From assembly GCA_017445425.1 (NCBI GenBank), contig JAFSUF010000037.1, forward strand, positions 1 to 46,074: a stretch of 46,074 nucleotides of DNA, read 5' to 3'. A model generated the notes under the pieces. The model searched no databases, was not told the origin of the DNA, and saw only the letters and a list, made by a program, of their open reading frames with translations. This DNA comes from Bacteroidales bacterium (GTDB taxonomy: Bacteria; Bacteroidota; Bacteroidia; Bacteroidales; UBA932). This document shows, one piece after another, positions 1 to 46,074 of the stretch (within the stretch, counting starts at the first letter, position 1; the number at the start of each line of letters is the position of its first letter). The translations under genes and the position numbers were made by a program.

Positions 1-536
1 ACCTTCCAGTCACGGCATATGTTCTTGGAAAAAGTGGTCTCTTCTACCTTCTCGGGGACGTATGCAGGAACATCCTTTATGGTTTCCGCCCCATCTTCAA
101 TAATAGTGACAATTGCAGGAACCTCACTTGAGGGGTCCTCTACAAATTCAATCATAAGGGTGCCGAAACCCTCGACAATATAATATCTGACATTCCCTTC
201 ACCGTCTTCTACCTTATAGGGATATAACTCATAATAAACATCACTTACGGTCTCCTCTGCCTTGGTGATGACCTTGGTTTCCATTACATCTACAAAACCC
301 AGGGTCGCAGTACCATTGCCGCCGAAATCGTAGCTTACGAGTTTGCGGGAAGAAGTGGCCACATAGTCTGCAACCACCCCTGCAGTTACAAACTTATCAT
401 ATTTTGTCTCTTCCAGCACGGGCATAGAACCACTCTTGTCTTTACTGGGATCAGGTTCTTTATTACAGGAAACTGCCACGGAGACAATCAAGGGTAGAAT
501 TGCTGCAAGAGCAAGAGTTTTTAACGCAATTTTCAT
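1..536 (-). CDS. hypothetical lipoprotein, C-terminus cut by window edge
   Basis: Reading the minus strand from the ATG at 536 gives an open frame to the left edge with no stop, so the gene continues outside the window. The N-terminus is a clear lipoprotein signal: two lysines, a hydrophobic run, then a lipobox ending AVSC at about residue 26, followed by a charged, flexible stretch (NKEPDPSKDKSG). The mature part is rich in beta-type segments, Val and Glu, and ends at the edge in an EETTFSKNICRDWK-like stretch. I do not recognise the family. It starts 14 nt after the stop of the barrel-like protein at 551-1405 and is probably its operon partner, anchored in an envelope membrane. Confidence 0.7.
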   Translation of the reverse strand, partial: MKIALKTLALAAILPLIVSVAVSCNKEPDPSKDKSGSMPVLEETKYDKFVTAGVVADYVATSSRKLVSYDFGGNGTATLGFVDVMETKVITKAEETVSDVYYELYPYKVEDGEGNVRYYIVEGFGTLMIEFVEDPSSEVPAIVTIIEDGAETIKDVPAYVPEKVEETTFSKNICRDWK

Positions 537-550
537 AGATGCCGGTTTTA

Positions 551-1405
551 TTAGAATAGCTTGAAGTTAAGAGAGAAACGCATCATAGGAAACCATCTCC
601 AGCCGAGAGCCTTCTCCAGGAGATCAATGTATTGTTGGTTATCGGCTATCTGCTCATCTGTCAAGGCCGCCAGATCGTGAACAATGATATCTGTGGTTAA
701 AAGGACATCCTTTCCATCCAGATCATACGTGTACATCTTGAAATCAGATGTGTTGTACATTACTCCAAGGTCAAAGCCAAAGCCGACAATGCCTTTTGGC
801 ACACCGCGGCCAAAACCCAGGCCAAGATATGGCTTCACACTGGGGCGCCGGACGTCAAACTTAAGCACTCCGTCCTTGTCTGTACCTACACGACTGTCTC
901 CCAATTTGATATATGCATTGTTATACTCAGCAGGGTCACAGGGCAGAGGTCCCGCAGTAACGTCAATCAAGTGGGAGCCGCCTATGAATGTTCCGGCAGT
1001 AATCCGGAAACTGCCCGAGGTGAACGGATAGAAGTCAAGGAGAAGATTGAACTGGCCCAGTTTCATACGGCCTGCCAGGTCAACGGTTGATCCCTCTGGA
1101 ACCTTGAAACTCTCCCTGATGTTTGACGGAAGCCTGTCTGCAGGGAACCTCAGATAAGGCGCAACGTACTCTTCAAAAGGTTTCTTTGCAAAGAATGGGG
1201 CCTTGCTGGTAGATATCTCATTAAATGAATAGCCGCCCCGGAGTTGGAAGTGATTGCCCATAGTTACAGCCAGCTGACCGCCAATACCGTCAATACCGGC
1301 AGTCACACCGATACCGAGGTGGTTAAACAACCTTGAGTCCGTTTTCTGGGCAACAGCCGTAGCACTTATTATCAGTGCACCAAGGATAACAGCGAGTTTC
1401 TTCAT
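551..1405 (-). CDS. putative outer-membrane beta-barrel protein
   Basis: A 284-aa protein with a Sec signal peptide (MKKLAVILGALIISATAVAQ, cleavage after AQ). The mature part has alternating polar and hydrophobic strands with many Gly and aromatic residues (for example GIGVTAGIDGIGGQLAVTMG, KPYLGLGFGRG, GFGFDLGVMYN) and ends in aromatic/hydrophobic residues (MMRFSLNFKLF). A terminal Phe is typical of outer-membrane barrels inserted by BamA. No enzymatic motif is seen. It is the first gene of a two-gene unit with the lipoprotein at 1-536. A possible -7 box lies at 1477-1484. A specific function cannot be given; a porin-like or surface structural role is inference from composition. Confidence 0.75.
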   Translation of the reverse strand: MKKLAVILGALIISATAVAQKTDSRLFNHLGIGVTAGIDGIGGQLAVTMGNHFQLRGGYSFNEISTSKAPFFAKKPFEEYVAPYLRFPADRLPSNIRESFKVPEGSTVDLAGRMKLGQFNLLLDFYPFTSGSFRITAGTFIGGSHLIDVTAGPLPCDPAEYNNAYIKLGDSRVGTDKDGVLKFDVRRPSVKPYLGLGFGRGVPKGIVGFGFDLGVMYNTSDFKMYTYDLDGKDVLLTTDIIVHDLAALTDEQIADNQQYIDLLEKALGWRWFPMMRFSLNFKLF

Positions 1406-1476
1406 ATTACGACTACAGCGCTTACATTCTTAAAAAAGCATATTTGCCCGAATATAACACTTTTTATTTTTCCCAA

Positions 1477-1484
1477 CAAATGTA
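1477..1484 (-). promoter_or_regulatory. candidate -7 promoter box for the barrel-protein operon
   Basis: The minus strand reads TACATTTG, a full match to the Bacteroidota -7 consensus TAnnTTTG, about 72 nt before the ATG at 1405. I found no convincing TTG at the usual -33 spacing, so the call is tentative. Confidence 0.35.
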
Positions 1485-1531
1485 TTATCCGCAGCCCCTC
1501 CTTCGTTTAACAGGTCACTAACCTGTATTAA

Positions 1532-1577
1532 AAGAAAGAGGGTGACTAAAAAGTCTTAGCCACCCTCTTTTTCTTTG
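1532..1577. terminator. long hairpin, possible bidirectional terminator
   Basis: AGAAAGAGGGTG-A-CTAA on the left pairs with TTAG-C-CACCCTCTTTTTCT on the right around a short loop (about 1550-1556), with A-rich and T-rich flanks. It lies downstream of the carboxyltransferase gene read on the minus strand (stop 1676) and shares its left arm with the terminal repeat of the MITE-like element. Confidence 0.5.
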
Positions 1578-1646
1578 TACTACTGGTTTGAGACTTCCTC
1601 AAATATGCAATTCTCAGAGCCTTTAAAAACCTTTTTAGTCAGCCTC
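1538..1646. mobile_element. MITE-like or IS-remnant element with 17-nt terminal inverted repeats
   Basis: Positions 1538-1554 read GAGGGTGACTAAAAAGT. The reverse complement of 1630-1646 reads GAGGCTGACTAAAAAGG. These match at 15 of 17 positions and enclose about 109 bp with no coding capacity. The ends resemble the outward ends of insertion sequences in Bacteroidota (GAGG-TG-CTAAAA type). No clear target-site duplication could be established. It sits between two convergently read-out genes (barrel operon upstream region and the carboxyltransferase 3' end). An alternative is two unrelated hairpins. Confidence 0.45.
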
Positions 1647-1675
1647 CTTCACATTTGTGTTATTATCTATTATTG

Positions 1676-3466
1676 CTACTTATCAGCCACTATGAACGCC
1701 AGTATCTCATTCTTCTTGACATTGGCGCCCTGAGCGGGATAAACAGCCACGAATTTGCCGGTCGCGGGAGCTTTGATCTCTTCCAGGCCGTAGTATGCCT
1801 GCACGCGGCAGATGATGTCCCCCTCCTTAACCTTTTCACCCACGTTGGGAGCGGTGGATTGATCGGCAACATCGTACTGCCAAATAACCTGGCCGGTAGT
1901 GGGAGCCTGAATCGCAACAGCATCGGGATAAACCTCGGTAACCTTGCTGATGTCAATCTTGGGAACCTCAACCACTGCGCGTTTAACGATAATAGGGGCG
2001 CCGGCCTTTTCACGGGCTACCTCCAGATCCTTCTCAAAGCGCTGCTTTGCAACACCGCTCTTATAATCGAGATACTGACGCTCGTGCATTGCCAGCTCGA
2101 AGAGCTCTTCGTCGTCCTGGCCGCAGTCCCAGCCGTGCTCTTTCATCATTGCGCGGTAGTGGTCCAGCTGGTCGGGATATGCGTCCTGAGGCTCGCCATC
2201 GTAGAATTCGTAGCCCTTCTCCTTTGCCAAAGCGAGAATTTCGGGAGCGAGAGGCCCGGGCAATTTGCCGGCCTTGCCCAGAATCATGTTCCAAGTATCG
2301 GGGTCGATGTTCTTCCAGCGGGGTTCGCCCTTGATGATGCTCATCAGGTTGAGCAGTGCGGTGTTCTTGGTGTACTGGCTGAAAGGGGTTACCAATGGCG
2401 GATAACCGAGCTTGGGCCATACATATTCAACCTCCTGGAACAGCTTGACAGCAAGTTCGTCCAGGCTGAGCTCTTTCTGGCCCTGCTTTTTGAGAGACAT
2501 GTTGATAGCGCCCTGGAAGCCCTTGAGGTCGGCCATCATGGAACCCATCATGCCGCCGGGAAGACCGCAGCCCACCAGCAGGGAACTCATCTTGGAGTTG
2601 GTCGGCTCGATGAAGTAGCCCAGGAAATCGTCCATAAAGCTCTGGGTAAGGCGGCGGACCTCCATGTATGCATCAATGTTGAGATCTTTTACAATAAAGC
2701 CGTCGGCCTTCATCATCTCGCGGATGGTGATTACGTCGGGATGAACCTTGCCCCATGAGAGCGGTTCCACTGCAACGTCCAGATAGTCAGCGCCTGCACG
2801 CGCCACCTCCAGCATACTTGCGGGAGAGAAGCCGGGACCACAGTGACCGTGATACTGAACCTTGATGTGGGGATATTTCTTCTTGATGCTGGAAACCAGC
2901 TGGCCCAGCGCCGTGGGGCGGCCGATGCCAGCCATATCCTTGAGACAAATCTCGTCACAGCCATACTCCACCACCTTGTCCACAACACCCATGTAATACT
3001 CAACGGTGTGGATGGGGGAATGGGTCACACTGAGCGCCACCTGACTTATCATACCCGCCTTCTTGGCATATTCAACCGAAAGACGGAGGTTGCGGTGGTC
3101 GTTCAGGCCGCAGAAAGAACGCGAAATATTGGTACCCTGGGCGCACTTTACCTTGTACATCAGCTCACGCACATCCTTGGGGACGGGATTCATGCGGAGA
3201 GCGTTCAAGCCACGCTCCAGCATGTGAGTCTGGATGCCCACTTTGTTAAAGGGAGCGGTCCATTTGCGCACCGCCACGTTGGGGTTTTCACCAAAAAGCA
3301 GATTGACCTGTTCAAACGCGCCGCCGTTAGTCTCTACGCGGTCAAAGCAACCCATATCGATGATAGCGGGGGCCACCTGCAAAAGCTGATCTACCCTCGG
3401 AACATATTTGCCCGAAGACTGCCACATATCTCTGTACACCAGAGAGAATTTAATTTCGCGAGCCAT
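1676..3466 (-). CDS. pyruvate carboxylase subunit B / oxaloacetate decarboxylase alpha-type carboxyltransferase
   Basis: A 596-aa protein of the HMGL-like TIM-barrel carboxyltransferase family followed by the PYC/OADA domain. These enzymes move a carboxyl group between biotin and pyruvate/oxaloacetate. Metal and active-site elements are visible: RD at residues 12-13 (YRDMWQS), K176 in CLKDMAG and the HxH pair 206/208 in QYHGHCG. The C-terminal roughly 75 residues form a biotinyl/lipoyl-like fold (PTTGQVIWQYDVAD ... VGEKVKEGDIICRVQ ... IKAPATGKFVAV), but where biotin acceptors have EAMKM this protein has QAYYGLEEI, so the modified lysine is absent. Either it works with a separate biotin carrier or the domain has another role. 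It is monocistronic, with its own -7 box at 3499-3506. The choice between PycB and OadA cannot be made here because no partner subunits are nearby. Confidence 0.88.
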   Translation of the reverse strand: MAREIKFSLVYRDMWQSSGKYVPRVDQLLQVAPAIIDMGCFDRVETNGGAFEQVNLLFGENPNVAVRKWTAPFNKVGIQTHMLERGLNALRMNPVPKDVRELMYKVKCAQGTNISRSFCGLNDHRNLRLSVEYAKKAGMISQVALSVTHSPIHTVEYYMGVVDKVVEYGCDEICLKDMAGIGRPTALGQLVSSIKKKYPHIKVQYHGHCGPGFSPASMLEVARAGADYLDVAVEPLSWGKVHPDVITIREMMKADGFIVKDLNIDAYMEVRRLTQSFMDDFLGYFIEPTNSKMSSLLVGCGLPGGMMGSMMADLKGFQGAINMSLKKQGQKELSLDELAVKLFQEVEYVWPKLGYPPLVTPFSQYTKNTALLNLMSIIKGEPRWKNIDPDTWNMILGKAGKLPGPLAPEILALAKEKGYEFYDGEPQDAYPDQLDHYRAMMKEHGWDCGQDDEELFELAMHERQYLDYKSGVAKQRFEKDLEVAREKAGAPIIVKRAVVEVPKIDISKVTEVYPDAVAIQAPTTGQVIWQYDVADQSTAPNVGEKVKEGDIICRVQAYYGLEEIKAPATGKFVAVYPAQGANVKKNEILAFIVADK

Positions 3467-3498
3467 TTAAAAAATTATTTGTTTTGATGAATAGACGG

Positions 3499-3506
3499 CA
3501 AATTTA
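3499..3506 (-). promoter_or_regulatory. -7 promoter box of the carboxyltransferase gene
   Basis: The minus strand reads TAAATTTG, a full TAnnTTTG match about 32 nt before the ATG at 3466. No clear -33 TTG at normal spacing. Confidence 0.5.
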
Positions 3507-3517
3507 GCCAAAAAATG

Positions 3518-3546
3518 TTGGATATTGAAAAAAATGTTTACCTTTG
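3518..3546 (+). promoter_or_regulatory. promoter of tRNA-His
   Basis: TTG at 3518-3520 and TACCTTTG at 3539-3546, separated by 18 nt, fit the Bacteroidota -33/-7 promoter. It lies 16 nt before the mature tRNA-His 5' end and points away from the divergent carboxyltransferase promoter. Confidence 0.7.
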
Positions 3547-3562
3547 CGCTCCACATAACACG

Positions 3563-3636
3563 GTGCCTGTAGTTCAGTTGGTTAGAGCGTCAGATTGTGG
3601 TTCTGAATGTCGTGGGTTCGAGTCCCACCAGGCACC
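3563..3636 (+). tRNA. tRNA-His (anticodon GTG)
   Basis: A full cloverleaf can be folded. The acceptor stem is GTGCCTG with CAGGCAC (3629-3635). The anticodon stem TCAGA/TCTGA carries loop TTGTGGT with anticodon GTG. The T arm is GTGGG-TTCGAGT-CCCAC. The base before the 5' end (G3562) can serve as the histidine-specific G-1 opposite C73 (3636), an identity feature of tRNA-His. CCA is not encoded. Confidence 0.96.
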
Positions 3637-3680
3637 CGACGAAAAGCCAGTCTTGCGACTGGCTTTTTTCGTCGGGTGCC
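3631..3680 (+). terminator. extended hairpin terminator overlapping the tRNA-His 3' end
   Basis: A 22-nt left arm (3631-3652) starts inside the tRNA acceptor stem with GGCACC, and a 24-nt right arm (3657-3680) ends GGTGCC. They pair along their whole length apart from two extra T, around loop TTGC. The inner part, AAAAGCCAGTC/GACTGGCTTTTTT, is a classical intrinsic terminator. The outer part would compete with the tRNA acceptor stem. Confidence 0.85.
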
Positions 3681-3761
3681 ATTCGGCACCTTATTTTACG
3701 GGTGGCTCCGCCCCCCGGACCCCCTGCGGCGCAGAGCGCCGGCCGCTAAAGCGGCTTGAAG
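3681..3761. other. G+C-rich intergenic patch with two short hairpins
   Basis: Between the tRNA terminator and the hicB stop. It contains GGCGC-AGA-GCGCC and CCGCT-AA-AGCGG stems in a C-rich context. Neither has a T-run on the minus strand, so they are at best weak 3' structures for the hicAB mRNA. Nothing coding is seen. Confidence 0.3.
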
Positions 3762-4172
3762 CTACAAGAACGTTGTGTTTATGAGTTCCTGTCCAAGTTT
3801 ATGCAGGGCGGTTTCCATTTTGGCAACCTGGGCCTTGCGAGGCCGGGAGATTCCATGCATATATGCCCAAACTTGCTTGGGATGGATGTTTGCCAGGCGG
3901 CCAAGAGCAGTCGGCGTAATGATTCCTGCATAATATGACATTAAGTCCGGCACGTTCCAGCAAGTGACAAATTCGTATTCACCGTCGAGCCAATCCGGAT
4001 AAAAGGCGGCCGCCTCTTTCCCCTCTTCTTTGGTAAGGGCTAACGTCTGACGCAACTCATCTATTGCTGCCGACGGTGTTTCCCCGCTTCCGAACAAAGC
4101 AGGGCAATCCTTACAATAGGCAGAATAGAATCCGTCCTGCGCCACGCTGATGACTATATAAACTGTTTTCAT
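3762..4172 (-). CDS. hicB: HicB-family antitoxin
   Basis: A 136-aa protein with the HicB layout. The N-terminal partly degraded RNase-H-like fold (MKTVYIVISVAQDGFYSAYCKDCPALFGSGETPSAAIDELRQTL) binds the toxin. The C-terminal region (TPTALGRLANIHPKQVWAYMHGISRPRKAQVAKMETALHKLG) reads as an XRE-type helix-turn-helix that would bind the operon promoter. It lies 3 nt downstream of the hicA toxin gene on the same strand. Toxin-first order is normal for hicAB. The pair is expected to be autoregulated from the promoter at 4393-4422. Confidence 0.88.
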   Translation of the reverse strand: MKTVYIVISVAQDGFYSAYCKDCPALFGSGETPSAAIDELRQTLALTKEEGKEAAAFYPDWLDGEYEFVTCWNVPDLMSYYAGIITPTALGRLANIHPKQVWAYMHGISRPRKAQVAKMETALHKLGQELINTTFL

Positions 4173-4175
4173 GAT

Positions 4176-4361
4176 TTATTCTATCTCCATTGCTTTGAGG
4201 ATACGCCTTGCGAAATCATCACCTATCTCTTTTCCCTTGTGAAACGGGACTGTATAAACTTTTCCGTTTTTGATATACCTAACATGGCTCCCCTTCCCCT
4301 TATCAGGCAACGGAACCCACCCACTTCGCAAAATGATTCTGTGTAATTCTGTCATTTTCAT
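4176..4361 (-). CDS. hicA: HicA-family mRNA interferase toxin
   Basis: A 61-aa protein of the usual HicA size with a dsRBD-like fold: helix (TELHRIILRSGWVPL), then the strand with the catalytic histidine in KGSHVRYIKNGKVYTVPFH, then DFARRILKAMEI. HicA toxins cleave mRNA ribosome-independently and are neutralised by HicB. The start may be the ATG at 4361 or the in-frame one at 4355. First gene of the hicAB operon. Confidence 0.9.
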   Translation of the reverse strand: MKMTELHRIILRSGWVPLPDKGKGSHVRYIKNGKVYTVPFHKGKEIGDDFARRILKAMEIE

Positions 4362-4392
4362 CCACTCATATCTTTAGCACATTATGACAACG

Positions 4393-4422
4393 CAAATATA
4401 GACAATCTTCTATTATATGCAA
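4393..4422 (-). promoter_or_regulatory. hicAB promoter
   Basis: The minus strand carries TTG at 4420-4422 and TATATTTG at 4393-4400 with 19 nt between them, an ideal Bacteroidota promoter, about 32 nt before the hicA ATG. The HicB HTH domain presumably binds in this area. Confidence 0.7.
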
Positions 4423-4529
4423 GGATTCGTTGAATATTTTCAACCGTTCCATTAGATGCCGTCCCTCCGCGGCTTGATAATTGCAGGCAAAGAACAGACC
4501 TTTAACAAACACATAATAGAAATCTGCGT

Positions 4530-4910
4530 ATGAGAACGAAGAAAAGAAAACGGTTAAGAATCAGCGCGAGCGATTTCATTCTTGCGAACAGAAAAGCCTC
4601 TCGCGAAGAGGAGATTCTCGCGCACGGCAAACAGGTTGCTTTCCGGCGGCAAGCACACAAGTCCAAGAAAAGGTACGACCGTAATAAACTTAAAAAAACC
4701 ATCACCCCCACGGATGATGGTTTTTTGTTCTCCGGAATTAATCCATTAACAGCAAAGCAATCGGGATACTATTGCAGAGCTCGTTGGGAGCAAAAGATTT
4801 TTGCAATTCACCGTCCGCGAATAGTGCTGCTGGAGAGCTGTCAAGAGGAATCATCGCGCTTGGTAAATGGCAAAAACGCCAAATGCATTGTGGGTGAAGG
4901 GTTATTGTAG
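4530..4910 (+). CDS. small basic conserved-type protein, possibly with a lost stop codon
   Basis: The first 60 or so residues (MRTKKRKRLRISASDF ... NRKASREEEI ... GKQVAFRRQAHKSKKRYDRNK) look like a family of very short basic hypothetical proteins common in Bacteroidota. In those the LxANRKxSREEEI and SKKxYxR motifs are followed closely by the stop; this resemblance is from memory. Here the frame instead runs through an intrinsic terminator (4692-4727) and ends at 4910, giving 126 aa with an unrelated-looking tail. A TAA occurs in another frame right at the NK codons, so a small indel may have removed the native stop. No good promoter seen. Function unknown. Confidence 0.45.
   Translation: MRTKKRKRLRISASDFILANRKASREEEILAHGKQVAFRRQAHKSKKRYDRNKLKKTITPTDDGFLFSGINPLTAKQSGYYCRARWEQKIFAIHRPRIVLLESCQEESSRLVNGKNAKCIVGEGLL
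4692..4727 (+). terminator. intrinsic terminator
   Basis: A-run plus CCATCA (4699-4704), 10-nt C-rich loop, then TGATGG (4715-4720) and TTTTTT. It lies inside the frame of the small basic ORF, supporting the idea that the original gene ended just before it. It would also work on the minus strand. Confidence 0.7.
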
Positions 4911-4986
4911 CCTCTCTGTGGGCTACCCCTACGAAGGGCCGGAAGGCAAGCCCCGCGACCTCGGCAAGATACAGTTTGTGGAGTAG
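4897..4986 (+). pseudogene. relic of a nitroreductase 3' end
   Basis: One frame reads KGYCSLSVGYPYEGPEGK followed by PRDLGKIQFVE and a TAG at 4984-4986. This closely parallels the C-terminus of the intact nitroreductase at 16696-17340 (KGYKLRVIVGLGYPDEEPEAK, then PRDIGKIQFVE). No start or upstream domain can be found, so only about 29 codons survive. It is probably the remains of a second nitroreductase gene or of a segmental duplication. It lies between the small basic ORF and the rpsP promoter. Confidence 0.75.
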
Positions 4987-5003
4987 GCGGGATTATAGAA
5001 TTA

Positions 5004-5034
5004 TTTGCCGTTTCGATAAAAAGGTTTACCTTTG
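5004..5034 (+). promoter_or_regulatory. rpsP-rimM promoter
   Basis: TTTG at 5004-5007 and TACCTTTG at 5027-5034 with 19 nt between, the canonical Bacteroidota arrangement, about 63 nt before rpsP. Confidence 0.75.
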
Positions 5035-5097
5035 CAGGCCTTTTCTCGTGAAGAAGAGGAAGTTAAACCATATTATTAACTTTTAAAACCAGTTACA

Positions 5098-5670
5098 ATG
5101 GCTGTAAAGATTCGCCTGGCTCGCCATGGCAAGAAAGATTCCGCATTTTACCACATCGTGGTAGCTGACTCCCGCGCACCCCGTAACGGTCGTTACATTG
5201 AGCAGCTCGGCACTTACAATCCCAACACCAACCCTGCAAGCATCGTTGTAAACAGCGAGCGCGCACTCTATTGGCTTGGCGTAGGTGCTCAGCCCACCCC
5301 GACCACCCGTCGCATCCTCTCTTATGAAGGTATCCTTCTTAAGAAGCATCTTGCAGGCGGTGTAGCAAAGGGCGCCCTCACCGAGGAGCAGGCTGCTGCA
5401 AAATGGGATGCTTGGAAAGCAGAGCGTGACGCCAAGGTTGCCGCTAAGGTATCCGGCGTTGCTGCAAGCAAGCGTGACGCTGCCAAGGCCGCTAAGGAGG
5501 CTGAGGCTAAGGTCAACGACGCCCGCGCAGAGGCTATCGCAAAGAAGAAAGCAGAAGAGGCTGAAGCTGCACGCAAAGCTGCAGAAGAGGCCAAGGCTGC
5601 TGCCGAGGCTGAAGCTGCTGAGGCTCCCGCTGCTGAAGAAGCTGCAGAAGAGGCTCCCGCAGAGGCCTAA
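5098..5670 (+). CDS. rpsP: 30S ribosomal protein S16 with long C-terminal extension
   Basis: A 190-aa protein. The first roughly 80-90 residues are canonical S16 ([32 protein letters not shown] ... [10 protein letters not shown] ... [27 protein letters not shown]), a small-subunit assembly protein. The rest (from about residue 95) is a low-complexity Ala/Glu/Lys-rich extension ending in AAEEAPAEA, likely a charged helix. Such extensions occur in Bacteroidota S16 and roughly double the usual length. rimM follows after 4 nt, the widespread rpsP-rimM pairing. Promoter at 5004-5034. Confidence 0.96.
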
Positions 5671-5674
5671 AGCA

Positions 5675-6127
5675 ATGCGTATTCTCAAATCGTACGGAAC
5701 CGAAGGTGGCGTTATTTTAAGCGCCCCTGAGGTTGACGTCGAGCAGAGAGCAAAAGAACCGGTGTTCATCGTTTTTGATGGACTGCCGGTTCCTTTTTTT
5801 ATTGAGGAAGTGACTCCCCGGGGAGGGGCAAAATACTATATCAAGCTGGTGGATATCGACTCCTTAGCGCTGGCGGAAGAGCTTGTGGGCAAGGAGCCTT
5901 ACTTTGAAGACGGGGGGGATGAAGAGAGCGAAGAGATTACAGGCTATACCCTATGCGACGCCTCGGGCCGCGAGATTGGCCGGATTACCGCTTTTGAAGA
6001 TATCCCCGGAAACCCATGCGTAGAGATTGAGGGGGGCGCGCTGGTCCCCTGCCCGGATGACCTGATTGTCAAGGTTGACAACCGCCATCGCCGCATCTGG
6101 CTACAGATTCCTGAAGGTCTGCTTTAG
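5675..6127 (+). CDS. rimM: ribosome maturation factor RimM
   Basis: I take the ATG at 5675, 4 nt after the rpsP stop, giving a 150-aa protein (MRILKSYGTEGGVIL...). RimM binds S19 in the 30S subunit and helps 16S rRNA maturation. Visible features are the N-terminal beta-barrel region (VFIVFDGLPVPFFIEEVTPRG ... YYIKLVDIDSLALAEELVGKEPYF) and the PRC-barrel part (ITGYTLCDASGREIGRITAFEDIPGNPCVEI ... VPCPDDLIVKVDNRHRRIWLQIPEGLL). It is slightly shorter than typical (about 170 aa) at the N-terminus. Position after rpsP strongly supports the call. Confidence 0.88.
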   Translation: MRILKSYGTEGGVILSAPEVDVEQRAKEPVFIVFDGLPVPFFIEEVTPRGGAKYYIKLVDIDSLALAEELVGKEPYFEDGGDEESEEITGYTLCDASGREIGRITAFEDIPGNPCVEIEGGALVPCPDDLIVKVDNRHRRIWLQIPEGLL

Positions 6128-6143
6128 ATTCCTTTACAGAGAG

Positions 6144-6707
6144 CTATTTATCCACCTTTGCCTTATATGATGTCCTGGCAAGGCCGTGGGAGATGTTGTT
6201 CAGCCGTTTTGCAATTATCTTGCGGCGGATGGGCGCCGCCTTATCGGTGAACATTACGCCATCCAGATGGTCCAGTTCGTGTTGGATCATACGGGCTGCG
6301 AAATTATCAAAGGTCTCCTCTTTCTCCTCCAGATTCTCATCAAAATAGTGCACCGTGATACGTTTGGGCCGTTTGATGTCGGCATCCACGCCGGGGATGG
6401 AGAGACACCCTTCTGAATATTCTGAAATCTCTTCGCTCTCATCCACCACCACCGGGTTGACCATCTTGCGGACAAAGCCTTTCAGTTCCGGATAGTTCTC
6501 AACCAGTTCGTTGCCGTCCACTATGAGCATCCGCTCGCTCACACCCACCTGGGGTGCGGCCAGTCCGCAGCCGTCGGCGTGCTGCATGGTCTCATGCATG
6601 TCGTTGAAGAATTGCTGCACCTGTGCCTTGTCGGCTTTTGAGAGATCCACATCGGCTGCATGTTCGCGCAGCACCGGCGATCCGTAGAGATAAATGGGTA
6701 ATATCAT
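6144..6707 (-). CDS. def: peptide deformylase
   Basis: A 187-aa protein with all three deformylase motifs: GCGLAAPQVG (46-55), EGCLSIPG (99-106) and HELDH (143-147). The Cys and the two His bind Fe/Zn and the Glu is catalytic. It removes the N-formyl group from nascent proteins. Its ATG overlaps the stop of ruvX (ATGA, 6704-6707), so the two are translationally coupled. Confidence 0.97.
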   Translation of the reverse strand: MILPIYLYGSPVLREHAADVDLSKADKAQVQQFFNDMHETMQHADGCGLAAPQVGVSERMLIVDGNELVENYPELKGFVRKMVNPVVVDESEEISEYSEGCLSIPGVDADIKRPKRITVHYFDENLEEKEETFDNFAARMIQHELDHLDGVMFTDKAAPIRRKIIAKRLNNISHGLARTSYKAKVDK

Positions 6708-7138
6708 GATTCTTTCATTTTTGCGTTTTCCGGACGGTCCAGCCAGGCCTGGAGGATAATGGCTGCCGATATCTTGTCAACCGCCTCCTTCTCGCGCCGG
6801 GCCATCTTCTTCATCCCGCCGTCTATCATTGCCCTGTGGGCCAGCACGGAAGTGAAGCGTTCGTCTTCCAAAGTTACCGGGATGTCAGGGAACTTTTTCT
6901 TCAACAGATTCAAAAAGGCATCGACGTCGCGGGCAGCCTCGCTGGGGGCACCGTTCAGATTAATCGGGTAGCCCACCACAAAGCGTATAATGGTCTCATT
7001 CTGGCCGTATTTTTGAAGATAATCTATTATATTTGCAGAATGGACCGTGTCCAGAGCCGTTGCAAACACCATCAGCGGGTCGCTTACCGCCAACCCGGTT
7101 CGTTTGCGCCCGAAATCGATACCGATTATTCTGTTCAT
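6704..7138 (-). CDS. ruvX: RuvX/YqgF putative pre-16S rRNA nuclease / Holliday junction resolvase
   Basis: A 144-aa protein from ATG 7138 (MNRIIGIDFGRKRTGLAVSDPL). RNase-H-fold features are visible: the first catalytic Asp in GIDFG, VVGYPINLNG, the second acidic residue in VTLEDERFTSVLA, and the C-terminal VDKISAAIILQAWLD. An upstream TTG would overlap the -7 box at 7145-7152, so the ATG is preferred. First gene of ruvX-def; divergent from the M23 peptidase. Confidence 0.93.
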   Translation of the reverse strand: MNRIIGIDFGRKRTGLAVSDPLMVFATALDTVHSANIIDYLQKYGQNETIIRFVVGYPINLNGAPSEAARDVDAFLNLLKKKFPDIPVTLEDERFTSVLAHRAMIDGGMKKMARREKEAVDKISAAIILQAWLDRPENAKMKES

Positions 7139-7144
7139 CGTCCG

Positions 7145-7152
7145 CAAATTTA
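7145..7152 (-). promoter_or_regulatory. -7 box of ruvX-def, 6 nt before the ATG
   Basis: The minus strand reads TAAATTTG (full consensus match). Only 6 nt separate it from the ruvX ATG, so the transcript is probably leaderless or nearly so. Confidence 0.5.
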
Positions 7153-7159
7153 ATGCATT

Positions 7160-7996
7160 ATGCCCAAAAATAGAAATACCTACGATTTTTCGGTGAGCGG
7201 CAGCGGCGGCAGTAAAAAGCTCTTTTCTTTCAAGGCAACTACCGGATGGGCCGTTGCAGCTCTGGCGGCAGTGATTATTGCGATAATGGCTCTCACATAC
7301 ATCCTGATAGATTTCACCCCGCTAAGGCAGACCGTCCGCGGCTACCCCACCAGGGAGAGTCGTGAGACAGCCCTGGAGAACCGGCTCCTGATTGATTCGC
7401 TTGAGAAACAGATTTCCCTATGGGCGTTCCAGGTGGGCAATATCCAGCGGGTTATGAGCGGGCGCGAACCCATAGACATGGACAGCATCGAGACCCTCCG
7501 CAACGACGAGGGCGAGGTTGACATATACGCTACCATGTACGCCCACCAAGATTCTGTGCTGAGAGGGCTCGTGGAGAAGGAAGCGGCTATGATAAGCCCC
7601 GGGAACGGACCTTACGCAGATTTAAACGGACTCAAGTTTTTCACCCCCGTTAAAGGAATGGTCACGGAGAGTTTTAACAAGGCAATAAACCATCTGTACA
7701 TTGATATAGCAGCGGAAGAGAACACCCCAGTTTACAGCATTCTGGACGGCACGGTGGTGAGCGCCGACTGGACCGAGGATTACGGCTACGTGATGATTAT
7801 CCAGCACGGGTACGATTTGATATCGGTTTACAAACATAATGAACGCCTGCTCAAGAAGGTTGGCGACAAGGTCAAGGCCGGCACCCCCATTGCTACGGTA
7901 GGCAACACCGGCAGGCTCTCCACCGGCAATCATCTCCACCTGGAGCTCTGGCATGCCGGAGAGGCAATCGACCCCGCAAAATTTATCAGCTTTTAA
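7160..7996 (+). CDS. membrane-anchored M23 (LytM) peptidase
   Basis: A 278-aa protein. It has a cytoplasmic N-terminus, one membrane helix (about residues 29-52), a periplasmic linker with helical stretches (residues 65-145), and a C-terminal M23 domain. Zinc ligands and catalytic residues are present: H178xxxD182 (HLYIDIAA) and H258xH260 (HLHLELW). This suggests an active peptidoglycan endopeptidase facing the periplasm, unlike the EnvC-like protein at 41359-42522. dxr starts 1 nt after its stop, so they form one operon. Confidence 0.92.
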   Translation: MPKNRNTYDFSVSGSGGSKKLFSFKATTGWAVAALAAVIIAIMALTYILIDFTPLRQTVRGYPTRESRETALENRLLIDSLEKQISLWAFQVGNIQRVMSGREPIDMDSIETLRNDEGEVDIYATMYAHQDSVLRGLVEKEAAMISPGNGPYADLNGLKFFTPVKGMVTESFNKAINHLYIDIAAEENTPVYSILDGTVVSADWTEDYGYVMIIQHGYDLISVYKHNERLLKKVGDKVKAGTPIATVGNTGRLSTGNHLHLELWHAGEAIDPAKFISF

Positions 7997-7997
7997 C

Positions 7998-9161
7998 ATG
8001 CAGAACGACGGCAAAAAGCATATCGCGATTCTTGGTTCCACCGGCTCCATAGGATGCCAGACACTGGACGTAATATCGCAGCACCCCGACCTGTTCCAAG
8101 TGGAACTGCTCACGGCCAACAACAACAGCGCCCTTCTCATAGAGCAAGCCCGCAGGTTCCAGCCTAACAGCGTTGTGATTTGTGACGAAAGTAAATACAG
8201 GGAGGTGTCCGCCGCCCTCGACAAAGAGGATATCAAGGTATTTGCCGGAATGGATTCTGTCTGCGACATAGTATCGGACAACACCATCGACATAGTGGTT
8301 GCGGCAATAGTGGGTTTTGCCGGGTTGCGCAGCGCCGTGGCTGCCATTAAGGCGGGCAAGACAGTGGCCCTTGCAAACAAAGAGACCCTGGTTGCAGCCG
8401 GGTCTCTGGTGATGTCTATGGCGATTCGGTATGGCGCCCGTATAGTCCCTGTGGACAGCGAGCACTCCGCCATCTTCCAGTGCCTGCAGGGCAACAGTGG
8501 TCGCGATGTGGAGAAACTGCTGCTCACCTGCTCAGGAGGGCCGTTCCTGCATAAGACCAAAGAAGAAATTGCACAGATGACCCCGGAGGCCGCCCTGAAG
8601 CACCCCCGCTGGAATATGGGGGCAAAGGTCACGATAGATTCTGCCAGTTTGATGAACAAGGGCTTGGAGATGATTGAGGCCCGCTGGCTGTTTGACATGC
8701 CTGCAGAGCGCATCGAGGTGGTGGTGCATCCGGAATCCATAATCCACTCCATGGTACTGTATCGCGACGGAGCGGTGATTGCGCAGTTGAGCGTGCCCGA
8801 TATGCGCATCCCAATACAGTATGCGCTGGGTTACCCGGAGCGGCTTGAATTGAATGCCAGCCGCATCAGTTTCCCAAAACTGGCACAGCTCACTTTCCTG
8901 GCTCCCGACACCAACCGCTTCCCCTGCCTGGATATCGCCCGCAGGGCTTTGGACCGCGGAGGTAACGCCGCCTGCGCCATGAACGCCGCAAATGAGGTGG
9001 CAGTGGCCGCATTTTTGCAGGGCAAGATCCCGTTCTCTGCCATTCCGGAGATTATTTCGGTGGCGATGTTCCGTACAGAGTTTGTGGCAAAACCCTCCCT
9101 GGACGACATCTATACCACCCATGGCCGCGCACTTGAGCTGGCCGCACAAATGATTGATTGA
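7998..9161 (+). CDS. dxr: 1-deoxy-D-xylulose 5-phosphate reductoisomerase
   Basis: A 387-aa protein from ATG 7998 (MQNDGKKHIAILGSTGSIG). The GSTGSIG NADPH loop, LANKETLV, the metal/substrate region PVDSEHSAIFQCLQG, and VHPESIIHSMV are all present. It catalyses the committed step of the MEP isoprenoid pathway, DXP to MEP, in the cytoplasm. Length is standard. It sits between the M23 peptidase and rseP in a plus-strand operon. Confidence 0.98.
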   Translation: MQNDGKKHIAILGSTGSIGCQTLDVISQHPDLFQVELLTANNNSALLIEQARRFQPNSVVICDESKYREVSAALDKEDIKVFAGMDSVCDIVSDNTIDIVVAAIVGFAGLRSAVAAIKAGKTVALANKETLVAAGSLVMSMAIRYGARIVPVDSEHSAIFQCLQGNSGRDVEKLLLTCSGGPFLHKTKEEIAQMTPEAALKHPRWNMGAKVTIDSASLMNKGLEMIEARWLFDMPAERIEVVVHPESIIHSMVLYRDGAVIAQLSVPDMRIPIQYALGYPERLELNASRISFPKLAQLTFLAPDTNRFPCLDIARRALDRGGNAACAMNAANEVAVAAFLQGKIPFSAIPEIISVAMFRTEFVAKPSLDDIYTTHGRALELAAQMID

Positions 9162-9175
9162 TAATTGAACTAAAG

Positions 9176-10597
9176 ATGATTGTTTTTGTCAAGATAATAC
9201 AGGTGATATTTGCCCTCTCCATTCTGGTGCTGGTGCATGAGTTCGGTCACTACACATTTGCCAAACTTTTCAAGACCAGGGTGGAGCAGTTCTACATGTT
9301 CTTCAATCCCAAATTCTCGCTGTTCCGCTGCAAGTGGTTCAACGGCAAGCTGCACACAAAGTTTTTCTCGAAGAACGACAAGCCGCTCCCTGCCGACAGC
9401 GACCTGAGCGTGCTGAGCGACGATGACTGGCGCAAATATCCCGACAACACAGAATACGGTATCGGATGGATTCCGCTGGGCGGCTACTGCGCCATTGGCG
9501 GAATGGTGGATGAGACCAAAAAGGCAGACGATCTGAGTAAAGAGCCGCAGCCCTGGGAACTGCGCACCAAGCCGGCTTGGCAGCGCTTCCTGATTATGTT
9601 TGGCGGCGTGCTGTTCAACTTTATACTCGCAATAGTCCTCTATGCCGCCATCCTCCATCACTGGGGCGAGGAGTATCTTCGCAACGAAGATGCTGTGTAC
9701 GGCATCGCTGTCAACGATCTTTCGCGAGAGATAGGTTTCCGCAACGGCGATAAGATCCTGAGCTTTGACGGGCGCGAGGTGGAAGATTTCTCACAACTGC
9801 AGGTAGAACTTGTACACTCCAGGGCTACGGAGGCGCTTGTGCTGCGCGGCCAGGATACCATCTCCATCAACATTGACGAATCTTTCCTTCCGCAGATGCT
9901 TAACTCACCCGGGATGTTCTCACTGGCATATCCCTTTGAGGTGGCCGGCTTTATGGAGAACTCCATAAACAAGGAGAGCGGGCTGCAGCCCGGTGACCGG
10001 GTGGTTGCCGTTAACGGAGAGGAGATGTCCCTTGTACCCGACATCCAGGAGGCCCTGCGCGCACACAAGGGCGATTCTATCCTGGTGGAGGTCAGCCGTG
10101 CCGGGCAGCGGCAGCAAGTAGGGCTGCAGGTGGACACCACCGGTATGGTACAGGTGATGCTGCAGAGTGACCTTACCAAGTTCTTCCACATCACCCGGAA
10201 CAAATACAAGTTTTTCCCGGCCATCCCGGCCGGCATCCGCAAGGCCTGCAACTATATTGGGAGCTATGTCAAGGACCTGGGGTTGATCTTCTCCCCCAAG
10301 ACCAAGGCATACAAGTCGGTGGGCAGCTTTATCACCATCGGGCGCATATTTCCCGGCACATGGGACTGGCAGCGGGTATGGTCGCTCACCGCGATGCTAT
10401 CAATAATGCTCGCCGTGCTCAATATCATCCCCATCCCCGGGCTGGACGGCGGGCACATCCTGTTTATCTTTGTGGAGATACTCACCGGGCGCAAACCCAG
10501 CGACAAATTCCTGGAAATAGCGCAGACTATTGGCATGATATTGCTTTTGGCGCTGATGGTGCTGGCGTTTGGAAACGATATCAGAAGTTTATTTTAA
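9176..10597 (+). CDS. rseP: RseP-type site-2 protease (M50)
   Basis: A 473-aa membrane protease from ATG 9176, 14 nt after dxr; an in-frame TTG at 9158 is less likely. The first membrane helix carries the zinc motif HEFGH (LVLVHEFGHYTFAK), and the third motif NIIPIPGLDGGH lies near the C-terminus in another helix. Two PDZ-like regions lie between (YGIAVNDLSREIGFRNGDKIL; ESGLQPGDRVVAVNGEEM). The family cleaves anti-sigma factors and signal peptides inside the membrane. The dxr-rseP adjacency is conserved in Bacteroidota. Confidence 0.95.
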   Translation: MIVFVKIIQVIFALSILVLVHEFGHYTFAKLFKTRVEQFYMFFNPKFSLFRCKWFNGKLHTKFFSKNDKPLPADSDLSVLSDDDWRKYPDNTEYGIGWIPLGGYCAIGGMVDETKKADDLSKEPQPWELRTKPAWQRFLIMFGGVLFNFILAIVLYAAILHHWGEEYLRNEDAVYGIAVNDLSREIGFRNGDKILSFDGREVEDFSQLQVELVHSRATEALVLRGQDTISINIDESFLPQMLNSPGMFSLAYPFEVAGFMENSINKESGLQPGDRVVAVNGEEMSLVPDIQEALRAHKGDSILVEVSRAGQRQQVGLQVDTTGMVQVMLQSDLTKFFHITRNKYKFFPAIPAGIRKACNYIGSYVKDLGLIFSPKTKAYKSVGSFITIGRIFPGTWDWQRVWSLTAMLSIMLAVLNIIPIPGLDGGHILFIFVEILTGRKPSDKFLEIAQTIGMILLLALMVLAFGNDIRSLF

Positions 10598-10619
10598 GTT
10601 GCTTTGAAACAATACTGAT

Positions 10620-11624
10620 ATGACTAAACGGATTATATTATACCTTTCTCTGGCGGCGGCGGTACTGGCCGGCTGTAAAGGCAAGGGCAAGGACGGAGAA
10701 AAGATTCTCCCCACCATCAGCGGCAAGGCCGGTGAGGTGGCAGTGGTATGCTCCAAGGTGGAATGGGAATCGGAACCGGGCAGCACCATCCGTACCCTGC
10801 TTGCGGCGGAAGTGCCCTATCTGCCTCAGGTCGAGCCTATGTACGACCTGTTCAACGTGCCCCAGCAAGCCTTCAACAAGGTATTCCAGGTGCACAGGAA
10901 CATCATCGTTATCAATACCGACAAAAAGATTGATAAGCCCAGGTTTTCGACCTGGACCGACGTGTGGGCTTCGCCCCAGCTGGTAATCCAGATTGACGCT
11001 CCCGACGGTTTGCGGGCGGCCGAGATAGTGGCAAAGCAGGGGAACAAGATCCTCGCCCTGCTGGAGCGGACAGAGCGCAACCGTATAATCAGCAACATCA
11101 ACAGTTTTGAAAACGCGGAGCTCCGCAAGCCGGTGAACGATATGTTCGGAGGCAGCCCCTGCTTTCCCAAGGGCTTTACAATCAAGAAGACTGCAGACAA
11201 CTTTATGTGGATATCCTATGAGCCGGCATATACGATCCAGGGCATCCTGATATGGAAATATCCATATACCGGCGAGGCTGACTTTACCGACGAGGCCCTG
11301 GCGGCAAAGCGCAACGAGATAACCAAAGAGCAGATTCCTTGCACTACGGAGGGGAGTTATATGATTCTCAATCCAGACATCTTCCCCGGCTACAGGACTC
11401 TCGACTACAAGGGGCGCAGCATCGCAGAACTCCGTGGCCTCTGGGAGGCATATAACGATTTTATGGGAGGCCCCTTTGTCTCGCACTCTTTCCTGACCCC
11501 GGACAATCAATATGTAATCACTCTGGATGGCTTTGTCTATGCCCCCAGATACGACAAGCGGAACTATCTGCGCCAGGTAGAAGCGGTGCTTTATTCCTTT
11601 GACTGGAACAATATTCCGGAATAA
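10620..11624 (+). CDS. DUF4837-family lipoprotein
   Basis: A 334-aa protein with a lipoprotein signal (AAAVLAGC, Cys 18). The body matches what I know of the Bacteroidota family DUF4837: EVAVVCSKVEWES, YLPQVEPMYDLFNVP, FQVHRNIIVIN, DVWASPQLVIQI, MWISYEPAYTIQGILIW, and VYAPRYDKRNYLRQVEAVLYSF near the end. Its biochemical function is unknown. It follows rseP after 22 nt and is probably in the same operon; this location is typical. Confidence 0.85.
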   Translation: MTKRIILYLSLAAAVLAGCKGKGKDGEKILPTISGKAGEVAVVCSKVEWESEPGSTIRTLLAAEVPYLPQVEPMYDLFNVPQQAFNKVFQVHRNIIVINTDKKIDKPRFSTWTDVWASPQLVIQIDAPDGLRAAEIVAKQGNKILALLERTERNRIISNINSFENAELRKPVNDMFGGSPCFPKGFTIKKTADNFMWISYEPAYTIQGILIWKYPYTGEADFTDEALAAKRNEITKEQIPCTTEGSYMILNPDIFPGYRTLDYKGRSIAELRGLWEAYNDFMGGPFVSHSFLTPDNQYVITLDGFVYAPRYDKRNYLRQVEAVLYSFDWNNIPE

Positions 11625-11636
11625 TAGGAAAATTAA

Positions 11637-11667
11637 TTTGCTTTAATACATTTTTTACATACCTTTG
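11637..11667 (+). promoter_or_regulatory. promoter of tRNA-Glu and rpsT
   Basis: TTTG at 11637-11640 and TACCTTTG at 11660-11667 with 19 nt between, 24 nt before the tRNA-Glu 5' end. Confidence 0.75.
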
Positions 11668-11691
11668 CACTCCCAAATTTGGGGGCACTTC

Positions 11692-11762
11692 GGTGGGTTC
11701 GTCTATCGGTAGGACACAAGATTTTCATTCTTGGAAGAGGAGTTCGATTCTCCTACCCACTA
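11692..11762 (+). tRNA. tRNA-Glu (anticodon TTC)
   Basis: A cloverleaf folds. The acceptor GGTGGGT pairs with ACCCACT (11755-11761), with a G1:U72 pair. The D arm is GTCT-ATCGGTA-GGAC. The anticodon stem CAAGA/TCTTG has loop TTTTCAT (anticodon TTC), and the T arm AGGAG/CTCCT holds TTCGATT. Discriminator A at 11762; CCA is not encoded. The G1:U72 end resembles tRNA-Glu of Bacteroides. rpsT starts 22 nt downstream. Confidence 0.95.
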
Positions 11763-11784
11763 CTTATTAATAAATATTAAAGTA

Positions 11785-12039
11785 ATGGCAAATCACGCAT
11801 CAGCAGACAAACGTTTCCGTCAAAGCGAGAAACGCAGATTGCATAACAAGTATTATGCACGCACAACCAGGAACGCCATCAAGGCGATCCGCAACACTAC
11901 AGACAAGGCAGCCGCAGAGCAGCTCGCACCCAAGGTATTTGCAATGATTGACAAACTTGCAAAAACCAACATCATTCATAAAAACAAAGCTGCGAATTTG
12001 AAAAGCGGTATCGCACTCCACATCAACAAAATGGCATAA
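11785..12039 (+). CDS. rpsT: 30S ribosomal protein S20
   Basis: An 84-aa, very basic helical protein from ATG 11785 ([33 protein letters not shown]...). The S20 signature KRxRQSEKRRxHN and the C-terminal [20 protein letters not shown] are clear. It binds 16S rRNA early in 30S assembly. It is probably cotranscribed with tRNA-Glu from 11637-11667 and is ended by the terminator at 12067-12100. Confidence 0.97.
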
Positions 12040-12066
12040 TTTGAGATTTTTGTCTCGACAGATACT

Positions 12067-12100
12067 CAAAAACTCCCCATATTCGGGGAGTTTTTGTTTT
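12067..12100 (+). terminator. rpsT terminator
   Basis: CAAAAACTCCCC, loop ATATT, CGGGGAGTTTTTG, then TTTT: a perfect 11-12 bp stem with a U-tract. It ends 9 nt before the radC ATG. Confidence 0.92.
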
Positions 12101-12108
12101 ATATGATT

Positions 12109-12807
12109 ATGGCCAACAATAGCATCAAAGATTGGAGAAGAGAAGAAAGACCGCGTGAAAAGATGCTCGAAAGGGGGGCGAACGCCCTGACCGACGCCGA
12201 ACTGCTGGCGGTGCTGATTCGCACCGGGAGCAACAACTCAAGCGCGGTGGACCTTGCACGTAAGCTGCTCGACGGAGCCGGCAGCTCTATCCGCGGCGTG
12301 TCAAACTATTCATTAAACAACTTCACAAGAATCAAGGGTATCGGTACGGCAAAGGCGTTGACACTGATGGCTGCCTTTGAAGCCGGGCGGCGGAGCATGG
12401 CCGCCGGCCGTGACTCTGAACTGGTCATTACCGATGCCCGCAGCGCCGTGGACCTGATCGCCCCACGGATTGCAAACCTCAACCACGAGGAGTGCTGGGG
12501 CATCTTCCTGAACCGGGCGAACAAGGTTATTGTAAAGGAGCGCCTCAGCAGCGGAGGTATCTCTTCCACAACGTTCGACGTGCGGATGGTGGTGAAGCGG
12601 GCGGTGGATACACTCGCCTCCGGCATCATCCTGATCCACAACCACCCCAGCGGCAACCCGGAGCCGGGAGAGAACGACCGCACCCAGACGGTCGCCCTGC
12701 GCAACGCCGCCGCACTGTTAGACATATCACTTCTTGACCACATAATCGTGGCCAGGAACAGGTATTTCAGTTTCAGCGAAGAAAACTACCGGAAGCGGCG
12801 GGGTTAG
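12109..12807 (+). CDS. radC: RadC/MPN-domain protein
   Basis: A 232-aa protein from ATG 12109 (MANNSIKDWRREERPREKML), matching the usual RadC start; ATG 12103 is also possible. A helix-hairpin-helix lies around residues 74-83 (RIKGIGTAKA). The C-terminal JAB/MPN domain has the zinc motif H177NH179PSGNPEPGEND190. Historically named a DNA repair protein, but its exact role is unsettled. Its stop overlaps the stop of the convergent rpoN by 3 nt (TTAG at 12804-12807 serves both strands). Confidence 0.94.
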   Translation: MANNSIKDWRREERPREKMLERGANALTDAELLAVLIRTGSNNSSAVDLARKLLDGAGSSIRGVSNYSLNNFTRIKGIGTAKALTLMAAFEAGRRSMAAGRDSELVITDARSAVDLIAPRIANLNHEECWGIFLNRANKVIVKERLSSGGISSTTFDVRMVVKRAVDTLASGIILIHNHPSGNPEPGENDRTQTVALRNAAALLDISLLDHIIVARNRYFSFSEENYRKRRG

Positions 12808-14222
12808 ATCTCCTTGCGCAGGCGGGCAATGGGTATGTTAAGCTGGTCGCGGTACTTTGCAACGGTACGGCGGGCTACATTATACCCCTTTGAAGAGAGC
12901 AGGTCCACAAGCTGCTCATCTGTCATCGGCTTGTGCTTGTCCTCTGACTTGATGCTCTCCGTCAGGATAGCCTTGATCTCGCGGGTAGAGGCCTCCTCGC
13001 CCGACTTGGTTACAAGCCCCTCAGAGAAAAAGTATTTGAGGGGATAGATACCAAAGTGGGTCTGCACATACTTGCAGTTTACCACGCGGGAAATAGTTGA
13101 GATATCCAGGCCGGTACTGTCGGCTATATTCTTGAGCACCATCGGCTTGAGCTTTGTCTCGTCGCCGTCTATGAAAAAGTCGTACTGGAAAGCGACTATG
13201 GCGTTCATGGTGTTCTGCAACGTTTTCTGACGCTGCTTGAGAGCCTCCACAAACCACTTTGCAGAGTTGAGCTTGGACTTTACAAACGACACCGCCTCTT
13301 TCTCCTGGCGGGAAGACTTGGTTGCGGCCTGCATGAGCAGCTCCGCATAGTTCTTGTTCACCCGCAGCTCGGGTATGTTGAACCGGGGCATCGTTATCAC
13401 GGGAACCCCGTCTTTGAGTTCGAGTATGAAATCGGGCACTATCTGCTGTGCCTGGTCGGAGTATGTGTCATCTATCTGGCCTCCCGGCTTCGGGTTCAGG
13501 CGGACAATCTCCTCAATGGCATCCTTGAGCTGCTGTTCATCTATGCCGAGTTTCTGGGTAATCTTGGGGTAGTGCTTCTTTGCCAGGGCGTCGAAACAGT
13601 CGGTCACTATCCGGCGGGCGTTCACCTGGCTGGGGGTAGGGTTGTCCACATCAAGCTGCAGCAAAAGGCACTCCCTGAGGTCACGGGCACCCACTCCGGC
13701 CGGCTCAAAGCTCTGTATCACCTTAAGTATCCCCTCCAGCTCTTCTACGGTGGTCTCTATGTTCAGTTTGAAAGAGATATCGTCGCACAGACTCTCCAGG
13801 TCGCGGCGCAGATAGCCGTCCTCCTCAAGCATGCCTATCATGAAGAGGGCTATTTGATAGCTGCGCTCGTCCAGTTTGCAGTATCCCAACTGGTTTTCCA
13901 GGTTCTGCTGTAAACTCTCCTTCACGGAGAAGGTATTGTACTGGGGTTTCTCGTCCTTTCCCTGATTGTTTACATAGAGCTTGTAAGAGGGTGTCGGATC
14001 GCTCCCTGCATATTCAGTTAAAGAAACGTTCTTGGGGGCCTCCTCTTCCGGGTTGTTCTCCTCCTCGGCCGCCTCGTCCAGCACCGGATTCTCCTCCAGC
14101 TCCTGCTGGACACGACGCTGCAACTCCAGCGTAGGCAGCTCCAGAAGCTTGATTGTCTGAATCTGAAGCGGCGACAGACGCTGGGTCTGCCTCAATTCCT
14201 GTGTCAAACCCTGCTTTGCCAT
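12804..14222 (-). CDS. rpoN: RNA polymerase sigma-54 factor
   Basis: A 472-aa protein with the RpoN layout. The Gln/Leu-rich activator-interacting N-terminus (QELRQTQRLSPLQIQTIKLLELPTLELQRRVQQELEENPVL) is followed by an acidic linker (about residues 50-75) and the core-binding domain. The C-terminal DNA-binding part holds the RpoN box ARRTVAKYRDQLNIP. It directs transcription from -24/-12 promoters with AAA+ activators; no activator gene is in the window. It is the last gene of lipoprotein-SPOR-rpoN. Confidence 0.96.
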   Translation of the reverse strand: MAKQGLTQELRQTQRLSPLQIQTIKLLELPTLELQRRVQQELEENPVLDEAAEEENNPEEEAPKNVSLTEYAGSDPTPSYKLYVNNQGKDEKPQYNTFSVKESLQQNLENQLGYCKLDERSYQIALFMIGMLEEDGYLRRDLESLCDDISFKLNIETTVEELEGILKVIQSFEPAGVGARDLRECLLLQLDVDNPTPSQVNARRIVTDCFDALAKKHYPKITQKLGIDEQQLKDAIEEIVRLNPKPGGQIDDTYSDQAQQIVPDFILELKDGVPVITMPRFNIPELRVNKNYAELLMQAATKSSRQEKEAVSFVKSKLNSAKWFVEALKQRQKTLQNTMNAIVAFQYDFFIDGDETKLKPMVLKNIADSTGLDISTISRVVNCKYVQTHFGIYPLKYFFSEGLVTKSGEEASTREIKAILTESIKSEDKHKPMTDEQLVDLLSSKGYNVARRTVAKYRDQLNIPIARLRKEI

Positions 14223-14223
14223 C

Positions 14224-14739
14224 TTACATAATTGGAAAGTTGATTTTTTCGCGTACGATAAAGCATGAAGGGTACGTACCCTTTATGGAGTTCATGAACC
14301 GGCGGGCCTCCTCTTTTGTGCGGAAGTCACCCACGGTAACCTTGAAATAGGGATTTTCATACTCCCTGTAAACGCTTATACCGGGGTGCTGTGCCTTGAA
14401 GCCTCCGGCGACCCGCTCCGACTGATTTCGGGCAGTCTGCTTGTTGTCAAAGAAGATGCGGACGCGATAACCCGTCGGCCGCTTGTGGGCATTATTAGCG
14501 ATGTGGCGCGACATTGCACCGGAAACAGCGGGAGTCTGGTCTATCACAATCTTCCCTTCGCGGGAGAAGGAGCCTTGTCCGCTTTTGAGCATCTGGAAGA
14601 TATCTTTACCGGCCAGGGTAGAATCCACCGCAGCGTGGTTGGCATAGGTAGAGTCCACTTCAACGGCAATATCGCTCTGGGCATAGCCGGAAAGTGCAAA
14701 TGCAAAAAAGGCAATCAGTATCAATATCGCTTTCTTCAT
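14224..14739 (-). CDS. secreted SPOR-domain protein
   Basis: A 171-aa protein with a Sec signal peptide (MKKAILILIAFFAFALSGYAQ). The C-terminal roughly 80 residues (YRVRIFFDNKQTARNQSERVAGGFKAQHPGISVYREYENPYFKVTVGDFRTKEEARRFMNSI) form a typical SPOR domain, which binds peptidoglycan stripped of stem peptides at division sites. The middle is short and unfamiliar. Its stop is 1 nt from the rpoN start, and its ATG overlaps the preceding lipoprotein's stop by 4 nt (14736-14739). Likely periplasmic. Confidence 0.88.
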   Translation of the reverse strand: MKKAILILIAFFAFALSGYAQSDIAVEVDSTYANHAAVDSTLAGKDIFQMLKSGQGSFSREGKIVIDQTPAVSGAMSRHIANNAHKRPTGYRVRIFFDNKQTARNQSERVAGGFKAQHPGISVYREYENPYFKVTVGDFRTKEEARRFMNSIKGTYPSCFIVREKINFPIM

Positions 14740-15248
14740 TTTTCCAGCATCTTTACAAAATCTTCAATCGGCACTTTGGTGCCGCTGAATCTCTTTCTGA
14801 GGCATCCGGCACCGATTGTGCAGTCGTAGCTCACCGTATAACCCTTCTCACCATAGTCAACCAGCGTCATCGCCGCCAGGCTCAGTGCAGAGAGAGGGTT
14901 GTCAAAGGTAATCTCCAAAGGGATTGACACCTCTTCGCTGCTATGGCGGTGCAGGGTGGGCTTATCCTCCCCCTTCTTGCCGTCAAAGACCACCTGGGCC
15001 ACCTCCTTGCCCCCCTTGGAATAAACCCGGGCAGAGAGCTTTTGCAGCGTTATGTCACGACATGAGGAGTTGTCGGCCTCCAGCTTAAGGTTTGTTCCAA
15101 GCGACAACTGGCCCGCGCCCAGATAGACGTTATCCAGGCTTGCAAGCTCGCAGCTGTTTATCTCAATCTGCTCGCTCAGCGGCGTACATGACACTGTGGC
15201 GGACGCGATTACGAAAACCAGTGCAGATATTTTGAAAAACCTCTTCAT
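14736..15248 (-). CDS. lipoprotein, possibly LEA14/WHy-like fold
   Basis: I take ATG 15248, which places a lipoprotein signal at the start (MKRFFKISALVFVIASATVSC, Cys 21); the 39 residues upstream in frame have no such logic. The 170-aa product has beta-rich repeats (LGTNLKLEADNSSCRDITLQKLSARVYSKGGKEVAQVVF ... EVSIPLEITFDNPLSAL) that resemble the LEA type 2/WHy immunoglobulin-like fold. That assignment is by pattern only. First gene of the operon with the SPOR protein and rpoN. Confidence 0.8.
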   Translation of the reverse strand: MKRFFKISALVFVIASATVSCTPLSEQIEINSCELASLDNVYLGAGQLSLGTNLKLEADNSSCRDITLQKLSARVYSKGGKEVAQVVFDGKKGEDKPTLHRHSSEEVSIPLEITFDNPLSALSLAAMTLVDYGEKGYTVSYDCTIGAGCLRKRFSGTKVPIEDFVKMLEK

Positions 15249-15255
15249 TCTTCTA

Positions 15256-15282
15256 CAAAGGTAATAATAAAAACTAACTTTG
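15256..15282. promoter_or_regulatory. divergent -7 boxes for the lipoprotein-rpoN operon and miaB
   Basis: The minus strand has TACCTTTG at 15256-15263, 7 nt before the lipoprotein ATG. The plus strand has TAACTTTG at 15275-15282, 18 nt before miaB. Neither has a clear TTG at the -33 position. Confidence 0.5.
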
Positions 15283-15300
15283 CGGTGTAATTTTTGCAAG

Positions 15301-16656
15301 ATGAGTAATATCAATTTTCGTTCCGTACGGCCCCTGATAGATTCCGCCGCCCCCCACTTGTTCATAGAGACCTATGGCTGCCAGATGAATGTCAACGACA
15401 GCGAAGTGGTGCTTTCCATATTGCAGAAGGCGGGGTTTACTTTGTGCCAGAAGCCAGAAGACGCCTCATTGGTGCTTATTAACACCTGCGCCATCCGCGA
15501 CAATGCCGAGCAGCGCATATTGGGCCGCCTGGAATACTACCGTCAGCTGAAAAAGCGCAATCCACACCTCCTGGTCGGGGTGCTGGGGTGTATGGCGGAA
15601 CGGCTCAAGGACAAGCTCCTGGAGAATCCTGTCGTGGATCTGGTTGCGGGGCCCGACGCCTACCGCGACCTGCCTCGGCTTGTCGGCATCCTGGGCTCCT
15701 CAGGCCAGAAACAGATAAATACCTTGCTCTCACACGAAGAGACCTACGGAGACATCTCTCCGGTAAGGATGGACCCTAATGGTGTGAGCGCATTCATCTC
15801 CATAATGCGTGGCTGCAACAACGTATGCTCTTACTGCGTGGTACCCTACACCCGCGGGTCAGAGCGGAGCCGCGACCCGGAAAGCATCCTCAGGGAGGCA
15901 CGTGAACTGTTCAAGGCGGGCTACCGCGAGGTGGTGCTGCTGGGGCAGAATGTAGATTCTTACCGCTATGGTGAAACCGGGTTTGCCAGGCTGCTGGCCA
16001 TGGTGGCAGAGATTTCCCCGCTTCTGCGGGTCCGCTTCTCCACCTCCCATCCCAAGGATATGAAAGACGAGGTGCTGCTCACAATGGCGGCCTATCCCAA
16101 CATCTGCAAGCACATACATCTTCCGGTCCAGTCCGGCAACAACGCCATGCTTGAGAAGATGCGCCGCCGCCACACCCGCGAATGGTATCTGGAGAGGGTT
16201 GCCCGCATCCGCGAGATAATGCCGGAATGCTCAATAACCACCGATGTAATAGCAGGTTTCTGCGGCGAGACCGAAGCCGATTTTGAAGATACCCTGGATC
16301 TGTTCCGCCAGGTGAAGTTTGATGCTGCGTTTATGTTCCAGTATTCAGAGCGCCCCGGCACCCTTGCTGCCCGCCACTACCCCGACGACGTCCCGCCTGA
16401 GGTCAAGACAGAGCGCCTGGAGCGGATTATCGCCCTGCAGAACGAACTCTCCGCAGAGAGCAACCGGCGCGATGTGGGCCGCCGCTTCGAGGTGCTGGCA
16501 GAAAGCTTCTCCAAGCGCTCGCAGGACGATCTTATGGGGCGCACCTCCCAGAACAAGGCGTGCGTCTTCCCTGCCGCCGGGCATCACATAGGCGAATACG
16601 TCACCATCCTGGTGAAAGACAGCACCCCCGCCACCCTCCTCTGCGAGGTGGTTTAG
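15301..16656 (+). CDS. miaB: tRNA-2-methylthio-N6-dimethylallyladenosine synthase
   Basis: A 451-aa radical-SAM methylthiotransferase from ATG 15301. The N-terminal UPF0004 domain has the first cluster cysteines (ETYGCQMN, LINTCAIRD, LGCMAER). The radical SAM motif CNNVCSYC starts at residue 172. A TRAM-type region ends the protein (FEVLAESFSKRSQDDLMGRTSQNKACVFP ... IGEYVTILVKDSTPATLLCEV). MiaB adds ms2 to i6A37 of tRNAs reading UNN codons. MQMN-type details and GRTSQNK favour MiaB over RimO or MtaB. Confidence 0.96.
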   Translation: MSNINFRSVRPLIDSAAPHLFIETYGCQMNVNDSEVVLSILQKAGFTLCQKPEDASLVLINTCAIRDNAEQRILGRLEYYRQLKKRNPHLLVGVLGCMAERLKDKLLENPVVDLVAGPDAYRDLPRLVGILGSSGQKQINTLLSHEETYGDISPVRMDPNGVSAFISIMRGCNNVCSYCVVPYTRGSERSRDPESILREARELFKAGYREVVLLGQNVDSYRYGETGFARLLAMVAEISPLLRVRFSTSHPKDMKDEVLLTMAAYPNICKHIHLPVQSGNNAMLEKMRRRHTREWYLERVARIREIMPECSITTDVIAGFCGETEADFEDTLDLFRQVKFDAAFMFQYSERPGTLAARHYPDDVPPEVKTERLERIIALQNELSAESNRRDVGRRFEVLAESFSKRSQDDLMGRTSQNKACVFPAAGHHIGEYVTILVKDSTPATLLCEVV

Positions 16657-16675
16657 GCGCTTCTGCCATTCAACG

Positions 16676-16692
16676 GGCAAGTGAAGCTTGCC
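16676..16692. terminator. short hairpin between convergent miaB and nitroreductase genes
   Basis: GGCAAG, loop TGAAG, CTTGCC. There is no T-run, so its terminator function is doubtful, but it is the only structure in the 39-nt convergent gap. Confidence 0.3.
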
Positions 16693-16695
16693 TGC

Positions 16696-17340
16696 CTACT
16701 CCACAAACTGGATCTTACCGATATCGCGGGGCTTGGCTTCCGGCTCTTCGTCGGGATAGCCGAGGCCGACTATTACGCGCAGCTTATATCCTTTGCTGAA
16801 GTTTAATTTGTCCAGGAACGGCCTTGCCTCGGGGATGCTGTTCATCATCATCACCGGACCGGCCATGACCACCGAACCCAAACCGAGCGACTTGGCCGCA
16901 AGGCATACGTTCTCACAAAGCAGACCGACATTTATCAGGCACATGCCCGACTCGTCATCGGGGCAGGCGACGGCAATGGCGGCTGAGGCGTTGCGCAGGC
17001 AGTTGCGGAACTTGGGGTCATCGTCTCCCATCGGGAACGGCGACTTGTCTTTAATAGCTTGCGTCAGGCCGTCGAAATACTCCTGACTGTCGATGATTCG
17101 GACCTCCCACTGCTGACGGTTCATAGCATTCGGGGCATTCACGCCGCACTCGGCTATCTGTTGCAGCAGTTCGCGAGGCACGGCCTGGTCGGTATAATGC
17201 CTAACCGACCTGCGGGCCATAATGGTTTCGATAACAGGGTTGGTCATTTCTTCTTCTGCAGCTTGATGGGCATTCTGGCAGCATCCAGTGCCAGCCAGGC
17301 ACAGGAGCGCGATTGCGATTGTGATAACTATCTTCTTCAT
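16696..17340 (-). CDS. nitroreductase-family lipoprotein
   Basis: A 214-aa protein. The C-terminal part is a nitroreductase/FMN oxidoreductase: IETIMARRSVRHYTDQAVP (FMN-phosphate binding), NAPNAMNRQQWEV, GLLCENVCLAAKSLGLGSVVMAGP, VIVGLGYPDEEPEAKPRD. It starts with a lipoprotein signal (ALLCLAGTGC, Cys 19), odd for an FMN enzyme that is usually cytoplasmic. If used, it would place the enzyme on the envelope. An internal start at MTNPVIETIM (Met 32) would give a cytoplasmic form. A decayed copy of the gene's 3' end lies at 4897-4986. 41 nt downstream of rsmE. Confidence 0.88.
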   Translation of the reverse strand: MKKIVITIAIALLCLAGTGCCQNAHQAAEEEMTNPVIETIMARRSVRHYTDQAVPRELLQQIAECGVNAPNAMNRQQWEVRIIDSQEYFDGLTQAIKDKSPFPMGDDDPKFRNCLRNASAAIAVACPDDESGMCLINVGLLCENVCLAAKSLGLGSVVMAGPVMMMNSIPEARPFLDKLNFSKGYKLRVIVGLGYPDEEPEAKPRDIGKIQFVE

Positions 17341-17381
17341 AATGTGCTAAGTTACAAAAAAGAATTGTTATCAATCAAGGG

Positions 17382-18095
17382 TCAAATACTGTGGAGGTAA
17401 ACCGCGGCTGTTGCGGTGAGGGCGGCGGTTTCTATACGGAGGCGGGAATCACCCAGGGAGACGGGAGTCCAGCCATGCTCCAGGGCCAGGGCTATCTCTT
17501 CGCGGGAAAAGTCCCCTTCGGGGCCGATCATTATGATATAATTGGCGGCAGCGCTGCTGAGGGCCTCCCGGACGGAAATCTTGCCTTCGCTTTCCCCGCA
17601 GTAACATATCAGTTTGCGGGTATCGGGGGCGAAATCGCGCACGAGCATCTCGCGTACCGCTGTCAGTGGCTCCAGCGTTGGTACCGCCCCTTTGTGCGAC
17701 TGCTTTGCCGCGGAGATTAATATTCTCTCACAACGGTCGCCCTTGAATACCTTGCGCTCCGAGTAATCGCCCACCAGAGGCACAATTGTATCTACCCCTA
17801 TCTCGGTGGCCTTCTCGCAGAACCACTCGTAGCGGTCTATGTTCTTGGGGGGCGCCACGGCCATCGTCAGGTTATATGGATGCGAACCGTAACCCTCAAT
17901 AACGCCGGTCACTTCGAACCGGGTGGCAGAGGGGTCGACGGAGATTATCCGGCATTCATAGAGGTTGCCGCAGCCGTCTATCACGTGTATGGTATCGCCC
18001 TGGCGATGGCGGAGCACCTTGATGCAGTGGACCGATTCCTGCCGGTCCAGTTCGCGGGCGCCCGAGGCGATTTCTCTTGAGAAAAACAGTTCCAT
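17382..18095 (-). CDS. rsmE: 16S rRNA (uracil1498-N3)-methyltransferase
   Basis: A 237-aa SPOUT methyltransferase. The N-terminal PUA-like part has HCIKVLRHRQGDTIHVIDGCG. The family signature AVAPPKNIDRYEWFCEKATEIGVDTIVPL follows. The C-terminal trefoil knot shows IIMIGPEGDFSREEIALA and VSLGDSRLRIETAALTATAAV. It methylates U1498 of 16S rRNA. It lies 4 nt after the phosphoesterase gene in the tsaE operon. Confidence 0.96.
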   Translation of the reverse strand: MELFFSREIASGARELDRQESVHCIKVLRHRQGDTIHVIDGCGNLYECRIISVDPSATRFEVTGVIEGYGSHPYNLTMAVAPPKNIDRYEWFCEKATEIGVDTIVPLVGDYSERKVFKGDRCERILISAAKQSHKGAVPTLEPLTAVREMLVRDFAPDTRKLICYCGESEGKISVREALSSAAANYIIMIGPEGDFSREEIALALEHGWTPVSLGDSRLRIETAALTATAAVYLHSI

Positions 18096-18099
18096 GGCG

Positions 18100-18603
18100 T
18101 TATGAGCAGGCTTCTGTGCGCTTCCACTCCCCGACCTCCATGTCGTGGATGTCGCTGCCGTCTATATGGAAACGCAACGCGGTGCGGACGGTGTGAATCC
18201 CCTGGAAGCCGCACGAGCCGGGGTTGAACACCATCATATCAAACTTTTTGTCGCCCATCACGCGCAAGATATGGGAGTGCCCGCACACAAAGATGCGGGG
18301 TTTGTTGTGTGTTATCAAATTGAAAGCCTCCCAGTCGTAGCGTCCGGGAAAGCCTCCGATATGGGTCATCGCCACCCTCACCTCTTCTGCCATAAAGACC
18401 TGTGTGAGAGGATATGCCAGCCGGACGTCGCCGCCGTCACAATTGCCGTAAACCCCAATCAGAGGCTTGAAAGCCGCAATTGTATCGGCGCAGGCAATGC
18501 CGCCAAAGTCACCGGCGTGCCAGATTACATCCACCGGCTCCAGGAACCGCCGTACATCCTCTGCAAAGGTGCCGTGGGTATCTGAAATCAGACCTACAAA
18601 CAT
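18100..18603 (-). CDS. YfcE/MJ0936-type metallophosphoesterase
   Basis: A 167-aa calcineurin-like phosphoesterase with metal motifs GLISDTHGT (D-x-H), WHAGDFG (GD), VYGNCDG (GNCD) and the later FVCGHSHILRVMG (GHSH). Such small enzymes hydrolyse phosphodiesters of unknown natural substrate. Its ATG at 18603 overlaps the tsaE stop by 10 nt, so translation is probably coupled. Confidence 0.92.
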   Translation of the reverse strand: MFVGLISDTHGTFAEDVRRFLEPVDVIWHAGDFGGIACADTIAAFKPLIGVYGNCDGGDVRLAYPLTQVFMAEEVRVAMTHIGGFPGRYDWEAFNLITHNKPRIFVCGHSHILRVMGDKKFDMMVFNPGSCGFQGIHTVRTALRFHIDGSDIHDMEVGEWKRTEACS

Positions 18604-19010
18604 ATCGATATCTTTCTGGTGGACTCGTCCAAAGGCTCAATGCGCACCTCGACAGTCTCTTCCGGCAACAGTTCCGCAATCTTCCCGGGCCACTCCATAA
18701 AGCAGAAACAGCCGCTGTAGAAATACTCCTCCAGCCCCAAATCCTGTGCCTCGCGAAGCGAATCTATGCGGTAAAAATCAAAATGAAAGACGCTGTCGCC
18801 ATCGGCGGCGCGGTATTCATTCACAATGGTGAAGGTAGGACTGCATACATTGTCGTCCACCCCAAGCCTGTCGCAAAGCGCCTTGATCAAGGTGGTCTTA
18901 CCCGCTCCCAGATTGCCGTAAAAAGCAATCAGGCGGTTCTCGCCAACAACCTCCAGAAACTCGGCGGCCGCTGCGTCCAGATTGTCCAATGTGGATATTA
19001 TCTCTTTCAT
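18594..19010 (-). CDS. tsaE: tRNA t6A biosynthesis ATPase TsaE
   Basis: A 138-aa protein from ATG 19010 (MKEIISTLDNLD). It has a P-loop GNLGAGKTTLIKAL, then CSPTFTIVNEYR (switch), HFDFYRIDSLREAQDLGLEEYF and FMEWPGKIAELLPEE, all TsaE hallmarks. It works with TsaB/TsaD in t6A37 synthesis. First gene of tsaE-phosphoesterase-rsmE(-nitroreductase), with a -7 box at 19029-19036. Confidence 0.96.
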   Translation of the reverse strand: MKEIISTLDNLDAAAAEFLEVVGENRLIAFYGNLGAGKTTLIKALCDRLGVDDNVCSPTFTIVNEYRAADGDSVFHFDFYRIDSLREAQDLGLEEYFYSGCFCFMEWPGKIAELLPEETVEVRIEPLDESTRKISICL

Positions 19011-19015
19011 TTTGC

Positions 19016-19044
19016 TTGAAATACACCGCAAAGATATAAATTTG
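19016..19044. promoter_or_regulatory. compact divergent promoter between tsaE and the thioesterase gene
   Basis: Plus strand: TTG at 19016-19018, 18 nt, TAAATTTG at 19037-19044, then only 8 nt to the thioesterase ATG at 19053. Minus strand: TATCTTTG at 19029-19036, 18 nt before the tsaE ATG. The two -7 boxes touch back to back and cannot both be occupied at once. Confidence 0.6.
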
Positions 19045-19052
19045 CGCTCGTT

Positions 19053-19799
19053 ATGAACGATTCCAAGATAAATACATACACCTATCAGGTGATGCCGCAA
19101 GATCTGGACGGGAAGCGCCACTTCCGCGCTGTGGCACTGGAGATGATGTTGCTCAACATCGCCGGCAAAGCGGCCAACGACCGCAATTTCGGAGCTTTCA
19201 AACTGATTGACAACGGCGGCATCAGCTGGGTGCTGCTTAAATTCGCGGTAGAGATGAGCTCTATGCCCGCGGAAGAGGATACCATGAGCATCAGCACCTG
19301 GGTGGAGAAGGTCGGCAGCCTGCTCACAACCCGTAACTTTGAGATCCGCAACTCGGCGGGTGATATCTTAGGTTACGCCACCTCAGAATGGACCCTGATA
19401 GACCTCACCACCCGCCGCCCCATGAACATCTCTGCCGATACCGCAATTGCCGACTGTGCCACCGGAATAAAGGTCCCCGTAGCACTCCCGGGACGCCTCA
19501 CCGGCCTGGTCCCCGACGAGAATACACCTAAGCGGGCCGTCACGGTCTCTTACAGCGATATCGATTTCAACGGCCATACAAACAGCATGCAGTATCTGCA
19601 GTGGCTGCTGGATGCCTATCCCATTGAGAAGGTATATGACAGCCAGATGGCCCGCCTGGAGATTATCTATGTGCACGAAGTACGCTACGGCGAGACCGTG
19701 AACGTCTTTTACCAGGACCGTGAAGACGGCTCCACCCTCTTTGCGGTAAAGGATACGGAGGGAAACGACTGCGTCCGCGCCCGGATAGTTTGGAAATAG
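19053..19799 (+). CDS. acyl-ACP thioesterase (FatA/FatB type)
   Basis: A 248-aa double-hotdog protein. First half: YTYQVMPQDLDGKRHFRAVALEMMLLNIAGKAANDR ... WVLLKFAVEMSS. Second half: VSYSDIDFNGHTNSMQYLQWLLDAYP, where the Asn/His of NGHTN are the family's active-site positions, then YVHEVRYGETVNVFYQ. It releases fatty acids from acyl-ACP in the cytoplasm. Preceded closely by a promoter (8 nt) and followed after 4 nt by the nucleoside hydrolase, with no obvious metabolic link between the two. Confidence 0.9.
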   Translation: MNDSKINTYTYQVMPQDLDGKRHFRAVALEMMLLNIAGKAANDRNFGAFKLIDNGGISWVLLKFAVEMSSMPAEEDTMSISTWVEKVGSLLTTRNFEIRNSAGDILGYATSEWTLIDLTTRRPMNISADTAIADCATGIKVPVALPGRLTGLVPDENTPKRAVTVSYSDIDFNGHTNSMQYLQWLLDAYPIEKVYDSQMARLEIIYVHEVRYGETVNVFYQDREDGSTLFAVKDTEGNDCVRARIVWK

Positions 19800-19803
19800 C
19801 CGC

Positions 19804-20799
19804 ATGAAACACTTATCATCTTTACTTGCCGCGACGGCAGTCGTACTGATTGCTGCATGCGCCCCGAAACAGGCGGCAGAGGCACCGGTCAACGTTATCT
19901 TTGAGACCGATATGGGCAACGACATCGACGATGCCATGGCGCTGGACATGCTCTACAAATATGTAGAGGATGGCAAGATCAACCTGCTGGCGGTGATGAT
20001 AAACAAAGAGGGGAGCGCGCCGGCAGAATTTGTTGATATAATGAACACCTTCTACGGACATCAGGTTCCTATCGGGGTCCGCCATGGCGGCGACCCGGCA
20101 GAGAAGGGGGGAGTGAATTTCGCGGAGGTTGTCTCAGGCATGAAAGACGATGCCGGGCAGCCGGTTTTCCATCGCACGCTGGAGCGCTGCGACACCCTGC
20201 CGGATGCATTGTCGCTCTATCGCAAGATACTCTCTGAAGTACCTGACAAGTCGGTGAAAATCATATCTGTAGGATTCTTTGGCAATCTCAGCGCCCTGCT
20301 GGGAAACGAGCCGGAACTGGTAGAGAAGAAGGTCGTTTCTCTCACCACCATGGGGGGCTGTTTCTTTGCACCCAACGGGGAATTCAACCTGCTGGGTGAC
20401 CTGGAGGCCAGCCGCAGCGTATTTGAAAACTGGCCCACGGAGATTGTGACATCGCCGTTTGAGGTGGGCATCGCAATCTGCTACCCGGGAGAGAGCATTG
20501 AGAATGATTTGGACTGGGGCATCCCCCACCCTATGCGGGAAGGCTATCTGGCCTACTGTCCGATGCCGCACGACCGCCCTTGCTGGGATTTAACCGCCGC
20601 CCTATATGCTGTTGAGGGGGGGGATTGGTTTACCGTATCGGAACCGGGAAAGATCTCTGTAGATGGGAATGGCGTGGCGACCTTCACGGCCGATTCTTCG
20701 GGACGGCAACGATATCTGGCCGTAACGCCGGAGCAGGCGGCCGCCATCAGGGAGCACTTCGTGGAGATCCTTACCCGCAAACCGTCAAATCTGCAATAG
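19804..20799 (+). CDS. nucleoside hydrolase-family lipoprotein
   Basis: A 331-aa protein with a lipoprotein signal (VVLIAAC, Cys 19). It has the inosine/uridine-preferring nucleoside hydrolase fold: the calcium/ribose motif around residues 33-46 (FETDMGNDIDDAMAL), IISVGFFGNLSALL, MGGCFFAPNGEFNLLGDLEAS and, late, HDRPCWDLTAALYAV, equivalent to the HDP motif. It should split N-glycosidic bonds of ribonucleosides (possibly NAD-derived) outside the cytoplasm, yielding ribose and base. It is convergent with the LacI-type regulator (6-nt gap), placing it beside the ribose/ADP-ribose locus, although its own transcription seems to come from the thioesterase promoter. Confidence 0.9.
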   Translation: MKHLSSLLAATAVVLIAACAPKQAAEAPVNVIFETDMGNDIDDAMALDMLYKYVEDGKINLLAVMINKEGSAPAEFVDIMNTFYGHQVPIGVRHGGDPAEKGGVNFAEVVSGMKDDAGQPVFHRTLERCDTLPDALSLYRKILSEVPDKSVKIISVGFFGNLSALLGNEPELVEKKVVSLTTMGGCFFAPNGEFNLLGDLEASRSVFENWPTEIVTSPFEVGIAICYPGESIENDLDWGIPHPMREGYLAYCPMPHDRPCWDLTAALYAVEGGDWFTVSEPGKISVDGNGVATFTADSSGRQRYLAVTPEQAAAIREHFVEILTRKPSNLQ

Positions 20800-20805
20800 G
20801 CCGCC

Positions 20806-21819
20806 TTAACAACTTGAACGTACTACCAGGGTGGGCGGAATCAGTCTTTGGCAGACAGCCGGCTCCGGAAGCCCTTCGCGTCGGGAATCAATAATTCCAA
20901 AAAGGGTTTCTACCGCCATCGACGAGGCTTCGCGCAACGGTTGTTCTATGCGGGTAACCGCCGGGTCAAGGAAATCGAGAAAGCCGTTGTTGTCGTAGGA
21001 TATTATTCCAACATCCCTCTTTACCTCTATATTGAGTTCCCTGAACGCATCTATCGCCCCCAGCAGTATGGTGGCGCTGAATGCGAATACCGCATCGAAC
21101 GGCCGCGCACCATCAGAGAAACATTTCATTATCTCATCGTGGCCATTCTCCACAGAGAAGGCATTACCCGCCACGGCATAGTGTACCGGCTTCCCCTTGA
21201 TAGCATCGGTAAAGCCCCGCAGCCGCTCCTGGTTAGGCATAGAGGTCGGAACGCCCTGGATTGCAAGAATGCTTTTGTAACCCCTGTCCAGCAGATAGTC
21301 CGTAGCCATCCGTGCCCCAAGGTAGTTGTCGGTGCAAACATAGGGCAGGGTCGTCTTTTTGAAGTGCCTGTCGATGAGCACAACCGGGATATCACGGCCA
21401 ATCTGCTCCAGGTTGTCTGCCTTTGTTGCCACCGGGACGGCGATTATGCCATCCACTTTGCGCCCCTTGAACATCTGTAGCGCCTGCTCCTCTTCCTGCT
21501 CTGACTCCCTTGAATCGGCCAGCAAAGTGTGATAGCCGCGGGCGGCCAGCAGATTGATGATAATGCCGGACAAAGTTGCAAAGAAGGGGTTGTCGATGCC
21601 CGGCACCAGCAGTCCGATGGTATGGGACTGCTTTGTTCGAAGTGTCTGTGCCACCAGATCCGGCTGGTAATTGACTTGGCGGGCAGTCTCAGAAATCAGG
21701 TCTATCGCTTTTTTGCTGATACGGAATTTTGCTGCCTGCCCGGTGAGGACGCGTGACACGGTAGAGACGGAATAACCTGTCCTGGACGCTATTGTGAATA
21801 TGTTGCTTTTACCTTCCAT
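20806..21819 (-). CDS. LacI-family transcriptional regulator
   Basis: A 337-aa protein from ATG 21819 (MEGKSNIFTIASRTGYSVSTVSRVLTGQ). The N-terminal HTH and hinge (TIASRTGYSVSTVSRVL ... NYQPDLVAQTLRTKQSHTIGLLVPGIDNPFF) are followed by a periplasmic-binding-protein-like sensor domain (KVDGIIAVPVATK, PVVLIDRHF, VCTDNYLGARMATDYLLDRGY, DVGIISYDNNGF). It is divergent from ribokinase, and a 9-4-9 inverted repeat at 21871-21892 is a likely binding site. By position it should be an RbsR-like repressor answering to ribose or a derivative; the ligand is inference. Confidence 0.92.
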   Translation of the reverse strand: MEGKSNIFTIASRTGYSVSTVSRVLTGQAAKFRISKKAIDLISETARQVNYQPDLVAQTLRTKQSHTIGLLVPGIDNPFFATLSGIIINLLAARGYHTLLADSRESEQEEEQALQMFKGRKVDGIIAVPVATKADNLEQIGRDIPVVLIDRHFKKTTLPYVCTDNYLGARMATDYLLDRGYKSILAIQGVPTSMPNQERLRGFTDAIKGKPVHYAVAGNAFSVENGHDEIMKCFSDGARPFDAVFAFSATILLGAIDAFRELNIEVKRDVGIISYDNNGFLDFLDPAVTRIEQPLREASSMAVETLFGIIDSRREGLPEPAVCQRLIPPTLVVRSSC

Positions 21820-21831
21820 CACACTTTGCGC

Positions 21832-21862
21832 TTGTAAAGTTAAGCATTTTTTTGTACTTTTG
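21832..21862 (+). promoter_or_regulatory. promoter of the ribokinase-SusCD-ADPRH operon
   Basis: TTG at 21832-21834 and TACTTTTG (full TAnnTTTG match) at 21855-21862, 20 nt apart. Transcription would begin around 21867-21870, directly before the inverted repeat. On the opposite strand TAACTTTA (21835-21842, 7 of 8) could serve the regulator gene. Confidence 0.65.
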
Positions 21863-21870
21863 CGTAAAGC

Positions 21871-21892
21871 TTTGCTCAAACGATTGCGCAAA
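21871..21892. promoter_or_regulatory. candidate LacI-type operator
   Basis: Half-site TTTGCTCAA (21871-21879), spacer ACGA, half-site TTGCGCAAA (21884-21892). The arms are complementary at 8 of 9 positions. It lies just after the expected transcription start, where a bound repressor would block the operon. Related TTTGCG words occur at 21825-21830 and 21859-21864. Confidence 0.65.
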
Positions 21893-21929
21893 AATAATAA
21901 AGATTCAGAAACAGATAAAATAATATATT

Positions 21930-22829
21930 ATGGGCAAAATTCTCATTATCGGCAGTTCCAATACCGACCTTGTGGTAAAAACAGACCATATTCCCGAACC
22001 GGGAGAGACAATTCTGGGTGACAATTTCATGATAGCCGCGGGCGGCAAGGGTGCCAACCAGGCCGTGGCGGCTGCGCGCCTTGGCGGCGACGTGGCTTTC
22101 ATCGCCTGCGTAGGTGACGATATGTTTGGCCGCCAGACACTGGAGAACTACAAAAAGGAGCACATGGACATCTCCCATATCCGCACCGACAAGGCAGCTC
22201 CCAGCGGAGTGGCGCTTATCAGCGTGGCCGCCGACGGCGAAAACTGCATCGTGGTTGCCCCCGGCGCCAATTCCTCACTCTCCACAGCCGACATCGACGC
22301 TGCGGACAGCCTCTTCCGCGACGCAGATTATATCCTTATGCAGCTCGAGATTCCGATGCCGGTAATCGAGTATGCCGCAGCGAAAGGCAAAGGGTATGGG
22401 AAGAAGGTCATCATCAATCCCGCTCCAGCAGCGCCGCTGAGCGATGCCCTGCTCAAGGGGCTCTACCTGATTACCCCCAACAAGACAGAATGCCGCCAGC
22501 TCACCGGCATCGACATACAGAGTGACGCCGACCTGGACCACGCGGCGGAATGCCTGATGGCCAAGGGGGTGGAGAACGTCGTAATCACCCTCGGCAGCAA
22601 GGGTTCCTATGTAAGGACCCCCTCCGGAAGCAGCGTGGTCCCCACAATGAAGGTGAAAGCGATGGACACTACCGGAGCCGGTGACACCTACAACGGCTCG
22701 CTGCTGGTTGCCCTCTCGGAGGGTCAGCCTCTGGAAAAGGCAGTAGGCTTTGCCAGCAAGGCGGCAGCCATCTCCGTAACCCGCATGGGTGCGCAGCCCT
22801 CTATTCCCTTCCGTAAAGAGCTAGAATAA
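21930..22829 (+). CDS. rbsK: ribokinase (PfkB family)
   Basis: A 299-aa PfkB kinase: MGKILIIGSSNTDLVVKTDHIPEPGET, GGKGANQAVAAARLGGDVAFIACVGDD (first PfkB signature) and DTTGAGDTYNGSLLVAL (second signature with the catalytic Asp). The GSSNxDLV start and PGET are ribokinase-like. It makes ribose 5-phosphate in the cytoplasm. First gene of a long operon, under the operator at 21871-21892. Confidence 0.93.
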   Translation: MGKILIIGSSNTDLVVKTDHIPEPGETILGDNFMIAAGGKGANQAVAAARLGGDVAFIACVGDDMFGRQTLENYKKEHMDISHIRTDKAAPSGVALISVAADGENCIVVAPGANSSLSTADIDAADSLFRDADYILMQLEIPMPVIEYAAAKGKGYGKKVIINPAPAAPLSDALLKGLYLITPNKTECRQLTGIDIQSDADLDHAAECLMAKGVENVVITLGSKGSYVRTPSGSSVVPTMKVKAMDTTGAGDTYNGSLLVALSEGQPLEKAVGFASKAAAISVTRMGAQPSIPFRKELE

Positions 22830-22852
22830 TAAACAATTAAAAATATACTACT

Positions 22853-23866
22853 ATGTACATCGTTGGCAGTTACACACTTGCAGTCATTTTCTGCTTTGTT
22901 ACAATGCTCTGCTGGGGCTCCTGGGGCAACACCCAGAAACTGGCCGCCAAGAGCTGGAGATACGAACTTTTCTATTGGGACTATGTGATCGGCATGGTCA
23001 TCTTCTCGCTGATCCTGGCTTTCACAGCCGGCAGTATAGGCAGCCAGGGCCGCCCCTTCCTTGAGGACCTTGCACAGGTAAGTTGGACCAGCATAGGTTG
23101 GGTCTTGCTGGGCGCCGTAATCTTTAATGTATCCAACATCCTGCTTTCAGCATCGGTCTCTCTGGCCGGTATGGCAGTTGCCTTCCCGTTGGGTGTGGGC
23201 ATTGCGCTGGTAATGGGCGTGCTGAACAATCTGCTGCTCCACCCCACAACGGGCCAGAATACCACTTTGCTCTGGATCGGCGTGGCCCTGGTAGTGCTCG
23301 CCATCATCTGCAACGGCATAGCCTCGGGCAAAATCTCAAATGAAGAGCGCGACCGCGCCACCAACCGCAAGGGCATCATACTGGCGCTGCTGGCAGGTAT
23401 CATCATGTCATTCTTCTCCGCATTGGTTTACAACGGCGTGGACCTCGACAACTTTGCGTCTCCCGCAGCCGGCAAGATGACCCCATACACCGCCATGGTC
23501 ATCTTTGCACTGGGCGTGTTCCTGAGCAACTTTATCGTTAACACTATCGTGATGAAGAAACCTTTCGTGGGCGACCCCGTCACCTATAAGCAATATTTCG
23601 CAGGCAATTTCAAGACCCATCTGGTAGGTGTCCTGGGAGGTTGCATCTGGGCGCTGGGTACATCCCTCAACTATATCTGCGCAGGCACCGCCGGCGCAGC
23701 CGTGTCTTATGCACTCGGCCAGGGCGCACCCATGATTGCCGCAATCTGGGGCGTATTCATCTGGAAAGAGTTCAAGGGGGCTCCCAAGAAGGTTTACTGG
23801 CTGCTTGCACTTATGTTTGCCCTGTTCGTGGCAGGTCTGGCATGCGTCGTCAAGGCTGGTATGTAA
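22853..23866 (+). CDS. DMT-superfamily sugar permease, probably ribose
   Basis: A 337-aa protein with about ten hydrophobic helices (for example AVIFCFVTMLCWGSWGN, VIGMVIFSLILAFTAG, GMAVAFPLGVGIALVMGVLNNLLL). It resembles the glucose/ribose uptake and rhamnose permease group (GRP/RhaT/RbsU type) more than drug exporters. The CWGSWGNTQK and ALGTSLNYICAGTAGAAVSYALGQGAPMIAAIWGVFIWKEF regions are family-like. Located between ribokinase and SusC, it should import the monosaccharide that RbsK phosphorylates across the inner membrane. Confidence 0.82.
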   Translation: MYIVGSYTLAVIFCFVTMLCWGSWGNTQKLAAKSWRYELFYWDYVIGMVIFSLILAFTAGSIGSQGRPFLEDLAQVSWTSIGWVLLGAVIFNVSNILLSASVSLAGMAVAFPLGVGIALVMGVLNNLLLHPTTGQNTTLLWIGVALVVLAIICNGIASGKISNEERDRATNRKGIILALLAGIIMSFFSALVYNGVDLDNFASPAAGKMTPYTAMVIFALGVFLSNFIVNTIVMKKPFVGDPVTYKQYFAGNFKTHLVGVLGGCIWALGTSLNYICAGTAGAAVSYALGQGAPMIAAIWGVFIWKEFKGAPKKVYWLLALMFALFVAGLACVVKAGM

Positions 23867-23878
23867 TTATTTGCCGCC

Positions 23879-26785
23879 ATGAAAAAATTCATCCTCACTA
23901 TCGCCTCCTTCCTGCTGGTGTGGGGCGCCGTGGCGCAGAATGTGACCGTCAGCGGCCGCATATCTGACGAAAACGGTGAACCGCTGCCGGCTGCCGCGCT
24001 TCTGGCCGGCGGCGACTATACCACCAGCGACGTTGAGGGTCACTATTCCCTGTCCACCAAATCCGGTGCCGCCGTCGTTGTATCCTATATGGGATACGAA
24101 GATTACACTTTTACCGTACCTGCCGGCGGCGGTAAGGTGGATATAAGCATGACCCCCTCGCAGGCAATCATGCTGGACGAAACGGTGGTCATAGGCTACG
24201 GAACCACCACCAAGAAAGAGACCACCGGCAGCGTGGCGAGCCTCAAATCGGAGAATCTTGACCTGGGCTCTTACATCAATGCCGGAGCGATGCTTCAGGG
24301 CAAGGTGGCCGGCCTGACTGTGGTCAACCCCGACGGCGGCGACCCTAACGCATCGTACCAGTTCCTGCTTCGCGGTACCAATACCCTCGAGGCGGGACAA
24401 GGCCCCCTGATTATCATCGACGGCGTGGCCGATGCCGACATCCGCAATATAAACTTCCAGGAGGTTGAATCTATCGACGTGCTCAAGGATGGTTCTGCCG
24501 CCGCAATCTACGGAACCCGCGGTACCAACGGTGTGGTCATTATCACCACCCGCCGGGCCCGCAGCGGCTCGACGAGCGTGGAGTATGACGGGCAGGTATC
24601 TGTCCAGGCCGTCCAGTCGCGCGCGATGCCTATGACGGCAGAGGAGTTTAAATACACCATCGAGCACTACGCCCCCGCCAAGACCGGTTCGCTCTACGGC
24701 TATGAAACCGACTGGTTTGACGAGATTACCCGCACCCCTATAAGCCACAAGCACAGCCTGGCAGTGTCGGGCGGCAACGACCGCTTCTCGCACCGTACCG
24801 TGCTCAATGTAGAGCAGAACCAGGGCCTCCAGAAGAAGAACGAAGCTTCCAAGTACTTGATCAAGACCAACATCGTGCAACACTGCCTGGAGGGCTGGCT
24901 CGACATGGACTACAACCTGAGCTATGTCAAGAGGGTGGCCTCTCCCGCCAATTACGGCGCTTTCCGCCAGGCCTTCATGCGCAACCCCACAGAGCCCGTT
25001 TACGATGAGGCCGCCACCCAATATGGCGGGTACTTCACCCTGACCGAGTCGGACTACTCCAACCCGGTGGCAATGATAAACGAGCGTTCTGCCACAAACG
25101 AGACCAGCACGGTTGCAGCGAGCGTGAGGGCAACCCTCAACATCCTGCCAATCCAGGGTCTCAAGTGGGACAACTTCCTGAGTTATTCCGACGAAAAGTA
25201 CTTCGGCTGTGAATACAAGACATCGTATTATCCCGGCAGCGTCGGAAAGAAGGGCGTAGCTTACACATCGGCCAATGCCTATGACAACCTTCAGTGGGAG
25301 AGCACCCTGCAGTATTCCCGCATGTTCGGCGACCACTCCTTCCAGGGCATTCTCGGATACACCTGGCAGAAGCAGATAAACTGGTCCAGCAACATGGAGA
25401 ACTACGGCTTTGACTCCGACTTCTACAAATACAACAACATGGGTATCGGTACCGCCCTCAAGCAGGGCCTGGCCGACATGTACACCAACCGTTCCTCCAA
25501 CCGGTACATCGCCTTCTTCGGCCGCGTAATCTGGAACTATAAGGAGAAATACCTCGCATCGGTTTCTCTGCGCCGCGACGGCTCCACCCGCTTTGGCAAA
25601 GACCACAAGTGGGGCTGGTTCCCCGCTGTTAGCCTCGGCTGGCGCATGAGCCAGGAAGAGTGGCTCAAGGACGTGGAGTGGCTCAGCGAACTCAAACTGC
25701 GCGCCGGCTACGGCGTGACCGGCAACCAGGACTTTGCAAACTACAAGTCGTTGATGTTGATGTCTTCAGGCACGAGCTTCTACTACAACGGCGAGTGGAT
25801 CAACTCCTACGCCCCCGCCTCCAATGCCAATCCAGACCTCCGCTGGGAGCGCAAGAGCGAGTTCAACGTGGGTGCCGACTTCTCTTTCCTGAACGGACGC
25901 CTGGGCGGTACCCTGGATTATTATTACCGCCTCACCACAGACCTTCTGTATGAATACAACGTGCCTGTGCCTCCGTACGACTACAAAACCCTCTTCACCA
26001 ACGTGGGTTCCATCAGCAATACCGGTGTAGAACTGTCGCTCTATGCAACGCCGGTCAAGACCCGCAACCTGGTGTGGACCACGAGCCTTGTGGCTGCGCA
26101 CAACCGCAACAAACTCATCAAGTTCACCAACGAGGAGTTCCAGAACCAGGACTATGAGATCGGCTGGATCGCCACCCCCGTGGGGGCTTATGTCCAGCGC
26201 CTTATAGAGGGCGAAAGCCTGGGGTCGTTCTATGCCCCCCGATGGGACCACGTAGGCCCCGACGGACGCGACGTACTTAAGGATGAATTTGCAGGCAAGG
26301 TGCCCGTGGCAAAATGGAGCCGCATAGGCAGTGCTTATCCCGACGCGACCCTGGGCTGGAGCAACACCCTCCGCTACCGTCAGTGGACATTTGGAATGAC
26401 CCTGCGCGGAGCCATCGGCGGCAAGGTGTTCAACAGCTACCGCGCCACCTACGAGAACCTGCAGCAAATCGGTCTGCGCAACATCCTCGCATCCTGGCTT
26501 GACGACACCTCCTATACCGGCGAAATCCGCTATTCTGACAAGTACATAGAAGATGCCAGCTACCTTAAACTGGATAACGTGTCGGTAAGCTACGACCTGC
26601 CTTACCACAACCAGTACCTGCATTCTGCCCGCGTATTTGTCTCCGGCCAGAACCTCTGCTGCCTCACGGGCTACAAGGGGGTTGACCCGGAAGTGAGCCT
26701 CTCCGGCCTGACTCCCGGTATCGAGAGCACCAGCTACTATCCCCGTACCATGACATTCTCCCTTGGAGTCAATTTAACCTTCTAA
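23879..26785 (+). CDS. SusC/RagA-type TonB-dependent outer-membrane transporter
   Basis: A 968-aa protein. Signal peptide (ends GAVAQ), carboxypeptidase-D-like domain (VTVSGRISDENGEPLPAAALLAGGDYTTSDVEGHYSL, about residues 22-95), then the SusC motif LDETVVIGYGTTTKKETTGSV, plug domain (LQGKVAGLTVV ... LLRGTNTLEAGQGPLIIIDGV ... SIDVLKDGSAAAIYGTRGTNGVVIITT) and a large barrel ending in YPRTMTFSLGVNLTF. It pulls a bound ligand across the outer membrane using TonB energy. Paired with SusD 12 nt downstream. Its ligand is unknown; neighbours suggest ADP-ribose or nucleoside-type compounds. Confidence 0.96.
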   Translation: MKKFILTIASFLLVWGAVAQNVTVSGRISDENGEPLPAAALLAGGDYTTSDVEGHYSLSTKSGAAVVVSYMGYEDYTFTVPAGGGKVDISMTPSQAIMLDETVVIGYGTTTKKETTGSVASLKSENLDLGSYINAGAMLQGKVAGLTVVNPDGGDPNASYQFLLRGTNTLEAGQGPLIIIDGVADADIRNINFQEVESIDVLKDGSAAAIYGTRGTNGVVIITTRRARSGSTSVEYDGQVSVQAVQSRAMPMTAEEFKYTIEHYAPAKTGSLYGYETDWFDEITRTPISHKHSLAVSGGNDRFSHRTVLNVEQNQGLQKKNEASKYLIKTNIVQHCLEGWLDMDYNLSYVKRVASPANYGAFRQAFMRNPTEPVYDEAATQYGGYFTLTESDYSNPVAMINERSATNETSTVAASVRATLNILPIQGLKWDNFLSYSDEKYFGCEYKTSYYPGSVGKKGVAYTSANAYDNLQWESTLQYSRMFGDHSFQGILGYTWQKQINWSSNMENYGFDSDFYKYNNMGIGTALKQGLADMYTNRSSNRYIAFFGRVIWNYKEKYLASVSLRRDGSTRFGKDHKWGWFPAVSLGWRMSQEEWLKDVEWLSELKLRAGYGVTGNQDFANYKSLMLMSSGTSFYYNGEWINSYAPASNANPDLRWERKSEFNVGADFSFLNGRLGGTLDYYYRLTTDLLYEYNVPVPPYDYKTLFTNVGSISNTGVELSLYATPVKTRNLVWTTSLVAAHNRNKLIKFTNEEFQNQDYEIGWIATPVGAYVQRLIEGESLGSFYAPRWDHVGPDGRDVLKDEFAGKVPVAKWSRIGSAYPDATLGWSNTLRYRQWTFGMTLRGAIGGKVFNSYRATYENLQQIGLRNILASWLDDTSYTGEIRYSDKYIEDASYLKLDNVSVSYDLPYHNQYLHSARVFVSGQNLCCLTGYKGVDPEVSLSGLTPGIESTSYYPRTMTFSLGVNLTF

Positions 26786-26797
26786 ACTCTCCGCGGT

Positions 26798-28321
26798 ATG
26801 AAAAAGCTATTTCTGACAATGATTCTCGGTGCGGTTGCGCTCAGCGCATGCACCAATCTGGATGAGGAGATATACTCCAAGATCTCCAAGGATAACTTCT
26901 TTACCACAGAGGAGCAGTTTGTCAAGTACTCCGCCCGCGCATATTCGTCGCTGCAGCACTGGGGCACCGAGAAGAGCCTCTGGACCTTCGTGATCCAGAA
27001 CACCAACGAGGTCTGCACCCCCGTCAACCCCAACGGCGGTTGGTGGGACGACGGTCGCTACAACGAGGTCCACGTGCACAGCATCTCCTCCAGCAACCGT
27101 CTCCTGGAGATGGCATGGGATTACTGGGCAAGCGGAGTGACCGCCTGCAACGACGTGCTTGACATGTTCGAGAGCGTGGATAAGGACTTTGAAGCCAAGG
27201 ACCGCGTCGTGGCAGAGGTCAAGACCCTCCGGGCCTACTATTACCTGTGCGCGACAGACAACTGGGGGAGCGTCCCCTACTCCATCTCCAAGAAGGAGAA
27301 AGGCTACCCCGAGAAGAAGGACCGCGCCTTCATGTTCAGCTTCATAGAGAAGGAGATCAAGGACAACATAGATTTCCTGCAGGTTGAGCCCACCGGCGAG
27401 TATTATGGCCGCATCACCCGCGGCGCCGCCGACGCAATCCTTGCAAAGCTCTATCTGAATGCAGAAAAGTGGATAGGCAAGCCGATGTGGAAGGAAGCCG
27501 AGGAGGCCTGCCAGGACATCATCAGCCGCGGCAACTATCGTCTCGCAGAAAACTATAAAGATAATTTCAAGGTATATAACGAGACTTCTCCGGAGCAGAT
27601 ATTCGCCATCCCTTACAGCACTGTTTACACTACCGACGACCACCACGCCTTCATTATTTACATGTCCACCCTGCCGGCAGACCTCTGCCGCCCGCTGGGC
27701 ATCCCCGCCGACGCGTGGGACGGCCTTTGCGCAGAGCCGGACTTCATGGCAAGTTATGAAGAGGGCGACACCCGCAAGAAAGATACATGGCTGTATGGCC
27801 AGATATACGACAAAGACGGCAATCCCATTGAGTTTGCCCCAGGCGTACCGTACGTCATCGATCCCGACATGCCTGAGAGCGTATATGGCAAAGACGCCCG
27901 CCGCGACGCGCTGCAGGGCGCCCGTATAGCAAAGTGGGAATACCAGAGCGACGGTCGCCTCACCGGCGGACAGGTCGGCATGGACAATGATTTCTTCCTT
28001 CTCCGCTATGCTGACGTCGTGCTGATGTATGTAGAGGCCCTGGTGCGCCAGAACCGCACTGCAGAGGCTGCCAATGTCGCAGACTTCCAGCGCATCCGCA
28101 CCCGCGCCGGGCTGAAACCTTTCACCGTCGCACAGCTTACTCTGGACAATCTCTACTGGGAGCGCGCCCACGAACTCGCCATAGAGGGGTGGCAGCGCCA
28201 GGATATGATCCGCTTTGACAAGTATCTTGAGGCATGGTGGGCAAAACCGGTCAAGGATGCTTCTGACCTTACTCTGCCGTACCCCAAATCTGCCATCGCA
28301 GCCAACCCTAACCTGAAGTAA
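26798..28321 (+). CDS. SusD/RagB-type surface ligand-binding lipoprotein
   Basis: A 507-aa protein with a lipobox (AVALSAC, Cys 18). Typical SusD landmarks are present: NLDEEIYSKISKDNFFTTEEQF, the TPR region DVVAEVKTLRAYYYLCATDNWG-like stretch, RGAADAILAKLYLNAEKWIG, FFLLRYADVVLMYVEALVRQN, RIRTRAGL and the late WERAHELAIEGWQRQDMIRF. It forms the lid on SusC and captures the ligand. 1 nt before the first ADP-ribosylglycohydrolase. Confidence 0.95.
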   Translation: MKKLFLTMILGAVALSACTNLDEEIYSKISKDNFFTTEEQFVKYSARAYSSLQHWGTEKSLWTFVIQNTNEVCTPVNPNGGWWDDGRYNEVHVHSISSSNRLLEMAWDYWASGVTACNDVLDMFESVDKDFEAKDRVVAEVKTLRAYYYLCATDNWGSVPYSISKKEKGYPEKKDRAFMFSFIEKEIKDNIDFLQVEPTGEYYGRITRGAADAILAKLYLNAEKWIGKPMWKEAEEACQDIISRGNYRLAENYKDNFKVYNETSPEQIFAIPYSTVYTTDDHHAFIIYMSTLPADLCRPLGIPADAWDGLCAEPDFMASYEEGDTRKKDTWLYGQIYDKDGNPIEFAPGVPYVIDPDMPESVYGKDARRDALQGARIAKWEYQSDGRLTGGQVGMDNDFFLLRYADVVLMYVEALVRQNRTAEAANVADFQRIRTRAGLKPFTVAQLTLDNLYWERAHELAIEGWQRQDMIRFDKYLEAWWAKPVKDASDLTLPYPKSAIAANPNLK

Positions 28322-28322
28322 C

Positions 28323-30089
28323 ATGAAACGACTCCTGATATCAATACTCGCAACTGCGCTGCTATTCTCCTGTGCCGACTCCGGGAAGAAGGAGATTACC
28401 CGCACACAGCTTGAAGAGAAGATTGCCGGCGCATGGCTCGGCCAGATGGTGGGCAACATCTATGGCCTTGAATATGAGAACAAGTTTGTGGATGAGCCGG
28501 GCGAAGGTCCCTTCGTGTTCAACAAGGCTATGCGCAAGATGGAGGCGGTGGACGGGGCTTTCTCTGACGACGACACCGACGTTGAGTATCTCTATCTGCT
28601 TATGATGGAGAAATATGGCATCGACATCACTTACGGGCAGGTAAAGGAGGGGTGGATGTACCACATCCGCGACCGCGTATGGTTGGCGAACCGAGCCGCC
28701 CTGGGCCTTATGCACTACGGCCTCACTCCTCCCTATACCGGCAAGAAGGAATACAACCCCCATTGGTTCCAGATCGACCCGCAGCTGATCAACGAAATCT
28801 GGGCCTACACCGCTCCCGGAATGCCCGCCTATGCCGCCGGCATATCGGACTGGGCGGCCCGCATCACCTCCGATGACTGGGCTGTATCGCCCACGGTCGT
28901 TTACGGCGCCATGTATTCAGAAGCCTTCTTTGAGAGCGACATCCCCACCCTGGTGCGCCACGCCAAGGAGTATCTTCCCAAAGAGGACCGTTTCCGCGCC
29001 ATCATTGACGAATGCCTGGAGCTCTGGCGGCAGAATCCCGACGACTGGCACACAGCCCGCAAGGTAATTGCCGATGAACTGTATGTAAACGAGCCGGAGA
29101 TTACCCGCAGCATCTGGAATGCCGACCTCAACGGGGCAATGGGCATCCTTGCGCTGCTTTATGGCGAGGGTGACATTGAAAAGACCCTCCTGATAGGCTG
29201 CGCGCTGGGCTTTGACTGCGACAACCAGACCGCCACTATCTGCGGCCTGCTGGGTGTGATTAACGGGGTGGAGAGCGTCCCGCTGGACCGCGCGATGCCG
29301 TTCGGGCACTGGACCAAACCCTTCAACGACCGCTATATCAACGTTACCCGCTATGATATGCCCGATGCCTCCATAGAAGATATCATAGAGCGCACGGTGG
29401 TACTGGCAGAGAAGATTATTCTGGCCCGCGGCGGCAGTGTCCGAGAAGAGAACGGAGAGAAGATATACACTATCAATACCAAAGCTGTCTTCAAACCGGC
29501 TCCCGTGGCGGAGAGTACCTTTACTCTGCCCGCTGACCGCGGCCGTAACCTTGCTGGCGAAGCTGCAGAGATACTGGCGCTGACCCGCGAAACCGATGTT
29601 GCAACACTCGATTCCTGCTGGCTCACTATACCCAAGACATACCGCGCATACACCGTGGATGTAATAAATGACGGCGTGGTAGGCGGCCCCGGTGCGGCAT
29701 TCTATTCGCTGGGCAGTAAATCCAACGCCCCCAAGCAGGACTTCTTCGGCTACCGCTGGGACGAACCCATAACCACCGGCATGATCTCGTTCCACTACGG
29801 ACCCCTGGAGGAATTCGGCGGATGGTACAGCAACCTGCACCCTGAATATCTGGACGGGGACGGCGAGTGGAAGGCCATCGAGGCCACCGTCACCCCCGAC
29901 TGGCCCGACAGCGACGAGGTCTTCTTCCAGCCGCACAACGGAGAGTTCATCTTCTCCTTCCCGGCAGTGACAACCACCGCCATCCGTGTGATCGGCGACG
30001 ACGCCGTGCTGATTCACTGGAACAAATATACCAAAGACGTATCGGCATTCATTTCAATAACTGAATTGCAGGTTTATGAAGCGAAGTAG
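28323..30089 (+). CDS. ADP-ribosylglycohydrolase-family lipoprotein 1, with C-terminal jelly-roll-like domain
   Basis: A 588-aa protein with a lipobox (LLFSC, Cys 17). The all-helical ADP-ribosylglycohydrolase fold runs from about residue 28 (EKIAGAWLGQMVGNIYGL). The first metal motif is GAFSDDDTDVEYL (SDDDTD at 81-86), near the canonical SDDT. The second is GFDCDNQTATICGLLG around residue 300. The family removes ADP-ribose from proteins or small molecules, using two Mg ions. The last roughly 190 residues (PITTGMISFHYGPLEEFGGWYSNLHPEYLDGDGEWKAIEATVTPDW ... ISITELQVYE) look like a galactose-binding/F5-8C jelly roll. The start lies 1 nt after susD, and the 3' end overlaps the next gene by 14 nt. 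Confidence 0.9.
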   Translation: MKRLLISILATALLFSCADSGKKEITRTQLEEKIAGAWLGQMVGNIYGLEYENKFVDEPGEGPFVFNKAMRKMEAVDGAFSDDDTDVEYLYLLMMEKYGIDITYGQVKEGWMYHIRDRVWLANRAALGLMHYGLTPPYTGKKEYNPHWFQIDPQLINEIWAYTAPGMPAYAAGISDWAARITSDDWAVSPTVVYGAMYSEAFFESDIPTLVRHAKEYLPKEDRFRAIIDECLELWRQNPDDWHTARKVIADELYVNEPEITRSIWNADLNGAMGILALLYGEGDIEKTLLIGCALGFDCDNQTATICGLLGVINGVESVPLDRAMPFGHWTKPFNDRYINVTRYDMPDASIEDIIERTVVLAEKIILARGGSVREENGEKIYTINTKAVFKPAPVAESTFTLPADRGRNLAGEAAEILALTRETDVATLDSCWLTIPKTYRAYTVDVINDGVVGGPGAAFYSLGSKSNAPKQDFFGYRWDEPITTGMISFHYGPLEEFGGWYSNLHPEYLDGDGEWKAIEATVTPDWPDSDEVFFQPHNGEFIFSFPAVTTTAIRVIGDDAVLIHWNKYTKDVSAFISITELQVYEAK

Positions 30090-31686
30090 CATACTGGCCC
30101 TGTTGCTGCTCCTCATGGCAGGTTGCGGCGCACCAAAAGCCCCGCAAAGCGTGACCATGTCCCGCGAAGCGCTCATGGACAAGATCCGTGGCGGCTGGGC
30201 GGGCCAGACCATCGGGGTGGTGTACGGCGCCCCCACCGAGTTCAAGTTCACCGGCACCCTGATTCCCGACAACCAGCCCATCAGCTGGGGCGAAGGGTAT
30301 GTCAAATACTGGTGGGACCGCAAGCCGGGCCTCTTTGACGACGTGTACAACGACCTTACGTTTGCAGAAGCCTTTGAACAGCTGGGCCTGGACGCTACGT
30401 CAGAGCAGCTGGGAATGAGGTTCGCATACGCACCATATCACCTGGCCCACGCCAACCAGGCCGGGCGCTATAATATCCGCCAAGGTATCATGCCGCCCGA
30501 ATCGGGCAACTGGATGAACAACCCGCACGCCGATGACCTCGACTTCCAGATTGAGGCCGACTTCATAGGCCTTATGTCGCCCGGCATGATTGGCCAGGCG
30601 CTGGACATCGCAGAGCGGGTGGGCCACATAATGAACAGTGGTGACGGCTTCTACGGGGGCGCGTTCGTATCCGGACTGTACAGCGCGGCTTTTGTGGAGA
30701 GCGATCCCGCCCGCATTGTAAATATGGCGCTGGAGGGCATCCCCCCTCAGAGCACCTTCTGGCAGTGCGTCAACGACGTGCGCGTACTCCACAAGAAATA
30801 TCCGGACGACTGGAAACAGGCATGGTTTGAACTCCTCAAAAAATGGGGGTCCGACACCGGTTGCCCCAAAGGGGTGTTCCTGAGCTTTGACATCGACGCC
30901 AAGATCAATTCTGCATACGTTGCGATGGGGCTGCTCTACGGCGGCGGCGACTTTGGCCGCTCGCTGGAGATTGCGACCCGCTGCGGCCAGGACTCCGACT
31001 GCAACCCCGCCACCGTGGGCGGCGTGCTGGGTGTAGTGCTCGGACTCGACGCCCTGCCGGCATTCTGGAAAGAGCCCGTCATGGAGATTTGGGACCTTGA
31101 TTTTGAGGGTACTGACGTCTCTCTGGCAAAGGGTTCTCAATATTCTTTTGACCAGGCGCTGGAGCTGATAGGGCAGAACGGCGGCGAAGTTACCGATACC
31201 GATGTCACCATTGCCCTGAAGCCGGTGGAGGTGCTTCCGCTGGAGCAGAACTTCGTGGATACCTACCCCATATACCGCGACCAGAAAGATGACTGGATGA
31301 GCTCTTCCTACGAGTTTGACTTCTCCGGCAACGGCTTCGTTATCTGGGGCAACCTGGTGTGCCTTCGAGGAATCACCGCCGACTATGCGGCACGCGTGAG
31401 CAAGAAGCATGTCGGCAGCGAGGTATTTGCACTGGCAGAGGAGGATGACGATTACGTCGCCGAGGTTGAAGTCTGGATAGACGGCGCGCTGGAGGAGGTG
31501 TCGATGCTCCCCATGAAGGGGACCTCCCGCAAGCTTGAACCTGCGTGGAAATACGGCCTTCAGCAGGGCCGCCACAACGTGAAGATGGTATGGCGCAACC
31601 CCAAGCCCGACGAGTACCTGCTGCGCATCAACGCCATCCAGTATTATGGCGACAAGCCGATAACCGACACTTACTATCACAATTAG
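30076..31686 (+). CDS. ADP-ribosylglycohydrolase-family lipoprotein 2
   Basis: A 536-aa protein with a lipobox (LLLLMAGC, Cys 17). The ADPRH fold begins DKIRGGWAGQTIGVVYGAPTEFKF. The first acidic motif is FDDVYNDLTF (88-96) rather than SDDT; the middle has NPHADDLDFQIEADF (about 147-161). The second metal motif, CGQDSDCNPATVGGVLG, lies near residue 303. A beta-rich C-terminal domain (about 400-536) follows: DDDYVAEVEVWIDGALEEVSM ... GRHNVKMVWRNPKPDEYLLRINAIQYYG. Very similar in plan to the next protein, suggesting tandem duplication. Overlaps the preceding gene by 14 nt. Confidence 0.9.
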   Translation: MKRSSILALLLLLMAGCGAPKAPQSVTMSREALMDKIRGGWAGQTIGVVYGAPTEFKFTGTLIPDNQPISWGEGYVKYWWDRKPGLFDDVYNDLTFAEAFEQLGLDATSEQLGMRFAYAPYHLAHANQAGRYNIRQGIMPPESGNWMNNPHADDLDFQIEADFIGLMSPGMIGQALDIAERVGHIMNSGDGFYGGAFVSGLYSAAFVESDPARIVNMALEGIPPQSTFWQCVNDVRVLHKKYPDDWKQAWFELLKKWGSDTGCPKGVFLSFDIDAKINSAYVAMGLLYGGGDFGRSLEIATRCGQDSDCNPATVGGVLGVVLGLDALPAFWKEPVMEIWDLDFEGTDVSLAKGSQYSFDQALELIGQNGGEVTDTDVTIALKPVEVLPLEQNFVDTYPIYRDQKDDWMSSSYEFDFSGNGFVIWGNLVCLRGITADYAARVSKKHVGSEVFALAEEDDDYVAEVEVWIDGALEEVSMLPMKGTSRKLEPAWKYGLQQGRHNVKMVWRNPKPDEYLLRINAIQYYGDKPITDTYYHN

Positions 31687-31687
31687 A

Positions 31688-33199
31688 ATGAAAAGACTCA
31701 TCATACCGCTGCTGGTGCTCTTTACAGCCTGCACGTCAGCGCCCAAAGTGCCCTACGGGCAGACCGTGAAGATGGACGACGCCACGCTGATGGACAAGAT
31801 CCTTGGCGGCTGGTACGGCCAGACCATCGGCTGCACCTACGGCGGCCCCACGGAATTCAAGTACAAGGGAGGCATCATCATGGATGAAATTCCCATCCCA
31901 TGGTACGACGATTATATCTACGACACCTACATTGAGGACCCCGGCCTGTACGACGACGTTTACATGGACCTGACCTTCCTGGAGACGATGCTCAGGCACG
32001 GTCTGGACGCCCCTGTTGAAGAGTATGCCAAAGCCTTTGCCTATGCCGACTACAAGCTGTGGCACGCTAACCAGGCCGCACGGTACAATATCCTCAATGG
32101 TCGCACCGCACCTGAATCGGGTCACTGGATGTACAATCCGCACGCCGACGACATCGACTTCCAGATTGAGGCCGATTTCATAGGGATGCTCTATCCCGGG
32201 CAGGTAAACAAGGCCTCCGGGCTCAGCGACCGCATAGGCCACATAATGAACTATGGCGACGGGTGGTACGGCGGCGTTTATACCGGTGCGATGTACTGCC
32301 TGGCCTATGTCTGCGATGACATACCGACCATTGTTACGGAGGCATTGAGAACCATTCCGGAAGGGACAAAGTTCCACAGCACCATATCTGATGTTATCAA
32401 ATACTGGAAGCAGTATCCCGACGACTGGAAACAGTGCTGGTTTGAGGTCACCAACCGCCACGCCAACGATGTCGGCTGCCCGGAGGGAGTCTGGAACGGC
32501 TTCAACATAGATGCTACCATAAATTCTGCATTCGTAGTGATTGGCCTGCTTTACGGCGGGGGCGATTTGTTCAAAACCATGGACATCTCTACCCGTTGCG
32601 GCAACGATTCCGACTGCAATCCCGCCTCCGCGGCGGGCATCCTTGGGGTGATGTACGGCTACGACGCCATCCCCGACGAATGGAAGAAAGGGGCCGAGCG
32701 CATCAAAGAGATCCCCTTCCCCTACACCAACCTGAGCCTCGAGGATGTATGCAAGGCAAACTTTGACCTCGTGAAAAAAGTGGCTCAAAATAGTGATAAT
32801 ACCGGGGATGGATGCATTTATATTGAGTTGGAGACTCCGCAAAGCGTACGCTATGAGCAGTGCTTTGAAGGGATTGTACCCGTAGAGAAGCGGGTGCTCA
32901 AGAAGGCCTTCACCGACTCGGTGGAGCTTGCCTTTGAGGGGAACAGTATTGTGGTAGAGGGGAGTGTACGCAAAACCGGGCATGCCGATGACAGCTATGT
33001 CGCCAACATCACCGCCCTGCTGGACGGATGCGAAGTGGAGAACTTTAACATGCCGGTAGATTATATCACACGCAAGTACGAGATATTCTCCAAGTATTGC
33101 TTTGACAGCGGCAGGCATACGCTGACGCTGCGCCTCAACAACCCCCATCCCGACTACGAACTATACGCCTCTGAAATGGTTGTCTATGATAAAGAATAA
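31688..33199 (+). CDS. ADP-ribosylglycohydrolase-family lipoprotein 3
   Basis: A 503-aa paralogue of lipoprotein 2. It has a lipobox (VLFTAC, Cys 15), DKILGGWYGQTIGCTYGGPTEFKY, YDDVYMDLTF near 88, NPHADDIDFQIEADFIGMLYPGQ, and CGNDSDCNPASAAGILG near 303. The C-terminal domain is beta-rich (SYVANITALLDGCEVENFNMPVD ... GRHTLTLRLNNPHPDYELYASEMVVYD). All acidic positions of the GxDSDCNPA and DDVYxDLTF motifs are kept, so it may be active, though its substrate could differ from canonical ADPRH. It begins 1 nt after the preceding stop. Confidence 0.9.
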   Translation: MKRLIIPLLVLFTACTSAPKVPYGQTVKMDDATLMDKILGGWYGQTIGCTYGGPTEFKYKGGIIMDEIPIPWYDDYIYDTYIEDPGLYDDVYMDLTFLETMLRHGLDAPVEEYAKAFAYADYKLWHANQAARYNILNGRTAPESGHWMYNPHADDIDFQIEADFIGMLYPGQVNKASGLSDRIGHIMNYGDGWYGGVYTGAMYCLAYVCDDIPTIVTEALRTIPEGTKFHSTISDVIKYWKQYPDDWKQCWFEVTNRHANDVGCPEGVWNGFNIDATINSAFVVIGLLYGGGDLFKTMDISTRCGNDSDCNPASAAGILGVMYGYDAIPDEWKKGAERIKEIPFPYTNLSLEDVCKANFDLVKKVAQNSDNTGDGCIYIELETPQSVRYEQCFEGIVPVEKRVLKKAFTDSVELAFEGNSIVVEGSVRKTGHADDSYVANITALLDGCEVENFNMPVDYITRKYEIFSKYCFDSGRHTLTLRLNNPHPDYELYASEMVVYDKE

Positions 33200-34703
33200 G
33201 TACATACTGCCACTGCTGCTCTTGCTGATGGTGCTAAGTTCCTGCGGGAGCTGCACCAAACACCGCCCCCTGCCCGATGTCGACCCCGTGCCGCTGCCAC
33301 GCTACAACACCGGCCTGACATTCTCCAGCAAGGCGATTAACACCACCGTCACATACGACATAATGCTCCCCGGGGAGTATAACGATAATAACGACAAACG
33401 TTACCCGGTAGTGTACTGCCTGCACGGCTACGGCGATGACAACACCTCGTGGAACGGCCACTACATGGCTTGCGAGGCCAAGATCACCAGCCTGGAGAAC
33501 AACGGTCTGGAGCCGATGATATACGTTTTCCCCAACGGCTGGAAAACCTACTGGTGCGACCGTTACGACGGCACGTTCCCATATATGACGATGCTGGCCA
33601 CCGAGCTGGTTCCCCTGATAGATGCCACCTACCGCACCATTGCCGACCGGGGCCACCGCGCCATAACAGGCTATTCTATGGGCGGTTTCGGCGCGATGGT
33701 GACAGCCATGAAGCACCCGGAATTATTCTCCATGAGCGCTCCGCTCTCCATGTCCTTCCGTACCGACGAGCAATATATGACCGAGTCCCAGGATGGTTGG
33801 AACAATCAGTGGGGCAAGGTATTCGGCGGCGTGGGGCAGACCGGGGAAGGACGCCTGACCGACTATTACAAGGCGCACTGCCCGCTGCATCAGTTCACGG
33901 CAGAGAATAAAGACAAGTACTCCTCCGTACACTGGTTCCTGACCTGCGGCGATGACGAGCAGCAGTTGCTCTTTGCCAACGACGACCTGCACGTGCTCAT
34001 GCGCGACAACGGCTATGACCACGAATATCGCGTTGGCAACGGCGGCCATACCACTTCTTACTGGAAAACAGCCCTCGAAGAGATTCTGCCCTGGTTCTCC
34101 GCCCTTATGGCTGGACAAACCACATGGCAAAAAAGTCTCCGCGAGGTGGACGTACCACAGGGCTGTACTTTCACCTCCGAGGATAATTATATCTCCGACG
34201 GTTATGTTGCCGCAGCAGGCAAAGGCGGCACCGCCCTTTTCATCGCCCACGACGGCATATCACAGGAGTGGCTCAAGGATGCCATGGCCATTATCCAGCG
34301 CGGAATGACATCCAAAAAGTTTGTCCTCCTCCCCTGCAACCTGCAGGTACGCAGCCTTTCGGAGTGGGTAAGTTACTACAAGGACATCTACCCCACCGAC
34401 AATTGCCAGGTGCTGGCCATAGGCAAGGCGGGCAGCGAGGCCATCCAGAAACAATCGCTCTTTTCTGCGCTCTATTTTGAAAGTGCGGAAATCAATGGCG
34501 ACATCACCGTCTCCAGTGACAGGAGCTATTTCTTTACAGATACCGACGACGGCCCTTATTACAAATCGGCCAACGCCCTCTACAAAGCCTGCAAGAGTGG
34601 CAACGTAACGTTTGAATACCGCTGCCGCAACCATCTGGATGATGCGCAGACCAACTTCCTTACCGGGATAGAATATGTAAAATCCAATTTATATAACTTC
34701 TAA
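33186..34703 (+). CDS. esterase-family lipoprotein with a second degenerate hydrolase-like half
   Basis: A 505-aa protein from ATG 33186, overlapping the previous gene by 14 nt. Lipobox VLSSC (Cys 19). The N-terminal half is a putative esterase (esterase D/feruloyl esterase type): VVYCLHGYGDDNTSWN (oxyanion loop), nucleophile Ser 164 in GYSMGGFGAM, an acidic residue candidate in CGDDE, and His in GNGGHTTSYW. The C-terminal half (from about 320) resembles another alpha/beta fold (GGTALFIAHDG ... KFVLLPCNLQVRSLSEW) without a serine motif. In this operon it might remove acyl or ester-linked groups from the imported ligand; that is inference. Confidence 0.85.
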   Translation: MIKNKYILPLLLLLMVLSSCGSCTKHRPLPDVDPVPLPRYNTGLTFSSKAINTTVTYDIMLPGEYNDNNDKRYPVVYCLHGYGDDNTSWNGHYMACEAKITSLENNGLEPMIYVFPNGWKTYWCDRYDGTFPYMTMLATELVPLIDATYRTIADRGHRAITGYSMGGFGAMVTAMKHPELFSMSAPLSMSFRTDEQYMTESQDGWNNQWGKVFGGVGQTGEGRLTDYYKAHCPLHQFTAENKDKYSSVHWFLTCGDDEQQLLFANDDLHVLMRDNGYDHEYRVGNGGHTTSYWKTALEEILPWFSALMAGQTTWQKSLREVDVPQGCTFTSEDNYISDGYVAAAGKGGTALFIAHDGISQEWLKDAMAIIQRGMTSKKFVLLPCNLQVRSLSEWVSYYKDIYPTDNCQVLAIGKAGSEAIQKQSLFSALYFESAEINGDITVSSDRSYFFTDTDDGPYYKSANALYKACKSGNVTFEYRCRNHLDDAQTNFLTGIEYVKSNLYNF

Positions 34704-34737
34704 CAATCAATCACTAACCATTTTAAATCAACAGACA

Positions 34738-35460
34738 ATGAAAAAAGTTCTTTTTGCAATTGCAATGATTGCTGTGGTTGCCCTGAGCGGCTGCACAAAA
34801 CCGGAACCCAAGATCCAGAAACGTCTCGTTATGTGCGGTGACGAGTGGGACAAGTATGCATTCACTTACAACGCTGACGGTAAGATCTCCGTTGTAAACC
34901 GCAACGAGGGTGAGCGTACCTGGACTTTCACCTGGAACGGCAACACCGCTACTGTTGCTTACGTGAAAGAAGGTGAAGTTAAGGATCCGTACACCTTTAC
35001 CCTTGGCGCAAACGGTTTTGTATCTACCTATACCGACACTTGGGGTGACGTTCGCAACTGCACCTACGATGCAGACGGCCACCTTCTCAAAGTTGACAAG
35101 GCAGGTGACGTGAAATGCAACTGCGTCTGGAAAGACGGCGACCTGGAGAAATGGTCCCGCTTCAGTGACGGTGCAGAGCAGTTCAAGCTCCAGAATTTCC
35201 TCGTTGACGAGAACGTCGGCGGCATCTTCCCCGACGCTACCGACAAGGCTGGCATAGACCGCTGGATGATTGAGCTCGGTCTCTTTGGCAAGCCTTCCAA
35301 GCACCTCCTCGACCAGGCTACCTGGGATGGCAGCGGCGCTATCGCTGTCCAGACCTATGAGAAAGACGAGGACGGCTTCGTAACCAAGGTCAGCAAGGTT
35401 TACGACGGTGGCGACCCCGAAATCTACGAGTACGCTTGGGAAGTAATCAACTCTAAATAA
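34738..35460 (+). CDS. small lipoprotein with YD-like beta repeats
   Basis: A 240-aa protein with a lipobox (VVALSGC, Cys 19). The mature part has repeated short beta motifs (FTYNADGKIS, FTLGANGFVS, CTYDADGHLLK, QTYEKDEDGFVTK) like those of Bacteroidota YD-repeat/DUF4595-type surface lipoproteins. No catalytic motif seen. Its codons are noticeably richer in GCT/GTT/GGT than those of the operon genes before it, closer to rpsP, which suggests high expression. It follows the esterase after 34 nt and precedes a strong terminator, so it is the last gene of the operon. Confidence 0.8.
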   Translation: MKKVLFAIAMIAVVALSGCTKPEPKIQKRLVMCGDEWDKYAFTYNADGKISVVNRNEGERTWTFTWNGNTATVAYVKEGEVKDPYTFTLGANGFVSTYTDTWGDVRNCTYDADGHLLKVDKAGDVKCNCVWKDGDLEKWSRFSDGAEQFKLQNFLVDENVGGIFPDATDKAGIDRWMIELGLFGKPSKHLLDQATWDGSGAIAVQTYEKDEDGFVTKVSKVYDGGDPEIYEYAWEVINSK

Positions 35461-35478
35461 TCCATCCAGGGTTATATC

Positions 35479-35514
35479 AAGTCCGGCTCCGGTTATAGGG
35501 CCGGACTTTTTTTG
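35479..35514 (+). terminator. terminator of the ADPRH operon
   Basis: AAGTCCGGC pairs with GCCGGACTT around an apical loop, followed by a run of seven T. It separates the operon from the GH127-type gene. Confidence 0.88.
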
Positions 35515-35526
35515 TATTTTAGCGGT

Positions 35527-37383
35527 ATGAAACGTATCCTGACTCTCCTCTTTGCGGCAGTTGTGATTACCGCCTCCTGCAGCCGCAGCAACAGCCCCGC
35601 CAACAAGCTCATCACCCCTGTAAAATTCTCGGATGTCACCATAGACGACGCCTTCTGGAGCCCCCGTCTTGCCAGTCATAAAGATGTCACCCTCACGGTC
35701 TGCATAGACCAGATAGAGAACCAGACCGGCCGCATCCGCAATTTTGAGAATGCCGCAAATGGAACCGGCGGACACTCGGGCATCTATTTTGACGATTCCG
35801 ACGTTTACAAGGCGCTGGAGGGGATGGCATATTCGCTGCAGAACAATCCCGATCCGCTCCTGGAGGCCAAGTGCGACGAGTGGATAGATAAGTTTGCCGC
35901 GGCTCAGGAGGATGACGGCTACCTCAACACCTTCTATTCCCTTACCGGACTGGATGAGCGCTGGATTGATATGACGAGCCACGAGATGTACTGCGCCGGC
36001 CATTTGACAGAAGCGGCGGTGGCATACTACAATGTCACCGGCAAGCGCAAGCTGCTGGATGTCGCTATCCGGATGGCAGACCACATGATGACCATCTTCG
36101 GTCCCGGCAAACGCCACTGGGTCCCCGGGCACGAAGAGATAGAGCTGGCGCTGGTCAAGTTGTTCCAGACAACCGGAAAGAAGAAATACCTGGATTTTGC
36201 CCAGTGGCTGATAGATGAGAGGGGCCACGGATACGGCACCAGCGGAAACCCTCCGCAGCCCTGGACCGCAGAATACTTCCAGGATGACAAGCCGGTACGG
36301 GAGATGACCGACATCGCCGGCCATGCCGTGAGGGCGATGTACCTCTATTGCGGAATGGCCGATGTCGCCTCCTACACCGGGGACCAGGGTTACATAGATG
36401 CCCTGAACCGCCTCTGGGAGGATGTGGTGCTGCGCAACATGTACATAACCGGCGGCATAGGACAAAGCGCGCACAACGAGGGCTTTACAAACGACTACAG
36501 TCTTCCCAACCTGACCGCTTACTGCGAGACGTGCGCTTCTGTGGGGATGGTCCTCTGGAACTGGCGCATGAACCAGTTTACTGCAGATTCAAAATATATC
36601 GATGTGCTGGAGCGTGCCATGTACAACGGCGCCCTGGCTGGCGTTTCACTGGATGGCGACACCTTTTTCTATGTTAATCCTCTTGAATCCCTGGGCGACC
36701 ACCACCGCCAGCCCTGGTACGGCTGCGCCTGCTGCCCCAGCCAGATATGCAGATTCCTGCCGTCAATAGGCAACTACATTTACGGCGTGGCCAAGGACGG
36801 CATCTATGTAAACCTCTATATGGGCAATACCGCCACCATCAAGCTTGGCCGCCGCGCCGTGACCCTGACCCAGGAGACATCCTATCCATGGGATGGGGAG
36901 GTGACTCTCACCGTAGGGTGCAAACGGCCATTTACGACGGCGCTGCGGCTCAGGCTTCCCGGCTGGTGCAAGAGATGCACCGTCTCTGTAAACGGAGGCT
37001 CTTTACAAATCCCGGTGGTAAAAGGCTATGCCGTGATTAACCGCAAATGGTGCGACGGGGACAAGGTTGTGCTCAATATGGAGATGCCTACGGAGATTGT
37101 GGCCGCCGACCCCCGCGTCAAGGAAGATGAAGGGCGCCGGGCCATACAGCGCGGCCCCCTGGTATATTGTATGGAGGAGGTTGACAACCCCGGCTACGAC
37201 AATCTCTCCCTCTCTTATGAGTATCAGTTCGGGACCACATGGGAGGGCAACCTGCTTCGGGGCGTGACAACCATCACCGCCACCTGCGGGGACCAGCAGA
37301 TCAAACTCATCCCCTACTACGCCTGGGACAACCGTGCCCCCGGCAAGATGCAGGTCTGGATTCCGTTTGCGGGAGAGAAATAA
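35527..37383 (+). CDS. GH127-type (DUF1680) furanosidase lipoprotein
   Basis: A 618-aa protein from ATG 35527. Lipobox ITASC (Cys 17). It matches the DUF1680/GH127 family, whose founding member HypBA1 is a zinc-dependent beta-L-arabinofuranosidase with a cysteine nucleophile. Equivalent residues are visible with matching spacing: acid/base candidate E318 (HNEGF), zinc ligands E334 and C336 (CETC), C402 (nucleophile) and C403 (GCACCPSQ). The (alpha/alpha)6 barrel (EDDGYLNTFYS, GHLTEAAVAYY) is followed by beta domains. It lies after the operon terminator and has no clear promoter of its own. It could be coregulated or serve a different sugar; arabinofuranoside and ribofuranoside substrates are both open. 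Confidence 0.9.
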   Translation: MKRILTLLFAAVVITASCSRSNSPANKLITPVKFSDVTIDDAFWSPRLASHKDVTLTVCIDQIENQTGRIRNFENAANGTGGHSGIYFDDSDVYKALEGMAYSLQNNPDPLLEAKCDEWIDKFAAAQEDDGYLNTFYSLTGLDERWIDMTSHEMYCAGHLTEAAVAYYNVTGKRKLLDVAIRMADHMMTIFGPGKRHWVPGHEEIELALVKLFQTTGKKKYLDFAQWLIDERGHGYGTSGNPPQPWTAEYFQDDKPVREMTDIAGHAVRAMYLYCGMADVASYTGDQGYIDALNRLWEDVVLRNMYITGGIGQSAHNEGFTNDYSLPNLTAYCETCASVGMVLWNWRMNQFTADSKYIDVLERAMYNGALAGVSLDGDTFFYVNPLESLGDHHRQPWYGCACCPSQICRFLPSIGNYIYGVAKDGIYVNLYMGNTATIKLGRRAVTLTQETSYPWDGEVTLTVGCKRPFTTALRLRLPGWCKRCTVSVNGGSLQIPVVKGYAVINRKWCDGDKVVLNMEMPTEIVAADPRVKEDEGRRAIQRGPLVYCMEEVDNPGYDNLSLSYEYQFGTTWEGNLLRGVTTITATCGDQQIKLIPYYAWDNRAPGKMQVWIPFAGEK

Positions 37384-37400
37384 ACTGACTATTGTGTTTG

Positions 37401-37802
37401 TTACGCAAAACGTACGGCCGTCAGTTCGCGGGCAAAGCGCTCCACACCCTGCTGAATCTTGTCAATTGTCTTACGAGTAGGTTTGCGGCGGCCGTGGAGA
37501 TAGTGACCGAGCTGCGTTTGATTGACACCGGTGATTATCTCCAGCCCGGCAAGACTAAAGGTTTTGCTATATGCCGCAAGAAAGCTCTCCGTATCGTAAT
37601 AGAATTCGTATTCGATTTCTTCGAAGGGTTTGCCTATGCTGCGATAATGATCACGCATACCGTCGTAAGCCAGATCAAAGTCATGAATGGTTTCCTGGAC
37701 GGTCTTTCCTTCACCTATAAGTCCATAATCAAGCTCGTTATCCTCCATATAGGCAGAATAACCATACTGTGACGGTTCAATAAATACTTTAATCTTCTTC
37801 AT
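37401..37802 (-). CDS. hicB: HicB-family antitoxin (second locus)
   Basis: A 133-aa protein. HicB fold at the N-terminus (MKKIKVFIEPSQYGYSAYMEDNELDYGLIGEGKTVQETIHDFDLAYDGM). C-terminal HTH-like part (SLAGLEIITGVNQTQLGHYLHGRRKPTRKTIDKIQQGVERFARELTAV) for operator binding. It has the same plan as the first HicB (3762-4172) but a different sequence, so it is an independent pair rather than a recent copy. 5 nt after hicA. Its stop lies 17 nt from the convergent GH127 stop. Confidence 0.88.
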   Translation of the reverse strand: MKKIKVFIEPSQYGYSAYMEDNELDYGLIGEGKTVQETIHDFDLAYDGMRDHYRSIGKPFEEIEYEFYYDTESFLAAYSKTFSLAGLEIITGVNQTQLGHYLHGRRKPTRKTIDKIQQGVERFARELTAVRFA

Positions 37803-37807
37803 AATAC

Positions 37808-37996
37808 TTAATTAACTCCCGATTCTTTCTTTATCGACTTTAATGTTCCGGCTGCCACCTCCAAACTGGTGTGATGACTCATACAAAAGTATTTGCCTGT
37901 CCTTGGGCTGTACCAAAGGGGGTGTCCATTCCTATCCTTGCCTGTGCAGTAACACCCCATCCTCCTCAGTTTCCTTTCAAGTTCACTGTATTTCAT
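37808..37996 (-). CDS. hicA: HicA-family toxin (second locus)
   Basis: A 62-aa protein from ATG 37996 (MKYSELERKLRRMGCYCTGKDRNGHPLWYSPRTGKYF). The catalytic His is in NGHPLWYSP, followed by HHTSLEVAAGTLKSIKKESG. An upstream TTG start at 38029 would overlap the -7 box, so the ATG is preferred. The promoter box at 38027-38034 overlaps the yifB stop. Confidence 0.88.
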   Translation of the reverse strand: MKYSELERKLRRMGCYCTGKDRNGHPLWYSPRTGKYFCMSHHTSLEVAAGTLKSIKKESGVN

Positions 37997-38026
37997 TACA
38001 AACGTATAAAAATTCCTACTACTCGA

Positions 38027-38034
38027 CAAATTTA
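38027..38034 (-). promoter_or_regulatory. -7 box of the second hicAB, overlapping the yifB stop codon
   Basis: The minus strand reads TAAATTTG. Its first three bases are the TAA stop of yifB. The hicA ATG is 30 nt downstream. No -33 TTG at standard spacing. Confidence 0.45.
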
Positions 38035-39561
38035 TCTCGCGCCAAGCCGGTCCAGGTTGCGGTATTGCAGCGCCTCTGCTATGGCCTGCTGCGTGATATC
38101 TTTTTCTCCAGCGAGGTCCGATATGGTCCTGGAGAGTTTCAGAATCCGGCTGTATGCGCGGGCTGAGATGCCCAGCCTGTCTATAACCTTATCCAGGAAT
38201 TCCCGCTGGGAAACCGTAAGCTGGCAGTATCTGGTAAGCATGTTGGCCGACATGGCAGAATTGGTAAAAATCCCATCTGAGGCAAACCGTCGCTGTTGTA
38301 TGGCTCGGGCTCGGGCGACACGCTCTGCAATAGCGCTGCTGGGCTCAGCCGAAGGTTCCGACACGAGCAACTCCGCAGGCACACGCTCTACATATACATG
38401 CATGTCTATGCGGTCCATCAACGGGCCCGATATCCGGGAGAGATAGTGTGCAATCTCACGTTCAGAACAATTGCACTTGTGGGTCGTGTCGCCATAATAA
38501 CCGCACGGACAGGGGTTCATAGATGCTACGAACATAAACTCACAAGGGTATTCCACACGGTATCGGGCCCGCGATATCACTATCTTCCCGTCTTCCAGCG
38601 GCTGCCTGAGCAGATCCAGCGTCATCTTACTGAATTGAGTCACCTCATCCAGATAGAGCACCCCGTTATGGGCAAGCGATATCTCCCCGGGCATCGCCAT
38701 CGCCCCTCCGCCCAACAGCGAGACCACGCTGGCGCTGTTGTGCGGCGACCGGAAGGGGCGCTCCCGCAGCAGGCCGCAACGCCCTATTGATTTGCCCGCC
38801 ACAGAATAAATCTTGCTGGTCTGCACTGATTCTGCTTTTGTCATCGGGGGCAGTATCGACGGCATACAGCTGGCCATCAGGGTCTTGCCACACCCGGGGC
38901 TGCCAATAAGTATGAGGTTGTGCCCCCCGGCTGCGGCAATCTCCAGCCCGCGTTTTGCCACCTGCTGGCCTTTTACATCTTTGAAATCGTTAGATATGCT
39001 GGGGGTAAAAGTCCCCTGCGGCGGACGCTCCATCACAAAGGCTTCAGACTCCAAATCACCGTTGAGTATCGCTATCACGTCGGCCAGAGTGCGCACCCCG
39101 TAGATGGTCACGCCGTCCAGCTCCACCGCCTCCATCGCAGAATCGTGAGGCAGAATAAACTTGGAAAAGCCCCGCTCGCGGCTGGAATCAGCAATCGGCA
39201 GGGCCCCGTAGATGTCCCGGATTTTGCCGTCCAGCGCCAACTCCCCCATTACAATATATTCAGAGAGACGGGAGGCATCAATCACCTCCATGGCGCACAG
39301 CAGCGCCACGGCGATAGCCAGATCGAACGAAGAGCCCTCCTTGCGGATGTCGGCAGGCGCCAGGTTTATGACTATCCGCTTGCCCGGAATTGAATAGCCA
39401 TAGCTGCGCATGGCTGTGGTGATGCGCATAAGACTCTCTTTTACGGCTATGTCGGGCATCCCGACTATATACAATCCTACTCCGGCCGAGATGTCGGCCT
39501 CAACAGTAACTGTCACCACCTGCAACCCTATGCATGCCGCTGCGTATGTCTTGCAAATCAT
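38032..39561 (-). CDS. YifB/ComM-family Mg-chelatase-like AAA+ ATPase
   Basis: A 509-aa protein from ATG 39561 (MICKTYAAACIGLQVVTVTVEADIS). N-terminal Lon-like ChlI domain (VEADISAGVGLYIVGMPDIAVKES ... RIVINLAPADIRKEGSSFDLAIA). Then AAA+ core with Walker A GSPGCGKTLMA, Walker B VLYLDEVTQF, the PCPCGYYGD...CNCS cysteine region, and SGPLMDRID. C-terminal domain RYCQLTVSQREFLDKVIDRLGISARAYSRILKLSRTISDLAG. ComM is a helicase aiding branch migration in natural transformation; other members are uncharacterised. -7 box at 39576-39583. Confidence 0.95.
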   Translation of the reverse strand: MICKTYAAACIGLQVVTVTVEADISAGVGLYIVGMPDIAVKESLMRITTAMRSYGYSIPGKRIVINLAPADIRKEGSSFDLAIAVALLCAMEVIDASRLSEYIVMGELALDGKIRDIYGALPIADSSRERGFSKFILPHDSAMEAVELDGVTIYGVRTLADVIAILNGDLESEAFVMERPPQGTFTPSISNDFKDVKGQQVAKRGLEIAAAGGHNLILIGSPGCGKTLMASCMPSILPPMTKAESVQTSKIYSVAGKSIGRCGLLRERPFRSPHNSASVVSLLGGGAMAMPGEISLAHNGVLYLDEVTQFSKMTLDLLRQPLEDGKIVISRARYRVEYPCEFMFVASMNPCPCGYYGDTTHKCNCSEREIAHYLSRISGPLMDRIDMHVYVERVPAELLVSEPSAEPSSAIAERVARARAIQQRRFASDGIFTNSAMSANMLTRYCQLTVSQREFLDKVIDRLGISARAYSRILKLSRTISDLAGEKDITQQAIAEALQYRNLDRLGAR

Positions 39562-39575
39562 AATGTTTTTTCCGG

Positions 39576-39583
39576 CAAATTTA
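39576..39583 (-). promoter_or_regulatory. -7 box of yifB
   Basis: The minus strand reads TAAATTTG, 14 nt before the ATG at 39561. Confidence 0.45.
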
Positions 39584-39704
39584 GGCCGGCTCAATCCGCT
39601 GTCATACTCCCAAAAATTCCACACAGTCAAGTTTTTATGTTTTTAAAACTACGTATAGGTTTTCAAAAAAGGCAGTTGGACTGGTTTTTGTTAAAAGATA
39701 TCCG

Positions 39705-39712
39705 TAATTTTG
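39705..39712 (+). promoter_or_regulatory. -7 box of the TPR-protein gene, 6 nt before the ATG
   Basis: TAATTTTG matches the consensus, and the ATG follows at 39719, so the mRNA is probably leaderless or nearly so. The nearest upstream TTG is at 14 nt rather than 19. Confidence 0.45.
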
Positions 39713-39718
39713 TGTGAT

Positions 39719-41362
39719 ATGATAAAGAGATTCAGTTTTTTCCTGATTTCACTGGCATTCTGCCTGTTCTTCTCAAACGGGGCAAACGCCCAGTCAGAGG
39801 CCTTTCTCGAGGCCATCCGGCTATACTATGCCAATGATGTGAGGGGGGCGTATAACCAATTCAGAAAGGTTGTTGCAGAAGAGCCCGGGAACGACGCCGC
39901 ATACTACTACCTGAGCACCATGCTGCGCGATACGACGGCTTGTACAGAACAACTCAAGAAGGCGGTGTCTCTGGACCCCGACAACTACTGGTACAACTAC
40001 TCCCTTTCTCAGAACTATATTGCTCAGGATAAATATGAAGAAGCCGCTGAGATTCTTGAGAAACTGGCAGCCGACCACCCTAAGAAAACCTCCCTGTACA
40101 CCGATCTGATTGGAGTGTACAGCGCCTCAAAACAGTACGACAAGGCTCTGGATGCCATTGACAAGATAGAGAACAGAGTGGGCCCTTCCGATGCGCTGGC
40201 CACCATCCGCACCGATATGCTCCTCTCACAGGGCAAAGCCCAGGAAGCCTACGACTACATGCTGGGTTATTACAAGCAGAACCGCTCTCCGCGGGCAGCC
40301 TGTTTCCTGGCGCAGTACAACGCCGCCAACTTCAACAACCAGGAGGCACTGAAGTTCTATGACGATGCGTTGGAGATAAACCCGTTTGACACCGAAGCCC
40401 GCTATGGCAAAGCCCACGTGCACAGGGCTCTGGGGCAATATGACCTCTACTTTGAGAACATTAACCCCTTCCTTGCAAATCCCGACATACTCCCCTCTGC
40501 CAAAGCAGAATATATGTCAGATGTGCTTCAACAGCAACAATTTGTACATACTTTTGCACCGCAGGTGGATACGATGATGATGAATCTATACTCCAGCGCC
40601 CCTGTCGATTCGTCGATATGCGCCCTCACCAGCACCTATCTCTACCAGCGGGGGCGTGTGGATGATGCCTTGTTGCTCGCAAAACTAAACGCAAACAACT
40701 ATCCTGAGAGCTATAGCCTCAATTTCACATATCCGCTGATGCAATACTACAGCGGAGATTATCCCGCCGTGACAGCCAGCGCCACCGTTGCCCTGCAGCG
40801 GTTCCCCGACGATTGCGACTTATTGCAGTTGCGCGCCTCCAGTTTCTGGCAGATGGGCGAATATGACAGTGCAATTGAAGATTACATCACCTGCTCCGCG
40901 GCCGCGCCAAAAGGGAGCGAGACACATCTGATCTGCTACAGCGCCCTGGGCGACCTTTATCATCTCAAAGGGGACCAGAAGGCCGCCTTTGGCTATTACG
41001 ACAAGGCTCTGAAGATAGATCCCGGCTATATCCCGGTACTTAACAACTATGCCTACTACATCAGCGAACGCTATCCCACCCCGGTAAACAGGGCGACAAA
41101 GGACTTGAAAAAAGCCCTTGACATGAGCCGCATAACAATAGAGAAGGAACCCGACAACGCCACATACCTGGACACATACGCCTGGATCCTGCACCTGATG
41201 GGGCTCGACCTTGAGGCAAAGGCCCATTTCAAACACGCCATGATTCACGGAGGCAAGGAGAGCGGGGTTATCCTGAGGCATTACGCCACTGTGCTTAAAG
41301 CCCTTGGTGAGAATGATTTGGCAGAGATTTACTCAGATCAGGCATCCAGATTAGGAGAATGA
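39719..41362 (+). CDS. secreted TPR-repeat protein
   Basis: A 547-aa protein from ATG 39719. Signal peptide MIKRFSFFLISLAFCLFFSNGANA, then TPR repeats along the whole length (for example EAIRLYYANDVRGAYNQFRKVV, YNYSLSQNYIAQDKYEEAAEILEKLAADHP, DLYHLKGDQKAAFGYYDKALKIDPG, ELDTYAWILHLMGLDLEAKAHFKHAMIHG-type end). TPRs make protein-protein scaffolds; a periplasmic one next to an EnvC-like protein would suit a cell-wall or division complex. The stop overlaps the next ATG by 4 nt. Confidence 0.9.
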   Translation: MIKRFSFFLISLAFCLFFSNGANAQSEAFLEAIRLYYANDVRGAYNQFRKVVAEEPGNDAAYYYLSTMLRDTTACTEQLKKAVSLDPDNYWYNYSLSQNYIAQDKYEEAAEILEKLAADHPKKTSLYTDLIGVYSASKQYDKALDAIDKIENRVGPSDALATIRTDMLLSQGKAQEAYDYMLGYYKQNRSPRAACFLAQYNAANFNNQEALKFYDDALEINPFDTEARYGKAHVHRALGQYDLYFENINPFLANPDILPSAKAEYMSDVLQQQQFVHTFAPQVDTMMMNLYSSAPVDSSICALTSTYLYQRGRVDDALLLAKLNANNYPESYSLNFTYPLMQYYSGDYPAVTASATVALQRFPDDCDLLQLRASSFWQMGEYDSAIEDYITCSAAAPKGSETHLICYSALGDLYHLKGDQKAAFGYYDKALKIDPGYIPVLNNYAYYISERYPTPVNRATKDLKKALDMSRITIEKEPDNATYLDTYAWILHLMGLDLEAKAHFKHAMIHGGKESGVILRHYATVLKALGENDLAEIYSDQASRLGE

Positions 41363-42522
41363 AACGCATTGGCAGAGAGATTATTGTGATATCGGCAGCG
41401 CTTATCATTGCAACTGCTCTGCACGCACAGGATGTCTCAAAGCAGAATGAATCGATAGCGCGCCTCAAAGAGGAGATAAGTTTCATTGACAAAGAGCTCA
41501 AAGAGGCCTCTTCAAAGCACAAAGCCTCATACAACCAGTTGCTCCTGCTCCAGAAAAAGAGCTCCAGCCGCAAGAAACTGGTAGCCGAGTCGGATAGGGC
41601 CATAAGAGATTTACAAGGGCAGATAAATGTCAAAGACCGCGAAATCGGTAAGCTCCAGGCACAGATAGATACCCTTGAAAAGTACTACTCCACACTGGTT
41701 TACAACACTTACAAGAACCGGGATAACCGCGTATGGTTTATGTATCTGCTTGCCAGCGAAAACCCAGGGCAGGGCTACCGCCGGTTCTCTTACCTGAAAA
41801 ATCTATCTGCGGCGATGAACTCAGAAGCAGAGGAAATCATTGCCGCCAAAGAACAACTGGCAGGCCAGAAGGCTGAGTTGAAACAGATGTACGACGAGGC
41901 GGGCGAACTCAAGCGTGAGCGGGAAAAGGAATACAATACACTGATGTCAGAGGAGCAGAAGACCCGCGCCGTGGTAAACACCCTCGCAAAGGACAAAAAG
42001 AAGTATCAGGCAGAACTTGACCGCAAACGCAAGGAGATGGAGCGCCTGAACAAGGAGGTGCAGCGAATCCTGGGCAAGGAGATGGCCAAAAAGGATAAGA
42101 TCGACTATACTATGTCGGGCAGATTCGAACAGAACAAGGGTAACCTGCCATGGCCGGTAAAGGGGGTTGTTACAGAACCATTCGGGACACAGTCCCACCC
42201 TGTTTACAAGAACATAACCCTGCCGGCCAACAACGGCATCACCATCACGGCGCAGAAGGGGAGCGACGCAAAATGCGTGTTTGAAGGGGTCGTAAAGCAG
42301 ATAATGATAATGCCGGGGTACAACCACTGCGTACTGGTACAGCACGGAGAATATTTCACTTTCTACTGCAAACTGGCCAAAGCCTCCGTCAAGAACGGCC
42401 AGAAGGTCAAAGCCGGAGACTCCCTGGGGCCGCTGGAGGCTGCAGAAGACGGCACCGCCCAGCTTCATTTCCAGATATGGAAGGGGAATGCCAAGCAGAA
42501 TCCCTCACAGTGGCTCAGATAG
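41359..42522 (+). CDS. EnvC-like coiled-coil protein with degenerate M23 domain
   Basis: A 387-aa protein. Signal peptide (ends ALHAQ), long coiled coil (about residues 25-250: SIARLKEEISFIDKELKEASSKHKASYNQLLLLQKKSSSRKK ... KKYQAELDRKRKEMERLNKEVQRIL), then a LytM/M23 fold (PWPVKGVVTEPFG ... ITITAQKGSDAKCVFEGVVKQI ... VLVQHGEYFTFYC). The HxxxD zinc motif is missing (NNGITITAQ) and only one His of the HxH remains (QLHFQIW), so it should be inactive. EnvC/NlpD proteins of this kind activate amidases at septa. Coupled to the TPR gene by ATGA overlap. Confidence 0.9.
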   Translation: MKRIGREIIVISAALIIATALHAQDVSKQNESIARLKEEISFIDKELKEASSKHKASYNQLLLLQKKSSSRKKLVAESDRAIRDLQGQINVKDREIGKLQAQIDTLEKYYSTLVYNTYKNRDNRVWFMYLLASENPGQGYRRFSYLKNLSAAMNSEAEEIIAAKEQLAGQKAELKQMYDEAGELKREREKEYNTLMSEEQKTRAVVNTLAKDKKKYQAELDRKRKEMERLNKEVQRILGKEMAKKDKIDYTMSGRFEQNKGNLPWPVKGVVTEPFGTQSHPVYKNITLPANNGITITAQKGSDAKCVFEGVVKQIMIMPGYNHCVLVQHGEYFTFYCKLAKASVKNGQKVKAGDSLGPLEAAEDGTAQLHFQIWKGNAKQNPSQWLR

Positions 42523-42874
42523 CGCCCTCAGAATACCGGGTAATCCTGCAAATCCTCCCACCCGCAATCAAATACCCGAACTCATAGCAGCGGTATGCCG
42601 TCCGCCGCAACGGATATCGTTTTACTTCTGTACAGTATCGGCAGTCGAAACCTTTCAAACGGTTATCTGAGAGGCTGATGTCGCGCACGCCCGCCGCCGA
42701 TAACGATGCCAGGATGAGCCTGTTGACTCTCAATATCCTGTTGATTCCCGCAGTCTCATGCCACTGCTCACGATACCTGCGGTTGTGAAACGCCGTACGG
42801 CAGGCATCGCAGCAGAACTGTTTGTCGGAGCGGCCAGCCAGCGGAGCCGCACATTCCCTGCATAATCTCTCCAT
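42515..42874 (-). CDS. small zinc-ribbon protein of unknown function
   Basis: A 119-aa basic protein from ATG 42874 (MERLCRECAAPLAGRSDKQFCCDACRTAFHNRRYREQ). Two CxxC-type pairs (CREC, CCDAC) make a zinc ribbon near the N-terminus. The rest is Arg/Tyr-rich with further Cys (FDCRYCTEVKRYPLRRTAYRCYEFGYL). Small proteins of this plan occur in Bacteroidota; I cannot name a function. Its 3' end overlaps the convergent EnvC-like gene by 8 nt. Divergent from ssb. Confidence 0.75.
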   Translation of the reverse strand: MERLCRECAAPLAGRSDKQFCCDACRTAFHNRRYREQWHETAGINRILRVNRLILASLSAAGVRDISLSDNRLKGFDCRYCTEVKRYPLRRTAYRCYEFGYLIAGGRICRITRYSEGAI

Positions 42875-42894
42875 TCCTTTTTGTTCTTCTTTTT

Positions 42895-42902
42895 CAAAGA
42901 TA
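42895..42902 (-). promoter_or_regulatory. -7 box of the zinc-ribbon gene
   Basis: The minus strand reads TATCTTTG, 20 nt before the ATG at 42874; no clear -33 element. Confidence 0.4.
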
Positions 42903-43018
42903 CCCTTACATAAGGCGGCCGGAGCTTGCGTTCCAATAATCCTGACAGTTTTTTCCAGTTTTTGAAAACGTCCAAAGGGAGTATAGAAGTTTATATACAT
43001 TTATAAACATCTAAATTA

Positions 43019-43049
43019 TTGTTACGGCCCCGCCGACAATGTTCCTTTG
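43019..43049 (+). promoter_or_regulatory. candidate ssb promoter
   Basis: TTG at 43019-43021 and TTCCTTTG at 43042-43049 (7 of 8 to TAnnTTTG), 20 nt apart, 49 nt before the ssb ATG. Confidence 0.4.
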
Positions 43050-43098
43050 CCCAAAACGCGCAAGCCGGATATTACTAACAGTTATTTATCATTTCATT

Positions 43099-43467
43099 AT
43101 GGAGAGATTGACCATCAACCGTGTCGAGATTTTGGGAAGGGTCGGGACCGACCCGAAGATTGCTGCTGCAGGACAGACACGCATAGCCCGCTTCCCGGTA
43201 GCCACCAACGAGCATTACAAAGACCGCAACGGAATGTTGCATGAGGAGACTACCTGGCATAACGTGGCTATTTGGCAAGGCAGGGGTATCAACGATTTTG
43301 ACGGGATACGGAAAGGGGTGCTTGTACACATCTACGGCCGCATCCGCAACTCCAAATACAAAGGGGCTGACGGAGAGGAAAAATACTTCTCGGAAATCAC
43401 CGCCAACCATCTGGATATCTGCAAGGAAGAAAACGAGGCCGGGGTCGCTCCCGGCGGGTTCAGATAG
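43099..43467 (+). CDS. ssb: single-stranded DNA-binding protein lacking the acidic tail
   Basis: A 122-aa OB-fold protein from ATG 43099: INRVEILGRVGTDPKI, ARFPVATNEHYKDRNGMLHEETTWHNVAIWQG, GVLVHIYGRIRNSKY, EKYFSEITANHLDI. This is a complete SSB core. It ends soon after in EENEAGVAPGGFR, without the disordered linker and DDDxPF acidic tip that recruits partners in main replicative SSBs. It may be a secondary SSB. Confidence 0.9.
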   Translation: MERLTINRVEILGRVGTDPKIAAAGQTRIARFPVATNEHYKDRNGMLHEETTWHNVAIWQGRGINDFDGIRKGVLVHIYGRIRNSKYKGADGEEKYFSEITANHLDICKEENEAGVAPGGFR

Positions 43468-43479
43468 CAGGCCGCCATT

Positions 43480-43509
43480 TTGTCTTTTGACAAAAACCAG
43501 TTAAATTTG
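43480..43509 (+). promoter_or_regulatory. cysS promoter
   Basis: TTG at 43480-43482 and TAAATTTG at 43502-43509 with 19 nt between; ATG at 43540. Confidence 0.7.
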
Positions 43510-43539
43510 CGTTCTGTATCATTTTACAAGCGCAATAAT

Positions 43540-45012
43540 ATGTCAAGAGCCATCTATCTTTACAACACGCAGTCGAGGCTTAAAGAGTTGTTCAAACCTA
43601 TTCACGAGGGGAACGTCGGCATTTATGTCTGTGGCCCTACCGTTTACGGCGACGCTCACCTGGGTCACGCGCGTCCCGGCATAACCTACGATGTGCTGGT
43701 GCGGCTGTTTCGCAACCTGGGTTACAAGGTGCGTTATGTAAGGAACATCACAGATGTGGGGCATCTTGAGAACGATGCCGATGAGGGGGAGGACAAGATT
43801 GCGAAGAAAGCCCGTCTTGAGCAGCTTGAGCCTATGGAGGTGGTACAATACTACACCATCCGCTATGAAGAGGCCATGAAACAGCTGGGCGTCAATCCAC
43901 CCTCCATCGAGCCTCGTGCATCCGGACACATTATCGAGCAGATTGCCTTGGTTCAGAAGATTCTGGACAACGGCTACGCTTATGTGAGCAACGGGAGCGT
44001 ATATTTTGACGTTGCCAAATACAACCAGGACCACAATTATGGTTTGCTGTCGGGTCGCGACCTGAACGAGATGATCTCAAATACCCGCGAGCTCGACGGC
44101 CAGAGCGACAAACGCTCCCCGTACGATTTCGCCCTCTGGAAAAAGGCGGCTCCCGAGCACATTATGCACTGGCCGTCACCCTGGAGCGAAGGTTTTCCCG
44201 GATGGCATCTGGAATGCTCTGCAATGAGCGCCAAGTATCTGGGTGAAGAGTTTGATATCCACGGCGGCGGGATGGACCTGCTGTTCCCCCACCACGAGTG
44301 CGAACTTGCCCAGAATACTGCTGCCCGCGGCCGGGGCGGGGTCCGCTACTGGATCCACAACAATATGATTACCATCAACGGCAAGAAGATGGGCAAGTCC
44401 TACGGCAACTTCATCACCCTGGAAGAACTCTTCAACGGCACCCATCCCCTGCTCCAGAAGGCATACAGCCCGATGACAATCCGTTTCTTCATCTTGCAGG
44501 CGCACTACCGCAGCACCCTGGACTTCAGCAACGAGGCGCTGCAGTCTGCAGAAAAGGGTCTCAAGAAACTGTTCCAGGCGGCTCGCGACTCTGAGAAACT
44601 GGAGACCGACGCAAGCGCACCCGGCTCTGGCCTGGCCAAGATATATGAGGATATATATGACGCGCTCTGCGACGACCTTAACACCCCGATAGCTCTGGCA
44701 CACATCTTTGAGGCTGTGAACATCGTGAACCGCGCCAAGGAGAAGGCCATCAAGCTGGGCGCCGCAGACAAGGTGTTGTTAAACAAGATCTTCAAGGATG
44801 TGCTCACCGGCATCCTTGGCCTGAAAGATGAACAGGGCGCCGGTGCCGGCACCGAGGCCATCTCAGGCCTGATGGATATCATACTCGAAGAGCGCCAGGC
44901 TGCCCGCGCAGAGAAGAACTGGGCTAAATGCGACGCTCTCCGGGACCGTCTTGCCGCGTTGGGTATCCGCGTAAAGGATACTAAAGAGGGGAGCGAGTGG
45001 AGTCTGGAATAA
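43540..45012 (+). CDS. cysS: cysteinyl-tRNA synthetase
   Basis: A 490-aa class I synthetase from ATG 43540. It has [23 protein letters not shown], with the zinc-ligand Cys 31 and the HIGH-equivalent HLGH (40-43). Other features are [53 protein letters not shown] and [12 protein letters not shown] (KMSKS equivalent, about 283-287). The C-terminal anticodon-binding part includes [27 protein letters not shown]. Standard length. Own promoter at 43480-43509. Confidence 0.98.
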
Positions 45013-45028
45013 CCCATAGAGCAAAAGA

Positions 45029-46074
45029 ATGACGGCTTTTATCCTCACCATAATCGGGACTATTCTGATCTCCTTCCTTTGCTCTGTGCTTGAGGCGACC
45101 CTGATGTCAACCCCCATTTCTTATCTCACAATGCGTGAAGAAGAGGGGAGCAAGTCGGCAGCCCTTTTCAAGAAGTATAAAACCGACATAGACCGCCCGC
45201 TTGCATCCATACTGGTACTGAACACGATAGCCAACACTATGGGCGCCGCCATAATCGGCGGCATAGCTGCTAAATTGTGGAACAGCACTGCCGTGGGAGT
45301 CGTTTCTGCCATAATGACGGTAACGATTCTGGTCTTTGCAGAAATCATCCCCAAGACCATCGGGGCAACCTACTGGAAAAAACTCACCGGCTTCACGGCG
45401 GGCATGATAAGCATTCTGATAATCATCACCTACCCTTTTGTGATTGTTGCCGAATGGATTACGCGCATCATCGGCGGCGATGAAGATGAACAGACCGTGA
45501 GCCGCGAAGAGGTCTCTGCGATGGCCAATATCGGCGAAGAAGAGGGGGTATTTGAGAAGAGCGAGAACAAGATTATCCAGAACATCATCAAACTTGACAA
45601 TATCAAGGCTTTTGATGTGATGACCCCCCGCGTGGTCGCAGCCATCGCCCCCGAGAAGATGACCCTTGCGCAGTTCTACAAGAACCCGGCATTCAACCAC
45701 CACTCGCGAATCCCGGTGTATGCCGACAGTCCAGAATATATCACCGGCTACGTCCTGCGCACCGAGGCCTTGGAGAAACTGGCCAATGACCAGTTCAAGG
45801 TGCGGCTGGGTGACATCAAGCGCAACATCACCCTGTTCAACGAGGAGATAGCCATCAGCGACATCTGGGAGCAGCTGCTCAAGAACAAAGAGCAAATAGG
45901 CCTGATTATCGACGAATACGGCTGTTTCACCGGCATCATCACGTTGGAAGATATCATTGAGACAATCTTCGGCCTCGAGATTATTGACGAGATGGACGAG
46001 GTGAGCGACATGCAGCAATACGCCCGCGAACGGTGGGAGCGCCGGCAAAAGCGTTACCGCCAGATTGAACTCCC
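45029..46074 (+). CDS. CNNM/CorC-type membrane protein with CBS domains, C-terminus beyond window
   Basis: Open from ATG 45029 to the right edge (about 348 codons). The N-terminal DUF21/CNNM domain has about four membrane helices (FILTIIGTILISFLCSVLEATLMS, LASILVLNTIANTMGAAIIGGIAA, VVSAIMTVTILVFAEIIPKTIGA, GMISILIIITYPFVIVAEWI). Then a CBS pair: FDVMTPRVVAAIAP, SRIPVYADSPEYITGYVLRTEAL, IGLIIDEYGCFTGIITLEDIIETIFGLEI. The family is linked to Mg2+ or Na+ transport and efflux. 16 nt after cysS. Confidence 0.93.
   Translation, partial: MTAFILTIIGTILISFLCSVLEATLMSTPISYLTMREEEGSKSAALFKKYKTDIDRPLASILVLNTIANTMGAAIIGGIAAKLWNSTAVGVVSAIMTVTILVFAEIIPKTIGATYWKKLTGFTAGMISILIIITYPFVIVAEWITRIIGGDEDEQTVSREEVSAMANIGEEEGVFEKSENKIIQNIIKLDNIKAFDVMTPRVVAAIAPEKMTLAQFYKNPAFNHHSRIPVYADSPEYITGYVLRTEALEKLANDQFKVRLGDIKRNITLFNEEIAISDIWEQLLKNKEQIGLIIDEYGCFTGIITLEDIIETIFGLEIIDEMDEVSDMQQYARERWERRQKRYRQIEL

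Follow-up and report, generated by a model that had tools for sequence, protein, structure and literature searches.

A locus of a rumen Bacteroidales bacterium that most likely releases ribose from a ribose-containing compound for use as a nutrient

Gene content and regulation of the locus

The window is the whole analysed stretch of 46,074 nucleotides. Open reading frames and a Pfam search of the window placed all genes named in an earlier note on this DNA where that note had them, i.e., the ribokinase, permease, SusC, SusD, three ARHs, esterase, small lipoprotein, LacI-type regulator, nucleoside hydrolase and GH127 (Table 1). Pfam matches were counted above the curated cut-off unless marked sub-threshold. 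ADP_ribosyl_GH scored three times above its cut-off (101.8, 116.3 and 130.7 bits), and a profile search of the window's genome (a MAG, 85.68% complete) returned these three ARHs as its only PF03747 proteins. The LacI HTH domain of the regulator (25.5) falls slightly below the cut-off of 27, and the sole Pfam match of the small lipoprotein is sub-threshold (DUF4595, 29.1 against 34.2).

Table 1. Coordinates, strands and supporting evidence of the features at the locus
Feature	Position	Strand	Support
Nucleoside-hydrolase-like lipoprotein (IU_nuc_hydro)	19804..20799	+	Pfam 59.7 bits
LacI/RbsR-type regulator	20806..21819, open frame to 21891	-	Pfam Peripla_BP_1/3
LacI-type palindromic operator GCTCAAACGATTGCGC	21874..21889	.	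40 nt before ribokinase start
Ribokinase	21930..22829	+	PfkB 233.4 bits; NCBIfam ribokinase equivalogs
GRP/RhaT-type sugar permease (probable ribose permease)	22853..23866	+	Ureide_permease 83.6; annotated homologues
SusC-like TonB-dependent transporter, exchangeable surface part	23879..26785	+	Pfam SusC plug and barrel
SusD-like lipoprotein, exchangeable surface part	26798..28321	+	SusD_RagB 76.6
ARH1, PF03747 lipoprotein; invariant SDDDTD motif, C-terminal extra region	28323..30089	+	Pfam
ARH2, PF03747 lipoprotein; DDVYNDLT/QDSDCNP type	30076..31686	+	Pfam
ARH3, PF03747 lipoprotein; DDVYMDLT/DSDCNP type; helical domain and C-terminal beta domain	31688..33199	+	Pfam, predicted model
CE1-like esterase lipoprotein, invariant Ser and His; exchangeable part	33186..34703	+	Pfam Esterase 98.2
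Small lipoprotein, weak DUF4595	34738..35460	+	Sub-threshold Pfam match; type-locked to SusC/SusD
GH127 lipoprotein, accessory	35527..37383	+	Pfam GH127 390.2

Judging from the translations, the start codons of three genes are more likely the corrected ones, ATG 33186 for the esterase, ATG 35527 for GH127 and ATG 21819 for the LacI gene. With the esterase start set at 33186, neighboring genes from the ribokinase to the small lipoprotein overlap by up to 14 nt or lie at most 34 nt apart. The nucleoside hydrolase lies outside the ribokinase transcription unit, because only 4 nt separate it from an acyl-ACP thioesterase gene that precedes it, and the LacI gene, which runs in the opposite direction, stands between it and the ribokinase. 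The earlier statement that the window holds no phosphatase needs one correction: a calcineurin-like phosphoesterase is encoded at 18100-18603 (-), inside the window and outside the locus.

The kinase exceeds both NCBIfam ribokinase equivalog cut-offs (368.1 against 341, and 365 against 299.65), and its top matches among solved structures are ribokinases. Homologues of the permease in Parabacteroides distasonis and Spirosoma are annotated as “GRP family sugar transporter.” The palindrome GCTCAAACGATTGCGC occurs within 2 mismatches in 23 of the 36 loci that have at least 100 nt upstream, compared with 0 of 720 shuffles; the other 13 loci have no good match. The complete genome of Bacteroides xylanisolvens contains a single such site, and further sites of the operator pattern were found in the window's genome (one), G782 (one), G787 (one) and G783 (two). 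The idea that a missing half of the pathway is under the same regulator was dropped, given the single site in B. xylanisolvens and the fact that the additional site of the window's own genome stands ahead of another LacI gene. The divergently encoded LacI protein, presumably an RbsR-like repressor, would occupy the palindrome upstream of the ribokinase gene until substrate releases it.

The conserved core and the relatives of its ARHs

A total of 76 related loci, including those of B. xylanisolvens XB1A and B. pyogenes, were gathered with ARH3 alone as the query, their neighbors were assigned by tblastn, and many are clipped by contig ends. The three ARHs occur together in 59 of the 76, accompanied by SusC and SusD in 55, and all nine core genes are present in 39, of which 36 keep the window's order. 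Such repeated co-occurrence among loci found from ARH3 alone indicates that the gene grouping is not due to chance. GH127 was rejected as a core part, with a close copy (77-92%) at just five of the 76 loci (L004, L008, L014, L065, L066). The nucleoside hydrolase, which lies beside the locus here and in certain close relatives, was rejected as well, since only a minority of the 15 genomes searched have relatives of it: four at 78-91% identity and two weaker, with none at E<=1e-15 in nine; G793 and G794, the two Bacteroides genomes with the triad, gave no match at that cut-off. These two genes, counted earlier as parts of the locus, look like accessories of the clade to which the window belongs and not like members of the core.

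The DD and DxD motif residues, which we take to be metal-binding, are invariant in the alignment of 53 ARH1, 61 ARH2 and 69 ARH3 sequences. PF03747 and the acidic motifs are held in common with the ADP-ribosyl hydrolases DraG, ARH1 and ARH3, from which the window's proteins differ in being lipoproteins, in having an extra C-terminal domain and in being barely detectable by profile; moreover, ARH2 and ARH3 of the window carry DDVY as the first acidic motif, where the classical motif is TDDT. In profile searches against solved structures, the ARH3 profile matched a solved ARH only marginally (6dre, E 7e-4) and the ARH1 profile matched none. The predicted structure of ARH3 is a confident model. 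ARH1 and ARH2 share one reading frame in three assemblies (L044, L058 and L059), and two PF03747 domains were shown in the L044 frame.

The ARHs are linked to ribose genes across Bacteroidota. Among 68 ARH loci, 17 of which are represented by regions shorter than 17 kb so that some are clipped, 27 have a ribokinase gene no more than 8 kb away and in the same orientation, 25 a permease gene and nine a nucleoside hydrolase gene. Of the 53 loci with an ARH3-type gene and no triad, 17 have such a ribokinase, where 0.095 (about 0.1) would be expected. At the other 36 of these 53 loci, some of which may be clipped, neither ribokinase nor permease was found under these distance and strand limits, and relatives are also located in glycan clusters. 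The ribokinase and permease neighbors turn up in separate branches of the ARH tree. The P. distasonis operon (L080) reads rbsK-ARH-NH-GRP transporter, with an ARH 52% identical to ARH3; the similar Spirosoma operon (L081) reads rbsK-ARH-GRP, its ARH being unannotated and in two pieces; and the Alistipes locus (L067) reads ARH-ribokinase-permease. The rbsK-ARH-NH-GRP operon, which has counterparts in other genomes, contains the same ARH family, ribokinase and permease as the window, but it has one ARH and no SusCD, esterase or small lipoprotein.

Coordinated switching of the surface parts

Among the related loci, the types of SusC, SusD and the small lipoprotein change in concert, in most cases joined by that of the esterase, whereas the intervening enzymes do not switch. 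Under analyst-chosen type thresholds, SusD type and small-lipoprotein type are concordant in 1078 of 1081 locus pairs. A surface-export-like signal, defined after PMC5080379 as at least two acidic residues between +2 and +8, is present in 91% of SusD, 68% of small-lipoprotein, 34% of esterase, 17% of ARH1, 7% of ARH2 and 1% of ARH3 sequences. On the sequences at hand, the inner enzymes appear to be constant among relatives and the outer-surface parts to be exchanged as a matched set, a pattern we put forward as new here. This joint behavior hints at the small lipoprotein being a component of the SusCD complex.

The same mosaic could arise with no exchange at all, either from fast divergence of the surface genes or from chimeric assemblies. 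Quick evolution is usual for surface genes, MAGs are the source of almost every rumen locus, and the type thresholds are set by the analyst. Against this, the profiles of both locus pairs examined (the window with L004, and L024 with L025) display patchy divergence with steep borders in loci otherwise ~82-99% identical in DNA, the same surface types recur in separate assemblies and lineages, and SusD and small-lipoprotein types agree almost throughout. We consider such an origin improbable.

Substrate and significance

The assignment as a ribose-utilisation locus is well supported, as the equivalog-grade ribokinase, its permease, the conserved LacI-type operator and the ARH-ribokinase linkage across Bacteroidota all point to ribose as the end product. 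This much of the PUL earlier proposed stands, but ADP-ribose, ADP-ribosylated protein or PAR as its ligand is not established. The 2020 study of Glowacki and colleagues reportedly covers a range of RUS variants across Bacteroidetes, some of which may include ADP-ribosylglycohydrolases. The window shows the RUS hallmark of ribokinase and sugar permease genes lined up with a SusC/SusD pair. According to the accessible portions of the sources, Rus, the ribose-utilisation PUL of B. thetaiotaomicron (BT2803-2809; Glowacki et al. 2020, cited in PMC12596196), includes ribokinase, SusC, SusD, nucleoside hydrolase and a permease, RusT, proposed for free ribose (PMC12596196; gene names in PMC10434189). 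Ribokinase, SusC, SusD and the permease are shared with the window's operon, next to which a nucleoside hydrolase also lies, in a separate unit and restricted to one clade. The window differs, as far as those portions describe Rus, in having three ARH-fold lipoproteins and an esterase in its core, and its LacI-type regulator and operator may be a further difference. A parallel in described gene content is the Escherichia coli operon yegTUV, with nucleoside-symporter-like, ARH-like and sugar kinase genes (PMC10819704). It is no PUL, and the authors of that work connect it with ADP-glucose and glycogen. The literature was searched for ribofuranosidases and for ARHs encoded in PULs, mostly without subscription papers; among the matches listed, PMC10434189 alone contains the word ADP-ribosylglycohydrolase, and there the subject is haem uptake. 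PUL 18 (BXY_19520-19610), given as “unknown substrate” in PMC4769552, is a candidate counterpart of L062, the locus of B. xylanisolvens XB1A.

The reading we favor, at somewhat better than even confidence, is a ribose-scavenging PUL with surface capture, ARH-fold glycosidases that free ribose from a ribofuranoside, a permease, ribokinase and LacI control. A literal ADP-ribose pathway seems unlikely. In it, ADP-ribose, oligo-ADP-ribose or ADP-ribosylated peptide would enter through the PUL, the ARHs would split the ADP-ribosyl linkage, and the remaining steps to ribose would fall to nucleotidases and a nucleoside hydrolase. Such a pathway is in line with the PF03747 membership, with two 5_nucleotid_C (UshA-type) and two NUDIX matches in the genome outside the window, with the nucleoside hydrolases near the ARHs, and with the phosphoesterases near the ribokinase-less ARH relatives L129 and L070, which a phosphate-bearing substrate would need. 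However, no pyrophosphatase or phosphatase is found among the operon genes of the window, and the minimal operons, as annotated in P. distasonis and Spirosoma, contain no Nudix or phosphatase gene; B. xylanisolvens has only its one operator site; the window's nucleoside hydrolase is without relatives in most of the genomes searched; and ARH relatives reside in glycoside-hydrolase clusters. Together, these clusters and the minimal operons fit a direct release of ribose from a ribofuranoside.

The clusters also lend themselves to a different reading, in which the ARHs act on a non-ribose glycan, e.g., a different furanoside or a pectin-like side chain that carries esters, while a related pentose is what the ribokinase and permease handle. 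ARH3 relatives ~50% identical adjoin GH29, GH127-like, GH28, GH106 and GH3 genes in the absence of ribokinase, the relative in L104 adjoins GH26 and DUF2961, others have GH94, PF10091, DUF4434 and DUF4855 as neighbors, and the window itself has GH127. Given the equivalog-grade ribokinase and the spread of ribokinase and permease neighbors over separate parts of the ARH tree, we hold this to be quite unlikely. Salvage of nucleosides or RNA, with the ARHs as nucleoside-like N-ribosidases, is very improbable: nucleoside hydrolases do accompany the ARH in single-ARH operons, and also occur in the B. thetaiotaomicron locus (PMC10434189, in the part available), but the two Bacteroides genomes with the triad gave no match at E<=1e-15 to the window's enzyme, and plain nucleosides make a CE1-type esterase and three ARHs hard to explain.

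Under the favored ribose-scavenging reading, a surface complex of SusC, SusD and the small lipoprotein would capture and import a ribofuranosyl conjugate, probably helped by the esterase, whose role would be to take off ester decorations. The three ARH-fold lipoproteins, presumably sited in the periplasm, would hydrolyse the ribofuranosyl linkages and release ribose itself, which the GRP-type permease would carry to the cytoplasm for conversion to ribose 5-phosphate by ribokinase. The ribofuranoside may be a ribosylated bacterial glycan, a nucleoside-like riboside or ADP-ribose-derived material. This reading does not account for the presence of as many as three ARHs.

More tentatively, the Bacteroidota PF03747 lipoproteins could be an unrecognised glycoside hydrolase family that frees ribose from ribofuranosyl polymers, e.g., ribose-containing bacterial surface glycans. 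They would sit in a fixed enzyme core flanked by an exchangeable reception module, with SusC-SusD at one end and the esterase and small lipoprotein at the other, whose parts recombination replaces jointly. Different surface complexes would then supply the same chemistry, with phage, immunity or variation in substrate decoration as the selective pressure.

Many bacterial proteins are labelled ADP-ribosylglycohydrolase by default. The linkage data make it more likely that the ARH branch found in Bacteroidota is a family of sugar-releasing enzymes connected with ribose catabolism. Carbohydrate use in gut and rumen would then include a further enzyme activity, and a neglected ribose pool would be indicated. 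The coordinated switching offers a natural experiment on the drivers of SusCD diversity.

Gene content and operator of the locus

Nine genes, encoding ribokinase, permease, SusC, SusD, three ADP-ribosylglycohydrolase-fold lipoproteins (ARH1, ARH2 and ARH3), an esterase and a small lipoprotein, form the core of the locus on one strand. Every gene listed in the earlier note was found in its place, and the tight packing it described was confirmed, adjacent core genes overlapping by at most 14 nt or lying at most 34 nt apart. GH127 lies 3' of the core (51 nt away by open frame, 66 nt to the likely ATG), the LacI gene is divergent from the core row, and the nucleoside hydrolase gene starts 4 nt after an acyl-ACP thioesterase gene and is convergent with LacI. 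The window, which is the entire contig C4 of a 1.83-Mb, 85.68% complete MAG, is not free of phosphoesterases, because a PF12850 calcineurin-like phosphoesterase gene is located 1.2 kb left of the locus, and the earlier claim that phosphatases are absent is thus not exact; no sign of its membership in the locus was observed.

Coordinates of features in the window and in two other loci
Feature	Locus	Position	Strand
Phosphoesterase (PF12850)	window	18100-18603	-
Palindrome	window	21874-21889	
Nine-gene core	window	21930-35460	
Ribokinase	window	21930-22829	
Left switching part (SusC, SusD)	window	23879-28321	
Right switching part (esterase, small lipoprotein)	window	33186-35460	
Esterase, CE1-like	window	33186-34703	+
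Small lipoprotein, weak DUF4595	window	34738-35460	+
Nucleoside-hydrolase gene	L011	1-220	
ARH-family gene with DUF2961 and GH26	L104	5878-8880	

The window ribokinase has 90-98% identity to those of four related loci (L004, L011, L014, L065) and about 50-60% to the remaining ones. Unlike ribokinase, the adjoining permease is conserved across related loci, and ribokinase seems to have been replaced in the clade of these five.

A palindrome, TGCGCAA-N-CG-N-TTGCGCA, was found 44-62 nt 5' of ribokinase in 23 of 36 loci with at most two mismatches, versus 0 of 720 shuffles; no copy was expected by chance in the window, which has one. No such match was present in the other 13 loci, including L046, L049 and L053, which carry another palindrome instead and LacI on the opposite strand. 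The exact pattern occurs at a single site in the complete B. xylanisolvens genome and at one or two sites in others (three in G783); the second site in the window's genome is 5' of another LacI-type gene. RbsR-type models are among the best NCBIfam matches of the window LacI, with scores far below cut-off. L011 differs from the window in that a nucleoside-hydrolase gene ends 75 nt 5' of ribokinase, with neither a LacI gene nor an operator match in between, and no operator was found in the short upstream stretch of L014.

Neighborhoods of the ARH family and the possible ligand

The ARH search gave a match in 13 of 395 genomes of the phylum and 50 of 393 of the order, both counts including the window's genome. 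Taking one region per cluster (17 shorter than 17 kb) and leaving out the partial match G709:C33, we obtained 68 loci: 10 full triads of ARH1-3, 5 with only an ARH1-type gene, and 53 non-triad loci with an ARH3-type gene. Ribokinase, permease and nucleoside hydrolase lie on the same strand within 8 kb of the ARH in 27, 25 and 9 of the 68.

The comparison across Bacteroidota, proposed in the earlier note as a check on its ribose-compound reading, supports that reading in part. Ribokinase is near 17 of the 53 non-triad loci versus 0.095 expected, the expectation being derived from 50 ribokinase matches (E<=1e-50; about 0.2 per Mb) across 57 of the genomes, and the observed neighbors from a looser cut of 35% identity, although all 17 have 44% or more. 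In 16 of the 53 a ribokinase, permease or nucleoside hydrolase gene is the direct neighbor. The ribokinase-linked ARHs, whose loci are not independent, fall in separate parts of a FastTree tree of 122 rows, two of them fused frames, counted twice. However, the remaining 36 have neither ribokinase nor permease on the same strand within 8 kb, some regions being short. Twenty neighbor genes scanned at ribokinase-less ARH loci are of mixed types: glycan enzymes (GH26, DUF2961, GH94, PF10091, DUF4434, DUF4855), BD-FAE esterases, a metallophosphoesterase (L129), glycosyltransferases, a peptidase, an ammonium transporter and unknowns. Given the ribokinase linkage in 17 of 53 and the mixed neighbors scanned at loci without it, the family, judged by its neighborhoods, is broad as a whole and partly glycan-linked, with the window within its ribose-linked part.

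In L104, an ARH-family gene lies 3' of DUF2961 and GH26 genes, an arrangement that is another sign of glycan activity in the family. In the rhizobial plasmid loci L082 and L083, two ARH-family genes stand in a row with LacI, a sugar-type ABC importer, a CoA transferase and a CoA ester lyase, a hint that the substrate there may be another conjugate.

ADP-ribose may be the ligand, given the 5'-nucleotidase and NUDIX genes located elsewhere in the window's genome, but no component of the locus demands it. The favored reading is a ribose-scavenging PUL. Diversified RUS variants were reportedly described in the original B. theta Rus paper, and thus ARH-bearing RUS loci may already be published. The B. 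theta Rus PUL is the closest system, comprising ribokinase, SusCD, nucleoside hydrolase and permease (PMC12596196, PMC10434189).

Probable surface parts switching around the ARH genes

K-(D/E)2 and SDDDD are given as surface export signals in PMC5080379. Scoring at least two acidic residues between +2 and +8 in proteins with a recognizable lipobox, we found an export-like signal in 91% of SusD (n=54; 2 rows without lipobox dropped), 68% of small lipoproteins (n=44; 15), 34% of esterases (n=53; 12), 17% of ARH1 (n=53; 7), 7% of ARH2 (n=54; 9) and 1% of ARH3 (n=71; 4), rough percentages since some automatic lipobox picks are plainly wrong. These signals suggest that SusD and the small lipoprotein lie outside and the ARHs inside.

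Among close relatives, SusC, SusD, the small lipoprotein and mostly the esterase change type jointly, whereas the ARH genes in between do not. In the three most extreme complete pairs (L025/L028, L024/L025 and the window/L004), identity is 90-98% for ARHs and 96-98% for permeases, versus 60-62% for SusC, 46-53% for SusD, 42-47% for the esterase and 27-29% for the small lipoprotein. In DNA profiles of the latter two pairs, two divergent patches (about 33-77%) flank an ARH core that is mostly 86-99% identical, and identity on the outer sides is 82-99%; in window/L004 the right patch starts within the final 500 nt of ARH3.

Partial correlations controlling for mean ARH identity, computed over the pairs among 38 loci, are 0.96 for SusC-SusD, 0.93 for SusC-small lipoprotein and 0.74 for SusC-esterase, and -0.09 to 0.07 for SusC or SusD with ribokinase, permease or single ARHs, the pairs not being independent and the ARH residuals being constrained by the correction itself. 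With clustering thresholds of our own choice, SusD and small-lipoprotein types are concordant in 1078 of the 1081 pairs formed by 47 loci (same-same in 172, different-different in 906 and same-different in 3); the esterase type is less strictly coupled. The types require 17-21 changes on the core tree, where among 14 sister pairs, counted by eye, both switched in 6, neither in 7 and the small lipoprotein alone in 1 (P = 0.005, Fisher's exact test). The pattern is best read as recombination, with a matched reception complex being swapped and the enzyme core that it surrounds staying constant. In a literature search for such switching, the matches listed were off the subject apart from a Bacteroidales review (PMC12632263).

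The ARH enzymes and their conservation

All three ARHs are probably active, because their DD and DxD residues are invariant (53 ARH1, 61 ARH2 and 69 ARH3 sequences). The first motif of ARH2 and ARH3 is DDVY, where classical ARHs have TDDT. The AlphaFold2 model of ARH3 is confident (pLDDT 89.5, pTM 0.90), with helices up to about residue 367 and strands at 376-502.

With ARH3 as query, a single scan covering named genomes gave 76 loci, mostly from ruminant Bacteroidales MAGs, and their genes were labeled by tblastn. The three ARHs are present in 59, with SusC and SusD in 55 and with the esterase too in 54; all nine core genes are found in 39, 36 of them in the window's order, counts that reflect many loci ending at contig ends and ribokinase lying near the 10-kb edge of the fetched region. 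The permease is 3' of the esterase(s) in L062, L063, L064 and L076. An Alistipes locus (L067) has ARH-ribokinase-permease without SusCD, and the ARH relative is without ribokinase in L068, L070-L075 and L078. In L070 it adjoins two phosphoesterase-type genes as well as GH29, GH127-like, GH28, GH106 and GH3 genes. ARH1 and ARH2 form a single reading frame of 1173-1176 aa in L044 (with two PF03747 domains), L058 and L059, which argues that they would work together at one site.

The whole triad locus is also present in L062, from the named, completely sequenced Bacteroides xylanisolvens XB1A. It may be PUL 18 (BXY_19520-19610; listed with unknown substrate in PMC4769552) of this strain, which may be the best-suited organism for testing the triad locus.
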